This document shows, piece after piece, positions 1-43,206 of a stretch of DNA of 43,206 nt (position 1 is its first letter; each line of letters starts with the position of its first letter). The DNA comes from Treponema sp. (GTDB taxonomy: Bacteria; Spirochaetota; Spirochaetia; Treponematales; Breznakiellaceae). Made by a program: the position numbers and the translations under genes. The notes under the pieces were generated by a model that was given only the letters and a program-made list of their open reading frames with translations, was not told the origin of the DNA and did not search any database. The stretch covers positions 1 to 43,206 of the forward strand of contig JAIRYT010000050.1 in assembly GCA_031267675.1 (NCBI GenBank), read 5' to 3'.

Positions 1-588
1 TCACCGGGGAACAACCGGTATCGCCGGTGACTATTCCGCCCGAGGGGATACAGGATCTCCGGGGATTGTTCTCCACATACCGGCTGTATCAAAAACAGCA
101 CGTTCAGCTTAAAAACCGGGTTCTCCTCAATGCCAAACCGTACATGGAGCAGATAGACATACTTACCGGCATGAAAGGGGATAGCCGTTATAGCGGATAT
201 TATAGACGTGAGCCGGTTTAAGGACTCCAAACATTTTACCTCGTATTTACGCTCGGCGCCGCGGGTGGCGAACTCCAACACGTCCGTAAGTATCCGCGGG
301 ACGAACAAGAAGGGGCGGAAACTTGCCTCGACACTGTTGACCCGGTCGTTGATTCATATGACGAGAGCCGGTACGAAACTGGGGAGGTGGTATGAACGGT
401 TGTGCGAGTACAAGAAGGCGGGATTGGTGAGGATGGGATTACGGCGGCGGGTATTAGCGGAGATCTATCAGATGCTCAAGAAACGGGAATACCATTATGC
501 CTTGGACCCGCGCAACCATGAAACCAAGATGGCGCAATACCGCTCCTTTCTTGAGAAAACCGGGGGAAATCCAAAAAAAATAGCTTGA
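1..588 (+). pseudogene. IS110-family transposase, 3' remnant, frameshifted
   Basis: The gene enters from the left edge already open, so the N-terminal RuvC-like DEDD domain is outside the window. The first part (frame of base 3, to about base 177) reads ...LRGLFSTYRLYQKQHVQ..., the linker region of IS110 enzymes. The reading then continues one base further on, from base 178, as GIAVIADIIDVSRFKDSKHF and on through GTNKKGRKLASTLLTR to a stop at 588, matching the C-terminal Transposase_20 domain. The shift falls at AAAGGGG (bases 174-180) and fits a one-base insertion. IS110 enzymes normally have one frame, so this copy is probably dead; programmed frameshifting is the less likely reading. Family assignment is by recognised motif pattern only. 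Confidence 0.72.
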
Positions 589-642
589 CTTTTATCATCG
601 ACTTCCGCGACTTTTTGCGGTTGTAATTTTTCCGCGGGGTTT

Positions 643-722
643 GGGGGTGTTGCGGGGAACTCCCCGCAGAGGGGGTAGCGGAGGACCGCAGGGCCGGAGC
701 GAGGGGGAGGCTTCCCCCTTTT
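643..722. other. GC-rich multi-hairpin element after the transposase
   Basis: Two strong inverted repeats are visible. TGCGGGGA/TCCCCGCA lies at 651-668 with almost no loop. GGGGGA/TCCCCC lies at 703-718 with loop GGCT, followed by TTTT, so it could terminate rightward transcription. Between them the sequence is purine- and G-rich. It may be the end of the IS110 element, a terminator, or an unrelated intergenic repeat; nothing here decides. No gene is seen between 589 and 763. Confidence 0.45.
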
Positions 723-763
723 CCTTGTCTCAAATAGCCCGTTTGTTTTAGTTTGCCTGTCGT

Positions 764-1537
764 TTACAAAAATAACAGTGTCGCGGATACCAGGGTAAGG
801 AGGTAGATCAAAATGCGGAATTGCTTTTCCGGTATTCGTTTCACCAGAAAGACGCCCAAGAGCGCGCCAAGGATAATTACCGGGAACATCATCGCGTCCA
901 GGATAAGTCCTTTTTTGCCGATGTTGTGCCAGACAAAGTGCTGCAGGGGAAGTTTTAGATAATTGACGATAACAAAAAACCAGGCGGTCGTTCCAACATA
1001 GGAAATCTTGGGGAGCTGCATGGAAAGCATAAAAATGGCCATGACGGGACCCGCCGCGTTTCCAATGAGGGTCGAAAAGCCGCCGAGTATGCCAAACCCT
1101 GCGGCAAACCACCAGCCTGAAGGAACAAGTATCTCCCGCCCTTCGATCCGCTGGCGGGCCTTGCGCAGATCGTTCCAAACCATAACGATGAGTCCCGCGA
1201 GTATCGAAACGGCAATTAATATTTTAAAAAGGCGCACCGGAATAAAATAATCGACCAGCAGCGCCGCGGCAAAGCCGGACAGGGTCCAGGGTAAAAGGCG
1301 CGCAATATGTTTCCAGGCAACATCCTTGCGGTACGAAAAAATTGCCAGGAGATCGGCAAAACAATACATGGGGAGCACAATTCCTGTTGATTCTTTGGCG
1401 CCAAAAACAAGCGCCATAACGGGAACCATGACAGTGTTTATGCCGCTTAAGCCGGTTTTTCCCATTCCGATGAGCAGCGCGGTAACAATAAGAACGGTCC
1501 ACTGCCAGCTTTCAAAGGCAAAGGGCAGATTACTCAT
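764..1537 (-). CDS. TauE/SafE-family membrane permease
   Basis: A 257-residue, very hydrophobic protein with about eight membrane spans in two halves. The first half has the GMGKTGLSGINTV segment (about residues 24-36) and the second an equivalent GGFSTLIGNAAGP segment (about 151-163), the paired Gly-rich signature of TauE/SafE (DUF81) proteins. Family members export sulfite or organosulfur anions or act as uncharacterised anion permeases; the substrate cannot be read here. The start overlaps the end of the upstream exported-protein gene by four bases (ATGA), so translation is probably coupled. It is the last gene of the leftward rpmH-jag cluster. A role in exporting sulfonate breakdown products would be speculation, although a possible sulfoacetaldehyde-type operon lies 10 kb away. 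Confidence 0.8.
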   Translation of the reverse strand: MSNLPFAFESWQWTVLIVTALLIGMGKTGLSGINTVMVPVMALVFGAKESTGIVLPMYCFADLLAIFSYRKDVAWKHIARLLPWTLSGFAAALLVDYFIPVRLFKILIAVSILAGLIVMVWNDLRKARQRIEGREILVPSGWWFAAGFGILGGFSTLIGNAAGPVMAIFMLSMQLPKISYVGTTAWFFVIVNYLKLPLQHFVWHNIGKKGLILDAMMFPVIILGALLGVFLVKRIPEKQFRILIYLLTLVSATLLFL

Positions 1538-2331
1538 GTCTGGCGCCGCAGTTTGGCAAACGCGCTGTCTGCCTGTTTGGTAAACCAGTCAAGAATCGCC
1601 TGGGTGCGGTTGCTGAATGATTTGCTTACCCGATCGGTTAAACCCGGAACGGAGGCAGCCTTTGCCATTGAGACTGTGTAGACAAGAAGGCTGTCGCCGG
1701 CGTCAAATACCGCTACCAGCGAACGCAGTTTATTTTTTCCTACTGCGGGAATTATGCCATAACTCATCGCGGTAAGATTTTCCTGCACAAAGATAAAGTA
1801 ATCGGCGGCGGCGGTATACTGATACCGGTAAACATTGTCGCCGAATGAAAGATCTTTTTGGCGGGCGTACACAATAAGCGACGGCGGCGGATCGGCGTAA
1901 TAATAATCCGCGCGTTTTGTTTTACCGTCGCTTCCGCTTACGGTAGCGGAGCTTTCGTAAAAGATGCGCATTCTGCCCCTGCTTGCCGAGTAGTATTCAA
2001 GCCCCGCCAGACTGCTTAGTTCCAGGACGCTGTTGTACAGGGCCGCCCGCTCCGCCGCACTCCATTCACCCGCGCGGGGTTTTTGATACCGGGCCAGGCT
2101 TTCGCCAAAAAAGCTCGGCTCCAGTTCGCCGATAAGGGCGCTTACCATATTTCTGACACGGCTTTCGCGGGGGGCAAGATTAAGGGAGGGGTTTTTAAAC
2201 TGCATTTGATTGACCCGCTCTCCACGGCGAAGGGCGGCGGCGCTTTGCGGATCAACCAAATCTTCCAGCGAACGGGAAGACACTGTCTGCACGGCCAATA
2301 CTGCCAGCAGTATTGTTAAAAATTCTTTCAC
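1534..2331 (-). CDS. Exported protein of unknown function
   Basis: A 265-residue protein starting at GTG, with a GGGAG ribosome site about eight bases upstream. The N-terminus is a short signal peptide (hydrophobic stretch about residues 4-17, then VSSRSL), with no clear lipobox cysteine, so a periplasmic or outer-membrane-associated location is likely. The mature part has a helical N-terminal half rich in Arg and Glu and a C-terminal half rich in Tyr/Ala beta-like segments. I do not recognise a catalytic motif. It lies between jag and the TauE-like permease and overlaps the latter, so it is probably co-transcribed with the membrane-biogenesis genes. The family looks restricted to spirochaetes, but this is an impression, not a search result. 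Confidence 0.7.
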   Translation of the reverse strand: MKEFLTILLAVLAVQTVSSRSLEDLVDPQSAAALRRGERVNQMQFKNPSLNLAPRESRVRNMVSALIGELEPSFFGESLARYQKPRAGEWSAAERAALYNSVLELSSLAGLEYYSASRGRMRIFYESSATVSGSDGKTKRADYYYADPPPSLIVYARQKDLSFGDNVYRYQYTAAADYFIFVQENLTAMSYGIIPAVGKNKLRSLVAVFDAGDSLLVYTVSMAKAASVPGLTDRVSKSFSNRTQAILDWFTKQADSAFAKLRRQT

Positions 2332-2372
2332 CCCTTACTCCCTTCCTTCACGCATGATGAATTCTCATCTGT

Positions 2373-3098
2373 TTACTGGCGCAGCCCCCGGTAGTAAACA
2401 CGCACCTGCTTATATAAACCTTCGCCTTCGCTTTTGGTTTCAACATCGGTGATGTCATTTAACGTGGTGTGAACAAGACGGCGATCAAAGGGATTCATCG
2501 GCTCCAGCAAAATGGAAGCGCGGTTTTCGCGCACGCGGTCTGCTACGGTGTACGCCAGTCGAACCAGCGATTCTTCGCGGCGGCGGCGGTAGTTTTCGGT
2601 GTCCAGAATGATCCGCATATCGTCATGGCCCTGGCGGCCGGCAAAAATATTGGCAAGCAGTTGAAGCGCGTCAAGGTTTTTTCCTTTTTTTCCAATCAGT
2701 ATCGAAGAGCTTTCCGATTCAAGCTTAAGTCCAAGTTTGCGATCTTCGCGGTAAAGGATTGAAACCGTTCCCCGGTAACCCATGCGCTCAATAATCCCTT
2801 CGACAAAGGCGATTATGTTTTTTTCGAATTCCCCGGAGGGGACAACGGGTGTATTGGGCCTTGTGCGGGAACCTTCATCCGCCGGTGTTCGTCCGGGTTC
2901 CGGCCGTGCGCTCACCGGCGTATATCCGGGAATCGGGCCGTCGGTGTGAACCTGAATTTTCACAAAGCCTTTTTTAAATAATCCCGATTTTTGGGTTTCA
3001 AGGATTTCTACATCAAAATTATCTTTTTCAAGACCCAATTCCGCTGCGGCCCGGTCAATGGCTTCTTTTTCGGTGCGGCCCTCAAATTCATATATCAC
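2373..3098 (-). CDS. jag: Jag/KhpB-type RNA-binding protein (KH-R3H)
   Basis: A 241-residue protein with the usual three-part layout. The N-terminal Jag domain (about 1-52) begins IYEFEGRTEKEAIDRAAAELG. A Pro/Arg-rich linker (about 53-90) follows, then a KH domain with the GKKGKNLDALQ loop (GxxG) and a C-terminal R3H domain with the Arg-x3-His pattern in FDRRLVHTTL. Family members bind RNA and act with KhpA in cell elongation and division control. The gene directly follows yidC, as in many bacteria. GTG at 3098 is chosen because AGGAG lies eight bases upstream and the Jag domain starts at residue 2. Confidence 0.9.
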   Translation of the reverse strand: MIYEFEGRTEKEAIDRAAAELGLEKDNFDVEILETQKSGLFKKGFVKIQVHTDGPIPGYTPVSARPEPGRTPADEGSRTRPNTPVVPSGEFEKNIIAFVEGIIERMGYRGTVSILYREDRKLGLKLESESSSILIGKKGKNLDALQLLANIFAGRQGHDDMRIILDTENYRRRREESLVRLAYTVADRVRENRASILLEPMNPFDRRLVHTTLNDITDVETKSEGEGLYKQVRVYYRGLRQ

Positions 3099-3154
3099 CT
3101 GTATACTCCTGTCTGCGCGGTTTTTACCGCGAATGGTTTTTTAGACAAATCCTG

Positions 3155-4960
3155 CTACCGGCGTTTTTTACGGCGCGGCGCGATTACCGGCTGTTGTTCG
3201 GCTTCCCTGCTTTTTAGTTCAGCGCGTTTCTTTTTTAAGTACTTGTTAAGGGCAAGCTGCTGTACCAGGGTAAAGAGGTTGCTCATAATCCAAAATACCA
3301 AAAGGCCGGAAGGAACATTGTACAGCAGAAAAAAGAACATAATGGGCATTGCGTACACCATCATCTTCATCGAAGGATTCCCCTGCTGGTCGGGCGTACT
3401 GGTGGCAAAGCCGTAAAGCAGCTGGGAACCCAGATAAATAAACGGAAGCAGGCGCAGGCTGTCCCAGTTTAAAAGGGGAACGGTGTTTGCAAAATGGTAA
3501 ACCGATTCCGGCAGTGAAAGATCGGGAATCCACCCGGAAATAAACATGGCGCCGCGTAAATCAAAATGATTGTTAAACAAATTATACATGGCAAACAGTA
3601 TCGGCATTTGTATCAACAATGGAAGGCAGCCCGACATGGGATTATGCCCTTCGCGTTTGTAAAGGGCCGCCATTTCGGTATTGAGTTTTGCGGCATTATC
3701 CTTGTACTTTTCCTGCAGTTCCTTGATTTTGGGAGCAATTGCCTGCATTTTAATGCTCATCTCCGAACTTTTTTTGGTCAGGGGAAAGAGTATTATTTTT
3801 ACCAGCAGCGTTAAAAGAATAATTGCCACGCCATAGTTTGGCCGGGGAAGAAGGTTGTAAAAGAAACGCAGCATTAGTTTAAGTATCCATTCCAGGGGGC
3901 TTAAAATGCCGCTGGTACTTGCCGCCTTGATAAATTGTAAATCGCGCAGTTTATAGGCATTGTTGCCGGTGTCGTAGCGGCCCAGATCATCCTGGGTTTT
4001 GGGGCCCAGATAAAAATAGTAGGAATCACTTGCCCGCGCGACAGCCAAAGCGGGCCGCATTAAATAAAAGCGCGACGCTGCGGGAAGTCCCGCCTCGGGT
4101 TCCGCGGAAAACCCCATCGTATACGGCGTCGCCCTGTCGGCGGGCACCGCCAAAGCCGCAAAGTATTTTCCGGCAATTCCGGCCCAGGCAAAACCGCTTC
4201 CAATCACCTGGGGAGACCCCTCGCTTACCTTTTCTGTTTTACGCTTTCCGTCTACCATATCAATATATTGGCGGGTTTCGTAGCGATCAAGTTTTTGAAA
4301 ACCGGGGCCCATCTGGGGGCCGTACGCCAGGGTATAGGCGATATTGTTAAAGCCAAGGGGAATATTCCCGGCGCTTTCGACAGAAACAGTCAACGCGAAC
4401 ATATATTCATTGCCGGTAAAATCGTAGCGTTTTTTTAGGGTAAACATTCCGCCGGGCGCGTTAAAATCTCCGCTAAACTCTACCGAAAGCGGATTACCGG
4501 CAGGCCGCGAAACCTTAAAATGGGAAGAAACCGGCAGCGCGTCCATTCCGCCAAAGGCGATGGTAAACGCGTGGGATTCCTTTCCCGGCGGCGAAAGCAC
4601 CATCTGGACCGCTTCGTCTTTATCTTTATGCTGTTTAAGCCGGTACGAAACAATATCGCCGCCCCGGTTGCTTAGAACAACGCTCAGCAGTTCTGTTTCG
4701 ATGACTACCGTTTCGTCGTTTTCTAAATTGCCGGTTTCTGTTACCTCTGCCGGAACACCGGCATCGACCGCGGCGGTTACCGCCGCCGGGCTTACGACTG
4801 CGGACGGTGTAAGCGCCGGGCTGACGGCGTCATTCGCCTGCTGTGTCTGCTGCGCCTGTTCGGCTGGCGCGGCCGGTGGAAAAAATTTATACTGAATCGC
4901 GTAATAGCTAAACAGTATAGCCGCAGAAATCGCTACAAAAAGCAATGTTTTCTTATCCAT
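3155..4960 (-). CDS. yidC: Membrane protein insertase YidC
   Basis: A 601-residue protein of the Gram-negative type. It has an N-terminal membrane anchor (about residues 5-26), an Ala/Pro/Val-rich linker, a large periplasmic P1 beta domain (about 75-330), then the conserved insertase core with five predicted spans from [20 protein letters not shown] to the end. The cytoplasmic coiled hairpin [13 protein letters not shown]...KELQEKY and the [15 protein letters not shown] segment are diagnostic. It inserts and folds inner-membrane proteins with or without SecYEG. The basic tail (RRKKRR) is suited to ribosome contact. The start overlaps the end of yidD by eight bases, so the two are translationally coupled. 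Confidence 0.96.
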
Positions 4961-5189
4961 GTAAATTCCTTATCGTTTCCGGTACCGGATCATAACCGCC
5001 CTTGTGCAAGGGGTGACAGCGAAGAATCCGTTTAACCGCTAAATATATGCCGCCGGCCGCGCCGTGTTTTCGCACCGCCTCCATCGCGTAGGCGGAACAG
5101 CTTGGATAGTAGCGGCATCTCCCTGGCAGATGAGGCGAAACCGCCATTTGGTAAACACGGATTAAAAGCAGAACAAACCAGCGCATCAT
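4953..5189 (-). CDS. yidD: Membrane protein insertion efficiency factor YidD
   Basis: A 78-residue protein with an amphipathic N-terminus followed by the family core: [22 protein letters not shown], then [17 protein letters not shown]. The three cysteines and the CHP-x-GGYDPVP ending are characteristic. YidD is a small peripheral inner-membrane protein that helps insertion of YidC substrates. It sits between rnpA and yidC, overlapping rnpA by four bases and yidC by eight, so the three genes form one compact translational unit. Two ATG codons stand in tandem at the start; either could be used. Confidence 0.95.
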
Positions 5190-5494
5190 AATAAACCTGC
5201 CCGCGCAAAAAGGATTTTAAACTGATTTGTACGGGACTCCAGCGTCGACTTTTCGCTCATAACCAGAAAAATCAAATCATAGCCGGTTTTAAGGGAGGGC
5301 CGCATAAGACGATATGCCTCGCGGCTTACCCTGCGTTCACGGTTCCGTACCACGGCGTTTCCAAATTTTTTTGAAAAAGTAACCACAATCCGGTTATGGG
5401 GAAGGCCATTGTCCAAAAAAAAGAGTACCAGCCCCGGACAACCAAGGCGCCGGCCCTTCTTAAAAACTCTGGCAATTTCATCCCGTTTTTTCAA
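5186..5494 (-). CDS. rnpA: Ribonuclease P protein component (start uncertain)
   Basis: RnpA binds the RNase P RNA and helps 5' maturation of tRNAs. The visible core is [15 protein letters not shown], then [28 protein letters not shown], which contains the RNR motif. The only canonical start codon in frame is TTG at 5494, giving 102 residues, but it has no ribosome site. The frame stays open upstream and encodes [15 protein letters not shown], which matches the usual RnpA N-terminus better. No ATG, GTG, TTG or CTG occurs in that extension back to the stop at 5612-5614; an ATT at 5585-5587, overlapping the end of rpmH, is the only near-cognate option noticed. The true protein is therefore probably longer than listed. 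Confidence 0.88.
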
Positions 5495-5582
5495 ACGCTC
5501 ATGCTGTCTAAATCGAAAAGGATGTTCGGCAGGATGTTCCGGTTTTTTTTCGACATCCCGCGTCTGACCCTCCGACCGCTCG

Positions 5583-5738
5583 CTAATAGGGCTTTTTCTC
5601 GTCCGCGGCGGTCAGTTTATACCGCCCTTTTGCCCGCCGCCGCTTAAGTACTAAACGACCGCCCCGGGTCTTCATCCGCGCCCGAAACCCGAATTTACGG
5701 TTCCTTTTTACCTTGCTGGGCTGATAAGTCCGCTTCAT
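5583..5738 (-). CDS. rpmH: 50S ribosomal protein L34
   Basis: A 51-residue, highly basic protein beginning [20 protein letters not shown] and continuing [18 protein letters not shown], the invariant L34 sequence. It ends TAADEKKPY, slightly longer than the usual 44-46 residues. GAGGAG lies about six bases upstream of the ATG. It heads the leftward cluster rpmH-rnpA-yidD-yidC-jag, the classical arrangement near many bacterial origins. No dnaA or DnaA-box cluster is seen on the other side, where deoD lies instead. Confidence 0.95.
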
Positions 5739-5849
5739 GGGAACTCCTCTATTATTTCAGAAAAACCGGCCCCCGCCGGCATCTGCCAGGATACAGTTTA
5801 TCGGACCAGTGTGCTGTGTTTGGGAAAAAATGTCAATACAAGGGATTTC

Positions 5850-6548
5850 CTATGAAACCAGCGTCTCAAGCGCCACTTCCATCATGTGGGTAAAGGCGCT
5901 TTGCCGTTCTTTGGCGCTGGTAGTTTCACCGGTAACAAGGCTGTCCGAAATGGTAAGAATACCCAGCGCTTCGCGGCCAAATTTGGCGGCCAGGGTGTAA
6001 AGCTCCGAAGTTTCCATTTCCATGGCAAGGCAGCCATAATCGGCCCACAGTTTCCAGTCGTCTCCGGAGTAAAAAATATCCGTTGAAACGACGGGCCCTA
6101 CTGCCGGCGTCCATCCCTTTGTCTGCGCCGCGTCCCAGGCTGCCTTGAGCAGCTTCCAGCTGGCGGCGGGGGCATAATCGCGTCCCCCAAAACGGAGGCG
6201 GTTTACCCCCGAATCGGTACAGGCTGACTGGGCGAGCACCAAATCGCGCAGCTTGATCGTCTTTTGTATGGTTCCCGCCGTTCCAATGCGTATGGCCCGC
6301 TGTACGCCGTAGTCGTGAAAAAGCTCATGCAGGTAAATTGAAATGGACGGAATTCCCATGCCGGTTCCCTGAACCGATACCCGCTTTCCCCGGTAGGTTC
6401 CGGTAAATCCAAACATATTGCGTACTTCATTGTACGGTCTGGAATTTTCAAGATATGTTTCGGCAATAAATTTTGCCCGTAACGGATCGCCGGGAAGCAG
6501 TATCGCTTCGGCGATTTCGCCGGTTTTGGCGGCAATATGTGTTGACAT
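5850..6548 (-). CDS. deoD: Purine-nucleoside phosphorylase, DeoD type
   Basis: A 232-residue protein matching the hexameric, bacterial-type purine-nucleoside phosphorylases. The N-terminal [25 protein letters not shown] holds the phosphate-binding GDPLRAK loop; the middle has the GTGMGIPS segment; the C-terminal part has [12 protein letters not shown], whose Met-Glu contacts the ribose, and TISDSL with the base-binding Asp. The enzyme splits purine nucleosides with phosphate to base plus ribose-1-phosphate. The GGAG ribosome site is good. It has no obvious operon partner. Confidence 0.95.
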
Positions 6549-6625
6549 CTTCTCTCCTTGCGGTTCTGTTAAAAGTATAATGGCAGATCAATGCGGGCGC
6601 AACCAATTGGCTCGCCGCGAACCGG

Positions 6626-7819
6626 CTACAGGGTCCGTTTTACCTTCATAATCCGCAAAAACGATTCCTCGATCCGCGCGCTGGAAACGCGGCCTGTTTT
6701 TACCAGATCAAACACGGTGTCAATAACGTCTTTGGACAGGGAGGGATTAAATACGGCGCCGTTATTCGAAAAAGCCAGAATGTCCACGCCGGCGTTGATT
6801 GCGGTTTCAAGAGTGGTTTTAAGATCATAGCGGGAGCCGATTGCCGCCATTTCAAGATCGTCAGAAATAATCAGGCCGGTAAAATTGAGCCGCTCGCGAA
6901 GAATTCCCAAAAGCGCCGGTTTTGACAGGGTCGCCGGATATTCGGGATCGACGGTTTTGTTAAACACATGGCTTGTCATAATAAAGGGGAGTTTTCCCGC
7001 GCTTTGTCCCCAGTCAACAAGATTACGGTAGGGAACGAGTTCTTCTTCTGTCCAGGTTTCGCTTACATCGACGGTGCCCCGGTGGGTATCGCCCCGGGAA
7101 CTGCCGTGGCCGGGAAAATGCTTGGGACAGGAAAGCACGCCGTATTTTGCGTGCGCGTCGATCCAGATTTTTGCAAAGCGTGTTACGGTTTCGCTGTCCG
7201 CGGAAATGCTGCGGCCGTAGGCGCCAATAATCGGATTGGCGGGATTTATGTCAAGGTCCACACAGGGCGCAAAATTCAGGTTTACGCCAAGCTCCGCCAA
7301 AAAACGGGCTGTTTCTTCGGCTGTTGTTTTATAACTCTGCGTACCGGCGGCGGCCAGGTCGCGCGCTGTTTCACTTTTGGCAAACGCGGGAAAACTGCGC
7401 AGCCGGTTTACCCTGCCGCCTTCCTGATCGATGGCAATAAAAAGTTTTACCCCGCCCGAAGCGTTTTGAATATCCGCGCAAAGTCCGGCGAGCTGTTCTT
7501 TGCCCGCTTTTCCGTCAATATTGCGGGGAAACGAACGGGTGGGCATATCATAATCAAAAAGCACCACGCCGCCGATTCCCCGGTGTGCGATGTCTTCGTA
7601 CAGGGGATTGCCCTCAAGGCTTGTACCGCGAAAACCAACGAGCAGCATTTGGGCGATTTTGCCCCGGAGTACAATGTCGGGGTCGTTGCTTGCAAGCAGC
7701 GCGTTGCTTTCTGGCCTCCGCGCCGAGGACTGGCAGGATGCGGCAAACATACACAAAATTACTGCCGCCAAAAAACGGGACACGCGGATTTTTTGGGGTA
7801 TACCGGTTTTATGCGTCAT
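6626..7819 (-). CDS. Glycoside hydrolase family 3 lipoprotein, NagZ-like
   Basis: A 397-residue protein with a lipoprotein signal (FLAAVILCMFAASC, Cys about residue 29), so it is probably membrane-anchored in the periplasm. The GH3 barrel contains AIDQEGGRVNRL, KHFPGHGSSRGDTHRG (the NagZ His/Asp loop that supplies the acid-base dyad) and GLIISDDLEMAAI with the nucleophile Asp. Such enzymes remove beta-N-acetylglucosamine from muropeptides or chitin oligomers. Classical NagZ is cytoplasmic and about 340 residues long; the lipid anchor suggests work on cell-wall or dietary amino sugars outside the inner membrane. GGAG lies before the ATG. No sugar transporter is nearby. Confidence 0.88.
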   Translation of the reverse strand: MTHKTGIPQKIRVSRFLAAVILCMFAASCQSSARRPESNALLASNDPDIVLRGKIAQMLLVGFRGTSLEGNPLYEDIAHRGIGGVVLFDYDMPTRSFPRNIDGKAGKEQLAGLCADIQNASGGVKLFIAIDQEGGRVNRLRSFPAFAKSETARDLAAAGTQSYKTTAEETARFLAELGVNLNFAPCVDLDINPANPIIGAYGRSISADSETVTRFAKIWIDAHAKYGVLSCPKHFPGHGSSRGDTHRGTVDVSETWTEEELVPYRNLVDWGQSAGKLPFIMTSHVFNKTVDPEYPATLSKPALLGILRERLNFTGLIISDDLEMAAIGSRYDLKTTLETAINAGVDILAFSNNGAVFNPSLSKDVIDTVFDLVKTGRVSSARIEESFLRIMKVKRTL

Positions 7820-7833
7820 CTTTTTTCTCCGCG

Positions 7834-9471
7834 CTAAATTTGCAGCCGCTCTGCATGATGAAAGGCCTCGGCGCGAAGGGCTTTTACGTTTTCATCGGCC
7901 AGGTATTCTTCAAATCCCATCATACGATCAATTACACCCGACGCTTCGCCGGGGGCCCTTGGCGGCAGCAGTTCTACAATGCGGTTTGCAATGGACGAAA
8001 TAAATTCATGATCGTGCGAATTAAAAAGAATAACGCCGGGAAACGCAATAAGCCCCTCGTTTAACGCGGTAATCGCCTCCAAATCAAGGTGATTGGTAGG
8101 CTCGTCAAGTATCAGTACATTGGCGCCGGAAAGCATCATGCGCGCGAGCATACAGCGCACCCGTTCCCCGCCCGACAATACATTAACCGGTTTTAACGCC
8201 TCATCGCCCGAAAAAAGCATGCGGCCCAAAAAACCCCTGACATAGGTTTCGTCTTCGTCCGGCGAATACTGCTTAAGCCAGCCGGTAATGGAAACAGTGT
8301 CTTTAAAGAACGATGAATTTTCTTTTGGAAAATAGGAATAACTTATCGTTTGTCCCCAATACACGCCTTCGCCCGCTTCCGCTCCAATTCGGTCAAAAAT
8401 CGCCGTCTTTGCCTGATGTTCCGTTCCGACAAAGGCGATTTTTTCGCCTTTGTTGACCTGCAGCGAAAAACCGGCAAGCCCCGAAGCGGCATCAGAAATT
8501 TTTTCGATACGCAGTACATTGTTTCCAATTTCGCGGTTTGGTTTAAATCCTACAAAAGGAAACTTGCGGCTTGTTACATGTACGTTTTCAAGGTTAAGTT
8601 TTTCCAGCACTTTTTTACGGCTTGTCGCCTGCCGGCTTTTTGCGACATTGCTGGCAAAGCGCATAATAAATTCTTTTAGTTCCCGCGCTTTTTCTTCGTT
8701 CTTTTTTTGCTGATCCCGCGCCTGCCGTTGAAGCATCTGGCTCATCTGGTACCAAAAATCGTAGTTGCCCGAATACGCGGTAATGCGGCCAAAATCAATG
8801 TCGCAGATGTGGGTACAGACTGAATTAAGAAAATGCCGGTCATGTGAAACAACAATTACCGTATTGGGAAAATCCATAAGGAAATCTTCGAGCCATGAGA
8901 TCGATTCAAGGTCAAGGCCGTTGGTAGGTTCGTCAAGAAGCAGGAGATCGGGGTTTCCAAAAAGCGCCTGGGCCAAAAGCACCCGCACTTTTTTTGTTTC
9001 GTCAAGATCGCTCATTAATTTTTCGTGATCGGCCTTTTCCAAACCAAGGCCGGAAAGCATCTGCCCCGCCTGGGCCTCTGCCTCCCATCCGCCAAGATCG
9101 GCAAAATCCGCTTCCAGTTCGCTGGCCCGCATGCCGTCCGCTTCGGAAAAATCTTCCCGGGCGTAAATCTCTTCGCGTTCTTTTTGTATTTTATGGAGTT
9201 TTGGATAACCCATAATCACTGTTTCAAGCGCGGAGTGTTCTTCAAAGGCAAAGTGATCCTGCCCAAGCACCGCCATGCGCTCCCCGCTCGAAATGGAAAC
9301 ATCGCCCTTATCGTGTTCAATTTCGCCCGAAAGAATTTTTAGGAATGTTGATTTTCCCGCGCCGTTTGCGCCGATAATTCCATAGCAGTTGCCCGGAGTG
9401 AATTTTAAATTCACATCCTTAAAAAGAACGCGCTCGCCAAACGTGAGGCTTACTTCACTTACATTTATCAC
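7834..9471 (-). CDS. ABC-F family ATPase, YbiT-like
   Basis: A 545-residue protein with two ABC domains and no membrane spans, typical of ABC-F proteins that act on the ribosome. Domain 1 has GANGAGKS at 34-41 and DEPTN at about 180-184, with its signature replaced by MSDLDETKKVRV; absence of LSGG there is a feature I recall for the YbiT group. A charged linker (about 245-290) joins domain 2, which has a normal LSGGERVR and DEPTNHLD. The second Walker A is degenerate: GTEHQAKT at 349-356, with Ala where Gly precedes the Lys. One ATP site may therefore be weakened. The start is GTG with AGGAT upstream. Confidence 0.9.
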   Translation of the reverse strand: MINVSEVSLTFGERVLFKDVNLKFTPGNCYGIIGANGAGKSTFLKILSGEIEHDKGDVSISSGERMAVLGQDHFAFEEHSALETVIMGYPKLHKIQKEREEIYAREDFSEADGMRASELEADFADLGGWEAEAQAGQMLSGLGLEKADHEKLMSDLDETKKVRVLLAQALFGNPDLLLLDEPTNGLDLESISWLEDFLMDFPNTVIVVSHDRHFLNSVCTHICDIDFGRITAYSGNYDFWYQMSQMLQRQARDQQKKNEEKARELKEFIMRFASNVAKSRQATSRKKVLEKLNLENVHVTSRKFPFVGFKPNREIGNNVLRIEKISDAASGLAGFSLQVNKGEKIAFVGTEHQAKTAIFDRIGAEAGEGVYWGQTISYSYFPKENSSFFKDTVSITGWLKQYSPDEDETYVRGFLGRMLFSGDEALKPVNVLSGGERVRCMLARMMLSGANVLILDEPTNHLDLEAITALNEGLIAFPGVILFNSHDHEFISSIANRIVELLPPRAPGEASGVIDRMMGFEEYLADENVKALRAEAFHHAERLQI

Positions 9472-9529
9472 TTAACAATATCCTTTTGCTTTTTGGTGTC
9501 GTTAAAAACGTATGTTTTTTTCCAGGCGC

Positions 9530-11482
9530 TTACTTTTTCTTTTTAAAAAAGCCGATAAGTCTGCCGACGATGCTTTTATTTTTTTGCGGTGTACGGTCCT
9601 TTTCATGTTCCTGTCCGCCGCGGTCAATCCGTTCGCTTTCACGTCCGTTCCGTCCGTCTTTTGCCGGGAACGGCGCTTTGCCGCGGCTGCGGCCGTGTGT
9701 TCCGCTTTGCCCTCGCCTTGTTTCTCCGCCGCTCTCCGCTCGCCCGCTGGCGCTTCGTCCGCCGCGCGCCTGACTGCCGCTCGCTGTTCGTTCACCGGCG
9801 CTTTGTCCGCGGCTGCCGGCGCTTTCCACGCTCCGGTCGCCGCTTCGTCCGCCGCGCGTTGCGCCGTATGCCTGACTGCCGCTCTCTGCTCGTCCGCTGG
9901 CGCTTCGCCCGCCGCGCGACCGGCTGCCGGCGCTTTCCGCGCTCCGGTCGCCGCGCGCCTGGCCATCGGCGCCTTCCGCGCTCCGGTCGCCGCTTCGTCC
10001 ACCGCGCGCCTGACCGCTCTCCGCACTTCGTCCGCCGCCGCGCCTGCCGCGTGCGTACGCCTGGTCGCCGCCGCTCTCCGCTCGTCGTCCGCCCGTCCGC
10101 CCGCCGCGCCTCGTCTCGGCGCTGTTTCGCCCGCGCGCGCCCGTTTCGCCGCTTCGCCCGCCGGAGCTTTCCGCGCTCTGACCGTCACGCGCCGTTTCGC
10201 TATACGCCTGACTGCCGGCGCTCCGTCCACCCGCGCCCCGTCCGCGTCCTGTTTCGCCGTACGCCCGTCCGCCGTTGTTTCGGCCCGGGCGCCGGGAACT
10301 ACGATCATCGTAAAAATCGGTACGGACGCGCAGTCCTTCACTTTTATCTTCCGCAAAAAGCGTTTCGTGGGCTATCTGCGAAGGAATTTTTTTGCCAATG
10401 TAGCGTTCAATGGACGGAAGTCCGTACACGTCCTTTTCGCTTGCCAGTGTAATGGCCTTGCCGGTTTTTCCCGCGCGCGCGGTGCGTCCAATCCGGTGGA
10501 CATAATTTTCCGCTTCGGCGGGAATGTCATAATTAACGACCAGCGACAGGTTCTGGATGTCGAGCCCCCGCGCGGCGACATCGGTAGCCACCAGATAGCA
10601 GATCTTTCCCGCTTTGACATCTTCGATAATCTTAAGGCGTTTTGACTGAGGCAAATCGCCGATAATAAATTCACACTCACATCCGTTGACCCGCAGGCGT
10701 TTTGCCACAATTTCCGCCTGCCGTTTTGTGTTGCAAAAAATAATCGCGCTTTCGGGTTTTTCGTTTTTAATAACGCCAAGGAGCATCTTCATTTTTGAAT
10801 TGCTGGGCACATGGTAAAGAACCTGTTCCACTTCGTCAAGCGTAACGGTTTCCGGTTCTATTTCAATTTCAAACGGATTTTTGGTATATTCCCAGGCCAG
10901 ATTCTTTACATAGGCGTTAAGTGTCGCGCTAAACAGCATTGTCTGGCGGCGGTCCACCGGGGGAATTACGCGGATCAATTTTCGCAAATCGGGATAAAAG
11001 CCCATGTCGAACATACGATCAGCTTCATCCAAAACCAAAAAGGCAATATCCATAAGATTCATTTGGCCCGATTTGTTTAGGTCCAGCACACGGCCCGGCG
11101 TTCCTACCAGAATCTGCACATTGTCTCGCAGCAGCCGCTGCTGCTGGGAATAGCCGACGCCGCCGTAAAAACTGCCCGCCTTAAAGGGAAGATGTTTGCC
11201 AAGTACTTTGGCTTCTTCTTCTACCTGAACGGCAAGTTCACGGGTCGGCACCATAATAATCGCTTTTTTGCCGCCCAACAGGGACTCGGTAAGAAGACGC
11301 TGAAAAATAACAATCAAAAAAGCGGCGGTTTTGCCCGTTCCGGTCTGCGACTGCACGTACAAATCCTGTCCGCGAAACGCGTTCGCCAGCACCTGTTCCT
11401 GAACAGGCATACAGTGTACATATCCGGCATCCATAATTCCCCGCCGCAGGTTGGGATGGAGCTCCAGTTCTGAAAATTCCAT
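9530..11482 (-). CDS. DEAD-box RNA helicase with a long Arg/Gly/Ser-rich tail
   Basis: A 650-residue protein. The core (about 1-395) has the Q motif region FSELELHP...CMPVQEQ, SQTGTGKT (45-52), PTREL, TPGR, DEAD (152-155), SAT (185-187), CNTKRQ, ATDVAARGLDI and HRIGRTARAG, all expected for an active ATP-dependent RNA helicase of the RhlE/CsdA kind. From about residue 395 a roughly 240-residue low-complexity tail of GGRS, AES, SQAY and RGG-like units follows, ending in a basic FFKKKK. Such tails bind RNA and can drive condensate formation. ATG at 11482 is chosen over an upstream start at 11545 because a good promoter lies between them; there is no Shine-Dalgarno and the leader would be about eight bases. 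Confidence 0.92.
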   Translation of the reverse strand: MEFSELELHPNLRRGIMDAGYVHCMPVQEQVLANAFRGQDLYVQSQTGTGKTAAFLIVIFQRLLTESLLGGKKAIIMVPTRELAVQVEEEAKVLGKHLPFKAGSFYGGVGYSQQQRLLRDNVQILVGTPGRVLDLNKSGQMNLMDIAFLVLDEADRMFDMGFYPDLRKLIRVIPPVDRRQTMLFSATLNAYVKNLAWEYTKNPFEIEIEPETVTLDEVEQVLYHVPSNSKMKMLLGVIKNEKPESAIIFCNTKRQAEIVAKRLRVNGCECEFIIGDLPQSKRLKIIEDVKAGKICYLVATDVAARGLDIQNLSLVVNYDIPAEAENYVHRIGRTARAGKTGKAITLASEKDVYGLPSIERYIGKKIPSQIAHETLFAEDKSEGLRVRTDFYDDRSSRRPGRNNGGRAYGETGRGRGAGGRSAGSQAYSETARDGQSAESSGGRSGETGARGRNSAETRRGGRTGGRRAESGGDQAYARGRRGGGRSAESGQARGGRSGDRSAEGADGQARGDRSAESAGSRSRGGRSASGRAESGSQAYGATRGGRSGDRSVESAGSRGQSAGERTASGSQARGGRSASGRAESGGETRRGQSGTHGRSRGKAPFPAKDGRNGRESERIDRGGQEHEKDRTPQKNKSIVGRLIGFFKKKK

Positions 11483-11496
11483 AAAAGTTGATGTTA

Positions 11497-11525
11497 ATAG
11501 TAGCAAATTAGCGCTATCGTAACAA
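11497..11525 (-). promoter_or_regulatory. Promoter of the helicase gene
   Basis: On the minus strand, TTGTTA, a 17-base spacer, then TACTAT. Initiation would fall near 11490, about eight bases before the helicase ATG. The -35 box lies five bases from the -35 box of the divergent promoter. Confidence 0.6.
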
Positions 11526-11530
11526 TCCCC

Positions 11531-11559
11531 TTGACAAGGGCGCAAAGAGAAATTAGTAT
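11531..11559 (+). promoter_or_regulatory. Promoter of the aldehyde dehydrogenase operon
   Basis: TTGACA, a 17-base spacer, then TAGTAT. This is a strong sigma-70-type match. An AGGAGG ribosome site follows at 11577-11582, seven bases before the ATG of the first gene. Confidence 0.78.
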
Positions 11560-11588
11560 GATGGTATGACCAATTTTAGGAGGATACG

Positions 11589-12941
11589 ATGACGATCAAG
11601 GAATTGGTAACACGTTCGCGGGCGGCCCAGAATGTAATTGCCGCCTATTCCCAGGAAAAAATTGACGAAATTGTGCGGATTCTGGCAAAGGTTGTGTATG
11701 ACAATGCCGAGCCGCTGGCAAAATTGGCCGCCGAAGAAAGCCGCATGGGCGTTTATGAAGACAAAGTTACCAAAAACAGGGGCAAGGCCCGTATCCTCTG
11801 GTACGGTCTTAAGGGTAAAAAGTCCGTGGGTATTTTGGAACATGATAAAGATGCGGGTATTACCATTGTGGCAAAGCCAATGGGGGTAATAGGCGCGGCT
11901 ACTCCCTGTACCAACCCCGTAGTCACCCCCATGTGCAACGCGATGTTCGCGGTTAAAGGGGGCAATTCGATCATCATTGCGCCGCACCCGCGCGGCAAAC
12001 AATGCGCCAGGCGCCTTGCGGAATTATATTACGGGCAGTTTGACAAGCTTGGCGTTCCCCGCGATATTTTTTTGGTAATTGAGGAACCGACCATCGATCT
12101 TTCTTCGCAGTTAATGGCTTCTGTTGATGTGGTAATCGCCACCGGCGGCGGGGCGATGGTAAAAAGCGCGTATTCATCGGGCAGGCCAAGTTTTGGCGTG
12201 GGTCCGGGCAACGTGCAGGGTTTAATAGACAACGACGTGGATTTTGGGGAAACAGCGCAAAAACTTGTCCAAAGCCGTATATTCGACAACGGTATTATTT
12301 GTTCGGGAACCCAGACCATTATTGCCGATAAAACCAATTTTACCAGGGTAATTGACGCGTTCAAAAAGAACGGCGCGTTTTACCTTGATGATCCGGCGGG
12401 TGTGGACAAATTCCGCGCGGCGCTTTTTCCGGACGGAAAAATTAACAAAGACTCCGTGGGCCAAAGCATGACCGCCGTGGCAAAACTGGCCGGCGTGGAA
12501 ATTCCGCCCGGAACAAAATGCGTTATTCTTAAACCGCCAAAATACGGAAAGGGCGAGGATCTTTCCCGCGAAAAAATGTGCCCGGTAATGACCGCCTATG
12601 AATATGACAACTGGGAACACGCGGTACAGATTGCCTGCGAAAATCTTTTGTGCGAAGGCGCGGGCCACTCGGTTGATATACAGTCAAACAACAGGGCCCA
12701 TATTGAATATGCGGCGCTTAAACTGCCGGTATCGCGCATTCTTGTCAATCAGATTTGTACCTCGATGAACGGCGGATCATTCCAGAATTCACTTTCGCCC
12801 ACAACAACGCTGGGCTGCGGAAGCTGGGGCAATAATTCAATCAGCGAAAATCTTTCGTACTATCACCTGTTTAACAAGTCGCAGATTGCCTGTGTAAAAC
12901 CCGCCTGGAATCAGCCTGACGACGAGGAAATTTTTGGATGA
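11589..12941 (+). CDS. CoA-acylating aldehyde dehydrogenase
   Basis: A 450-residue enzyme of the CoA-dependent branch of the aldehyde dehydrogenase family, resembling succinate-semialdehyde dehydrogenase of Clostridium kluyveri as I recall it (shared runs VVYDNAE, GVYEDKV, NPVVTPMCNAM, VVIATGG, YSSGRP, GVGPGN, TTTLGCGSWG). Cys238 in NGIICSGTQ is the expected acyl-thioester nucleophile. It interconverts an aldehyde plus CoA and NAD(P) with an acyl-CoA. It has no fused alcohol dehydrogenase domain, so it is not AdhE. It overlaps the next gene by four bases (ATGA); with the acyl-CoA synthetase pair behind it the product acyl-CoA could yield ATP and a free acid. Succinate semialdehyde, acetaldehyde and sulfoacetaldehyde are all possible substrates. 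Confidence 0.88.
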   Translation: MTIKELVTRSRAAQNVIAAYSQEKIDEIVRILAKVVYDNAEPLAKLAAEESRMGVYEDKVTKNRGKARILWYGLKGKKSVGILEHDKDAGITIVAKPMGVIGAATPCTNPVVTPMCNAMFAVKGGNSIIIAPHPRGKQCARRLAELYYGQFDKLGVPRDIFLVIEEPTIDLSSQLMASVDVVIATGGGAMVKSAYSSGRPSFGVGPGNVQGLIDNDVDFGETAQKLVQSRIFDNGIICSGTQTIIADKTNFTRVIDAFKKNGAFYLDDPAGVDKFRAALFPDGKINKDSVGQSMTAVAKLAGVEIPPGTKCVILKPPKYGKGEDLSREKMCPVMTAYEYDNWEHAVQIACENLLCEGAGHSVDIQSNNRAHIEYAALKLPVSRILVNQICTSMNGGSFQNSLSPTTTLGCGSWGNNSISENLSYYHLFNKSQIACVKPAWNQPDDEEIFG

Positions 12942-14116
12942 AACTGCTGGAATACCAGGCAAACGCCCTTTTTGAAAAATACGGCCTGCCTGTTCAAAAG
13001 GGAATCGTAATCAGCGGCGGCAAAGACGCGCTGGAAAAAATACGCGCGGCGCATCTTGCCTTTCCCGTCGTCATAAAGGCGCAGGTCCAGATCGGCGGCA
13101 GGGGAAAGGCGGGCGGCGTACAGTTTGCCGGAACAGCGGAAGAAGCGGCGGACCTGTGCGCAAAAATGATCGGCATGGACATTCGCGGATTTACCGCCCG
13201 CGAGCTTTTGGTTATTGAAAAAAAAGAAGTGGTAAACGAATGGTATCTTTCGATTATGCTGGATCGGTTTTCAAAAGCGCCGCTTTTGATTTTTTCGCCG
13301 CAGGGCGGAATGGATATTGAAGAAACCGCCAGAACCAGTCCCGGCAAGATTGCGCGGGTGCCGCTTAACCCCATGGAAAAAACAGCGCCCCCCTATGTAA
13401 TCGATTACGCGCTGGACAAAACCGGCGCCGATAAAAAATGCCGCGCCGCGCTTTTAGATATTGTACAAAAACTCTACCGGCTTTTTTTTGAGTATTACAC
13501 GATGCTTGTCGAAATTAATCCGCTCGTTGTTGACAAAAACGGCGCGCTTGCCGTACTGGACGGAAAAATTGAACTGGATGATAACGCGCTTGGTTCTTTG
13601 CCGGACATTGCGCCCTGGCGCGACAAACTGCAGGAAGACGCCAGTGTAATCGAGGCGCGCAAATCGGGATTTTTGTTTATTCCCGTCGAAGACGACGGCG
13701 GCATAGGTATTATGTCAAATGGGTCGGGCATGCTTATGAGCTGCATTGATCTTGTCTCAAAGAAGGGAATCAAGGTGCACGCCGCGCTCGATCTGGGCGG
13801 GGGAGCAACCGCCGAACGCATTGCCGAAGCGGTGCGTATTATGCTGGGCCGGCCCAAAATTGATACCGTATTTATTTGTGTTTTTGGCGGCATTACCCGC
13901 TGTGACGAAGTCGCGCGCGGCGCGTGTATCGCCATGCAAAAACCCGAAGCCGCCGGAAAGCATCTTATTCTGCGTATCGAGGGAACAAACAAGGACGAAG
14001 CGGAACGCATTATTTTGGAATCCTCTCTTCCCATTACCATCGGCAGCGGTATTCCCGATTCGGTAGAAAAAATCTGCAGCGTTCGCGGAGACAAACACAA
14101 ACGGGGAACAAAATGA
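12938..14116 (+). CDS. ADP-forming acyl-CoA synthetase, beta subunit (SucC-like)
   Basis: A 392-residue protein aligned by eye with the beta subunit of succinyl-CoA synthetase. It has an ATP-grasp fold beginning KLLEYQANALFEKYGLPVQKG, an ATP-binding QIGGRGKAGGVQFAG segment, metal-binding LVEINPLVVDKNGALAVLDGK, and a C-terminal flavodoxin-like domain with DLGGGATAERI and FGGITRCDE. It transfers phosphate between ADP/ATP and the alpha-subunit histidine. Where E. coli SucC has NGAGLAM this protein has NGSGMLM near the subunit interface. It overlaps both neighbours by four bases. A classical TCA role is possible, but linkage to an acylating dehydrogenase rather than to 2-oxoglutarate dehydrogenase suggests another acyl group. 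Confidence 0.88.
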   Translation: MKLLEYQANALFEKYGLPVQKGIVISGGKDALEKIRAAHLAFPVVIKAQVQIGGRGKAGGVQFAGTAEEAADLCAKMIGMDIRGFTARELLVIEKKEVVNEWYLSIMLDRFSKAPLLIFSPQGGMDIEETARTSPGKIARVPLNPMEKTAPPYVIDYALDKTGADKKCRAALLDIVQKLYRLFFEYYTMLVEINPLVVDKNGALAVLDGKIELDDNALGSLPDIAPWRDKLQEDASVIEARKSGFLFIPVEDDGGIGIMSNGSGMLMSCIDLVSKKGIKVHAALDLGGGATAERIAEAVRIMLGRPKIDTVFICVFGGITRCDEVARGACIAMQKPEAAGKHLILRIEGTNKDEAERIILESSLPITIGSGIPDSVEKICSVRGDKHKRGTK

Positions 14117-15012
14117 GCATCATTATTGATCAAAATACACGCCTTCTTGTGCAGGGAATTACCGGCCGCGAAGGAAGTTTTCATGCGCGGACAATGCTGG
14201 AATACGGAACAAATGTCGTGGCGGGAGTTACGCCGGGAAAGGGCGGCCAAAGCATTGACTTTGACGTAAACGGAAAACAGATTCGAGTGCCGGTGTTTAA
14301 CACGGTGCGCGAGGCCGCCGAAAAAACAAACGCCAACGCCACAGTACTTTTTGTGCCCGCCAAATTTACCCCCGCCGGCGTGTACGAAGCGGTCGATGCG
14401 GACATTCCCGTAATTATGACGATATCCGAACATACGCCGGTTCACGAAATGATGAAGTGCTACCACGCGGCCCGCCAAAAAGGCCTGCGCCTTTTTGGGC
14501 CAAACTCGTTTGGTATTATTTCGCCGGGAAAATGCAAAGCCGGTTTTATGGCGCATAAGTATTACATTCCGGGCCCGGTGGGAATTATGAGCCGCAGCGC
14601 GACAAATTGTTATGAAACCGTGATGATGATGAGCGCGCGCGGTATAGGACAGTCAACCTGTATCGGCGTGGGCGGCGACATGATCCCCGGTTCCGCCTTT
14701 GTCGATTTACTGCCGGATTTCCAGGCCGACCCGGAAACAAAGGCAATTGTCTTAATCGGCGAAATTGGCGGCAGCGAAGAAGAAATCGCCGCGCGGTATA
14801 TTGCCGCCCGCGTTACCAAACCGGTTGTCGCCCTTATCGCCGGAAAGAACGCCCCCCGGGGAAAAAACATGGGCCACGCCGGAGCCATAGTCGGCGCGGA
14901 CGGCGCCGGCAGCGCGGAAAACAAGGAAAAAGCCCTGGCAGACGCCGGCGCGCGCATTGCCGAAAGCACAACCCATATCGTGGAGATTTTGGCGGAACTT
15001 TCCCTTGTTTAG
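14113..15012 (+). CDS. ADP-forming acyl-CoA synthetase, alpha subunit (SucD-like)
   Basis: A 299-residue protein starting at the ATG at 14113; a longer frame upstream only shadows the beta-subunit gene. It has the CoA-binding Rossmann start RLLVQGITGREGSFHA, the GQSTCIGVGGDMIPGS segment, and the catalytic His255 in GKNMGHAGAI. The segment that reads SRSGTLTYE in succinyl-CoA synthetases is SRSATNCYE here (160-168), a change close to the substrate pocket in the known fold, which argues for a different acid. With the two preceding genes it forms a coupled three-gene operon. The next gene is convergent, 18 bases away. Confidence 0.87.
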   Translation: MSIIIDQNTRLLVQGITGREGSFHARTMLEYGTNVVAGVTPGKGGQSIDFDVNGKQIRVPVFNTVREAAEKTNANATVLFVPAKFTPAGVYEAVDADIPVIMTISEHTPVHEMMKCYHAARQKGLRLFGPNSFGIISPGKCKAGFMAHKYYIPGPVGIMSRSATNCYETVMMMSARGIGQSTCIGVGGDMIPGSAFVDLLPDFQADPETKAIVLIGEIGGSEEEIAARYIAARVTKPVVALIAGKNAPRGKNMGHAGAIVGADGAGSAENKEKALADAGARIAESTTHIVEILAELSLV

Positions 15013-15030
15013 GCGTAAAGAAAAAATCCG

Positions 15031-16224
15031 TTAAAGCAGCCTGACGCTTTTAAGGGCCTGTTCGATATCGGCGGCAAGATCGCTTGTATCCTCAATGCCG
15101 ACGCTAAAGCGAAAGAATCCGTTGTGAAACTCCGGGGGATACAAATACTGGCGTTCATCCTTTTCGCCCAAAAATACAATAAGGCTTTCATCGTGTCCCA
15201 GCGAAACAGCAGAAGTGATAACCTTAAGGCGGCTTACAAAGCGGTTATGGGTGTCGTGATCCGCTTTAAGGCCAAACGCCATAACCCCGCCGTAACCCGG
15301 CGACATTTGCGAAGCGGCCGTTTTATGACCGGGGTGGCTTTTGAGCCCCGGGTAGCGGACAAAGCTGACACAGGGAAGACCCTCAAGATACCCGGCCAGG
15401 GTCATGGCGCTTTCATTATGCTGCCGCATTCGTAAAGGCAGCGTTACTGATCCCCGCATAATAAGCCAGGCGTTAAAGGGGCTTATTACGCCGCCCAGAT
15501 TTATCTGCGCCTGGGCGCGGATGGGATCGAGCAGTTCCCTTTTACCGATGACCGCTCCGCCCATGGAATCGCCGTGACCGTTAATGTATTTGGTAAGGCT
15601 TTCCACTACAAAATCCGCGCCCAGCTCCAACGGACGCTGGTTATAGGGGGAAGCGAACGTATTGTCCACCGAAAGCAGGGCCCCGCGCTCGTGGGCGATA
15701 CGCGCGGCGGCCCTGATATCCGTTATGCCGATTGTGGGGTTTCCGGGTGTTTCGATATGGACAAGGCGGGTATTGGGACGCATGGCTCCTCGTATTTCGC
15801 CGCTGTTTGACGCGTCAACAATGGTGGTTTCAACCTGAAACTTGCGGTTAAAAAGCTCGTTCAACAGCCGGTACGCCGCGATATAGGTAACGTTTGAAAA
15901 CACAACGTGGTCGGAACTTTTAAGCAGCGAAAAAAAGAGCCCCGACAGGGCGGCTACCCCGCTGCCCAGAACGATACAATCTTCTCCGCCGGAAAGACTT
16001 GCCAGTTTTTCCTGAAGGTATTGCTGGTTACTGCCGCCGTTCCGCGTATAAAGGTTTTTACCGGCGCCGCTCCAGTTAAGGTCCGAAGGATCATAGGGGA
16101 GTTCATAACTGTTTCCCATAACGATGGGCCGCTTAATCGCGCCGGTTTCTCCGTCTACATCGTTCCCCGCGTGAACCGCGCGGGTTAAAAACCCCAATTC
16201 TTTTCCGTAATCGCGCTTACTCAT
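15031..16224 (-). CDS. Cys/Met metabolism PLP enzyme (gamma-lyase or gamma-synthase type)
   Basis: A 397-residue enzyme of the trans-sulfuration family. The PLP lysine is K212 in ESLTKYINGHGD, and the HIETPGNPTIGI and SVDNTFASPYNQRPLELGAD segments surround the cofactor. The N-terminal LYTRNGGSNQQYLQEKLASL corresponds to the Tyr-x-Arg region that contacts the PLP phosphate of the neighbouring subunit. Methionine gamma-lyase, cystathionine gamma-synthase and gamma-lyase share this layout and cannot be separated by eye. A promoter ends about ten bases before the ATG and no Shine-Dalgarno is present, so the mRNA is probably leaderless. The gene is monocistronic. Confidence 0.85.
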   Translation of the reverse strand: MSKRDYGKELGFLTRAVHAGNDVDGETGAIKRPIVMGNSYELPYDPSDLNWSGAGKNLYTRNGGSNQQYLQEKLASLSGGEDCIVLGSGVAALSGLFFSLLKSSDHVVFSNVTYIAAYRLLNELFNRKFQVETTIVDASNSGEIRGAMRPNTRLVHIETPGNPTIGITDIRAAARIAHERGALLSVDNTFASPYNQRPLELGADFVVESLTKYINGHGDSMGGAVIGKRELLDPIRAQAQINLGGVISPFNAWLIMRGSVTLPLRMRQHNESAMTLAGYLEGLPCVSFVRYPGLKSHPGHKTAASQMSPGYGGVMAFGLKADHDTHNRFVSRLKVITSAVSLGHDESLIVFLGEKDERQYLYPPEFHNGFFRFSVGIEDTSDLAADIEQALKSVRLL

Positions 16225-16233
16225 AGTATATAA

Positions 16234-16262
16234 ATTGTATATAATTACTATGTATTATGCAA
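16234..16262 (-). promoter_or_regulatory. Promoter giving a nearly leaderless mRNA
   Basis: On the minus strand, TTGCAT, a 17-base spacer, then TACAAT. Transcription would start near 16227, three bases before the ATG of the PLP enzyme at 16224. Confidence 0.6.
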
Positions 16263-16279
16263 GCTGTAACAGCGTTTTT

Positions 16280-16924
16280 TTAAATATATTTACTTGCTTC
16301 GCGAAGCGACAACGGGGCAAGGTCCCCGCGATGTTTTTTAACAAAGCGCCGTACCCAGGCAGGGTTTGTCTTGCTGTATTCCCGTAAACTCCAACCTATC
16401 GCCTTGTTGATAAAAAATTCCTTTTGACCAAAATTGTTTATGATGATCTGTTCCAGCAGCGCGGTGTCGGTTTTATCTTTACGGGTCAGTTGATGGTCAA
16501 TGGCGATACGGCGCAGCCATTTGTTTTTATCCACACTCCAGGCGAGCAGGGTTTGATTGACTTCCGGAAACCGCAGGGCGATTGCGCCGATTATTCTGTC
16601 CAGCCCGTCAATGGTATCCCACCAGGGCTTTGTAACGGCAAGGCGGCGCAGGCGCGCGACATCGGCGGGAACAAGAAGATGCTGCTTTTTTGACAGATAC
16701 TCCAGCGCCAGATACTGAAACTCGCGCTCCCGCTTCCAGCAGTCATTTACAAAGGTCCATTTTATCTTTTCTTCCCGCGCCGTAAAGAATTCTTTTGCGA
16801 TTTCCCTGCGCTTTGGACGGGGAATTCCCAGAAAGAAAAACTGATCGCGCATATAGGCGCTCATGGGTTTTGCCAGCGCCGCGTCCGCAGCGTTCCGGTA
16901 GGCCTCGATAATTTTTGCGTACAT
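16280..16924 (-). CDS. AlkD-like DNA alkylation repair protein
   Basis: A 214-residue all-helical protein of HEAT-like repeats. The N-terminal MSAYMRDQFFFLGIPRPKRREIAKEF, then REREFQYLALEYL, KPWWDTIDGLDRIIGA and FINKAIGWSLREYSKTNPAWVRRFV are typical of AlkD/AlkC-type DNA glycosylases, which excise N3- and N7-alkyl purines without base flipping. The WWDTID segment contains the Trp and Asp expected in the lesion site. It lies between the YitT gene and the PLP enzyme, ten bases after yitT, so it may share that transcript. Confidence 0.87.
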   Translation of the reverse strand: MYAKIIEAYRNAADAALAKPMSAYMRDQFFFLGIPRPKRREIAKEFFTAREEKIKWTFVNDCWKREREFQYLALEYLSKKQHLLVPADVARLRRLAVTKPWWDTIDGLDRIIGAIALRFPEVNQTLLAWSVDKNKWLRRIAIDHQLTRKDKTDTALLEQIIINNFGQKEFFINKAIGWSLREYSKTNPAWVRRFVKKHRGDLAPLSLREASKYI

Positions 16925-16933
16925 ATTCCTGTC

Positions 16934-17791
16934 CTAATTTCGCGGGCGGCGGTAAAAATGACCGCCAAGCTGTTCTGTTTTTATTACATTAATAAACGCG
17001 CCGCTGTCGATTTTTTTTATGCCGCTTACAAGGCTGTCTACCTCGTTTGCGCCGACCACCGAATAAAGCATAACCCTGTCCGATTTTTTATAATAGCCGG
17101 TGCCGGTAAAAGCGGTCGCGCCGTGGTTTGTTTTTTCGCGGATATAATTGTAGATATCGTCGCCTTTGGCGGTAATGACAAAAAGGGTCATTTGCTGGTA
17201 TCCCCTGTAGAATATTCCAAGGCCGATGGTTGTGGTAAATTGAAAAATGATTGAATAAAGGGCTATGTCAAGCGTAAAAAGACAGGCGGCAATAACCAGA
17301 ATTACCAGGTTTCCGGCAAAAATATAATTCCACGCGTCTTTTTGGTATTTTTCGGAAATAAAAATGGCGATAAAATCGGTGCCGCCCGATGTTGCCCCGG
17401 CGTGAAGGCACAGGCTTATTCCCCCCGCGTTAAGAATGCCGCCGAATACCGCCGCCAAAAGCGTATCGTGGAGCTGAATTGCTTCTATAAACATGACCGG
17501 CATAAAGTCGGTAAACAGTCCGGTAAGCACAATGACCAGGCAGGAATAAAGGCTGAACCATTTACCAATGCTGCGAAAACCGATAAACGCCGGAACCGCA
17601 TTGAGTAAAAACAGAACCGGGCTAAACGGAATTACCACCGCGCCAAAGCGGTTAAGACATTCCATGATGAGCAGCGTTACGCCGGTAAAGCCCCCTGGTA
17701 AAAGCCCCCCGGCGTGAACAAAGGTATTAAGGTTAAACGCCATAAGAACGGCGCCCGCAACAATAAGCAGTAAGCGTTTGGCGGTATTCAC
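16934..17791 (-). CDS. YitT-family membrane protein (DUF161/DUF2179)
   Basis: A 285-residue protein with five or so membrane spans (about residues 5-175) followed by a soluble C-terminal DUF2179-type domain (VITAKGDDIYNYIREKTNHGATAFTGTGYY...). The HAGGLLPGGFTGVTLL and HAGATSGGTDFIA repeats mark the duplicated membrane half. Function is unknown; some relatives are implicated in transport. The frame is open to 18115, but that part shadows groL. GTG at 17791 is chosen because GGGGAG lies nine bases upstream and the first span follows at once. A terminator separates it from groL. Confidence 0.85.
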   Translation of the reverse strand: MNTAKRLLLIVAGAVLMAFNLNTFVHAGGLLPGGFTGVTLLIMECLNRFGAVVIPFSPVLFLLNAVPAFIGFRSIGKWFSLYSCLVIVLTGLFTDFMPVMFIEAIQLHDTLLAAVFGGILNAGGISLCLHAGATSGGTDFIAIFISEKYQKDAWNYIFAGNLVILVIAACLFTLDIALYSIIFQFTTTIGLGIFYRGYQQMTLFVITAKGDDIYNYIREKTNHGATAFTGTGYYKKSDRVMLYSVVGANEVDSLVSGIKKIDSGAFINVIKTEQLGGHFYRRPRN

Positions 17792-17861
17792 CGGAAAAAA
17801 CTCCCCGCCCTGTTCACATACATATTTTACCTCAATATTGAACACCGGCCAGGCCGGCCCG

Positions 17862-17895
17862 CAAAAAAACCCCGCCGGATAAGCGGGGCTTTTTA
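17862..17895 (-). terminator. Terminator downstream of groL
   Basis: CCCCGC/GCGGGG stem with A-tract and T-tract flanks on both sides, so it can act in either direction. On the minus strand it ends groL transcription before yitT. Confidence 0.75.
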
Positions 17896-17925
17896 ATGAA
17901 TCGCGGATTGACCTTTGGGCCGCTC

Positions 17926-19590
<1,665 letters not shown>

Positions 19591-19669
19591 CTACCTTGAG
19601 TAGGTATGATGTGAATTGATTTGCCGGCAGCAAGGCTGTTTTAGGCCAACCTAACGCCGGGGTATGTAC

Positions 19670-19699
19670 AAAATAACAATAAACCGTCAAAAATGTCAA
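19670..19699 (-). promoter_or_regulatory. groL: groL promoter
   Basis: On the minus strand, TTGACA, an 18-base spacer, then TATTTT. The leader would be about 95 bases and contains a short CTAC/GTAG hairpin just before the ribosome site. No CIRCE inverted repeat is present. Confidence 0.6.
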
Positions 19700-19768
19700 T
19701 AGCCGGGACTCCCCTACAGGCAATATTGCCGGCCGTCTGTGGATCGGGCAGCGCGCGGCGGCAAGTCT

Positions 19769-19861
19769 AAAAAAACCTCCCAGGAAAAGGAGGTGAAGAA
19801 ACCTGGGAGGCACTGATAGTGCTCCCAAAGGGAGCCATTATGCTAAACCGCTCTATCAGAT
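19769..19861 (-). ncRNA. Candidate small RNA with an anti-Shine-Dalgarno loop
   Basis: A leftward transcript of about 92 bases is bounded by a promoter (-10 at 19868-19873) and a strong terminator: CCTCCCAGG/CCTGGGAGG stem followed by seven T. The 17-base terminator loop reads CACCUCCUUUU in the RNA, the same as the 3' end of 16S rRNA, so it could pair with ribosome-binding sites. Upstream in the RNA, CUGAUAG/CUAUCAG closes a domain holding a GCUCCC-UUU-GGGAGC hairpin. A competing fold pairs GGGAGCACU with AGUGCCUCCC and would break the terminator. No ORF explains it, and I know of no matching RNA family. Confidence 0.5.
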
Positions 19862-19867
19862 ACTTTC

Positions 19868-19896
19868 AATGTAATATAAAAAAGGGCGCAAGTCAA
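19868..19896 (-). promoter_or_regulatory. Promoter of the candidate small RNA
   Basis: On the minus strand, TTGACT, a 17-base spacer, then TACATT. Start would be near 19861. Confidence 0.45.
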
Positions 19897-19942
19897 TGCC
19901 GCGCAATAATTCCAATTCGGCGCCTTTTGGGACACCAGCCGG

Positions 19943-19992
19943 CAAATTCGCAAGCTGCGTAGCAGCTTGAGGATTGACCTTTAGGTCAATCC
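19943..19992 (-). repeat. Stop-codon-associated structured repeat, copy after the Gfo/Idh/MocA gene
   Basis: Contains the palindrome GGATTGACC-TTTA-GGTCAATCC and, next to it, CAAGCTGC-gta-GCAGCTTG. On the coding strand the TGA of GGATTGACC is the in-frame stop codon of the oxidoreductase gene, so the repeat and the gene overlap. Confidence 0.8.
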
Positions 19993-20978
19993 TTAATTGA
20001 CGCAAGGTAGCGTATTACCGCAAGGGCGTCTTTTGCGTCCGACTGGGGTTTCCGCGTACGGTCCCTGGCGCAGGCGGCGGCGTCCGCGACCATACCGCTA
20101 AAATAACCGGTAGGCGCGGTAAATCCGTCCCGTGTTTTTTTAAGACTGCGAAACCCTTCGGCATAGGGACTTTCGGCGCTTTCCCAGACTTCAAAAATTC
20201 CGTTTCCTATGCGCAGCCTTCCCCTGACGCAGGAACATTCCAGTTCAAAAACAAGGTGATCGCGCTCCGCGCCCAGTTCCAGCAAAAAGGGCAGCGGATT
20301 TAACGCCGGAACAGAGGGATTTTTTAAAATTCCGGAAAGATACGCCGTACCGCCGGAAAGCATATTGGCCCTGCGTGTATGATGATACAATTCCGCTCCG
20401 GTAAGAAACATGACCGCGTCCGCCAGATGGGTCCCGTCGTGCCACAATACGTCCAGAAGACGGCGGCTTCTTCCCATGTAAAGGGTTCCCTTTACCCCCA
20501 GAAGCGGCCCCAGCTGTTCCCCCGCCAGTATGTTCCGCGCTTCGCGGTAATCCGCCGAATAACGCCGCTCGTGGTTTACCACGATGGTGATTGCTCCCCC
20601 CTCGGCAAGCGCGGCGATTTTTTTGGCCTTTCGAAGCGTATCGGCCAGCGGCTTTTCGCAGACCGCGACCTTTACCCCGTAACGGGCGGCAAGCGCGCAA
20701 TATTCCAGATGGCTGTCGGGGTGCGTGGCAATATGAACAATATCGGGTCTTTCGGCGGCAAACATGGTTTCGGCGTTTTCGTAGACGGGCGCATTCCAGC
20801 GTTCCAAAAACAGCGCGCGGCGTTCCGCGTTATTGTCCATGCCGGCGCGTAATATACAATCGCTGTTTGCGCTTACCGCGCCGGCATGGGTACAGGGTTT
20901 TTCGCGTTTTGAATCACTTTCAAGAAGGCTTGCAATGCGGCCAAGGCCTACAAGACACACCGACAGCTTTTGGCTCAT
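19986..20978 (-). CDS. Gfo/Idh/MocA-family oxidoreductase
   Basis: A 330-residue NAD(P)-dependent dehydrogenase. The N-terminal Rossmann domain begins LSVCLVGLGRIASLLESD, followed by DIVHIATHPDSHLEYCALAARYGVKVAVCEKPLADT with the family EKP motif (Lys and Pro at the nicotinamide). The C-terminal alpha/beta domain has the ALWHDGTH-like VLWHDGTHLADAV with the catalytic His region. Substrates in this family are sugars, inositol or their derivatives and cannot be assigned here. It is the last gene behind the HD-domain and ComFB genes, 38 bases after the latter. Its C-terminus (SIKD) and stop codon are supplied by the structured repeat. Confidence 0.88.
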   Translation of the reverse strand: MSQKLSVCLVGLGRIASLLESDSKREKPCTHAGAVSANSDCILRAGMDNNAERRALFLERWNAPVYENAETMFAAERPDIVHIATHPDSHLEYCALAARYGVKVAVCEKPLADTLRKAKKIAALAEGGAITIVVNHERRYSADYREARNILAGEQLGPLLGVKGTLYMGRSRRLLDVLWHDGTHLADAVMFLTGAELYHHTRRANMLSGGTAYLSGILKNPSVPALNPLPFLLELGAERDHLVFELECSCVRGRLRIGNGIFEVWESAESPYAEGFRSLKKTRDGFTAPTGYFSGMVADAAACARDRTRKPQSDAKDALAVIRYLASIKD

Positions 20979-21016
20979 CGTTTACCTACACATTTGTTAT
21001 GTTATTTGTACCGCGC

Positions 21017-21736
21017 TTATTCGTTTATGAGGCGCTGATCCTTTTCTTCGCCCGGACGGAACAGATATTGATCGGGAAGTTTAAATGTCCGCTCCATTGA
21101 AAAAGATTTGGCGCTGTAAACTTCGCTTTCTACGGGAATAAAAAAGACATATACAATTTCCGCATAATCCGCAGCGGTAACACGCAGGGTATATTCAAAA
21201 CCTCCGCGCGTTCCCGCCTCTTTGGCGGCGACAGGACGCGGCCAGAACGAAAACGCTCCATTAGTGTTGGGAATAATTTTATACGGATTCTGCCAGTTTT
21301 GATCTTTCATGGAAACATGATGACCGTTCTGTAAAAGTTCGACGTCGACTTCCGCCATCGGCGAAAAATTAAGGCCGCTAAAAACACGCCCCATTATTGT
21401 GGGAATATTGAACACCGGCGTTGTGTACGTTTCGTCCATATTTCTGCCGTGGGTTACATAGGGCCGCTGGTTATGGCTTACCCGCTTGATCCCTTCGTAC
21501 ACCAGGGCGGCAAGATCGGCCCTGTCCTGGGGATTGGCCTGATTGGCGCGGACAGCGCCCCGGTGGGAAACCACGTAGTAGGGGGTGATGTGATTAAGTA
21601 CATAGCAAACCGCATCCTGGCGGCATTTATCACAGGTACAGATGCCGGAAACCGGCTTCCCCTGGGCTTCAAGCGAGTCGCAGATTGAGTTGACTTCCTG
21701 AATAACCAGATCTTCCCTTGTATTGTGTATTTCCAT
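21017..21736 (-). CDS. ComFB-domain protein with an extra C-terminal domain
   Basis: A 239-residue protein. Residues 1 to about 100 match the ComFB family: NTREDLVIQEVNSI, then Cys33, Cys35, Cys38 and Cys44 in GICTCDKCRQDAVCYVLNHITPYYVVSHRGAV. The cysteines are likely to bind zinc. ComFB proteins of cyanobacteria have been reported as cyclic-di-GMP receptors; the B. subtilis founder is in the late competence operon. Residues about 110-239 form a beta-rich domain (VFNIPTIMGRVFSGLNFSPMAEVDVELL...) that I do not recognise. It lies between an HD phosphohydrolase and an oxidoreductase in one leftward run. Confidence 0.75.
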   Translation of the reverse strand: MEIHNTREDLVIQEVNSICDSLEAQGKPVSGICTCDKCRQDAVCYVLNHITPYYVVSHRGAVRANQANPQDRADLAALVYEGIKRVSHNQRPYVTHGRNMDETYTTPVFNIPTIMGRVFSGLNFSPMAEVDVELLQNGHHVSMKDQNWQNPYKIIPNTNGAFSFWPRPVAAKEAGTRGGFEYTLRVTAADYAEIVYVFFIPVESEVYSAKSFSMERTFKLPDQYLFRPGEEKDQRLINE

Positions 21737-21765
21737 CGCACTTAAAGGTAATTCAAATTTTATAC

Positions 21766-23052
21766 TTATGCAAGCATCTTAAGGATTTTTTGGGCGATGC
21801 CCGCGCCCTGTGGGCCCGGCTGGGCCAGCGGCTCTTTGGTAAATACACGGACAATACGCAGTGAGCCGACAAACGCGTCCAGCACATTTTTTTTGAAGGC
21901 GCTGGAACTTTCGCCAAAAGCAACCCCTTCATCCCGAACAAAAAGATCGGTTTCAAAAGAAACGCTCTCGGGAACATCTATGATCAAAGCCGGCGCGCCG
22001 GTATTTTTTCCCAGCTCCGCTTGAAGCCGCCCGGCAAGCAGCGCCTCTTTTTCAGACCGGGCCGCTATGGAATCAAGCCCGGTAATCGCGGTATAGGGAA
22101 AAGCCGCCGCTTCATAAAAGAGCCTGCCGCCCCGGACCTGCGCGGCAAGCTCAAAGGGCGCAAAGTTTTTTTTGCCCATAAGGGCAAAAAGCTCCTGATC
22201 GTCCAGACCGTAAAGATCATCGCCCCGGATTATTTTTGCGTCCAGCCCGGCACAGAGGGCTTTTTTTATCATGGCGGTCGCCGAACGAACCTGCCGGTGC
22301 CAATATACATTCCGGTACATAAGGTACTTTGAAAAAAGCAGCGCCTCTACCCCGGGAATTCCCCGCGAATCAATATCCACTCCCCGCAGGGGATGGGGAA
22401 TAAGGCGGGAAAAAATAAAATCGACATCCTGATCCCCGTAGGGGACGCCGCAGTAACGCGCGTCACGGTTAAGATAATCAAGCTTGTCGGGATCAAGAAC
22501 ACCGGAAAGCAGGCGGCGGTAAAAGAGCAGTTCGCCGCTTCCGGCCGGCGCGGTTTTATCAATAATCGCGGCGCATAATTCCGGATCGCCGCCCGCTTTT
22601 GCGACCAGCGAACGCTGCGGCTCGGCGCGTATTAAGCCGGCGGAAAGGCTTTCGTGATCCCGCAGGGCGATTTCCTTGAGCGAATGCGTGTAGGGAAAGT
22701 GCCCCAGATCGTGCAGCAGCGCGGCGGCAAGAAACGAAAACGCCCCCTGGCGGCTTATCAACGCGCCGGACTGTTCGGCAAGACCAGTAAGGAGCCGCCT
22801 CGCCAGATGGTACACGCCGATTGAATGTCCAAAACGCGTATGGGTAGCTCCCGGATAAACGCGGCAGGCGGGACCAAGCTGAAAAATCCGCCCAAGGCGC
22901 ATGAAGGCTTTTGTTTCGGTAAGGGCGGCGATGCCCTCAGTCATGTAAATATGGCCCCAGAGCGGGTCCCGCAGGGGGATGGTAAACGCTTCCCGCAAAA
23001 ACGAACCGGCATCCATATCTGTCACTATAGAAGAATATGGCGGCTTGGACAA
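21766..23052 (-). CDS. HD-superfamily phosphohydrolase (dNTPase-like)
   Basis: A 428-residue metal-dependent phosphohydrolase. The N-terminal DPLWGHIYMTEG and QLGPACRVYPGATHTRFGHSIGVYHLARRLL segment and the LLHDLGHFPYTHSLKEIALRDHE segment supply the H...HD...D metal ligands seen in dGTPase/SAMHD1-like proteins. VLDPDKLDYLNRDARYCGV is also characteristic. Relatives hydrolyse deoxynucleoside triphosphates or uncharacterised nucleotides. It is the first gene of a leftward run with the ComFB-domain protein (29 bases apart), which makes a nucleotide-signalling role conceivable but unproven. Confidence 0.87.
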   Translation of the reverse strand: MSKPPYSSIVTDMDAGSFLREAFTIPLRDPLWGHIYMTEGIAALTETKAFMRLGRIFQLGPACRVYPGATHTRFGHSIGVYHLARRLLTGLAEQSGALISRQGAFSFLAAALLHDLGHFPYTHSLKEIALRDHESLSAGLIRAEPQRSLVAKAGGDPELCAAIIDKTAPAGSGELLFYRRLLSGVLDPDKLDYLNRDARYCGVPYGDQDVDFIFSRLIPHPLRGVDIDSRGIPGVEALLFSKYLMYRNVYWHRQVRSATAMIKKALCAGLDAKIIRGDDLYGLDDQELFALMGKKNFAPFELAAQVRGGRLFYEAAAFPYTAITGLDSIAARSEKEALLAGRLQAELGKNTGAPALIIDVPESVSFETDLFVRDEGVAFGESSSAFKKNVLDAFVGSLRIVRVFTKEPLAQPGPQGAGIAQKILKMLA

Positions 23053-23075
23053 TCGCCGCCTGAATTGCCGGGTTT

Positions 23076-23267
23076 TTATTTCTTTGCCAATATCTCCATC
23101 ATGGCCGGGCGGTTTTTGTATTTGATTTTATACTGGGCTTTCATGTCCGCCGCCACTGCGCCGCCGCCGGGTATTTTTTTTATCTTTTTGAATACGCTGA
23201 CGATGCGCTCGTAACAGGGCCGGCCGGTATTTTCTTTTGCGGCAGTTATAACGATTCTTCCCTGAGC
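23076..23267 (-). pseudogene. 3' fragment of an unidentified leftward gene
   Basis: The reading frame ending at 23076 carries protein-like sequence (QGRIVITAAKENTGRPCYER, then AADMKAQYKIKYKNRPAMME) up to about 23267, where the antisense frame of a different, rightward gene begins. No start codon with a ribosome site exists within the fragment. It looks like the last 60 or so residues of a gene whose 5' part was removed by the event that also removed the 5' end of the neighbouring reductase. I do not recognise the family. Confidence 0.45.
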
Positions 23268-25067
23268 GGCGCGGCAATGATTATCCGGGGTACCTGCGGC
23301 TCCGTCAACGACGGCAGAGACCGCATGGCGCCGGGGGGCTACTGTTTCGCCGATGTTCACTCTCTGGAAAAGATCCGCAGGGAACTTACCATTATCAAGC
23401 AGCGGGGGGCTAAAGCTGAATTTGAACTTTGTCATGTGGGGCAGTACGCAACCAACCCAAAAGACGGGTATGCCATAGGCCCTGTATCCCTGATTCGTGA
23501 AGATGGCACCGAGGTGCGCGCCATGGACACCGGTATGATGGAATATGTCGTGGAGCGTTTTGTCAGTGCGGCGCTGGATGCAAAGAACTTTGGATTTGAC
23601 GCTATTTTGCTTCATTTTTCACATGGCTGGCTGCCGACCCAGTTTATGTCGCCCTATTTTAACAAGCGGACCGATGAATATGGGGGCAGCTTTGAAAACA
23701 GGATACGGTTTCCAAAAATGATAGTGGAAGCGGTAAGAAAGGCACTGGGTCCCGATTTTCCCCTTGATATGCGGATTAGCGGGGAAGAGCATGTCCCCGG
23801 GGGTATGCACATTGAAGAAGTTGCCGCTTTTATCCACGAAGTGGAAGACCATCTGGATATGGTTCATATTTCCTGCGGAATTGAACGGATTAAAAGCGGG
23901 ATCGTACACATGTCAACCTCACCCTTTGTAGGCCACATGTGTAACGCCGCTCTTTCCGAATTTGTCAGGAAGGCGGTAAAAATTCCTGTTGCCGTGGTAG
24001 GCGCAATCATGACCCCCGAGGAAGGCGAGCAAATCATAGCTTCGGGAAAGGCCGATGCCGTGGTGATTGGGAGGTAAATGCTCGCGGACCCGAATTGGGT
24101 TAAAAACGCCTGGGAATGCCGGGCAGAGGATACAGCCCCCTGTCTGCGCTGCCTTAACTGCTATGGGGAAGTGACTCCGCCGCTGCCGGGACGCAGAGGA
24201 TTTCAATACTGTTCCGTTAACCCCCGTGTTCATCGGGAAGATATTGTTCCCCGCAGGCTTGAAAAGGCTGAAAAACAAAAAAAAGTTGTTGTCATCGGAG
24301 GAGGACCCGCCGGCATGAAGGCCTCCCTTACGGCGAGGGAGCGGGGTCATGAGGTGATCCTTTTTGAAAAGAACGCTTCCCTTGGAGGACAAACCCGCTG
24401 TGCGGATTATGACAGCTACAAGGCGGATCTAAAGCGGTATCGGGATTATCTTATATGTCAGCTTCATAAATCCGCTGTTGATATCAGGCTTTCCACGGAA
24501 GCAACTCCCGAAATGGTTGCCGCTGAAAACCCCGACAGTCTTGTCCTTGCTTTGGGATCTGTTCCGTTCATCCCGAAAATCCCCGGCCTTGATGAAGTAA
24601 ATTTTCTTGCTTCGGCGGATGCGTACCCTAAAATCGGCGATACCGGAAAGCGGGTTTTCATTATTGGCGGGGGATCAATAGGCTGCGAGTTGGCTCTGCT
24701 GCTGGGAGAACTTGGCCGCGAAGTCGTGGTGGCGGAAATAGGCCCGCAGCTTTGTACTAACCTTAACGAATATTTTAGGGAGGGGCTTTTTGAAAAACTT
24801 AATGGCTGTTCAAAGGTGCGCTTCCATACTTCGTGTAAGGTAACACGGGTGGATAAGAACAGCGTTGATTTGGTTCTTCAGGACGGAAGCAGCCTGGAAC
24901 CTGCCATGGATACAATTATTGTTGCTGCGGGCTTAAAAACCCCAAGAGACAGGGTAAACAGCTTCTATGGCATAGTACAGGATACAAACAGTATCGGCGA
25001 CTGTAATTCGCCGGGTACTGTCCTTGAAGCGGTGGAAGACGCCTATTTTATCTGCGCTGCTCTTTAG
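23268..25067 (+). pseudogene. Broken Old-Yellow-Enzyme-type NADH:flavin oxidoreductase
   Basis: Two in-frame pieces of one protein. The first, from about 23268 to the TAA at 24075-24077, is the FMN barrel (GAKAEFELCHVGQYA, LLHFSHGWLPTQFMSPYFNKRTDEYGGSFENR, MRISGEE, DAVVIGR). The second resumes at once with MLADPNW and the iron-sulfur motif CLRCLNC...YCSVNP. The flavin/NAD domain follows (VVVIGGGPAGMKASL, VFIIGGGSIGCELALLL), ending at 25067. Relatives such as 2,4-dienoyl-CoA or bile-acid reductases are single chains of about 640-670 residues. The first 80 or so residues are missing. The gene is therefore 5'-truncated and interrupted by one stop codon; the second piece could be translated from the ATG right after it, but without an evident ribosome site. 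Confidence 0.82.
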
Positions 25068-25085
25068 GACAAAGATTTTTTACAA

Positions 25086-25108
25086 TCGTACCCGCCCCGA
25101 AATGGGCG
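25086..25108 (+). terminator. Hairpin after the broken reductase
   Basis: CCCGCCC/GGGCGGG stem, loop about six bases, 20 bases after the stop codon. A following T-run is lacking, so termination is uncertain. Confidence 0.4.
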
Positions 25109-25141
25109 GGGGCGCGGTTTCGAAAAAGCGAAGTGGAAACC

Positions 25142-25399
25142 ATGAGAACATTTGAATACACCGTTTGTGATGAACTTGGCCTTCATGCACGACCTGCCGG
25201 CAGACTGGTAAGATGCGCAAAAAGCTTTCTTAGCCGGATACGCGTGATCTGTAACGGTAAAAGCGGAGATGCAAAGCGGCTTATAGGCCTTATGAAGATA
25301 GAAATAAAAAAAGGCGAGCGCGTGCTTTTTGAAATTAACGGTGACGATGAAAAAGCCGCGGAAGAAAAATTACAGCGATTTTGCAGGGATAACCTTTAA
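25142..25399 (+). CDS. HPr-family phosphocarrier
   Basis: An 85-residue HPr. ATG at 25142 is preferred over a GTG nine bases upstream because it places the phosphorylated histidine at the canonical position 15 (GLHARPAG). The second half GDAKRLIGLMKIEIKKGERVLFEINGDDEKAA follows the HPr fold. The regulatory Ser46 of Gram-positive HPr is Arg46 here, so HPr-kinase control is excluded. It passes phosphate from enzyme I to EIIA proteins; a possible partner EIIA is encoded at 42123. No ptsI is in the window. It stands alone between the broken reductase and the AT-rich island. Confidence 0.9.
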   Translation: MRTFEYTVCDELGLHARPAGRLVRCAKSFLSRIRVICNGKSGDAKRLIGLMKIEIKKGERVLFEINGDDEKAAEEKLQRFCRDNL

Positions 25400-25468
25400 C
25401 AACTCCAACGCTTTGCCGTACAGGTTTTTTACCGGATTGCAGGCTCGGCAATATATCCGTAAATAATT

Positions 25469-26353
25469 TTAAAGGCCGTTTTTTCTTTTATATGTTATTG
25501 TATACCCTTGATCCATAAAACCATGATCTTCCTGCGCCGTAGATTCCCATTTTGTGTATACAATGGTATTCTCGTCATAGAACGTATACCGGGTACCATA
25601 ACTTACACTGCCGTCAGTGCTGTATACGGGCCTTTTATTATTTGAAACCAAAAAGCTTCCGAAAGGCGCTTCCAAACGGCCATAGTCGTTGATACTAATG
25701 ACGATTTCATCTTCGTCACCCTCTCTTATTTTTTCCATATCTTCAACAAGGGGGATAAATATTCCGGTATATTTTTTTTGAGCGTCATAAGAAAAATATA
25801 AATGTATTACCTCCTCTATATCATCATAATTTTTTACAAAGATATCTACATCGCTGTCTATAGCCATCATGACATCGTTGGGAAGAATGTTAAAGGCAAC
25901 ATAAAAGTTATTAAGGTCAACAGTATATCTGGCATAAACATAGACATCGCTTCCGTTCTCATTATAATGTTCTGATTCAAAATGAATTAAACTATCACCA
26001 ACGGTAAAGCCTTCGTAAATTTCTTTAGGTTCAGAATGACTTATAGTATCTAATATGAAGGATCCTTTCTCGACTATTTTTTCGTCTACAAATAATAGTT
26101 CTTTTACCATCAAAAAATCATCAAATGATACCTCCAAAATGATAATATCTTTTTTAGTTGCCCATTCCGGTACATAAAGATAATAACCTAAAAATTCATC
26201 AAGAACAGTTTTATAATCGATTTCTGGTTTATTCCGGATTATTTCTTGTTCGATAATTAATGGCTGATTACCTGTTTCTTCCACAGTATTCTTTTCAGTG
26301 TTGCATGAAACAAAAAAAATCCCAAAAAGTAATAAATATAAATATTTCAGCAT
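25469..26353 (-). CDS. Lipoprotein of unknown function
   Basis: A 294-residue protein starting at the ATG at 26353, chosen for the GGAG about eight bases upstream and because it places a lipoprotein signal (LKYLYLLLFGIFFVSC) at the N-terminus; the frame extends 13 codons further without support. The mature part is acidic and rich in Asp, Tyr and Ile with alternating beta-like segments. No catalytic motif is recognised. Base composition is strongly AT-biased compared with the flanking housekeeping genes, which suggests acquisition. A TTGACA box on the same strand lies near 26436-26441. Confidence 0.75.
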   Translation of the reverse strand: MLKYLYLLLFGIFFVSCNTEKNTVEETGNQPLIIEQEIIRNKPEIDYKTVLDEFLGYYLYVPEWATKKDIIILEVSFDDFLMVKELLFVDEKIVEKGSFILDTISHSEPKEIYEGFTVGDSLIHFESEHYNENGSDVYVYARYTVDLNNFYVAFNILPNDVMMAIDSDVDIFVKNYDDIEEVIHLYFSYDAQKKYTGIFIPLVEDMEKIREGDEDEIVISINDYGRLEAPFGSFLVSNNKRPVYSTDGSVSYGTRYTFYDENTIVYTKWESTAQEDHGFMDQGYTITYKRKNGL

Positions 26354-26451
26354 ATAATACTCCTGCCCATATGTACCAAGATGACGCATCATTCCAATTG
26401 TTTTTTATACCCATATTTGTTTAACATTATTTTTGTCAATACTGTTTTATT

Positions 26452-27300
26452 TCACTTATTCGGCGGATCGGGTTCCGTTCGCCTGGGCGGCCGGCGACAT
26501 CGTTCCCACGGCTCATTCCGCCCATTTTCAACATATTCTATTATTTTTATGAATCCTTCTTCCAGTATTCTTTGTTCCGGTTTTTTCTTTGGATCAAACA
26601 TATTTGCAACATTCTCGAAATGTTTTAGTGAATCCTCTATAAAATTATTTATTATTTCAATCTTTGGCTCTATTCCCATTTCTATCCCCGCCTTCTTTCT
26701 TGCCAGCAATTCATTGATTTTATCCAATAATGCCTTGTCATTAATTTGTGATAATAATTTTTCAAATTCCATTGGCGGCGTTTCTTTATAATTCTCTATC
26801 CACATACAGGCCATAACCGGCCGTAATACATAAAAATATTTTTTTATCTTTACTTCGTCCGCTTTTAAAAATTGTCTATAATTTCCATTTGCCATATGTA
26901 AATAATGGTATACCGCAGATATTGGCGAAAAGTATTCATTGGATAATTCTTCCATAATATCAAAAAAATAACTGTCTTTATAATATACCACCGGTGATTT
27001 TAACCATTCAAAAAATACCGGATTTGATTTATTTATTAAAAACATCGTTTTTCGTAAATCCCAGCCGGAATAGTCAAAATCATTAATAATTGGATATTCA
27101 ATAACGTCCCTTTTAGGAAGAATATTTAAATACCAATTTTTATTATGAACGTATATAAAACGTATATCGTAATCGCTGTCATTGGATTCAAAGCCCCAGG
27201 CTCTGGATCCTGATTCTACGGCATATAATATTTTAACACCATGCTCTTTTTCTATTTCGGGCAATCTTTTCTTTATAATTTCAGATATTTTCTGTTTCAT
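26452..27300 (-). CDS. Predicted nucleotidyltransferase (COG3541/YcgL-like)
   Basis: A 282-residue protein. Residues about 20-48 read ILYAVESGSRAWGFESNDSDYDIRFIY, the GSRAWG...DSDYDIR motif of polymerase-beta-like nucleotidyltransferases with the metal-binding Asp pair. The rest (NPVFFEWLKSPVVYY, YHYLHMANGNYRQFL, KKYFYVLRPVMACMWI) follows the COG3541 pattern; these enzymes are uncharacterised or occur in phage and mobile elements. The ATG at 27300 begins seven bases after a TACTAT box, so the message is probably leaderless; a longer frame to 27405 would start upstream of the promoter. The last 20 or so residues are encoded by abruptly GC-rich sequence and may be a fusion tail. Confidence 0.8.
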   Translation of the reverse strand: MKQKISEIIKKRLPEIEKEHGVKILYAVESGSRAWGFESNDSDYDIRFIYVHNKNWYLNILPKRDVIEYPIINDFDYSGWDLRKTMFLINKSNPVFFEWLKSPVVYYKDSYFFDIMEELSNEYFSPISAVYHYLHMANGNYRQFLKADEVKIKKYFYVLRPVMACMWIENYKETPPMEFEKLLSQINDKALLDKINELLARKKAGIEMGIEPKIEIINNFIEDSLKHFENVANMFDPKKKPEQRILEEGFIKIIEYVENGRNEPWERCRRPPRRTEPDPPNK

Positions 27301-27306
27301 ATTCAA

Positions 27307-27335
27307 ATAGTACCATATTCTTTTATACGGCGCAA
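27307..27335 (-). promoter_or_regulatory. Promoter giving a leaderless nucleotidyltransferase mRNA
   Basis: On the minus strand, TTGCGC, a 17-base spacer, then TACTAT, ending six bases before the ATG at 27300. The start nucleotide would be at or next to the A of ATG. Confidence 0.55.
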
Positions 27336-27342
27336 GGATGCG

Positions 27343-27425
27343 GCGCATTTTGCCGGCCCTGGTCTTTGCCGCAAAACCCTTGTCAGGGCTGTCAAAGCGT
27401 CGCAAACGGCCGGAACGTTAGGCGC
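27343..27425 (+). repeat. attC-like imperfect inverted repeat A
   Basis: Nested complementary segments interrupted by symmetrical bulges: GCGC (27343) with GCGC (27422), CCGGCC with GGCCGG, CTTTG with CAAAG, and CCCT with AGGG around TGTC. The right end carries GTTAGGC (27417-27423), a perfect match to the integron core consensus GTTRRRY. The left core is poorly conserved. Size and layout resemble a degenerate attC site. Confidence 0.4.
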
Positions 27426-27450
27426 AAGCCCAAAAAAATTTTAAAAGTGG

Positions 27451-27479
27451 TTGACAGAATGAAAGAGAAGGGATATAGT
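27451..27479 (+). promoter_or_regulatory. Cassette promoter
   Basis: TTGACA, a 17-base spacer, then TATAGT. It lies 26 bases after the end of the attC-like repeat and drives the lipoprotein at 27540. Confidence 0.72.
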
Positions 27480-27539
27480 GGATTTACGAAGAATTTAATA
27501 GCTACCAATATAGCAATACCTGTTTTGGGGGGTGATAGT

Positions 27540-27908
27540 ATGGGGAAAATTATAGGCTGCATATTTCTTTTTTCAATAATGGTGGTTCCATCATCGTGTA
27601 CATTATTACAGCTAACTAACGACGTATTACAGATGGCTGAAGACGTAAACACTTTTGATACAAAAAATGATGACGAAAGCTATCCGGGCAATGTAAAAAT
27701 ATACATTGAAAACAGGGCCAAGGAAATAATTGTAGTATATGATTATGACTTTTTTAGAGGTGTTGAACTTGCCCGAATTCCGATGGGAGGGGTACAATTA
27801 ATAAATATAAAGAAAGGCAAAACAATATATGCAAGCGGCGGAAGCACCAAAAGGCCTTATTCAAAAATTATTTGTGATACCGATCAGGAAAAGTATCCAA
27901 TATATTGA
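27540..27908 (+). CDS. Small lipoprotein of unknown function
   Basis: A 122-residue protein. The frame is open from 27366, but the promoter at 27451-27479 rules out the earliest start; ATG at 27540 has GGGGGTGAT upstream and puts a hydrophobic signal with a loose lipobox (VVPSSC) at the N-terminus. The mature part includes NVKIYIENRAKEIIVVYDYDFFRGVELARIPMGG and looks like a small beta domain. I do not recognise it. The gene is AT-rich and lies alone between attC-like repeats A and B. Confidence 0.6.
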   Translation: MGKIIGCIFLFSIMVVPSSCTLLQLTNDVLQMAEDVNTFDTKNDDESYPGNVKIYIENRAKEIIVVYDYDFFRGVELARIPMGGVQLINIKKGKTIYASGGSTKRPYSKIICDTDQEKYPIY

Positions 27909-27989
27909 GCCTTTCCAAAGCTCAATTTTGGTAATTTTTTCAACATTTATTATCAAATGGTTCAAAATGACACGGTTTTAGGCAAAAAA

Positions 27990-28083
27990 GCATATTTCAA
28001 AAAACCGGATAAGGGCCCGGTCTTGCTACAGGCCCTTATCCGGGCCGGCAGAACATCGCATATACCCGGAACGTTATGCGCAA
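27990..28083 (+). repeat. attC-like inverted repeat B
   Basis: A perfect 13-base stem, CCGGATAAGGGCC (28005-28017) with its complement at 28031-28043, is flanked by GCATA (27990) and a right core GTTATGC (28073-28079) in the context CCGGAACGTTATGCGCAA. Repeat A has the near-identical context CCGGAACGTTAGGCGCAA, and both share a GGTCTT-like central loop. The strong stem could also be a terminator for the upstream lipoprotein gene, though no T-run follows. Confidence 0.42.
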
Positions 28084-28111
28084 TTTGTTAAAAAAATCCT
28101 AAAATTATCTG

Positions 28112-28140
28112 TTGACAGCAGGGATGTTTTGCGGTATAAT
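28112..28140 (+). promoter_or_regulatory. Perfect consensus cassette promoter
   Basis: TTGACA, a 17-base spacer, then TATAAT: full agreement with the sigma-70 consensus, 29 bases after repeat B and 26 bases before the next start codon. Confidence 0.85.
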
Positions 28141-28165
28141 TTGAAAAATTATGGAGGTGGTTGTA

Positions 28166-28735
28166 ATGATAAAGAAAATGAACGCGACTGGGTTTTTGGC
28201 TGTTTTAGCCGTTTTAACGGTGCTTTCGGCTTGTGTTTCACAGCCGGTGACAAGAAATGTTATTGATGACATTGGCGGTATACTGGACATCAACCGGTTT
28301 CAGTATTATGTATCTTCCGATATAAGGCTAACCGCAACTGAAAGGGTGAGGGAGCCAAACGTTGACAGGAGCGGTACTGCCAGTGTAAAGGAAACAGCAT
28401 TCCGGGATATTATTGTAATAAATAAAAGTACGATGGGAGTTTTAATGGATTCAAGAACGGACGAAGACGGTTTAATGATACTGGAAATATGTTTTGAAGA
28501 AAAGCCGTCAGACAGCGATAAAAGGATACTGTTTAAACAGGAAAGGGCGGGGTCAGAACAAAAATTTTATGTTTTCTATACGGACCTGCGGAGGCGGATA
28601 CTAAAATACGGAGATGTTGAATACAGCCTTGAGACAAAAAAAGGGCAGAGACCATTTTTAGAAATAAAAATAAACAGGAAGGAAATAGAAAATGAACGAA
28701 TTAGAAAGGTAAAAGGCAGGAAGGTAGAGTATTAA
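28166..28735 (+). CDS. Lipoprotein of unknown function
   Basis: A 189-residue protein. ATG at 28166 is chosen over ATG 28151 because the latter overlaps the GGAGGTGG ribosome site, and the downstream one leaves the right spacing. Signal peptide with a good lipobox (FLAVLAVLTVLSAC). The mature part contains YYVSSDIRLTATERVREP and LEICFEEKPSDSDKRILF, predicted mixed alpha/beta. No known domain is recognised. It is framed by the consensus promoter and repeat B on one side and inverted repeat C directly after the stop codon, like a one-gene cassette. Confidence 0.72.
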   Translation: MIKKMNATGFLAVLAVLTVLSACVSQPVTRNVIDDIGGILDINRFQYYVSSDIRLTATERVREPNVDRSGTASVKETAFRDIIVINKSTMGVLMDSRTDEDGLMILEICFEEKPSDSDKRILFKQERAGSEQKFYVFYTDLRRRILKYGDVEYSLETKKGQRPFLEIKINRKEIENERIRKVKGRKVEY

Positions 28736-28750
28736 CATACAAAGAACAAA

Positions 28751-28778
28751 CTGCGCATAACAGACCGGTTATGCGCAG
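28751..28778 (+). repeat. Inverted repeat C with attC-type core ends
   Basis: Perfect 11-base stem CTGCGCATAAC/GTTATGCGCAG around the loop AGACCG. The GTTATGC arm equals the right core of repeat B, and AGACCGG is the complement of the central CCGGTCT of repeat B. It could be a collapsed attC site or a terminator-like hairpin. Confidence 0.45.
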
Positions 28779-28830
28779 TAAATCCTCTATTCGCAGTTCA
28801 CGGCGGTTCGCAGTGGGGGTTTAATGCCCT

Positions 28831-28950
28831 GTAGTGTCAGCTTATTAGAAAATCGGCAAAAAACTGATGGTGATAAAAATTTTTTGACAGAAAGCCGTCA
28901 AGAAATGGGATGCGGAGGTGGAAAACAGGCCAAAAACAGCTTGGTTTTTT
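28831..28950 (+). repeat. Direct repeat family, copy 1
   Basis: Begins GTAGTGTCAGCTTATTAGAA and runs about 120 bases to an AACAGCTTGGTTTTTT end. Copy 2 at 29686 matches over its whole length with scattered changes. A translated frame inside contains DINENVLYRWIQRSKA, which resembles the helix-turn-helix of IS3-type OrfA proteins, so the repeat may be a decayed IS remnant. The stretch from 28951 to 29136 holds no recognisable gene; it has an ATCTTC/GAAGAT fold around a GTACCGGTT/AACCGTAC pair at about 29008-29086. Confidence 0.5.
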
Positions 28951-29136
28951 GGGATATCAACGAAAACGTGTTGTACCGGTGGATACAGCGGTCAAAAGCG
29001 GCGGTAATCTTCGCGCGGGAAAACCTCCAGTGACGGCGTACCGGTTCATGCAAGCGAACAAAAACCGTACCCTATCGGGAAGATTGTCGGAACGGAGGGA
29101 TGTCAATATCTTAATATTTATAAGGAGAGATGAAAA

Positions 29137-29676
29137 ATGAGAAAAACAATATTTGTGTTGCTTTCATTATTTGTATGTGCTTTTGCTGCAGCCATAATTT
29201 TTGCAGAAGACTTATTGGAGTGGAAAGAGCTGTTTATACAAAATAAATCAATTCGTGATGATTTTAATATTACTGCAGAAACAGAATCACCCTGGGTACG
29301 AAACTTTAACAAATTTTTTGAAGAAAATTCAAATGACTATATTTTATATGGTGCAACAGTTTTTTCACCAAAAGTTGAAGAGGAACTCACTGAGACTGAA
29401 ATGTTTGTATATGTATTTAGTTTTTTAAACAACAATGGATACATATTCACTTTAAATGAAAATGGAATAATTTGTAACAGCTATAATATTGTATATAATC
29501 TAGAGCATCTGTCTAATCCTTATTACCAGCCTGATGATGTATATTTTTCACTTGGTGGTGTTCATGGAGGAATATGGTCAATTGCAAGAGCAGCGAGTAT
29601 TAAAAACAACATGGTGAATATACAGTTTAAGATAATAAAAGGTATTGAGTTGAAGAAAGAGATAGGAATAGAATAG
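29137..29676 (+). CDS. Exported protein of unknown function
   Basis: A 179-residue protein with a clear signal peptide (KTIFVLLSLFVCAFAAAIIFAED). The mature part is acidic and rich in Asn, Phe and Tyr (ENSNDYILYGATVFSPKVEEEL, YYQPDDVYFSLGGVHGGIW). No family is recognised. AAGGAGAG lies nine bases before the ATG. The gene is strongly AT-rich and is flanked by copies 1 and 2 of the direct repeat family, so it may have moved or been duplicated with them. Confidence 0.7.
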   Translation: MRKTIFVLLSLFVCAFAAAIIFAEDLLEWKELFIQNKSIRDDFNITAETESPWVRNFNKFFEENSNDYILYGATVFSPKVEEELTETEMFVYVFSFLNNNGYIFTLNENGIICNSYNIVYNLEHLSNPYYQPDDVYFSLGGVHGGIWSIARAASIKNNMVNIQFKIIKGIELKKEIGIE

Positions 29677-29685
29677 GTCCGACCC

Positions 29686-29800
29686 GTAGTGTCAACTTAT
29701 TCGAAAGACGGCAAAAAAACCGAAAGCGGGAAATTTCTAACGGAAAGTCGTCAAGAAGTGGGATACGGAGTAGAAAACAGGTTGGAAACAGCTTGATTTT
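29686..29800 (+). repeat. Direct repeat family, copy 2
   Basis: Begins GTAGTGTCAACTTATTCGAA, ten bases after the stop codon of the exported-protein gene, and matches copy 1 to its AACAGCTTGATTTT end. Confidence 0.6.
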
Positions 29801-29861
29801 CAGCCACGGAGGGCTTATCGATCAGTTGATAGCACAAAACTAAGATTTGAGGAGCTTTAAA

Positions 29862-30194
29862 ATGAAGAGCGGATTTCCCCTGTTTATGTTGTTAATTGGA
29901 TGTATGTCAATGAATAATTCACAATCATATTTATCAAATGGGGCATTAAGAAAATATAACGGCAAAGAAGTTTCTGTTTTTCTGAACGATCTGACTGAAA
30001 AATTTATTGAGTACTATTTCCTAGATGAACCACCAGGAAAACTGGGCGGATGTACACTTTGCTTTGAAACATATGAGATAAATATTTATATTTCTTCCTG
30101 GAATTTTGTAAAAAGATTCAATCGGGAAATGGTATGGGATTTTGAAGACTTTAAAAAGGAGAAAATTGATAGAATAAGAATTATAAAATACTAG
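29862..30194 (+). CDS. Small lipoprotein of unknown function
   Basis: A 110-residue protein. ATG at 29862 follows GAGGAG by seven bases; the TTG at 29847 lies within the ribosome-site region and is rejected. The N-terminus FPLFMLLIGC is a short lipoprotein signal. The remainder (YNGKEVSVFLNDLTEKFIEYYFLDEPPGKLGGCTLCFETYEINIYI) looks like a small alpha/beta fold, with a Cys pair in GGCTLC. No family is recognised. It lies between direct-repeat copies 2 and 3, and copy 3 starts two bases after its stop codon. Confidence 0.65.
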   Translation: MKSGFPLFMLLIGCMSMNNSQSYLSNGALRKYNGKEVSVFLNDLTEKFIEYYFLDEPPGKLGGCTLCFETYEINIYISSWNFVKRFNREMVWDFEDFKKEKIDRIRIIKY

Positions 30195-30195
30195 C

Positions 30196-30228
30196 GTAGT
30201 GTCAACTTATTAGAAAATCGGCAAAAAA
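30196..30228 (+). repeat. Direct repeat family, copy 3 (short)
   Basis: GTAGTGTCAACTTATTAGAA and on to CGGCAAAAAA, about 33 bases matching copies 1 and 2, after which similarity is lost. Confidence 0.55.
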
Positions 30229-30619
30229 GCCAGGAATTTGCCAAAAAACAACATGATTTTTGACATGCGGACACAGTTATCCTGCTGTGAAAGCTTTGAG
30301 TTAGTAAATTGCAACAAATAACGCCTACGCCGCTTCGCGGTAGTAATGGTTGTGTAATCCAAAGAGAAGAGGATTTAACCGTGATGTCAAATAAGTATTT
30401 TTTCTTCGTAAACTTCTTTGACTTCTTCGACTTTGAGGTAAAAAAACCCACAGGGTGCATAGAAGGCGCGAAACCCGAAAAGCGGCGGCTTCTGTTTAAT
30501 CGCTCCGGTCGCCAGCTGTTCGGGCGGGGCGTTGACACCAAGGACCGCTGCGGCATACCGGCATATGTAACGACCGCGCTGTTTGCGTCCGGAACAGCGG
30601 CCAATCCGGGCTCCCTCCC
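30229..30619. other. Intergenic stretch at the island's right edge
   Basis: No convincing gene. A CTACgCCG-cTT-CGGTAG-like hairpin lies at about 30332-30349. A frame of 83 codons from ATG 30384 has a weak GAGGA upstream, but composition switches abruptly to GC-rich at about 30440, where all frames stay open, so coding is doubtful. The switch probably marks the border between the AT-rich island and the housekeeping block. Confidence 0.35.
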
Positions 30620-30649
30620 TTGTAAAATACCGTGATCGTGCGCTAAACT
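30620..30649 (+). promoter_or_regulatory. def: Candidate def promoter
   Basis: TTGTAA, an 18-base spacer, then TAAACT, ending 11 bases before the ATG of def. No Shine-Dalgarno precedes that ATG, so a leader of only about five bases is implied. Confidence 0.45.
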
Positions 30650-30660
30650 GATACCGGTCT

Positions 30661-31164
30661 ATGAACGTTATCCATTTTACTTCCTGCCCCGATGATCCCG
30701 GCGACCAGACGTTACGGCAAAAAGCCGCTTCTGTCAAAGATATCAACGACCGGGTTCGTGAACTTGTCGCCGGTATGCGCGCGCTTATGGTAAAGGACAA
30801 GGGCGTGGGGCTTGCGGCGCCCCAGGTGGGAATGTTGCAGCGCGTCTTTGTTACCCATGCCGATGGAGACGAGTTCCGCGTTTTTATCAATCCTTCCGTA
30901 CTGTGGACAAGCCAGGAACAGGCTGTTTACGAAGAAGGCTGTCTTTCACTGCCGGGAATCTGGGCCGAAGTCGTCCGGCCCCGGGCGATCAAGATTCAGG
31001 CGTGGAACGAAAAGGGCCGGGCGTTTACCCTGGATGCTTCGGGTATTTTGGCGCGGGTCATTCAGCATGAATATGATCATTTACAGGGAGTGCTTTTTAT
31101 TGATCGCGTCGACCAGGCCCGGCGGGACAAACTTCTTGCAAAAATCGCCAAAGCAAAAAAATAA
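30661..31164 (+). CDS. def: Peptide deformylase
   Basis: A 167-residue enzyme with all three family motifs: GVGLAAPQVG, EGCLSLP (metal-binding Cys) and HEYDH (two metal-binding His and the catalytic Glu). It removes the formyl group from nascent proteins, using Fe2+ or a similar metal. It is directly followed by fmt, whose ATG abuts its stop codon, so the formylation and deformylation genes are co-expressed. It begins the rightward housekeeping run. Confidence 0.97.
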   Translation: MNVIHFTSCPDDPGDQTLRQKAASVKDINDRVRELVAGMRALMVKDKGVGLAAPQVGMLQRVFVTHADGDEFRVFINPSVLWTSQEQAVYEEGCLSLPGIWAEVVRPRAIKIQAWNEKGRAFTLDASGILARVIQHEYDHLQGVLFIDRVDQARRDKLLAKIAKAKK

Positions 31165-32121
31165 ATGCGTGTACTTTTTGCCGGAAACCCGGCTATCGCC
31201 GTACCATCGCTTGCCATAGCCGCAGGAACATCCTGGACGCTTGCCGGAGTGCTTACCAATTCCGACAGCGCGCGGGGCAGAAGCGGCAAAAAAGAATCAA
31301 GCGACATTGCAAGGGCGGCCCTTTCGCTGGGGGTTCCCGTTCTTAAATTTGATACGCTCAAAACAGAAGCGCGCGAAGCGGCCGCCGCCCTTAAAGCCGA
31401 TTTACTTGTTTCGTTTGCCTACGGACGCATCTTTGGGCCAAAGTTTCTTGCCCTCTTTCCCCTGGGGGGAATTAACATTCATCCTTCCCTGCTGCCCAAA
31501 TACCGCGGGCCTTCGCCCATACAGGAGGCAATCTTTCGCCGCGACACCTATACCGGCGTCAGCATACAGCGGCTTGCCGCGGGCATGGACGAAGGCGACA
31601 TCCTTTTGCAAACGGTTGTTCCGCTTGACGGCCGCGAAACCACCGCGTCGCTCAGCGAAACAGCCGCCCGTGCGGGAGCGCGGCTGCTTAATCAGTTTCT
31701 GTCCGCGCTTAAAGAAAACGGAACAGCCGCGCTTACAGGACAGCCGCAACAGGGGGAGCCCAGTTACTGCACGCTTTTAAACCGCGCCAGGTCGTGTATC
31801 GACTGGAATCAGAGCGCACTGGACATTGACGCGCAGATTAGGGCCTGTACGCCCTGGCCGGCGGCGCACACCGCGCATAACGGCAAAGTAATCAACATAC
31901 TCAGGGCGATGCCTGTCCCCGGTGAAAGCCCCCGGCCGCCCGAAGGCGCGCCCGGCCAGGTCTTGGGCAAGGACCGTAAATTCGGTATACTAATTCAAAC
32001 AGGAGACGGGGTGCTCGCGGTTTCGTGCCTTCAGTATCAAACCAAAAAGGCGCTTCCCTGGCAGGCCTTTTTAAACGGCGCGCGGGATTTTACCGGTTCC
32101 TGTCTCCAAGGGGGATTTTGA
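31165..32121 (+). CDS. fmt: Methionyl-tRNA formyltransferase
   Basis: A 318-residue enzyme. The N-terminal Rossmann domain begins RVLFAGNPAIAVPSL; the catalytic region NIHPSLLPKYRGPSPIQ holds the Asn and His, and DEGDILLQ the Asp. The C-terminal OB-like domain (about 205-318; ARSCIDWNQSALDIDAQIRACTPWPAAHT) binds the tRNA acceptor. It transfers a formyl group from 10-formyl-THF to Met-tRNAfMet. It starts immediately after the def stop codon and ends three bases before the PASTA gene. Confidence 0.96.
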   Translation: MRVLFAGNPAIAVPSLAIAAGTSWTLAGVLTNSDSARGRSGKKESSDIARAALSLGVPVLKFDTLKTEAREAAAALKADLLVSFAYGRIFGPKFLALFPLGGINIHPSLLPKYRGPSPIQEAIFRRDTYTGVSIQRLAAGMDEGDILLQTVVPLDGRETTASLSETAARAGARLLNQFLSALKENGTAALTGQPQQGEPSYCTLLNRARSCIDWNQSALDIDAQIRACTPWPAAHTAHNGKVINILRAMPVPGESPRPPEGAPGQVLGKDRKFGILIQTGDGVLAVSCLQYQTKKALPWQAFLNGARDFTGSCLQGGF

Positions 32122-32124
32122 TTT

Positions 32125-33162
32125 ATGGCGCTGAATTTTGATCTTGAAGGCATCGAAGACTACATGGGAGATCATCTTAAACTCTTTATCTCCCTTACGA
32201 TAGGCCTGCTTTTTTTTGTCGGATTGATCGCCCTTTCGGTATTCCTTATCGTCGTACGGGGCAAGGAACAGGTAATGGTTCCCGACATTGTCGGCCGCGA
32301 TCTTACCCAGGCGCTGATGGAACTGCAGGAAAAGGAACTGTACCCGCGGATACAGCTGCGTTCAACCGGATCAGAAAGCGATCGCGGAACAATCCTTGAA
32401 CAGGAACCGCCGGCGGGCACCATTGTAAAAGCGGAACGCCGTATTAATCTGGTGGTAAGCCAGGGCGTCGCGCTCGATAAAATTGGAAACTACATTGGAA
32501 AAAACATTGGCGATGTCCGCGTATCGCTTACCCTGCTGCGCGAGCAGAATCCGCAGATACAGATTTCGGTAAAAGAACCGTTTATGTATCAATATTCCAG
32601 CGAGCCGGTGGGCACCATACTTCAGCAAAATCCCGAACCGGAAACAGACATTACCGGCTCCACAACGCTTGAACTGGTAGTAAGCCGCGGACCCGAAAAC
32701 GTACGCATCGCCGCCCCGGATCTGCGGGGCTTGACCATTACGCAGGCGCTGGAACGGATCAGCCAGGCTCAGGTGAATTTTAGATTTACGCTACGCGCGG
32801 CAAACGAAAACGAACGCCCCGATACGGTAATTGCCCAGGACCCCGGACCGGGGGCCGAGTTACGCCCCTCCGACCGCGTATCGGTCACGGTTACCAGCCC
32901 CACTCCCTCTGCGGGCGAAGTAGTCGGCATGTATACCTACACGCTTCCCCAAAATCCCTATCCCCTTCTTGTTTCCGTCGAGGCGGAGCTTCCTTCGGGT
33001 GTCAGGCAGCGGCTGGTAAGTTTTAATCATTCAGGCGGCGAAGTTTCGGTTCCGTACCGCCTGCCCTTTGGTTCGACAATCATTCTTTCAATGCTTGACC
33101 GCGAAATTAACCGGCAGCAAATTAACGAACCGGTCGAGAATCTTTCGCTTGACGAAATGTAG
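32125..33162 (+). CDS. Membrane-anchored PASTA-domain protein
   Basis: A 345-residue protein with a short cytoplasmic N-terminus, one membrane span (about residues 20-45), and three extracytoplasmic PASTA repeats: VMVPDIVGRDLTQALMELQE..., IGNYIGKNIGDVRVSLTLL... and RIAAPDLRGLTITQALERI.... A final beta domain of about 80 residues begins GEVVGMYTYTLP. PASTA modules bind muropeptides or lipid II, usually on Ser/Thr kinases or PBPs; here no kinase or transpeptidase domain is attached, so it may be a scaffold or sensor in peptidoglycan synthesis. It follows fmt by three bases. Confidence 0.87.
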   Translation: MALNFDLEGIEDYMGDHLKLFISLTIGLLFFVGLIALSVFLIVVRGKEQVMVPDIVGRDLTQALMELQEKELYPRIQLRSTGSESDRGTILEQEPPAGTIVKAERRINLVVSQGVALDKIGNYIGKNIGDVRVSLTLLREQNPQIQISVKEPFMYQYSSEPVGTILQQNPEPETDITGSTTLELVVSRGPENVRIAAPDLRGLTITQALERISQAQVNFRFTLRAANENERPDTVIAQDPGPGAELRPSDRVSVTVTSPTPSAGEVVGMYTYTLPQNPYPLLVSVEAELPSGVRQRLVSFNHSGGEVSVPYRLPFGSTIILSMLDREINRQQINEPVENLSLDEM

Positions 33163-33205
33163 CGCGTCCGGTAAATAGAGCCGGCACGAAAGGAGTTTTT
33201 CCCCT

Positions 33206-33658
33206 ATGAAAAAAATAACATGGGTATGTATCTGTCTGATTGTTTTTTACGTCCCGCTTTTTACCCAGGAGCCTCCCGGCGCGCAGGAAGTTGCCCAGGA
33301 TCCTTCGCTGCTTGTCGGCGTTTCGATAAGCGATCTTATTACCCGCTACGGCGTGCCCAAACAGGTTAAAGCGGCGCGGGGAGCAGCCGAATGGCAGGAT
33401 GATGTCGTATTTATTTACGATTCCGGCGAATACTATGTCTACCTCGACCGTGTCTGGCAGGTACGGGTAAAATCGGCGTATGGAGTAAAAGAAGGCGACC
33501 CCCGTACTGCGGTAAACCGCGCATTGGGCGAAGGCAGGGATTTTAACGGTTACAGCCTTTATCAGCGGCCCAGCAAAATGTGGCCCATTATGATTCGAAT
33601 TAACTGGACCGCATCGGGACGAACCGAAGGTATGTATATTTTCCGCTCGGATTTTTAG
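33206..33658 (+). CDS. Small exported protein of unknown function
   Basis: A 150-residue protein with a signal peptide (ITWVCICLIVFYVPLF, cleavage near TQEPPG) and an AAAGGAG ribosome site. The mature part has SLLVGVSISDLITRYGVPKQV, then YDSGEYYVYLDRVWQVRVKSAYGVKEGDPR, a layout reminiscent of small periplasmic SmpA/BamE-like folds in which a GxS...L..RYG.P motif precedes a beta-hairpin. This resemblance is only by pattern. The C-terminus ends in aromatic beta segments (MYIFRSDF). It follows the PASTA gene by 43 bases, and a structured repeat starts directly after its stop. Confidence 0.72.
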   Translation: MKKITWVCICLIVFYVPLFTQEPPGAQEVAQDPSLLVGVSISDLITRYGVPKQVKAARGAAEWQDDVVFIYDSGEYYVYLDRVWQVRVKSAYGVKEGDPRTAVNRALGEGRDFNGYSLYQRPSKMWPIMIRINWTASGRTEGMYIFRSDF

Positions 33659-33720
33659 GAGGACCTAAAGATCAATCCTCGAGCTGCCGCGCAGCTTGCG
33701 AATTTATTTGCTGGTGGAGC
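33659..33720 (+). repeat. Stop-codon-associated structured repeat, copy before aroDE
   Basis: GACCTAAAGATCAATCC, then GAGCTGCCGCGCAGCTTG and CGAATTTATTTGCTGG, in the orientation of the upstream gene and beginning right after its TAG. Its distal end GGTGGAG has become the ribosome-binding site of aroDE. Confidence 0.75.
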
Positions 33721-33722
33721 AA

Positions 33723-35243
33723 ATGGCTAAATTATGTTTATGTCTTACCGGAAAAACGATAGCCCGCAATCTGGAAATACTGGACCGGTACCGTTCCTTT
33801 ATCGACATTGCCGAACTTCGCGTTGATCATCTTGATCCCGACGAACGCTTTTCCATTCGAATGTTTCCCGAACAGGCGGGAATTCCGGTAATTCTTACCA
33901 TACGGCGCAGAATCGACGGCGGGCTTTTTGATAATGGCGAAGGCTCGCGGGTGTCGCTGCTTTCAAAAGGGCTTGCCTTTGCCGAGGCGGACCGCAGGCA
34001 TAATTTTGCCTATGTCGATTTGGAAGAAGACCTGGAAGTCCCCGGCCTGGAAGATGCCGCGCGTACCTTTGGCACGCGCATCATACGGTCATTCCACGAC
34101 TTTGACGGCGTGGGCGACGACATTGTTAAACGCCTGCGAAACATGCGCCGCGTCGGCGATGAAATTGTAAAAGCCGCGGTCATGCCCCGGACGCTGTCCG
34201 ATGTTTCCAGGGTGTACCGTATCGCCGCCCAAACAAAGGACCTTGAAAAAATTCTTATCTGTATGGGCCCGCTGGGAATCAACACGCGCATACTTGCAAA
34301 CCGTTTGGGTTCTCATCTTTCCTACGCTTCCCCCTCGGGCGAAGGCGACACAGAAAAGGCGTCCCCGGGCCAGCTTGATCCGAGGGACATGGCCGAGTTA
34401 TACCGCTTTCGCTCGGTAGGCGAAAAAACAAAAATTTTGGGCGTTACCGGGCATCCGCTTAAAACAACATTCAGCCCGATGATCTTTAATACCGTGTTTA
34501 ACCACGAAAAGATCGACGCCGTGTATGTTCCCTTTCCCGCCGATGATCTTGAAGGATTTTTGGAGCTTGCCCGCGAAATCAAACTTTTAGGCGCCTCAAT
34601 TACCGTTCCCTACAAAGAAGAAATTATTCCCTTTCTTGAAGAAACTTCGGATGTGGTTTCCGCTATCGGCGCCTGCAATACCATACTTTTTAACGGCGAA
34701 AAATGGAGCGGCATTAATACCGATACCTCTGGTTTTTCCGAGTCGCTTTTATCGGTCATGAACCGCAAACATTTTAAGGGGCTTAAGTTTACCATAATCG
34801 GCGCAGGCGGCGCGGCAAAAGCGGTGGCCCACGAAATCTTTCGCCTAAAGGGAAAATGCCTCGTACTTAACCGCGGCGCCGTACGCGCGCGCGATTTGGC
34901 CCATCACTATCATTTTAAATGGGGCGGCCTTGACAGCGGAAGCCTTGACCTTATGGATTCCTATTCAGACGCAATCATTCAGACAACGCCGGTAGGAACA
35001 TTCCCCAATCTGGAAAGCGACCCCTTTCCCCAATATCCCTTTAAGGGAAGCGAGGTCGTGATGGACCTTATCTACAACCCCCAGCGCACCGCCTTTCTAA
35101 AACGCGCCCAGGCGGGGGGTTGCACTATTGTTAATGGTTTTGATATGCTTGTCCGGCAGGCAAAGTATCAGTATCAGTTCTTTCTTGACAGGGATTTTCC
35201 CGATCAGCTTATTCCCCGGCTCAAGCTTTGGGCGGGTCAGTAG
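33723..35243 (+). CDS. aroDE: 3-dehydroquinate dehydratase/shikimate dehydrogenase fusion
   Basis: A 506-residue bifunctional enzyme of the shikimate pathway. The N-terminal half (about 1-225) is type I dehydroquinase: CLTGKTIARNLEIL, AELRVDHL, the catalytic His125 in RSFHDF and the Schiff-base Lys150 in EIVKAAVMP. The C-terminal half (about 236-506) is AroE: LGVTGHPLKTTFSPMIFN, SITVPYKEEI with the catalytic Lys, GACNTI, and NADP-binding GAGGAAKAV. The shikimate-contacting HSxSP motif is TTFSP here, a mild deviation. The frame opens at 33696, but ATG at 33723 has GGTGGAG five bases upstream and fits the domain start. Such fusions are known in plants and some bacteria. Confidence 0.93.
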   Translation: MAKLCLCLTGKTIARNLEILDRYRSFIDIAELRVDHLDPDERFSIRMFPEQAGIPVILTIRRRIDGGLFDNGEGSRVSLLSKGLAFAEADRRHNFAYVDLEEDLEVPGLEDAARTFGTRIIRSFHDFDGVGDDIVKRLRNMRRVGDEIVKAAVMPRTLSDVSRVYRIAAQTKDLEKILICMGPLGINTRILANRLGSHLSYASPSGEGDTEKASPGQLDPRDMAELYRFRSVGEKTKILGVTGHPLKTTFSPMIFNTVFNHEKIDAVYVPFPADDLEGFLELAREIKLLGASITVPYKEEIIPFLEETSDVVSAIGACNTILFNGEKWSGINTDTSGFSESLLSVMNRKHFKGLKFTIIGAGGAAKAVAHEIFRLKGKCLVLNRGAVRARDLAHHYHFKWGGLDSGSLDLMDSYSDAIIQTTPVGTFPNLESDPFPQYPFKGSEVVMDLIYNPQRTAFLKRAQAGGCTIVNGFDMLVRQAKYQYQFFLDRDFPDQLIPRLKLWAGQ

Positions 35244-35285
35244 GCGCCTGGAAAGATTAAACTAAAGGAATCAAGGCGGCTTTAA

Positions 35286-35840
35286 GTGAACGAAGAAGCA
35301 AAAGAAATTGCAGCCCGCGTCAAGGTGCTCCGCGAAATCGAAGAAATTCCGGCGGAAGAGCTTTGTAAAGAATTGGGTTTTAACGTCATCGACTACCGAA
35401 AGTGGGAAGCCGGCGAAGAAGACATTCCCGTAGGCTCGCTGGTAGAAATCGCGGCTCACTTTAAGGTAGACCTGACCGAACTAATCAGCGGAAAGCCTTC
35501 GCGTCTTACCGGGTACTGTGTTACGCGGGCCGCTAAAGCGCCCGAGGTAAGCCGCCGTCCCATGTACCGCTACTGGAACCTTGCGTACACGTTTCACAAC
35601 AAGCGCGGCGAACCTTTTTTGGTAGAGGCCAAACCCGAAACAGAAGATAAGCCTTTGCACCTTAACACCCACCCGGGGCACGAGTTTGATTATGTACTCG
35701 AAGGCCGTCTCTTGATTTCGGTGGGCGGACACGAAGAAGAACTGGGACCGGGGGACGCCATTTATTACGATTCAAACGAAATGCACGGCATGAAGGCGCT
35801 TGGCGGAAAGTCCGCCCGCTTTCTGGCGATGGTTTTGTAA
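35286..35840 (+). CDS. XRE-type HTH regulator with cupin domain
   Basis: A 184-residue protein starting at GTG. Residues about 8-68 form a helix-turn-helix (KVLREIEEIPAEELCKELGFNVIDYRKWEAGEEDIP, VEIAAHFKVDLTELI), unusually acidic for DNA binding. Residues about 105-184 are a cupin barrel: HLNTHPGHEFDYVLEGRLLISVGGHEEELGPGDAIYYDSNEMHGM, with His and Glu metal ligands. Such proteins regulate small-molecule metabolism; the position 64 bases before the acyl-CoA synthetase gene suggests control of that step. Confidence 0.87.
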   Translation: MNEEAKEIAARVKVLREIEEIPAEELCKELGFNVIDYRKWEAGEEDIPVGSLVEIAAHFKVDLTELISGKPSRLTGYCVTRAAKAPEVSRRPMYRYWNLAYTFHNKRGEPFLVEAKPETEDKPLHLNTHPGHEFDYVLEGRLLISVGGHEEELGPGDAIYYDSNEMHGMKALGGKSARFLAMVL

Positions 35841-35904
35841 AATATGACAAAGCCGCGGACGGAATTCATCAGTCCAGACTTGAACAACCGGAGGATTTTG
35901 GGAC

Positions 35905-37602
35905 ATGAATTTTCTTGACACTTTTTTGCAAAAAAAAGAATTTGAATCATACGAAGATCTTTACGCAAATTATAAGGTAACGGTTCCCGGCAGCTTTAAC
36001 TTTGCCTGGGACGTAATGGATCAATATGCCGCAAAAAACGCGGGCGCGCGCGCCATGCTCTGGTGCGACGAAAAGGGCGCCGAGGCTGTTTTTACATTCG
36101 GCGACATTAAAAAGCTTTCAAACCAGGCGGCAAACACCTTTATCGCGGCGGGGATTAAAAAGGGCGATCCCGTCATGTTAATTTTAAAACGCCATTGGGA
36201 ATACTGGCCCGCGCTTTTGGCGCTTCACAAGATTGGCGCCATCGCGATACCGGCAACCCATCTTTTAACCAGCAAGGATATTGTCTACCGCTGCAAAGCC
36301 GCCGGTATTTTGGGCATTGTCTGTATTGACGAAGAAAAAATTATGGGCGCGATAGATGATGCGGACGCGAAACTGCGGGCCGGGGGAAGCGCCCTTCGCC
36401 TTAAAGCGTTTATGACCGGCGCGCACGGGGGCGGGGGCGACAAGGCGCAGGGCGAAAACTGGACTGATTTTAAATCGCTCATGGAAAAAGCGGACGCCGA
36501 ATTAAAACGGCCCGAGGCGGTAAACACCAATGCCGACATTATGCTGCTTTATTTTACGTCGGGCACCACGGGAATGCCCAAAATGGTACAGCATAATTAT
36601 ATATATCCGCTGGGACACATTACTACCGCCCGCTTTTGGCACCAGGTAGAAGAGGGCGGCCTTCACATTACTGTTGCCGACACCGGCTGGGCAAAGGCCG
36701 CCTGGGGCAAGATATACGGCCAGTGGATTTGCGGCGCGGCTCTTTTTGTATACGATTACGACCGCTTTGTACCGCACGAAATGCTTTCTGTTATTTCAAA
36801 GCATAAGGTATGCACCTTTTGCGCGCCGCCGACCGTGTACCGTTTCTTTGTCAAGGAAGATCTAAAAAAGTATGATTTTTCCGCGCTTAAAAACTGCACG
36901 GTCGCCGGCGAGCCCCTGGAACCGGAAATTTACGAACGCTTTAAAGAAGGGACTGGAATTAAACTGCGCGAGTGTTACGGCCAGACAGAACTTACCGTTA
37001 CCGTGTGTACCTACCCGTGGATGGAGCCAAAGCCCGGTTCCATGGGAAGGCCCGCCCCCGGCTACGATCTTGATCTGCTCCGCGAAGACGGTACTTCCTG
37101 CGATACCGGCGAAGAAGGGCAGCTTGTCGTGCGTACCAGTAACGCCAAACCGCTTGGAATGTTTGACGGCTATTACCGCGACAGGGAACTTACCGCCTCT
37201 GTTTGGCATGACGGCATTTACTATACCGGCGACATGGCCTGGCGCGATGAAGACGGCTACCTTTGGTTTGTCGGGCGTTCCGACGATGTTATCAAAAGTT
37301 CGGGGTACCGGATTGGCCCCTTTGAAGTAGAAAGCGCCCTGGTGGAACATCCCGCGGTTCTTGAATGCGCCATTACCGGCGTTCCCGATCCCGACCGCGG
37401 AGCGGTGGTTAAGGCAACGGTTGTTCTTGCCAAAGGCTGGGCCGCGTCGGAGGAACTAAAAAAAGAACTGCAAAATCACGTAAAAAAAATTACCGCGCCC
37501 TACAAGTATCCGCGCATCGTCGAGTTTGCGGCGGAACTCCCCAAAACGATCAGCGGTAAGATTAGACGTGTCGAAATACGGGAAAAAGAGGAACAGCATT
37601 AA
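35905..37602 (+). CDS. AMP-forming acyl-CoA synthetase (acetyl/medium-chain type)
   Basis: A 565-residue adenylate-forming enzyme. It has the P-loop-like TSGTTGMPKMVQH, the ECYGQTELTVTVC motif, YYTGDMAWRDEDGYLWFVGRSDDVIKSSGYRIGPFEVE and the C-terminal catalytic Lys in PKTISGKIRR. It activates a carboxylate to acyl-CoA with ATP; length and the HNYIYPLGHITTARFW segment fit the ACS-like or medium-chain group. The 3' end overlaps the citrate synthase gene by 35 bases, so acetyl-CoA supply and use may be coupled. GGAGG precedes the ATG by about ten bases. Confidence 0.92.
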   Translation: MNFLDTFLQKKEFESYEDLYANYKVTVPGSFNFAWDVMDQYAAKNAGARAMLWCDEKGAEAVFTFGDIKKLSNQAANTFIAAGIKKGDPVMLILKRHWEYWPALLALHKIGAIAIPATHLLTSKDIVYRCKAAGILGIVCIDEEKIMGAIDDADAKLRAGGSALRLKAFMTGAHGGGGDKAQGENWTDFKSLMEKADAELKRPEAVNTNADIMLLYFTSGTTGMPKMVQHNYIYPLGHITTARFWHQVEEGGLHITVADTGWAKAAWGKIYGQWICGAALFVYDYDRFVPHEMLSVISKHKVCTFCAPPTVYRFFVKEDLKKYDFSALKNCTVAGEPLEPEIYERFKEGTGIKLRECYGQTELTVTVCTYPWMEPKPGSMGRPAPGYDLDLLREDGTSCDTGEEGQLVVRTSNAKPLGMFDGYYRDRELTASVWHDGIYYTGDMAWRDEDGYLWFVGRSDDVIKSSGYRIGPFEVESALVEHPAVLECAITGVPDPDRGAVVKATVVLAKGWAASEELKKELQNHVKKITAPYKYPRIVEFAAELPKTISGKIRRVEIREKEEQH

Positions 37603-38926
37603 CAAGTATGTAGATCGCCTTACCGGGACCAGCCTCATCGATCCCGAACTATACGACCGCTTTAATGTCAAGCGGGGGCTCCGCAACGCCGATGGAACCG
37701 GCGTGCTTGTCGGCCTTACCCGCATCGGCGACGTCCACGGTTACATTATCGACGAGGGCGAAAAAATACCCCAGGAAGGCAAACTCTACTATCGCGGAAT
37801 CGATGTAGAAGACATTGTCCATAACGCCGCCGCCGAAGACCGTTACGGTTTTGAAGAAACGGTATATCTTCTTCTTTTTGGCGAGCTGCCCGCCCGCGAA
37901 GAACTGGATGATTTTTCTACCCTGATTGGAAACTGTCACGCCCTTCCCCACAATTTTGCGGAAGACGCGATTATGAAGGCGCCGTCGCGGGATGTCATGA
38001 ACAAGCTTGCGCGTTCGGTGCTTACCCTGTATTCATACGACGAAGATCCCGAAAACCGCTCGCCCAAAAACATTCTGCGCCAGTGCCTGGAACTTATCGC
38101 GCGTTTTCCTACGATTGTGGCATATTCGTACATGGCAAAAAAGCACTACTATGATCACGAAAGTCTTATTATTCACATGCCGGATTCCAGGTGCAGCTGC
38201 GCGGAAACAGTGCTTTCCCTTATACGGAGCGATCAACGGTTTACCCGTCTTGAGGCGGAGGTGCTGGATCTAAGTCTGGTTCTGCACGCCGAACACGGCG
38301 GGGGCAATAATTCAACCTTTGCCGTTCATCTTGTTTCATCCGCGGATACCGACACCTTTTCGGCGATTACCGCAGGCCTTGTGTCCCTTAAGGGACACAG
38401 GCACGGCGGCGCCAACATTAAAGTCATACAGATGATGGACGAAATAAAAGGCGCGGTAAAACGCTGGGACAGCGAAGGCGAAGTTGCCGACTACCTTACC
38501 CGCATTTTGCGCGGCGAAGTCCACGACGGTTCCGGCCTGATCTACGGACAGGGACACGCCGTTTATACCAAAAGCGATCCGCGCGCCGTGCTGCTTAGGG
38601 AACGGGCGGCCCTTTTGGCAAAAGAAAAAAGCTTTACGGATGAATTTAACCTGTACTGCCTTATCGACGCCTTGTCCCCGGAAGTATTCAAAAAGGTAAA
38701 AGGGTCTGACAAGGTAATCTGCGCCAACGTTGATTTTTATTCGGGCTTTGTATACCGGATGCTTGGAATTCCCGCGGAACTTTATACGCCGCTTTTTGCG
38801 GTCAGCCGTGTAGCCGGCTGGTGCGCCCACCGCCTTGAAGAAGTAATCGGCGCGGGCAAAATTATCCGCCCGGCCTATAAATGCGTTCAGCGCCGAAGGG
38901 ACTATGTGCCGTTTTTGCAGCGCTGA
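37568..38926 (+). CDS. Citrate synthase
   Basis: A 452-residue enzyme with VKRGLRNADGTGVLVGLTRIGDVHGY and EGKLYYRGIDVEDIV near the N-terminus, the catalytic pieces VLHAEHGGGNNSTFA, GHRHGGANIKV and GHAVYTKSDPRA, and the FYSGFVYRMLGIP segment. It joins acetyl-CoA and oxaloacetate. The frame opens at a TTG at 37526; GTG at 37568 is preferred because it gives the usual 20-25 residues before IDPELY, but neither has a clear ribosome site. It lies 35 bases inside the acyl-CoA synthetase gene and probably depends on translational coupling. A 2-methylcitrate synthase cannot be fully excluded. Confidence 0.9.
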   Translation: MSKYGKKRNSINKYVDRLTGTSLIDPELYDRFNVKRGLRNADGTGVLVGLTRIGDVHGYIIDEGEKIPQEGKLYYRGIDVEDIVHNAAAEDRYGFEETVYLLLFGELPAREELDDFSTLIGNCHALPHNFAEDAIMKAPSRDVMNKLARSVLTLYSYDEDPENRSPKNILRQCLELIARFPTIVAYSYMAKKHYYDHESLIIHMPDSRCSCAETVLSLIRSDQRFTRLEAEVLDLSLVLHAEHGGGNNSTFAVHLVSSADTDTFSAITAGLVSLKGHRHGGANIKVIQMMDEIKGAVKRWDSEGEVADYLTRILRGEVHDGSGLIYGQGHAVYTKSDPRAVLLRERAALLAKEKSFTDEFNLYCLIDALSPEVFKKVKGSDKVICANVDFYSGFVYRMLGIPAELYTPLFAVSRVAGWCAHRLEEVIGAGKIIRPAYKCVQRRRDYVPFLQR

Positions 38927-38949
38927 CAGTCTGCCGGACTTACCGGGCT

Positions 38950-39125
38950 TACCGTCAGGCTGCCCCGGCAAATAAATTCGCAAACTGCGCAGCCGAATTC
39001 ACAAGCCGCGCCGCCGCGCAGCGGGTCGAGGATTGACCTTTAGGTCAGTAGCCGTCAGGGCTGCCCAACCAGTAAATTCGCAAGCCGCGCAGCAGGTTGT
39101 CGGGGATTGACCTTTAGGTCACTCC
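38950..39125 (-). repeat. Stop-codon-associated structured repeats after the first SDR gene
   Basis: About two units. Each has AAATTCGCAAG, CCGCGCAGCAGG-type and GGATTGACCTTTAGGTCA segments, plus a GTAGCC-GTCA-GGGCTGC hairpin in one. The unit next to the leftward SDR gene abuts its TAA. A more decayed part reaches towards the citrate synthase end. Confidence 0.75.
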
Positions 39126-39881
39126 TTAATCCATATAGTAACCGCCGTTAATATTTACATTCTCGCCGTTAATAAAGCCCGCCTCGCCGGAGGCAAGAAA
39201 CAGCATAAGGGCGGATATGTCTTCAACGGTACCCAGGCGGCGCACGGGGATTTTTGCGGCGGCATCCTGTCTGCGGCCTTCGTCCCAGTATGCCATAAGC
39301 TGCGTCATTACCGCGTGCGGCGCGATGCTGTTACAGGTGACGCCAAACGGCCCCAGATTATAGGCGACGGACCTTGTCACCGAAAGCAGCGCGCCCTTTG
39401 AAGCGCCGTACGCAAAAGTTGTCGAGTGGTCGCCCATTTTTCCGCAGATCGAAGAAACATTGATAATCCTTCCGTACTTTTGTTTTTTCATGTGCGGCGT
39501 TACCGCGCGAATCGCGTAAAGGGCGCCTTTTACATTAATATCAATTGTCGCGTCAATAAGCTCGTCCGTGGTTTCTTCGATAGAAAAATTTTTTAAAATT
39601 CCCGCGTTATTTACCAGAATATCCACCCGGCCAAACGCCTCTACGGTTTTTTTTACCAGATTGTCAATTTCGCTTCGTTTTGAAACATCACAGCGGACGG
39701 CGATATGGGTAATTCCCGCTTTTGAAAGCTGACGGTCCGCTTCTTCAAGAAGCGCCGCGTTCACGTCAGAAATCGCCACGCTCGCTCCTTCTGCCGCCAT
39801 ATCCCTGGCAAGCTGAAACCCAATGCCCTGCGCCGACCCGGTAATAATGGCGGCCTTTCCGGTAAACCTGTCTTCTCTCAT
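39126..39881 (-). CDS. Short-chain dehydrogenase/reductase
   Basis: A 251-residue SDR. It has cofactor-binding TGSAQGIGFQLA, NNAGIL, catalytic Ser in NVSSICGK and YGASKGALLSV (Tyr-x3-Lys), and the C-terminal GFINGENVNINGGYYMD ending typical of 3-oxoacyl-ACP-reductase-like sugar or polyol dehydrogenases. GGAGG precedes the ATG. It is the last gene of a leftward set with the zinc dehydrogenase and a second SDR; structured repeats lie on both sides. Substrate unknown, probably a polyol or sugar acid. Confidence 0.9.
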   Translation of the reverse strand: MREDRFTGKAAIITGSAQGIGFQLARDMAAEGASVAISDVNAALLEEADRQLSKAGITHIAVRCDVSKRSEIDNLVKKTVEAFGRVDILVNNAGILKNFSIEETTDELIDATIDINVKGALYAIRAVTPHMKKQKYGRIINVSSICGKMGDHSTTFAYGASKGALLSVTRSVAYNLGPFGVTCNSIAPHAVMTQLMAYWDEGRRQDAAAKIPVRRLGTVEDISALMLFLASGEAGFINGENVNINGGYYMD

Positions 39882-39909
39882 ATAAAACCTCCAAATAGTA
39901 TCGATGCCG

Positions 39910-40073
39910 GCGGATTGACCTTTAGGTCAGCAGCCGCAAGGCTGCCCAGCAAATAAATTCGCAAGCTGCGCAGCAGGTCGGGGATTGACCTTTAGGTCAG
40001 CAGCCGCCAGGCTGCCCAGCCAACAAATTCGCAAGTTGCGCAGCAACTTGGCGGGGACTGACCTTTAGGTCAT
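39910..40073 (-). repeat. Tandem stop-codon-associated structured repeats after the zinc dehydrogenase gene
   Basis: Two tandem units of about 73 bases. Each has GGATTGACCTTTAGGTCA, a GCAGCC-GCAA-GGCTGC or GCAGCC-GCCA-GGCTGC hairpin, CCCAGC, AAATTCGCAAG and TGCGCAGCA. The outermost TGACCTAAAGGTCA (coding strand) provides the TGA stop codon of the dehydrogenase gene. Confidence 0.82.
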
Positions 40074-41098
40074 TCCCGCGGGGTAAGCACTACCTTTGCG
40101 TATTTCATATCCATTACCCCCTGGTAGCCTTCCAGCCATTTTTCCATGGGGAGTACGGTGATCATTTTGGCAAATTCATCTTTGCAAAGCTGTAAAAGTT
40201 TTACCGCTTCTTTTACCTGATCGGGCGTTGAGTCCGACGTACCGTAAAGAACCAGTTCATTGTAGTGAATCATCCGGCTGGACAAACCAAGTTTTTCCCT
40301 GTCGGGGGGAAGGCTGGCAAAATAGGAAACATAACCGCCTTTGCGCGCATACGAAGGGGCTTTTTCCTGTATGCTTTGCACCGGCGCGGCAATTACCACC
40401 AGTTCAAAACCCAGGCCGCCGGAATATTCACGGTAAACGCCGTCAAGGTCTTCGGGCCGAATTACCGTAAAACCGAGCGCCTTTGCGATTTCTGCCTTTT
40501 GTCCGGCAAAATCGCTGGTAACAATGTTTTTTACCCCGGCGCTCCTTATGGCAATCGCGTGCAGCAACCCTATGGCGCCAAGCCCGATTATAAGGACATC
40601 CTGCATTTTAGATACCGGCGCGCGGGATAATCCGTTTACTACACAACTAAGCGGTTCCGCAATTGCCGCCACCGGCGCGGGAATATCATCCGGACAGGAA
40701 ACAAGATGACCGCCGCTTATCGCATCGGGCGGCAGGGCCAGGTATTCGGCCATTGCGCCGGGAATCTGGAACCCAATCGAACGCGGGGCGGCGCACAAAT
40801 TCCGCCTGCCCGCTTTACAGTAATAACAAACACCGCAGCCGATGGTAGGCGCCATTACCACCCTGTCGCCTTTTTTAAAAACCGGCGTTTTACTTTCTTC
40901 TATGCGGCCCACAAATTCATGACCCACCGTCTGCGGATGCGTAAGCCGGTTGTTGCCCGCATTGTATGCCTTGATGTCGGTACCGCACACAGAAAACGCT
41001 TCTGTTTTAACAAGAACCCCGCCTTCTTCGCATTGGGGAACCGGAGCATCTGTTTCCAGCCGAAGATCTTTTATTCCGTACCATTGCAGCCTTTTCAT
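40070..41098 (-). CDS. Zinc-dependent medium-chain alcohol/polyol dehydrogenase
   Basis: A 342-residue MDR enzyme. The catalytic zinc site includes SVCGTDIKAYN and HEFVGRIEES; the structural zinc loop is GCGVCYYCKAGRRNLC (four Cys); the NAD-binding segment VLIIGLGAIGLLHAIAI follows. Layout fits L-threonine, sorbitol or galactitol-phosphate dehydrogenases. GGAGG is seven bases before the ATG. It lies 11 bases after the upstream SDR gene. Its C-terminus TPRE and TGA are at the edge of a structured repeat. Confidence 0.9.
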   Translation of the reverse strand: MKRLQWYGIKDLRLETDAPVPQCEEGGVLVKTEAFSVCGTDIKAYNAGNNRLTHPQTVGHEFVGRIEESKTPVFKKGDRVVMAPTIGCGVCYYCKAGRRNLCAAPRSIGFQIPGAMAEYLALPPDAISGGHLVSCPDDIPAPVAAIAEPLSCVVNGLSRAPVSKMQDVLIIGLGAIGLLHAIAIRSAGVKNIVTSDFAGQKAEIAKALGFTVIRPEDLDGVYREYSGGLGFELVVIAAPVQSIQEKAPSYARKGGYVSYFASLPPDREKLGLSSRMIHYNELVLYGTSDSTPDQVKEAVKLLQLCKDEFAKMITVLPMEKWLEGYQGVMDMKYAKVVLTPRE

Positions 41099-41109
41099 CT
41101 GTATCCTCC

Positions 41110-41883
41110 CTACCGGCCCATCATTCCGCCCGTCACATCAAAAACCGCGCCGGTAGAATACGAAGCGGCGGCGCTTGCCAAAAAGGCAACCATTTCGCCG
41201 ACTTCGCGAACTTCTCCAAGCCGCTTGAGCAATAAATTCTGCTGATATTTTTTTACCGCTTCTTCATCGGTCAGGGTAACCGCGGTCAGCCCGGTAAGGA
41301 GCATGCCCGGGCACACCGTGTTTACAAAAATGCCGTATTTGGCCGCTTCTTTTGCCAGCGATATGCCAAAGGAAACAACCGCTCCCTTTGAAGCGGAATA
41401 GTGTGTCTTGCCGTTTTTGCTCCCGTTAAAGGCGGCCTGGCTTGCAATATTGATAATACGACCGCCGCGTTTTTGCGGAATGGCGCGGCGCAAAAATTCC
41501 CTGCACATAAGGAATATCGAATCGACATTGACCGCCATACAGTCCCGCCATGTTTTAAAATCGGAATCGACAATGGAAACATGAGGACAAACGCCCGCGT
41601 TATTTACCAAAATGGTAACGGGCCCCAGTTCCTTTTCGGCAATGTCAAAAACTGCTGCCACATCCGCCTCGCGGGAAACGTCCGCTTCGACAGGCACGGC
41701 CTTGACCGCGTACGCGGCGCTTAGTTCGTCCGCGATACCCCGGGCCTTATCCCCGCTCGCCGCGTGACCATAGCCAAGCAGCAAATCGACCCCTTCGCGG
41801 GCAAGCACCCGGGCAATTCCCTCGCCCAGACCCCGCGAAGCCCCGGTAATAATCGCTTTTTTTCCTTTGAGGTTTAGTTCCAC
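41110..41883 (-). CDS. Short-chain dehydrogenase/reductase
   Basis: A 257-residue SDR beginning at GTG after GGAGAG. It has TGASRGLGEGIA, NNAGVCPH, NIASQAAF and YSASKGAVVSFG, and the C-terminal STGAVFDVTGGMMGR. It is first in the leftward operon with the zinc dehydrogenase and the other SDR. Together the three could oxidise and reduce successive positions of a sugar alcohol or sugar acid; no transporter or kinase is present to define which. Confidence 0.9.
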   Translation of the reverse strand: MELNLKGKKAIITGASRGLGEGIARVLAREGVDLLLGYGHAASGDKARGIADELSAAYAVKAVPVEADVSREADVAAVFDIAEKELGPVTILVNNAGVCPHVSIVDSDFKTWRDCMAVNVDSIFLMCREFLRRAIPQKRGGRIINIASQAAFNGSKNGKTHYSASKGAVVSFGISLAKEAAKYGIFVNTVCPGMLLTGLTAVTLTDEEAVKKYQQNLLLKRLGEVREVGEMVAFLASAAASYSTGAVFDVTGGMMGR

Positions 41884-41911
41884 GTTACTCTCCGGTTATT
41901 GTGACAGGAGG

Positions 41912-41940
41912 ATTGTAACATGAAAAACAAAACCTGTCAA
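41912..41940 (-). promoter_or_regulatory. Promoter of the dehydrogenase operon
   Basis: On the minus strand, TTGACA, a 17-base spacer, then TACAAT: near-consensus, start near 41905, leader about 22 bases with a GGAGAG ribosome site. Confidence 0.8.
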
Positions 41941-41955
41941 CAAATCGAGCAAAAC

Positions 41956-42042
41956 TTACATCATATTACAATATATTCATTATTTTTGGCGTAAAATCAT
42001 GGATATTCACTGATACTTTACAAGATATTACACTATTTTACA
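41956..42042. promoter_or_regulatory. Phased TTACA boxes between divergent promoters
   Basis: Two related 22-base segments, 41956-41977 and 42018-42039, agree at most positions and start 62 bases apart. Within each, TTACA recurs every ten bases (41956, 41966; 42018, 42028, 42038), one helical turn. They lie upstream of both the dehydrogenase promoter and the EIIA promoter, as expected for operator sites of a regulator binding as tandem subunits. Confidence 0.5.
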
Positions 42043-42084
42043 TGCCCGCGCGAAAGAATCCCGGCTGACGTTTGCTAAATTCAC

Positions 42085-42113
42085 TTGACTTTTGAACTAA
42101 ACTATTTTACTAT
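42085..42113 (+). promoter_or_regulatory. Promoter giving a nearly leaderless EIIA mRNA
   Basis: TTGACT, a 17-base spacer, then TACTAT, ending nine bases before the ATG. No Shine-Dalgarno lies between. Confidence 0.6.
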
Positions 42114-42122
42114 GAATTCAGT

Positions 42123-42569
42123 ATGAACCTTAAAACTGTTTTAACCAAAGACACAATCAGCCTTCATTTGAAGGGTTCCACGAAAGAGGAGATTATTAAC
42201 GAGCTCCTTGATATTCTTGTTCAGGCCGGCAAAATTCAGGATTGCCCCGCAGCGTTCGCGGCGGTCATGGATCGCGAGCAAAAAATGTCCACCGGCATGA
42301 AGCACGGAATCGCCATTCCCCACGGTAAAAGCGCAACCATCAAAGACCTTGTGGCCTGTATCGGCGTCTCCGATACCGCCGTAGATTTTGACGCGCTGGA
42401 TCACGAACCCTGCCGAATCTTTATTATGACCCTTTCCCCACTTGAAAAAACAGGACCGCACCTCCAGTTTCTTGCCGAAGTTTCCCTGCTTTTTAAAAGC
42501 GCCGAAAAACGGTCCGAGATACTTAAAGCGGACAGCCCCGAAGCGATTTTAAGGATTTTAGCGGAATAA
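42123..42569 (+). CDS. PTS EIIA domain protein, fructose/nitrogen type
   Basis: A 148-residue protein of the PTS_EIIA_2 family. The phosphorylated His67 lies in GMKHGIAIPHGKS, preceded by DREQKMSTG as in PtsN and fructose EIIA. The C-terminal part LSPLEKTGPHLQFLAEVSLLFKSAEKRSEIL is also typical. No EIIB/EIIC domain or gene is near, so a regulatory role like PtsN is more likely than sugar uptake. It may accept phosphate from the HPr at 25142. The start is within about three bases of the predicted transcription start. A structured repeat follows three bases after its stop codon. Confidence 0.9.
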   Translation: MNLKTVLTKDTISLHLKGSTKEEIINELLDILVQAGKIQDCPAAFAAVMDREQKMSTGMKHGIAIPHGKSATIKDLVACIGVSDTAVDFDALDHEPCRIFIMTLSPLEKTGPHLQFLAEVSLLFKSAEKRSEILKADSPEAILRILAE

Positions 42570-42572
42570 GAA

Positions 42573-42845
42573 GGATTAACCTAAAGGTTAATCCCCGACC
42601 TGTTGCGCGGTGCTGCGGCTTGCGAATTTATCTGCTGGGCAGCCTGACGGCTGCTGACCTAAAGGTCAATCCCCCGATCTGCGGTTGTCGGGCAGATACA
42701 GCGAAAAATGATACGTAAGCGACACTGCTGCGCGTCACAGCTTGCAGTTTGCGAGCTTGTCGGTCGGGCAGTTGACGGTTGCTGACCTAAAGGTTAATCC
42801 TCGACCTGCTGCCGCAGTGTTGCGGCTTGTGGATTTGTTTGATGA
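42573..42845 (+). repeat. Stop-codon-associated structured repeats after the EIIA gene
   Basis: Two to three units in the gene's orientation. The first has GGATTAACC-TAAA-GGTTAATCC, a paired G-to-A and C-to-T change relative to the GGATTGACC/GGTCAATCC form elsewhere. GCAGCC-TGAC-GGCTGC and TTGCGAATTTAT segments follow, then GACCTAAAGGTCAATCC, and a third, decayed unit at about 42760-42845. No gene is seen from 42570 to 42911. Confidence 0.8.
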
Positions 42846-42860
42846 TATTGCCGCGAGTGC

Positions 42861-42889
42861 TTGACAGCTTTTGTGATAGCGGCTAGATT
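42861..42889 (+). promoter_or_regulatory. Promoter of the tRNA gene
   Basis: TTGACA, a 17-base spacer, then TAGATT, 22 bases before the mature 5' end of the tRNA. Confidence 0.7.
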
Positions 42890-42911
42890 GGAGATCGCAG
42901 GATTCCTTTGA

Positions 42912-42986
42912 CGGGCAATAGCGCAGTTGGTTTAGCGTACAAGTCTGGGGGACTTGGGGTCCCCGGTTCGAATCCGGGTTGCCCGA
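42912..42986 (+). tRNA. tRNA-Pro (anticodon GGG)
   Basis: A complete cloverleaf of 75 bases. The acceptor stem is CGGGCAA with TTGCCCG (seven perfect pairs) and the discriminator is A. The D arm is GCGC/GCGT; the anticodon stem CAAGT/ACTTG closes the loop CTGGGGG with GGG at positions 34-36. The T arm is CCCGG-TTCGAAT-CCGGG. The first-base C and the discriminator A suit bacterial tRNA-Pro. CCA is not encoded and must be added. Confidence 0.96.
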
Positions 42987-43125
42987 CTAAGGAATCCGTT
43001 CGTTGCGAAGGGTCCATACCAAGAACCCAATTGCATGGGGAGCCTTGGGACGGAACTGGGGATGTGAACCCTGAGTCAGATACCTTAAGAGAACAAGATA
43101 CTCGTCCGCCCATAGGGTTAACTGG

Positions 43126-43206
43126 GGGGGGGCGGGCGCCCCCCCCCCCCCCACCACACTAACTGGAAGGCAAAGAGGGGGGGAGGGGGGGTGTGTGTGT
43201 GTTTTT
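43126..43206. other. Low-complexity window end
   Basis: Runs of G, then C (about 15 in a row), then G again, a GT dinucleotide run and a final T-run. It looks like poor terminal read sequence or an assembly end; no gene is called from 42987 to the end. Confidence 0.6.

Follow-up and report, generated by a model that had tools for sequence, protein, structure and literature searches.

REPs are usually 20-40 bp in length, and it has long been asked why REP-like repeats crowd at the ends of genes. In the excerpts available from PMC3733652, REPs are found mainly between unidirectional and convergent genes, lie near 3′ ends in the two families illustrated there, and have GTAG termini that often supply TAG stops; the portion of PMC2817692 at hand lists examples such as TGTAGGAGCGGATTCATCCGCGAT. 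PMC12306157, which covers REPs of Leptospira, Borrelia and Spirochaeta, reports in the passages available – citing Liang 2015 – that REPs no more than 15 nt from a stop codon stall ribosomes in E. coli, a near-stop class to which 260 of the 496 REPs of that species were assigned; its own wider count has 446 of 4,072 REPs at this distance or less. Together with other published cases, the E. coli share means that a pile-up near stop codons is not unique to the repeats described below.

Here, we describe a single repeat family in the genome of an uncultured Treponema in which the 5′ edge of most copies lies within a few bases of a stop codon, and for which empty sites exist within the same genus. 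In the window – the whole stretch of 43,206 nt that was analysed – a covariance model recovers the repeat at all five places named in a preliminary description of the sequence, as well as after groL. At all six it runs in the direction of the upstream gene and begins within a few bases of its stop, as that description had stated; the offset of the 5′ edge from the stop is given with each copy.

17843-17926, minus strand: decayed, nearly full-length copy; 22.5 bits; offset -1
19924-19992, minus strand: single unit; 74.6 bits; offset -7; core at 19975-19988
33658-33725, plus strand: single unit; 62.4 bits; offset -1
38953-39125, minus strand: array of two units; 77.1 and 47.3 bits; offset 0
39912-40076, minus strand: array of three cores; 86.2, 63.2 and 14.7 bits; offset -7; first core at 40059-40072
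42573-42857, plus strand: array of three cores; 63.5, 22.6 and 32.4 bits; offset +3

The sequence after groL (17926-19569, minus strand; Cpn60_TCP1 match) had been taken for a half-copy but is in fact the decayed, nearly full-length match listed first, and the G of the groL TAG stop is its first G; the same-genus groL has TAA at the same codon and no core after it. In two genes the TGA of the core had been read as the stop codon itself, and the ORF ends at 19986 and 40070 agree with this: the GFO_IDH_MocA oxidoreductase gene (19986-20978, minus strand; Pfam) stops at the 5′-arm TGA of the repeat (19988-19986), and the zinc-binding dehydrogenase gene (40070-41098, minus strand; Pfam), for which no same-genus orthologue was found, stops at the first 5′-arm TGA of its array (40072-40070). 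The TAG stop of gene 33206-33658, which has no Pfam match, takes its G from the first base of the repeat; this copy directly precedes a DHquinase_I/Shikimate_dh_N gene (Pfam), and the orthologous same-genus site is empty. At 38953-39125 the array immediately follows the TAA stop (39128-39126) of a short-chain dehydrogenase gene (39126-39881, minus strand), whose same-genus orthologue ends at the same codon with no core found after it. The last array, upstream of tRNA-Pro (42912-42987), has its start 3 nt beyond the TAA that ends a PTS EIIA gene (42123-42569, plus strand; Pfam). The single unit at 19924-19992 forms two clean hairpins (fold z -5.15), and strong folding is also seen for 39905-40080 (z -7.41) and for the array upstream of tRNA-Pro (z -5.29); good folding is not universal, the copy at 33658 having a damaged first hairpin and a z of only -0.93. 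A suspected integrase at 26452-27348 proved to be an RlaP gene.

Each unit opens with a hairpin, H1, that is 22 nt long on its own and has the consensus GGATTGACC-TAAA-GGTCAATCC, with variants CGATT..AATCG, AGATT..AATCT and GGAGCGACC..GGTCGATCC; the genome contains 62 occurrences of its 14-mer core, TGACCTAAAGGTCA, and none of the reversed control. H1 is mostly followed by YCG and a short linker, then by a second hairpin, H2 (AAGCTGC-TGC-GCAGCTT and paired variants), on the 3′ side of which lies a conserved TTGCGAATTT segment, also read as conserved TTGCGAATTTATTNGCTGG. Units are about 70-105 bp long and stand singly or in direct tandem, the tandem units being joined via GCAGCC..GGCTGC to the next core; at least 11 copies have one more hairpin on the 3′ side, around CGGTAAACCG, and their unit is then about 105 bp long. 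The best-scoring unit of the window, together with the next core (39986-40076, minus strand), has H1 at 40055-40076, the linker, H2 as AAGTTGC-TGC-GCAACTT, then TTGCGAATTT and GCAGCC..GGCTGC. Start-to-start steps within tandems mostly measure 65-82 bp, some being longer and two, which come from cut matches, short; of neighbouring units no more than 300 bp apart, 41 pairs lie on the same strand and none on opposite strands.

The two hairpins are well supported by an alignment of 35 units, in which 90.6% of H1 and H2 cells are paired, compared with at most 41.6% for slid versions of the structure; H1 position 4 is mismatched in 16 of the 35. Changes on both sides of a pair occur in 24 cells against a shuffled mean of 6.4, with none of 500 shuffles as high, although in such a test related sequences can outdo shuffles without any structure; a count of further pair types, one of five covariation measures, does not stand out (17 against 15.1, reached in 76 of 500 shuffles). 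With G-T counted as a pair, the base next to H1 on its 5′ side can pair with the first base of the linker in 46 of 56 copies (permuted mean 28.8, sd 2.6, 0 of 5000 as high), so that either the element extends further left than we set it or the stem includes a base belonging to the gene or to its stop. Against a frame-matched background, G is in excess at -3 (30 of 43, 11.6 expected) and at -9 (25 of 43, 13.3 expected), and the G at -3 may be paired, across a bulge, with the C of the linker that hardly varies.

A search of the 2.49-Mb assembly (110 contigs, 87.9% complete), in which the best 150 of 1858 candidates were scored with the covariance model, gave 129 matches at E≤0.05. Removal of three opposite-strand shadows leaves at least 126 units in at least 85 arrays – lower bounds, because of the number of candidates scored – of which 58 are single, 16 double and nine triple, with one of four and one of five; 31 of the 85 score below 40 bits and look decayed. 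Genes were called with a purpose-written hexamer script in 59 stretches picked for holding copies, 758 kb of the 2.49 Mb with the window included.

The preliminary description had looked to a genome-wide covariance-model tabulation, and this shows that copies prefer both gene ends and the gene strand. In 53 of 85 arrays the 5′ edge falls between -14 and +4 relative to a co-directional stop, an interval that captures 0.84% of random positions overall and 4.9% of non-genic ones, and the upstream gene is co-directional in 67 arrays, opposite in 13 and not known in four (two arrays lie inside called genes, one of them among these four). When arrays are placed at random in their own gaps, 14.8 (sd 3.1) are expected near a stop and 51 of 75 are found there, ten arrays with no called neighbour or inside a gene having been left out. 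The placement is thus non-random across the genome, as the preliminary description held; its statement that random insertion would not give such placement is true only if selection is left out of account. In most arrays H1 holds the stop in its foot, its 5′ arm or its loop. Among the main offsets, -12 is seen in 15 arrays and puts the stop into the loop, -7 is seen in 12 and puts it into the 5′ arm, -1 is seen in 11, where TA is joined to the G of the repeat, and 0 in four; the stop codons borne by the element are accordingly a TGA in the 5′ arm, a TAA in the loop, or a TA completed by the repeat's first G.

The repeat can also be compared with sites that lack it. Of 54 genes compared with the same-genus genome G055, nine were without a match in the fetched loci and four were set aside for identity below 60%; in the remaining 41 pairs, which are best tblastn matches in the fetched loci with no requirement for synteny, the core (one mismatch allowed) is present within 200 nt of the stop in none of the G055 orthologues, three of which had less than 200 nt of sequence. 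A repeat-borne stop mostly changes protein length little or not at all, the length being unchanged in 21 of 41 pairs and within 3 codons in 33. The repeats can nevertheless rewrite protein C-termini, giving tails such as GLT, GAT, RD and RE.

The family was sought more widely with the 16-mer GACCTAAAGGTCRATC, which occurs 69 times in the source genome and is found in one of 195 genomes of the family and one of 390 of the order (overlapping sets), in each case the source itself, although an exact pattern misses diverged relatives. The covariance model gave no match at E≤0.001 in 16 chosen relatives (best 150 candidates scored in each), and the search of the genus gave one weak match, in G055 (E 0.013). 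Empty orthologous ends and a 16-mer confined to one genome make gain in this lineage likelier than loss elsewhere, and the best reading of these sequence comparisons is that the repeat has probably expanded in this lineage. A scan of a genome-contig collection, which may omit the source genome, gave no matches; four exact 14-mers in genome G029 belong to a different repeat with ends ACCACGAAT...ATTCGTGGT, and the three contigs matched in a viral-contig scan represent one unrelated sequence. No REP family of Treponema appeared among the titles found in a literature search, nor was the 14-mer core found in the literature text searched, although either may be published elsewhere.

We think it fairly probable that these repeats form a REP/BIME-like family of dispersed palindromes that is specific to this lineage and probably non-autonomous. 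Their hairpins would be recognised as single-stranded DNA by a mobilising enzyme supplied in trans, by analogy with the Y1/RAYT-type transposase that is thought to act in this way on REPs. Because the unit carries stops in two reading frames, an insertion at a stop codon would end the protein at once, and a transcribed hairpin at that position may be harmless or even useful, either by protecting the mRNA 3′ end or by slowing terminating ribosomes as reported for E. coli REPs; copies would therefore be expected to survive on stop codons.

The family works like a REP: it is present in many copies, extragenic apart from the two arrays in called genes, and located near gene 3′ ends, with a unit longer than usual. 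It shares with the GTAG/RAYT REPs of PMC3733652, as far as the excerpts of that paper describe them, the form of high-copy short palindromes mostly beside gene 3′ ends, often with a TAG stop given by the REP tag; and its GGAG subfamily, which reads TAGGAG-CGACC-TAAA-GGTCG (TAGGAG in 10 of 24), is much like REPs such as TGTAGGAGCGGATTCATCCGCGAT in the part of PMC2817692 available. The near-stop REPs of E. coli, as related in the passages of PMC12306157, likewise have a hairpin at or next to the stop, in a share (260 of 496) that resembles the 53 of 85 here, whereas the spirochaete stop is mostly within the hairpin stretch itself. The spirochaete unit also differs from REPs in being longer, multi-hairpin and in direct tandem, and in providing stops in the arm (TGA) and loop (TAA). 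The new features are the family itself, the direct-tandem multi-hairpin unit, and stop codons located in the arm and in the loop. Already known, from the portions of the papers available, are the position of REPs near gene 3′ ends and TAG stops from the REP tag (PMC3733652), as well as ribosome stalling (PMC12306157).

Several observations count against the REP-like reading. The tag does not allow strict membership of the GTAG superfamily, being exact at -3..+1 in only 6 of 56 copies and present in the 10-nt 5′ flank in 7 of 56 (2.7 when shuffled); TAG at -2..+1 is found in 12 of 56, and in 10 of 24 of the GGAG subfamily, so that a decayed GTAG tag is possible. CGTC is absent from all 56 flanks on either side; TGTC and CCTC occur, as raw counts, in 10 and 0 of 56 reversed 3′ flanks, and in one of 56 5′ flanks each. 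The REPs of BIMEs alternate in orientation, whereas the spirochaete arrays are direct. A PF01797 search saw no RAYT in the 87.9%-complete assembly and found two Y1_Tnp fragments near contig starts that are IS200/IS605-like, both having NF033573 as their best NCBIfam match, below its cut-off. Finally, in 8 of 41 pairs the protein ends more than 3 codons away from its G055 counterpart, being up to 22 codons shorter, and all copies are known from one genome. As to other mobile repeats, no terminal inverted repeat of the MITE kind was noticed by eye, and in 11 copies the words common to both ends are longer than with shuffled pairing (5.4 against 4.0, p 0.0045; three of the right flanks are the next unit). 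The YPAL/RU-2 elements of Yersinia, compared by description from the available part of PMC2229807, are about 168 bp long with target duplications of 3-26 bp, and that part states no placement at stop codons.

Insertion may itself be aimed at stop codons, or at some DNA feature linked to them, in the sense orientation; this is compatible with a REP-like repeat, differs from it in the cause of placement, and seems to us rather unlikely. It gains from the pile-up on stops even in gaps of at least 100 bp (10 of 23 arrays, 1.1 expected), from the G excess at -3 and -9, and from the 24 convergent gaps, where 20 arrays are on the co-directional stop and one on the opposite stop only (in another five arrays the 3′ end abuts the opposite gene's stop). 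Better-preserved copies are also placed more sharply – near a stop in 33 of 44 arrays at ≥60 bits, 7 of 10 at 40-60 and 13 of 31 below 40 – which argues against slow purging as the sole cause and keeps targeted insertion in play, though decay also blurs the offset as measured. Yet no single target sequence explains the sites, a search of one enzyme family, PF01797, found no mobilising enzyme, and the 31 stops inside the element are split 15, 14 and 2 among the reading frames, with 29 in the two frames that have early stops and two in the frame that lacks one, a pattern suggestive of selection on where the protein ends. The interpretation in the preliminary description is partly supported: the location of its proposed mobile element at gene ends is borne out, and the absence of the core at 41 orthologous ends fits its spread, while targeting of gene ends is a candidate beside persistence there alone, any transposase is putative, and the 3′-end processing or stability role that the description offered as an alternative is likewise a candidate. 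Targeted insertion and selection both remain candidates for the cause of the precise placement.

Alternatively, the repeat could be a functional 3′ module – protecting or processing mRNA 3′ ends, or answering with its hairpin to the terminating ribosome – that is spread by recombination and kept by selection. This overlaps with the REP-like reading and also seems rather unlikely. In its favour, the hairpins covary, are co-directional, and have a stop codon at -3..+22 of the repeat, within the H1 stretch or the three bases before it, in 47 of 85 arrays, and the stalling of ribosomes by near-stop E. coli REPs (PMC12306157 in the passages available, citing Liang 2015) would suit it. A module kept for its function sits less well with the 41 same-genus orthologues, none of which carries the core, and with the 31 of 85 arrays that look decayed. 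It is quite doubtful that insertion was steered to the sense stop codon so that an arm, loop or foot stop replaced the gene's own and termination now falls inside the hairpin.

Intrinsic transcription terminators are very improbable. Hairpins at gene ends and the conserved T-rich TTGCGAATTTATT after H2 recall them, and one H2 of the window (40050-40032, minus strand) passes a loose terminator scan; however, no T-run follows H1, the T residues beyond H2 start only after other bases and are interrupted, and terminator-like matches in 38700-43000 are at the level of shuffled sequence (6 against 6.6 expected). At one site (L031) a separate terminator-like hairpin and T-run follow the repeat, as judged by eye, and the copies have loop and linker sequence in common, contrary to the refuting outcome named in the preliminary description, in which alignments would reveal nothing but generic terminator hairpins. 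Integron attC sites or cassettes, which are also palindromic and follow stop codons in the direction of the gene, seem exceedingly unlikely, since the host genes include chromosomal ones such as groL with empty orthologous ends, and H1 is without what we take to be the attC core words.

Other repeat families of the same genome bear on how far the bias is peculiar to the REP-like repeat. Family B (ATTCGCGTAATTCGCG) shows no co-directional 3′ preference in eight places. Families A (GTAGTGTCAACTTATT) and C (GGCTGATTAGGCTAAAAGA), scored with a second, simpler gene caller on short loci, are co-directional in 20 cases against four opposite and in seven against two, with 7 of 27 and 2 of 9, respectively, at -14..+4. 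Both therefore favour the co-directional 3′ position, less sharply than the stop-fused repeat, and part of the bias of the latter may be general to the genome.

A repeat family beginning with GTAGTGTCAACTTATT, searched for with up to two mismatches, occurs in the window and at 24 further places in its genome, and most copies follow the direction of the gene upstream (20 co-directional versus 4 opposite, with no gene called upstream of the other 3). Four copies carry a GTAG whose TAG is the stop codon. A second family, GGCTGATTAGGCTAAAAGA, is present at 9 places in the genome (for example, position 34947 of contig C35 and position 9053 of contig C77), and 7 of these lie downstream of a gene and are co-directional with it. 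Within the window, small genes without a Pfam match stand in succession, each followed by a GTAGTGTCAACTTATT copy, in a cassette-like layout. Nearby features are:

27377-27427, GTTAGGC/GTTATGC and GCATAAC words
28033-28083, the same words
28745-28772, the same words
28831, GTAGTGTCAACTTATT copy
29686, GTAGTGTCAACTTATT copy
30196, GTAGTGTCAACTTATT copy

We take the three word-bearing sites to resemble integron attC sites. The gene close to them (26452-27348) encodes RlaP, and its identity as an integrase was ruled out.

Other genomes carry repeats of their own. That of G029, found at four loci (L076-L079), has the ends ACCACGAAT...ATTCGTGGT and is unrelated to the main, stop-codon-fused repeat of the window genome; the 14-mer TGACCTAAAGGTCA, common to the main repeat, sits inside it in all four exact matches. 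The same-genus genome G055 has a distinct hairpin repeat, GGCTGTTCCAAAACTTCAGTTTTGGAACAGCC, with six matches within 185 kb of chosen loci:

L089, GGCTGTTCCAAAACTTCAGTTTTGGAACAGCC hairpin
L094, GGCTGTTCCAAAACTTCAGTTTTGGAACAGCC hairpin
L097, GGCTGTTCCAAAACTTCAGTTTTGGAACAGCC hairpin
L108, GGCTGTTCCAAAACTTCAGTTTTGGAACAGCC hairpin
L117, GGCTGTTCCAAAACTTCAGTTTTGGAACAGCC hairpin
L129, GGCTGTTCCAAAACTTCAGTTTTGGAACAGCC hairpin

In the window genome, fragments of IS200/IS605-like transposases lie close to contig starts:

L003, 3-212, transposase fragment
L004, 67-309, reverse strand, transposase fragment

The contig end at window positions ~43124-43206 consists of low-complexity G/C and GT runs, which are probably an assembly artefact.

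Follow-up and report, generated by a model that had tools for sequence, protein, structure and literature searches.

The window considered here is a stretch of 43,206 nucleotides from a Treponema sp. of the family Breznakiellaceae. Between positions 27343 and 28778 it carries three attC-like sequences (sites A, B and C) that alternate with two short genes, as follows.

27343-27427, plus strand: site A, the right half of an attC-like site, ending in CCGGAACGTTAGGCGCAA, with the R' core GTTAGGC at 27417-27423.
27418-28073, plus strand: predicted cassette 1, running from G^TT to G^TT, with bounds predicted by means of the GTT cores and the junction rule found in relatives (see below).
27451-27479, plus strand: promoter-like sequence TTGACA-17-TATAGT at the start of cassette 1 (11 of 12 letters).
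27540-27908, plus strand: cassette 1 gene, 122 aa, with a paralogue on contig C102 of the same genome (77% DNA identity).
28005-28083, plus strand: site B, a right half ending in CCGGAACGTTATGCGCAA, with the hairpin at 28005-28043, L', the spacer and R' GTTATGC at 28073-28079; the left half is missing.
28074-28768, plus strand: predicted cassette 2, whose first bases and the R'' of site C are complementary (10/10).
28112-28140, plus strand: consensus promoter TTGACA-17-TATAAT at the start of cassette 2 (12 of 12 letters).
28151-28735, plus strand: cassette 2 gene, 194 aa, with homologues in genomes G082, G001 and G079.
28751-28778, plus strand: site C, a collapsed site CTGCGCATAAC-AGACCG-GTTATGCGCAG, with R'' GCATAAC at 28755-28761 and R' GTTATGC at 28768-28774.

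The ends of sites A and B, their GTTAGGC and GTTATGC cores and the GCATAAC/GTTATGC arms of site C agree in sequence and coordinates with the preliminary description of this DNA, as does the presence of a single short gene between A and B and another between B and C; both genes lie on the plus strand. Sites A and B are direct repeats of each other over 51 nt, with 76% identity. Site A retains the inner hairpin, L', the spacer CCGGAAC and R', and it lacks its left half (R'' and L''). The left-hand cores of A and B had been described as weak, but they are absent, full copies elsewhere being 140-190 bp long. In site C, R'' and R' form a palindrome with the two boxes 6 bp apart, and the L boxes and the loop are gone. 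The resulting layout, an 11-6-11 bp palindrome, is Xer-site-like and is probably a by-product of hairpin loss. When folded as a single strand, site A does no better than shuffled sequences, and site B retains the inner hairpin. Thus, with R'' and L'' missing from A and B and the L boxes missing from C, none of the three is an intact attC site.

A covariance model scored site A at 33.7 bits (E 9.7e-8), site C at 19.6 bits (E 5e-4) and two pieces of site B at 16.5 and 10.1 bits. Since this model (R1) was built from eight copies in the same genome that were found through their similarity to site A, the score of A is partly circular, and the window scores support relatedness rather than an independent identification. 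An Rfam search of the region returned sub-threshold chance matches and no attC-like family. Neither the 122-aa nor the 194-aa gene product has a match in Pfam.

The surroundings of the sites contain several other features. A gene for an RlaP-type RNA-repair nucleotidyltransferase (PF10127; 26452-27300, minus strand) abuts site A on the opposite strand, and an RtcB RNA ligase-like gene lies between two shortened sites beside the cassette-1 paralogue on C102 (locus L020, approximately 22.5-24.1 kb). To the right of site C, a second, unrelated repeat occurs between short genes at 28830-28950, 29685-29800 and 30195-30231. It contains TGTAGTGTCARCTTATTAGAAAATCGGCAAAAA, its first two copies carry GTCAAGAA-TGGGAT-CGGAG further along, matching pieces are found on contig C19 (L136), and it possibly represents insertion-sequence remnants. 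We looked for an empty site by way of def and fmt in 10 relatives and could define none; def-fmt is mostly syntenic, and the left flank was not found beside it.

The site family is not confined to the window. The genome from which the window derives (G000) is a 2.49-Mb assembly of 110 contigs that is 88% complete. Searching it with positions 27343-28778 identified 18 further places on other contigs, the best match (2.5e-36) being the cassette-1 gene paralogue and the repeat copies reaching down to 8.8e-23, and a covariance-model scan of the same genome yielded 42 sites at E<0.05. Many of the copies, of which there are at least 40 besides A, B and C, are dispersed and single, on both strands, and some lie beside housekeeping genes. 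Full-length copies measure 140-190 bp and share a conserved inner hairpin; their left end reads AACTKCGCATAAC-AGGN-CTGTTTACG and their right end CGTAAACAG-CCGGAAC-GTTATGCGCAA, so that their layout, R''-spacer-L''...L'-spacer-R', is that of an integron attC site. Two full copies folded as single strands gave z scores of -5.5 and -6.0. In an alignment of eight copies that was not fitted to the structure, 17 pairs have changed on both sides, and 92.5% of cells are paired, as compared with 32-43% when the partners are slid. Full-length copies in this genome thus have both the boxes and the imperfect hairpin of attC sites, of which A, B and C are incomplete versions. Sites are strongly enriched at contig ends (21 of 33 within 1.5 kb, against 13% expected; p 2.5e-11), indicating that their copy number is underestimated and that an integrase could have gone unassembled.

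A strong promoter-like sequence occurs within 150 bp after 12 of 21 sites in the window's genome versus 9.4% of AT-matched controls (Fisher p 1.2e-7). In the cassette array of genome G035, described next, the figure is 5 of 41 sites. Away from an integron promoter, cassettes with their own promoter would be the ones kept.

A model search of 59 relatives produced matches in 30 genomes; the same family accounts for 29 of these. The complete genome G035, a single contig of 4.65 Mb, has 41 sites between 3,521,954 and 3,560,491, all on the same strand, spaced by 141-1714 bp and directly after an integrase gene. Their R boxes are variable (GTTAGAC, GTTATGT and others). The longest open reading frame runs in the direction of the array in 38 of the 41 cassettes, the remaining three being units of about 300 bp with no open reading frame. 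If cassettes are joined as in integrons, each starts with the TTRRRY of the preceding site, and the R'' of a site should be complementary to that start and not to its own downstream R'. We observed that the reverse-complemented 7-mer of R'' equals the previous R' at 35 of 40 junctions and the site's own R' at 3 of 40. Over 20,000 shuffles of the cassette order, matches to the previous R' averaged 7.1 and never exceeded 18. This pattern is the signature of recombined integron cassettes. The first R'' of the array also predicts an attI 7-mer, GTTAGAC; the 12 kb upstream contain this 7-mer a single time, 150 bp past the integrase stop codon.

These junctions bear directly on whether the repeats could be MITE- or REP-like dispersed palindromes with terminal inverted repeats, unrelated to integrons and with the genes between them there by coincidence. 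The many single copies scattered over both strands of G000, some of them next to housekeeping genes, are what such elements would look like. However, the terminal repeats of a mobile palindrome should match within a copy, and the ends of the G035 copies match across the neighbouring cassette rather than each other (35/40 versus 3/40). The sites in that array also share one orientation, mostly with one gene per interval and with an attI by the integrase, and the arrangement is repeated in several genomes of at least two families. We therefore regard dispersed palindromes of this kind as a barely credible account of the sites, and take up again the reading of them as integron-derived.

The junction rule was also observed in G020 (3/3), G031 (4/4), G005 (7/7 seven-mers) and G011 (3/3 and 2/2); G004 follows it less clearly. 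In G031, locus L080 (contig C136) has its array at 182-5870 on the plus strand facing an integrase at 5891-7081 on the minus strand. This integrase thus lies beyond the end of the array, in the opposite orientation, and its match carries a flag for one TAA. When junction chains were sought with no use of the site model, arrays emerged behind related integrases in G055, which belongs to another family of the order (five links versus at most two in shuffles), on contig L226 from IMG/VR and in the Rufibacter genome L196, as well as single links with an attI in G019 and G038. Applied to classical Treponema integrons, the same detector gave chains of 3-5, barely above background, and these were not used as a positive control. 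In every case measured, the integrase stop codon and the predicted attI downstream of it are 116-361 bp apart (150-361 bp in G035, G019, G020, G055 and G038, and 116 bp in L226); the window contains no attI. The L226 contig (IMGVR_UViG_3300000568_000548, 4770-10780), which is classed as viral, has a domain-less integrase, an attI and 88-bp sites. The L196 locus (Rufibacter sp. SYSU D00344, 15174-17883) has 60-bp attC-like sites with five consecutive junctions approximately 4.5 kb downstream of a domain-less integrase, so the class may extend to Bacteroidota. Outside Spirochaetota the distribution was sampled rather than surveyed, and it covers at least these matches.

As for the window itself, A and B fall outside the junction test because they have lost R'', and site C passes it in a way that does not discriminate, since its own R' matches as well. 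No sites were found around the homologues of the cassette-2 gene in G082, G001 and G079, and the G082 homology stops inside the predicted cassette bounds. The nearest homologues of the cassette-2 gene are not cassettes, which counts against reading the window as a cassette cluster; its two genes are putative cassettes.

The integrase at the head of the G035 array differs from known integron integrases. Nothing in G035 scores above the IntI family cut-off. By sequence, the best match of the array integrase is the integron integrase IntI4 (2A3V), to which it aligns in two pieces with approximately 42 IntI residues missing between them, and it aligns to archaeal XerA (4a8e, 5hxy) with no such gap. 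In a wider alignment, the additional domain of IntI (I2) is absent from all 17 integrases of the new class in the order (18 rows, one being a duplicate of the G035 query) and present in all 12 classical IntI proteins of the same order. A tree built by a quick method places the classical IntI proteins in one group (support 100) and the members from family f1 in another (support 95) outside IntI, together with relatives from Bacillota, Bacteroidota and other Spirochaetota. The predicted structure of the L226 integrase (pLDDT 84) likewise has 2A3V as its first Foldseek match, with 262 residues aligned. Residues 68-338 of this model (271 residues) span 2A3V 1-311, indicating that the IntI insertion has no counterpart in it. 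The N-terminal 100 or so residues of the domain-less integrases contain, in most members, a short domain with a W...W.IP-type motif that is absent from the XerC and XerD proteins compared. Genome G030 (loci L088 and L093), which is probably T. azotonutricium, encodes one nearly full-length integrase of the new class with its reading frame uninterrupted, together with a second copy that matches in two reading frames, and it carries five sites.

The sites of the new class also differ in geometry from classical ones. Their L stem runs without interruption. Most spacers measure 2-4 nt toward R'' and 6-7 nt toward R'. The R'' side is the shorter in 40 of 41 sites of G035, in all six resolved sites of G000, and in 3/3, 4/4 and 4/4 sites of L226, L196 and G055, respectively. 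In the classical Treponema sites that we examined, it is the R'' side of the L stem that has an extra base. Such an extrahelical base on the R'' arm, a mark of classical attC sites, was not found in the new class, the extra unpaired bases lying on the R' arm of the spacer instead. In the consensus fold of G000-type sites, an alternative pairing, a single base bulges out next to the GG/CC pairs. Because of this base we dropped the proposition that extrahelical bases are lacking altogether and restrict the claim to the reversed spacer asymmetry. Domain I2 has been described as accommodating the extrahelical bases of attC and as not identified elsewhere (PMC4792948), and integron recombination has been said to depend on it (PMC9668308, citing Messier and Roy 2001). 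An altered hairpin geometry and a missing I2 would be mutually consistent.

We also considered whether the sites are acted on by the chromosomal XerC and XerD in the manner of pdif modules, at least in genomes with no integrase. pdif sites are 28-bp double-stranded XerC/XerD sites, and pdif modules resemble the present arrangement in that short recombinase boxes flank single genes. Both XerC and XerD are encoded in the window's genome, site C has the 11-6-11 bp palindromic form, and the R box TGCGCATAA resembles the XerC half of E. coli dif. In contrast to pdif, full sites here are hairpins of 140-190 bp with covarying L boxes and variable R boxes (GTTAGAC, GTTATGT and others), and only the collapsed site C has a 28-bp layout. 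A dedicated integrase, moreover, heads the arrays. Unlike Xer-type recombinases such as XerA, the one in G035 leads a cassette array, matches 2A3V best by both sequence and fold, and possesses an extra N-terminal domain. We consider it very unlikely that XerC/XerD account for these sites, and an integron-like system acted on by its own integrase is the reading that we retain.

The window's own lineage lacks a detectable integrase. As the preliminary description had proposed, we looked for intI elsewhere in the genome, and none exceeded the IntI cut-off in G000; a search for either class, classical or domain-less, was negative in this assembly (88% complete, so that an integrase may be unassembled), in G001 of the same genus (95% complete, 6 sites) and in G011 (98% complete, 21 sites). 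The prophage-type integrases on contigs C71, C76 and C67 were rejected as candidates for the missing enzyme, those on C71 and C76 being phage-type and none reaching the IntI model, and the recombinases on C25 were identified as XerC and XerD rather than IntI. Domain-less integrases were found in 14 of 36 genomes of the family, and in most draft genomes the contig stops within about 4 kb behind the integrase, as expected from repeats. In family f1, most genomes with no integrase retain sites, so that sites and integrase are only loosely associated across draft genomes.

A cluster that still works, with A, B or C recombined by an integrase acting in trans or missed in the assembly and with mobile cassettes, would fit the incompleteness of the assembly and the enrichment of sites at contig ends. 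Site C, which retains R'' and R' and whose R'' matches the start of cassette 2, points the same way, and exogenous integrases are able to excise or capture cassettes of the clusters known as CALINs (PMC9668308). Against this, A and B are wholly devoid of R'' and L'' and have no site fold, C has no L boxes, and the 95% complete genome G001 of the same genus is without an integrase of the domain-less class. We judge a working cluster to be improbable. We prefer, with a probability of roughly 0.8, to interpret the window as what is left of a cluster of integron cassettes, in a lineage where no integrase is detectable, the full system being integron-like in relatives. The missing halves suggest that A, B and C have lost their function.

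In the full system, a tyrosine recombinase would use an attI just downstream of its own gene, and the attC-like sites would fold as single-stranded hairpins in the order R''-spacer-L'' ... L'-spacer'-R', a folding that presumably takes place in vivo. The integrase would operate with no I2 on hairpins in which it is the R' arm of the spacer, and not the R'' arm, that has additional unpaired bases; that the domain-less integrase performs the recombination is inferred from the many exact junctions and the variable box sequences. In the window's genome, the sites are dispersed and would be decaying into halves and collapsed palindromes, and the surviving cassettes often have a promoter of their own next to the site.

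The preliminary description had proposed an integron cassette cluster with no integrase. The part of this that stands is that the sites are integron-derived remnants, of the same family as those that form the array of 41 cassettes with exact junctions in G035; an intact attC site is not among them. CALINs are clusters of attC sites lacking an integron-integrase and have been proposed to be degraded integrons (PMC9024848). The window resembles them in having cassette-like genes between attC-like sites with no integrase nearby. It differs in that the window sites are halved or collapsed and in that relatives do have an integrase, one without the domain that IntegronFinder requires. Two or more intact attC sites are expected of a CALIN; linked full sites are found elsewhere in the window's genome. 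Because that program requires I2 in the integrase (PMC9668308), complete domain-less integrons would be filed as CALINs.

The comparison with the chromosomal integron of T. denticola that had been drawn concerned the wrong integron. Both types have an integrase that reads toward the array, an attI just downstream of it, single-gene cassettes and GTTRRRY/RYYYAAC boxes. Unlike the T. denticola type, which uses a classical IntI with the additional domain and sites of about 60 bp, the new class has sites of 140-190 bp with reversed spacer asymmetry, has no additional domain and forms a separate clade, and it occurs among treponemes reported to be integron-free: no traces of integrons were described in the termite-gut species T. 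azotonutricium and T. primitia (PMC3607928). The arrays in relatives have the attI beside the integrase, the array of RYYYAAC/GTTRRRY hairpin sites and the G^TTRRRY junctions of integrons. Since the additional domain, another usual mark of an integron, is absent from all 17 integrases, we class the system as a variant rather than a plain member.

On balance, we lean toward a separate class of integrons whose integrase never had I2 and whose hairpins have a mirrored asymmetry. Its range would take in Spirochaetota, contigs classed as viral and at least one genome of Bacteroidota; it could go back to a pre-I2 state or to an independent origin of cassette capture from a Xer-type recombinase, and present tools would score it as CALIN. 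We found no description of a domain-less integron integrase in the open-access literature searched, and its novelty is provisional. I2 is the marker by which integron integrases are detected. Arrays with exact junctions headed by integrases that lack it would mean either that hairpin recombination is possible with no I2 or that cassette capture arose more than once. The view of termite-gut treponemes as free of integrons (PMC3607928) is thereby revised, and the finding suggests that some clusters filed as integrase-less may have at their head an integrase that is invisible to the search model.
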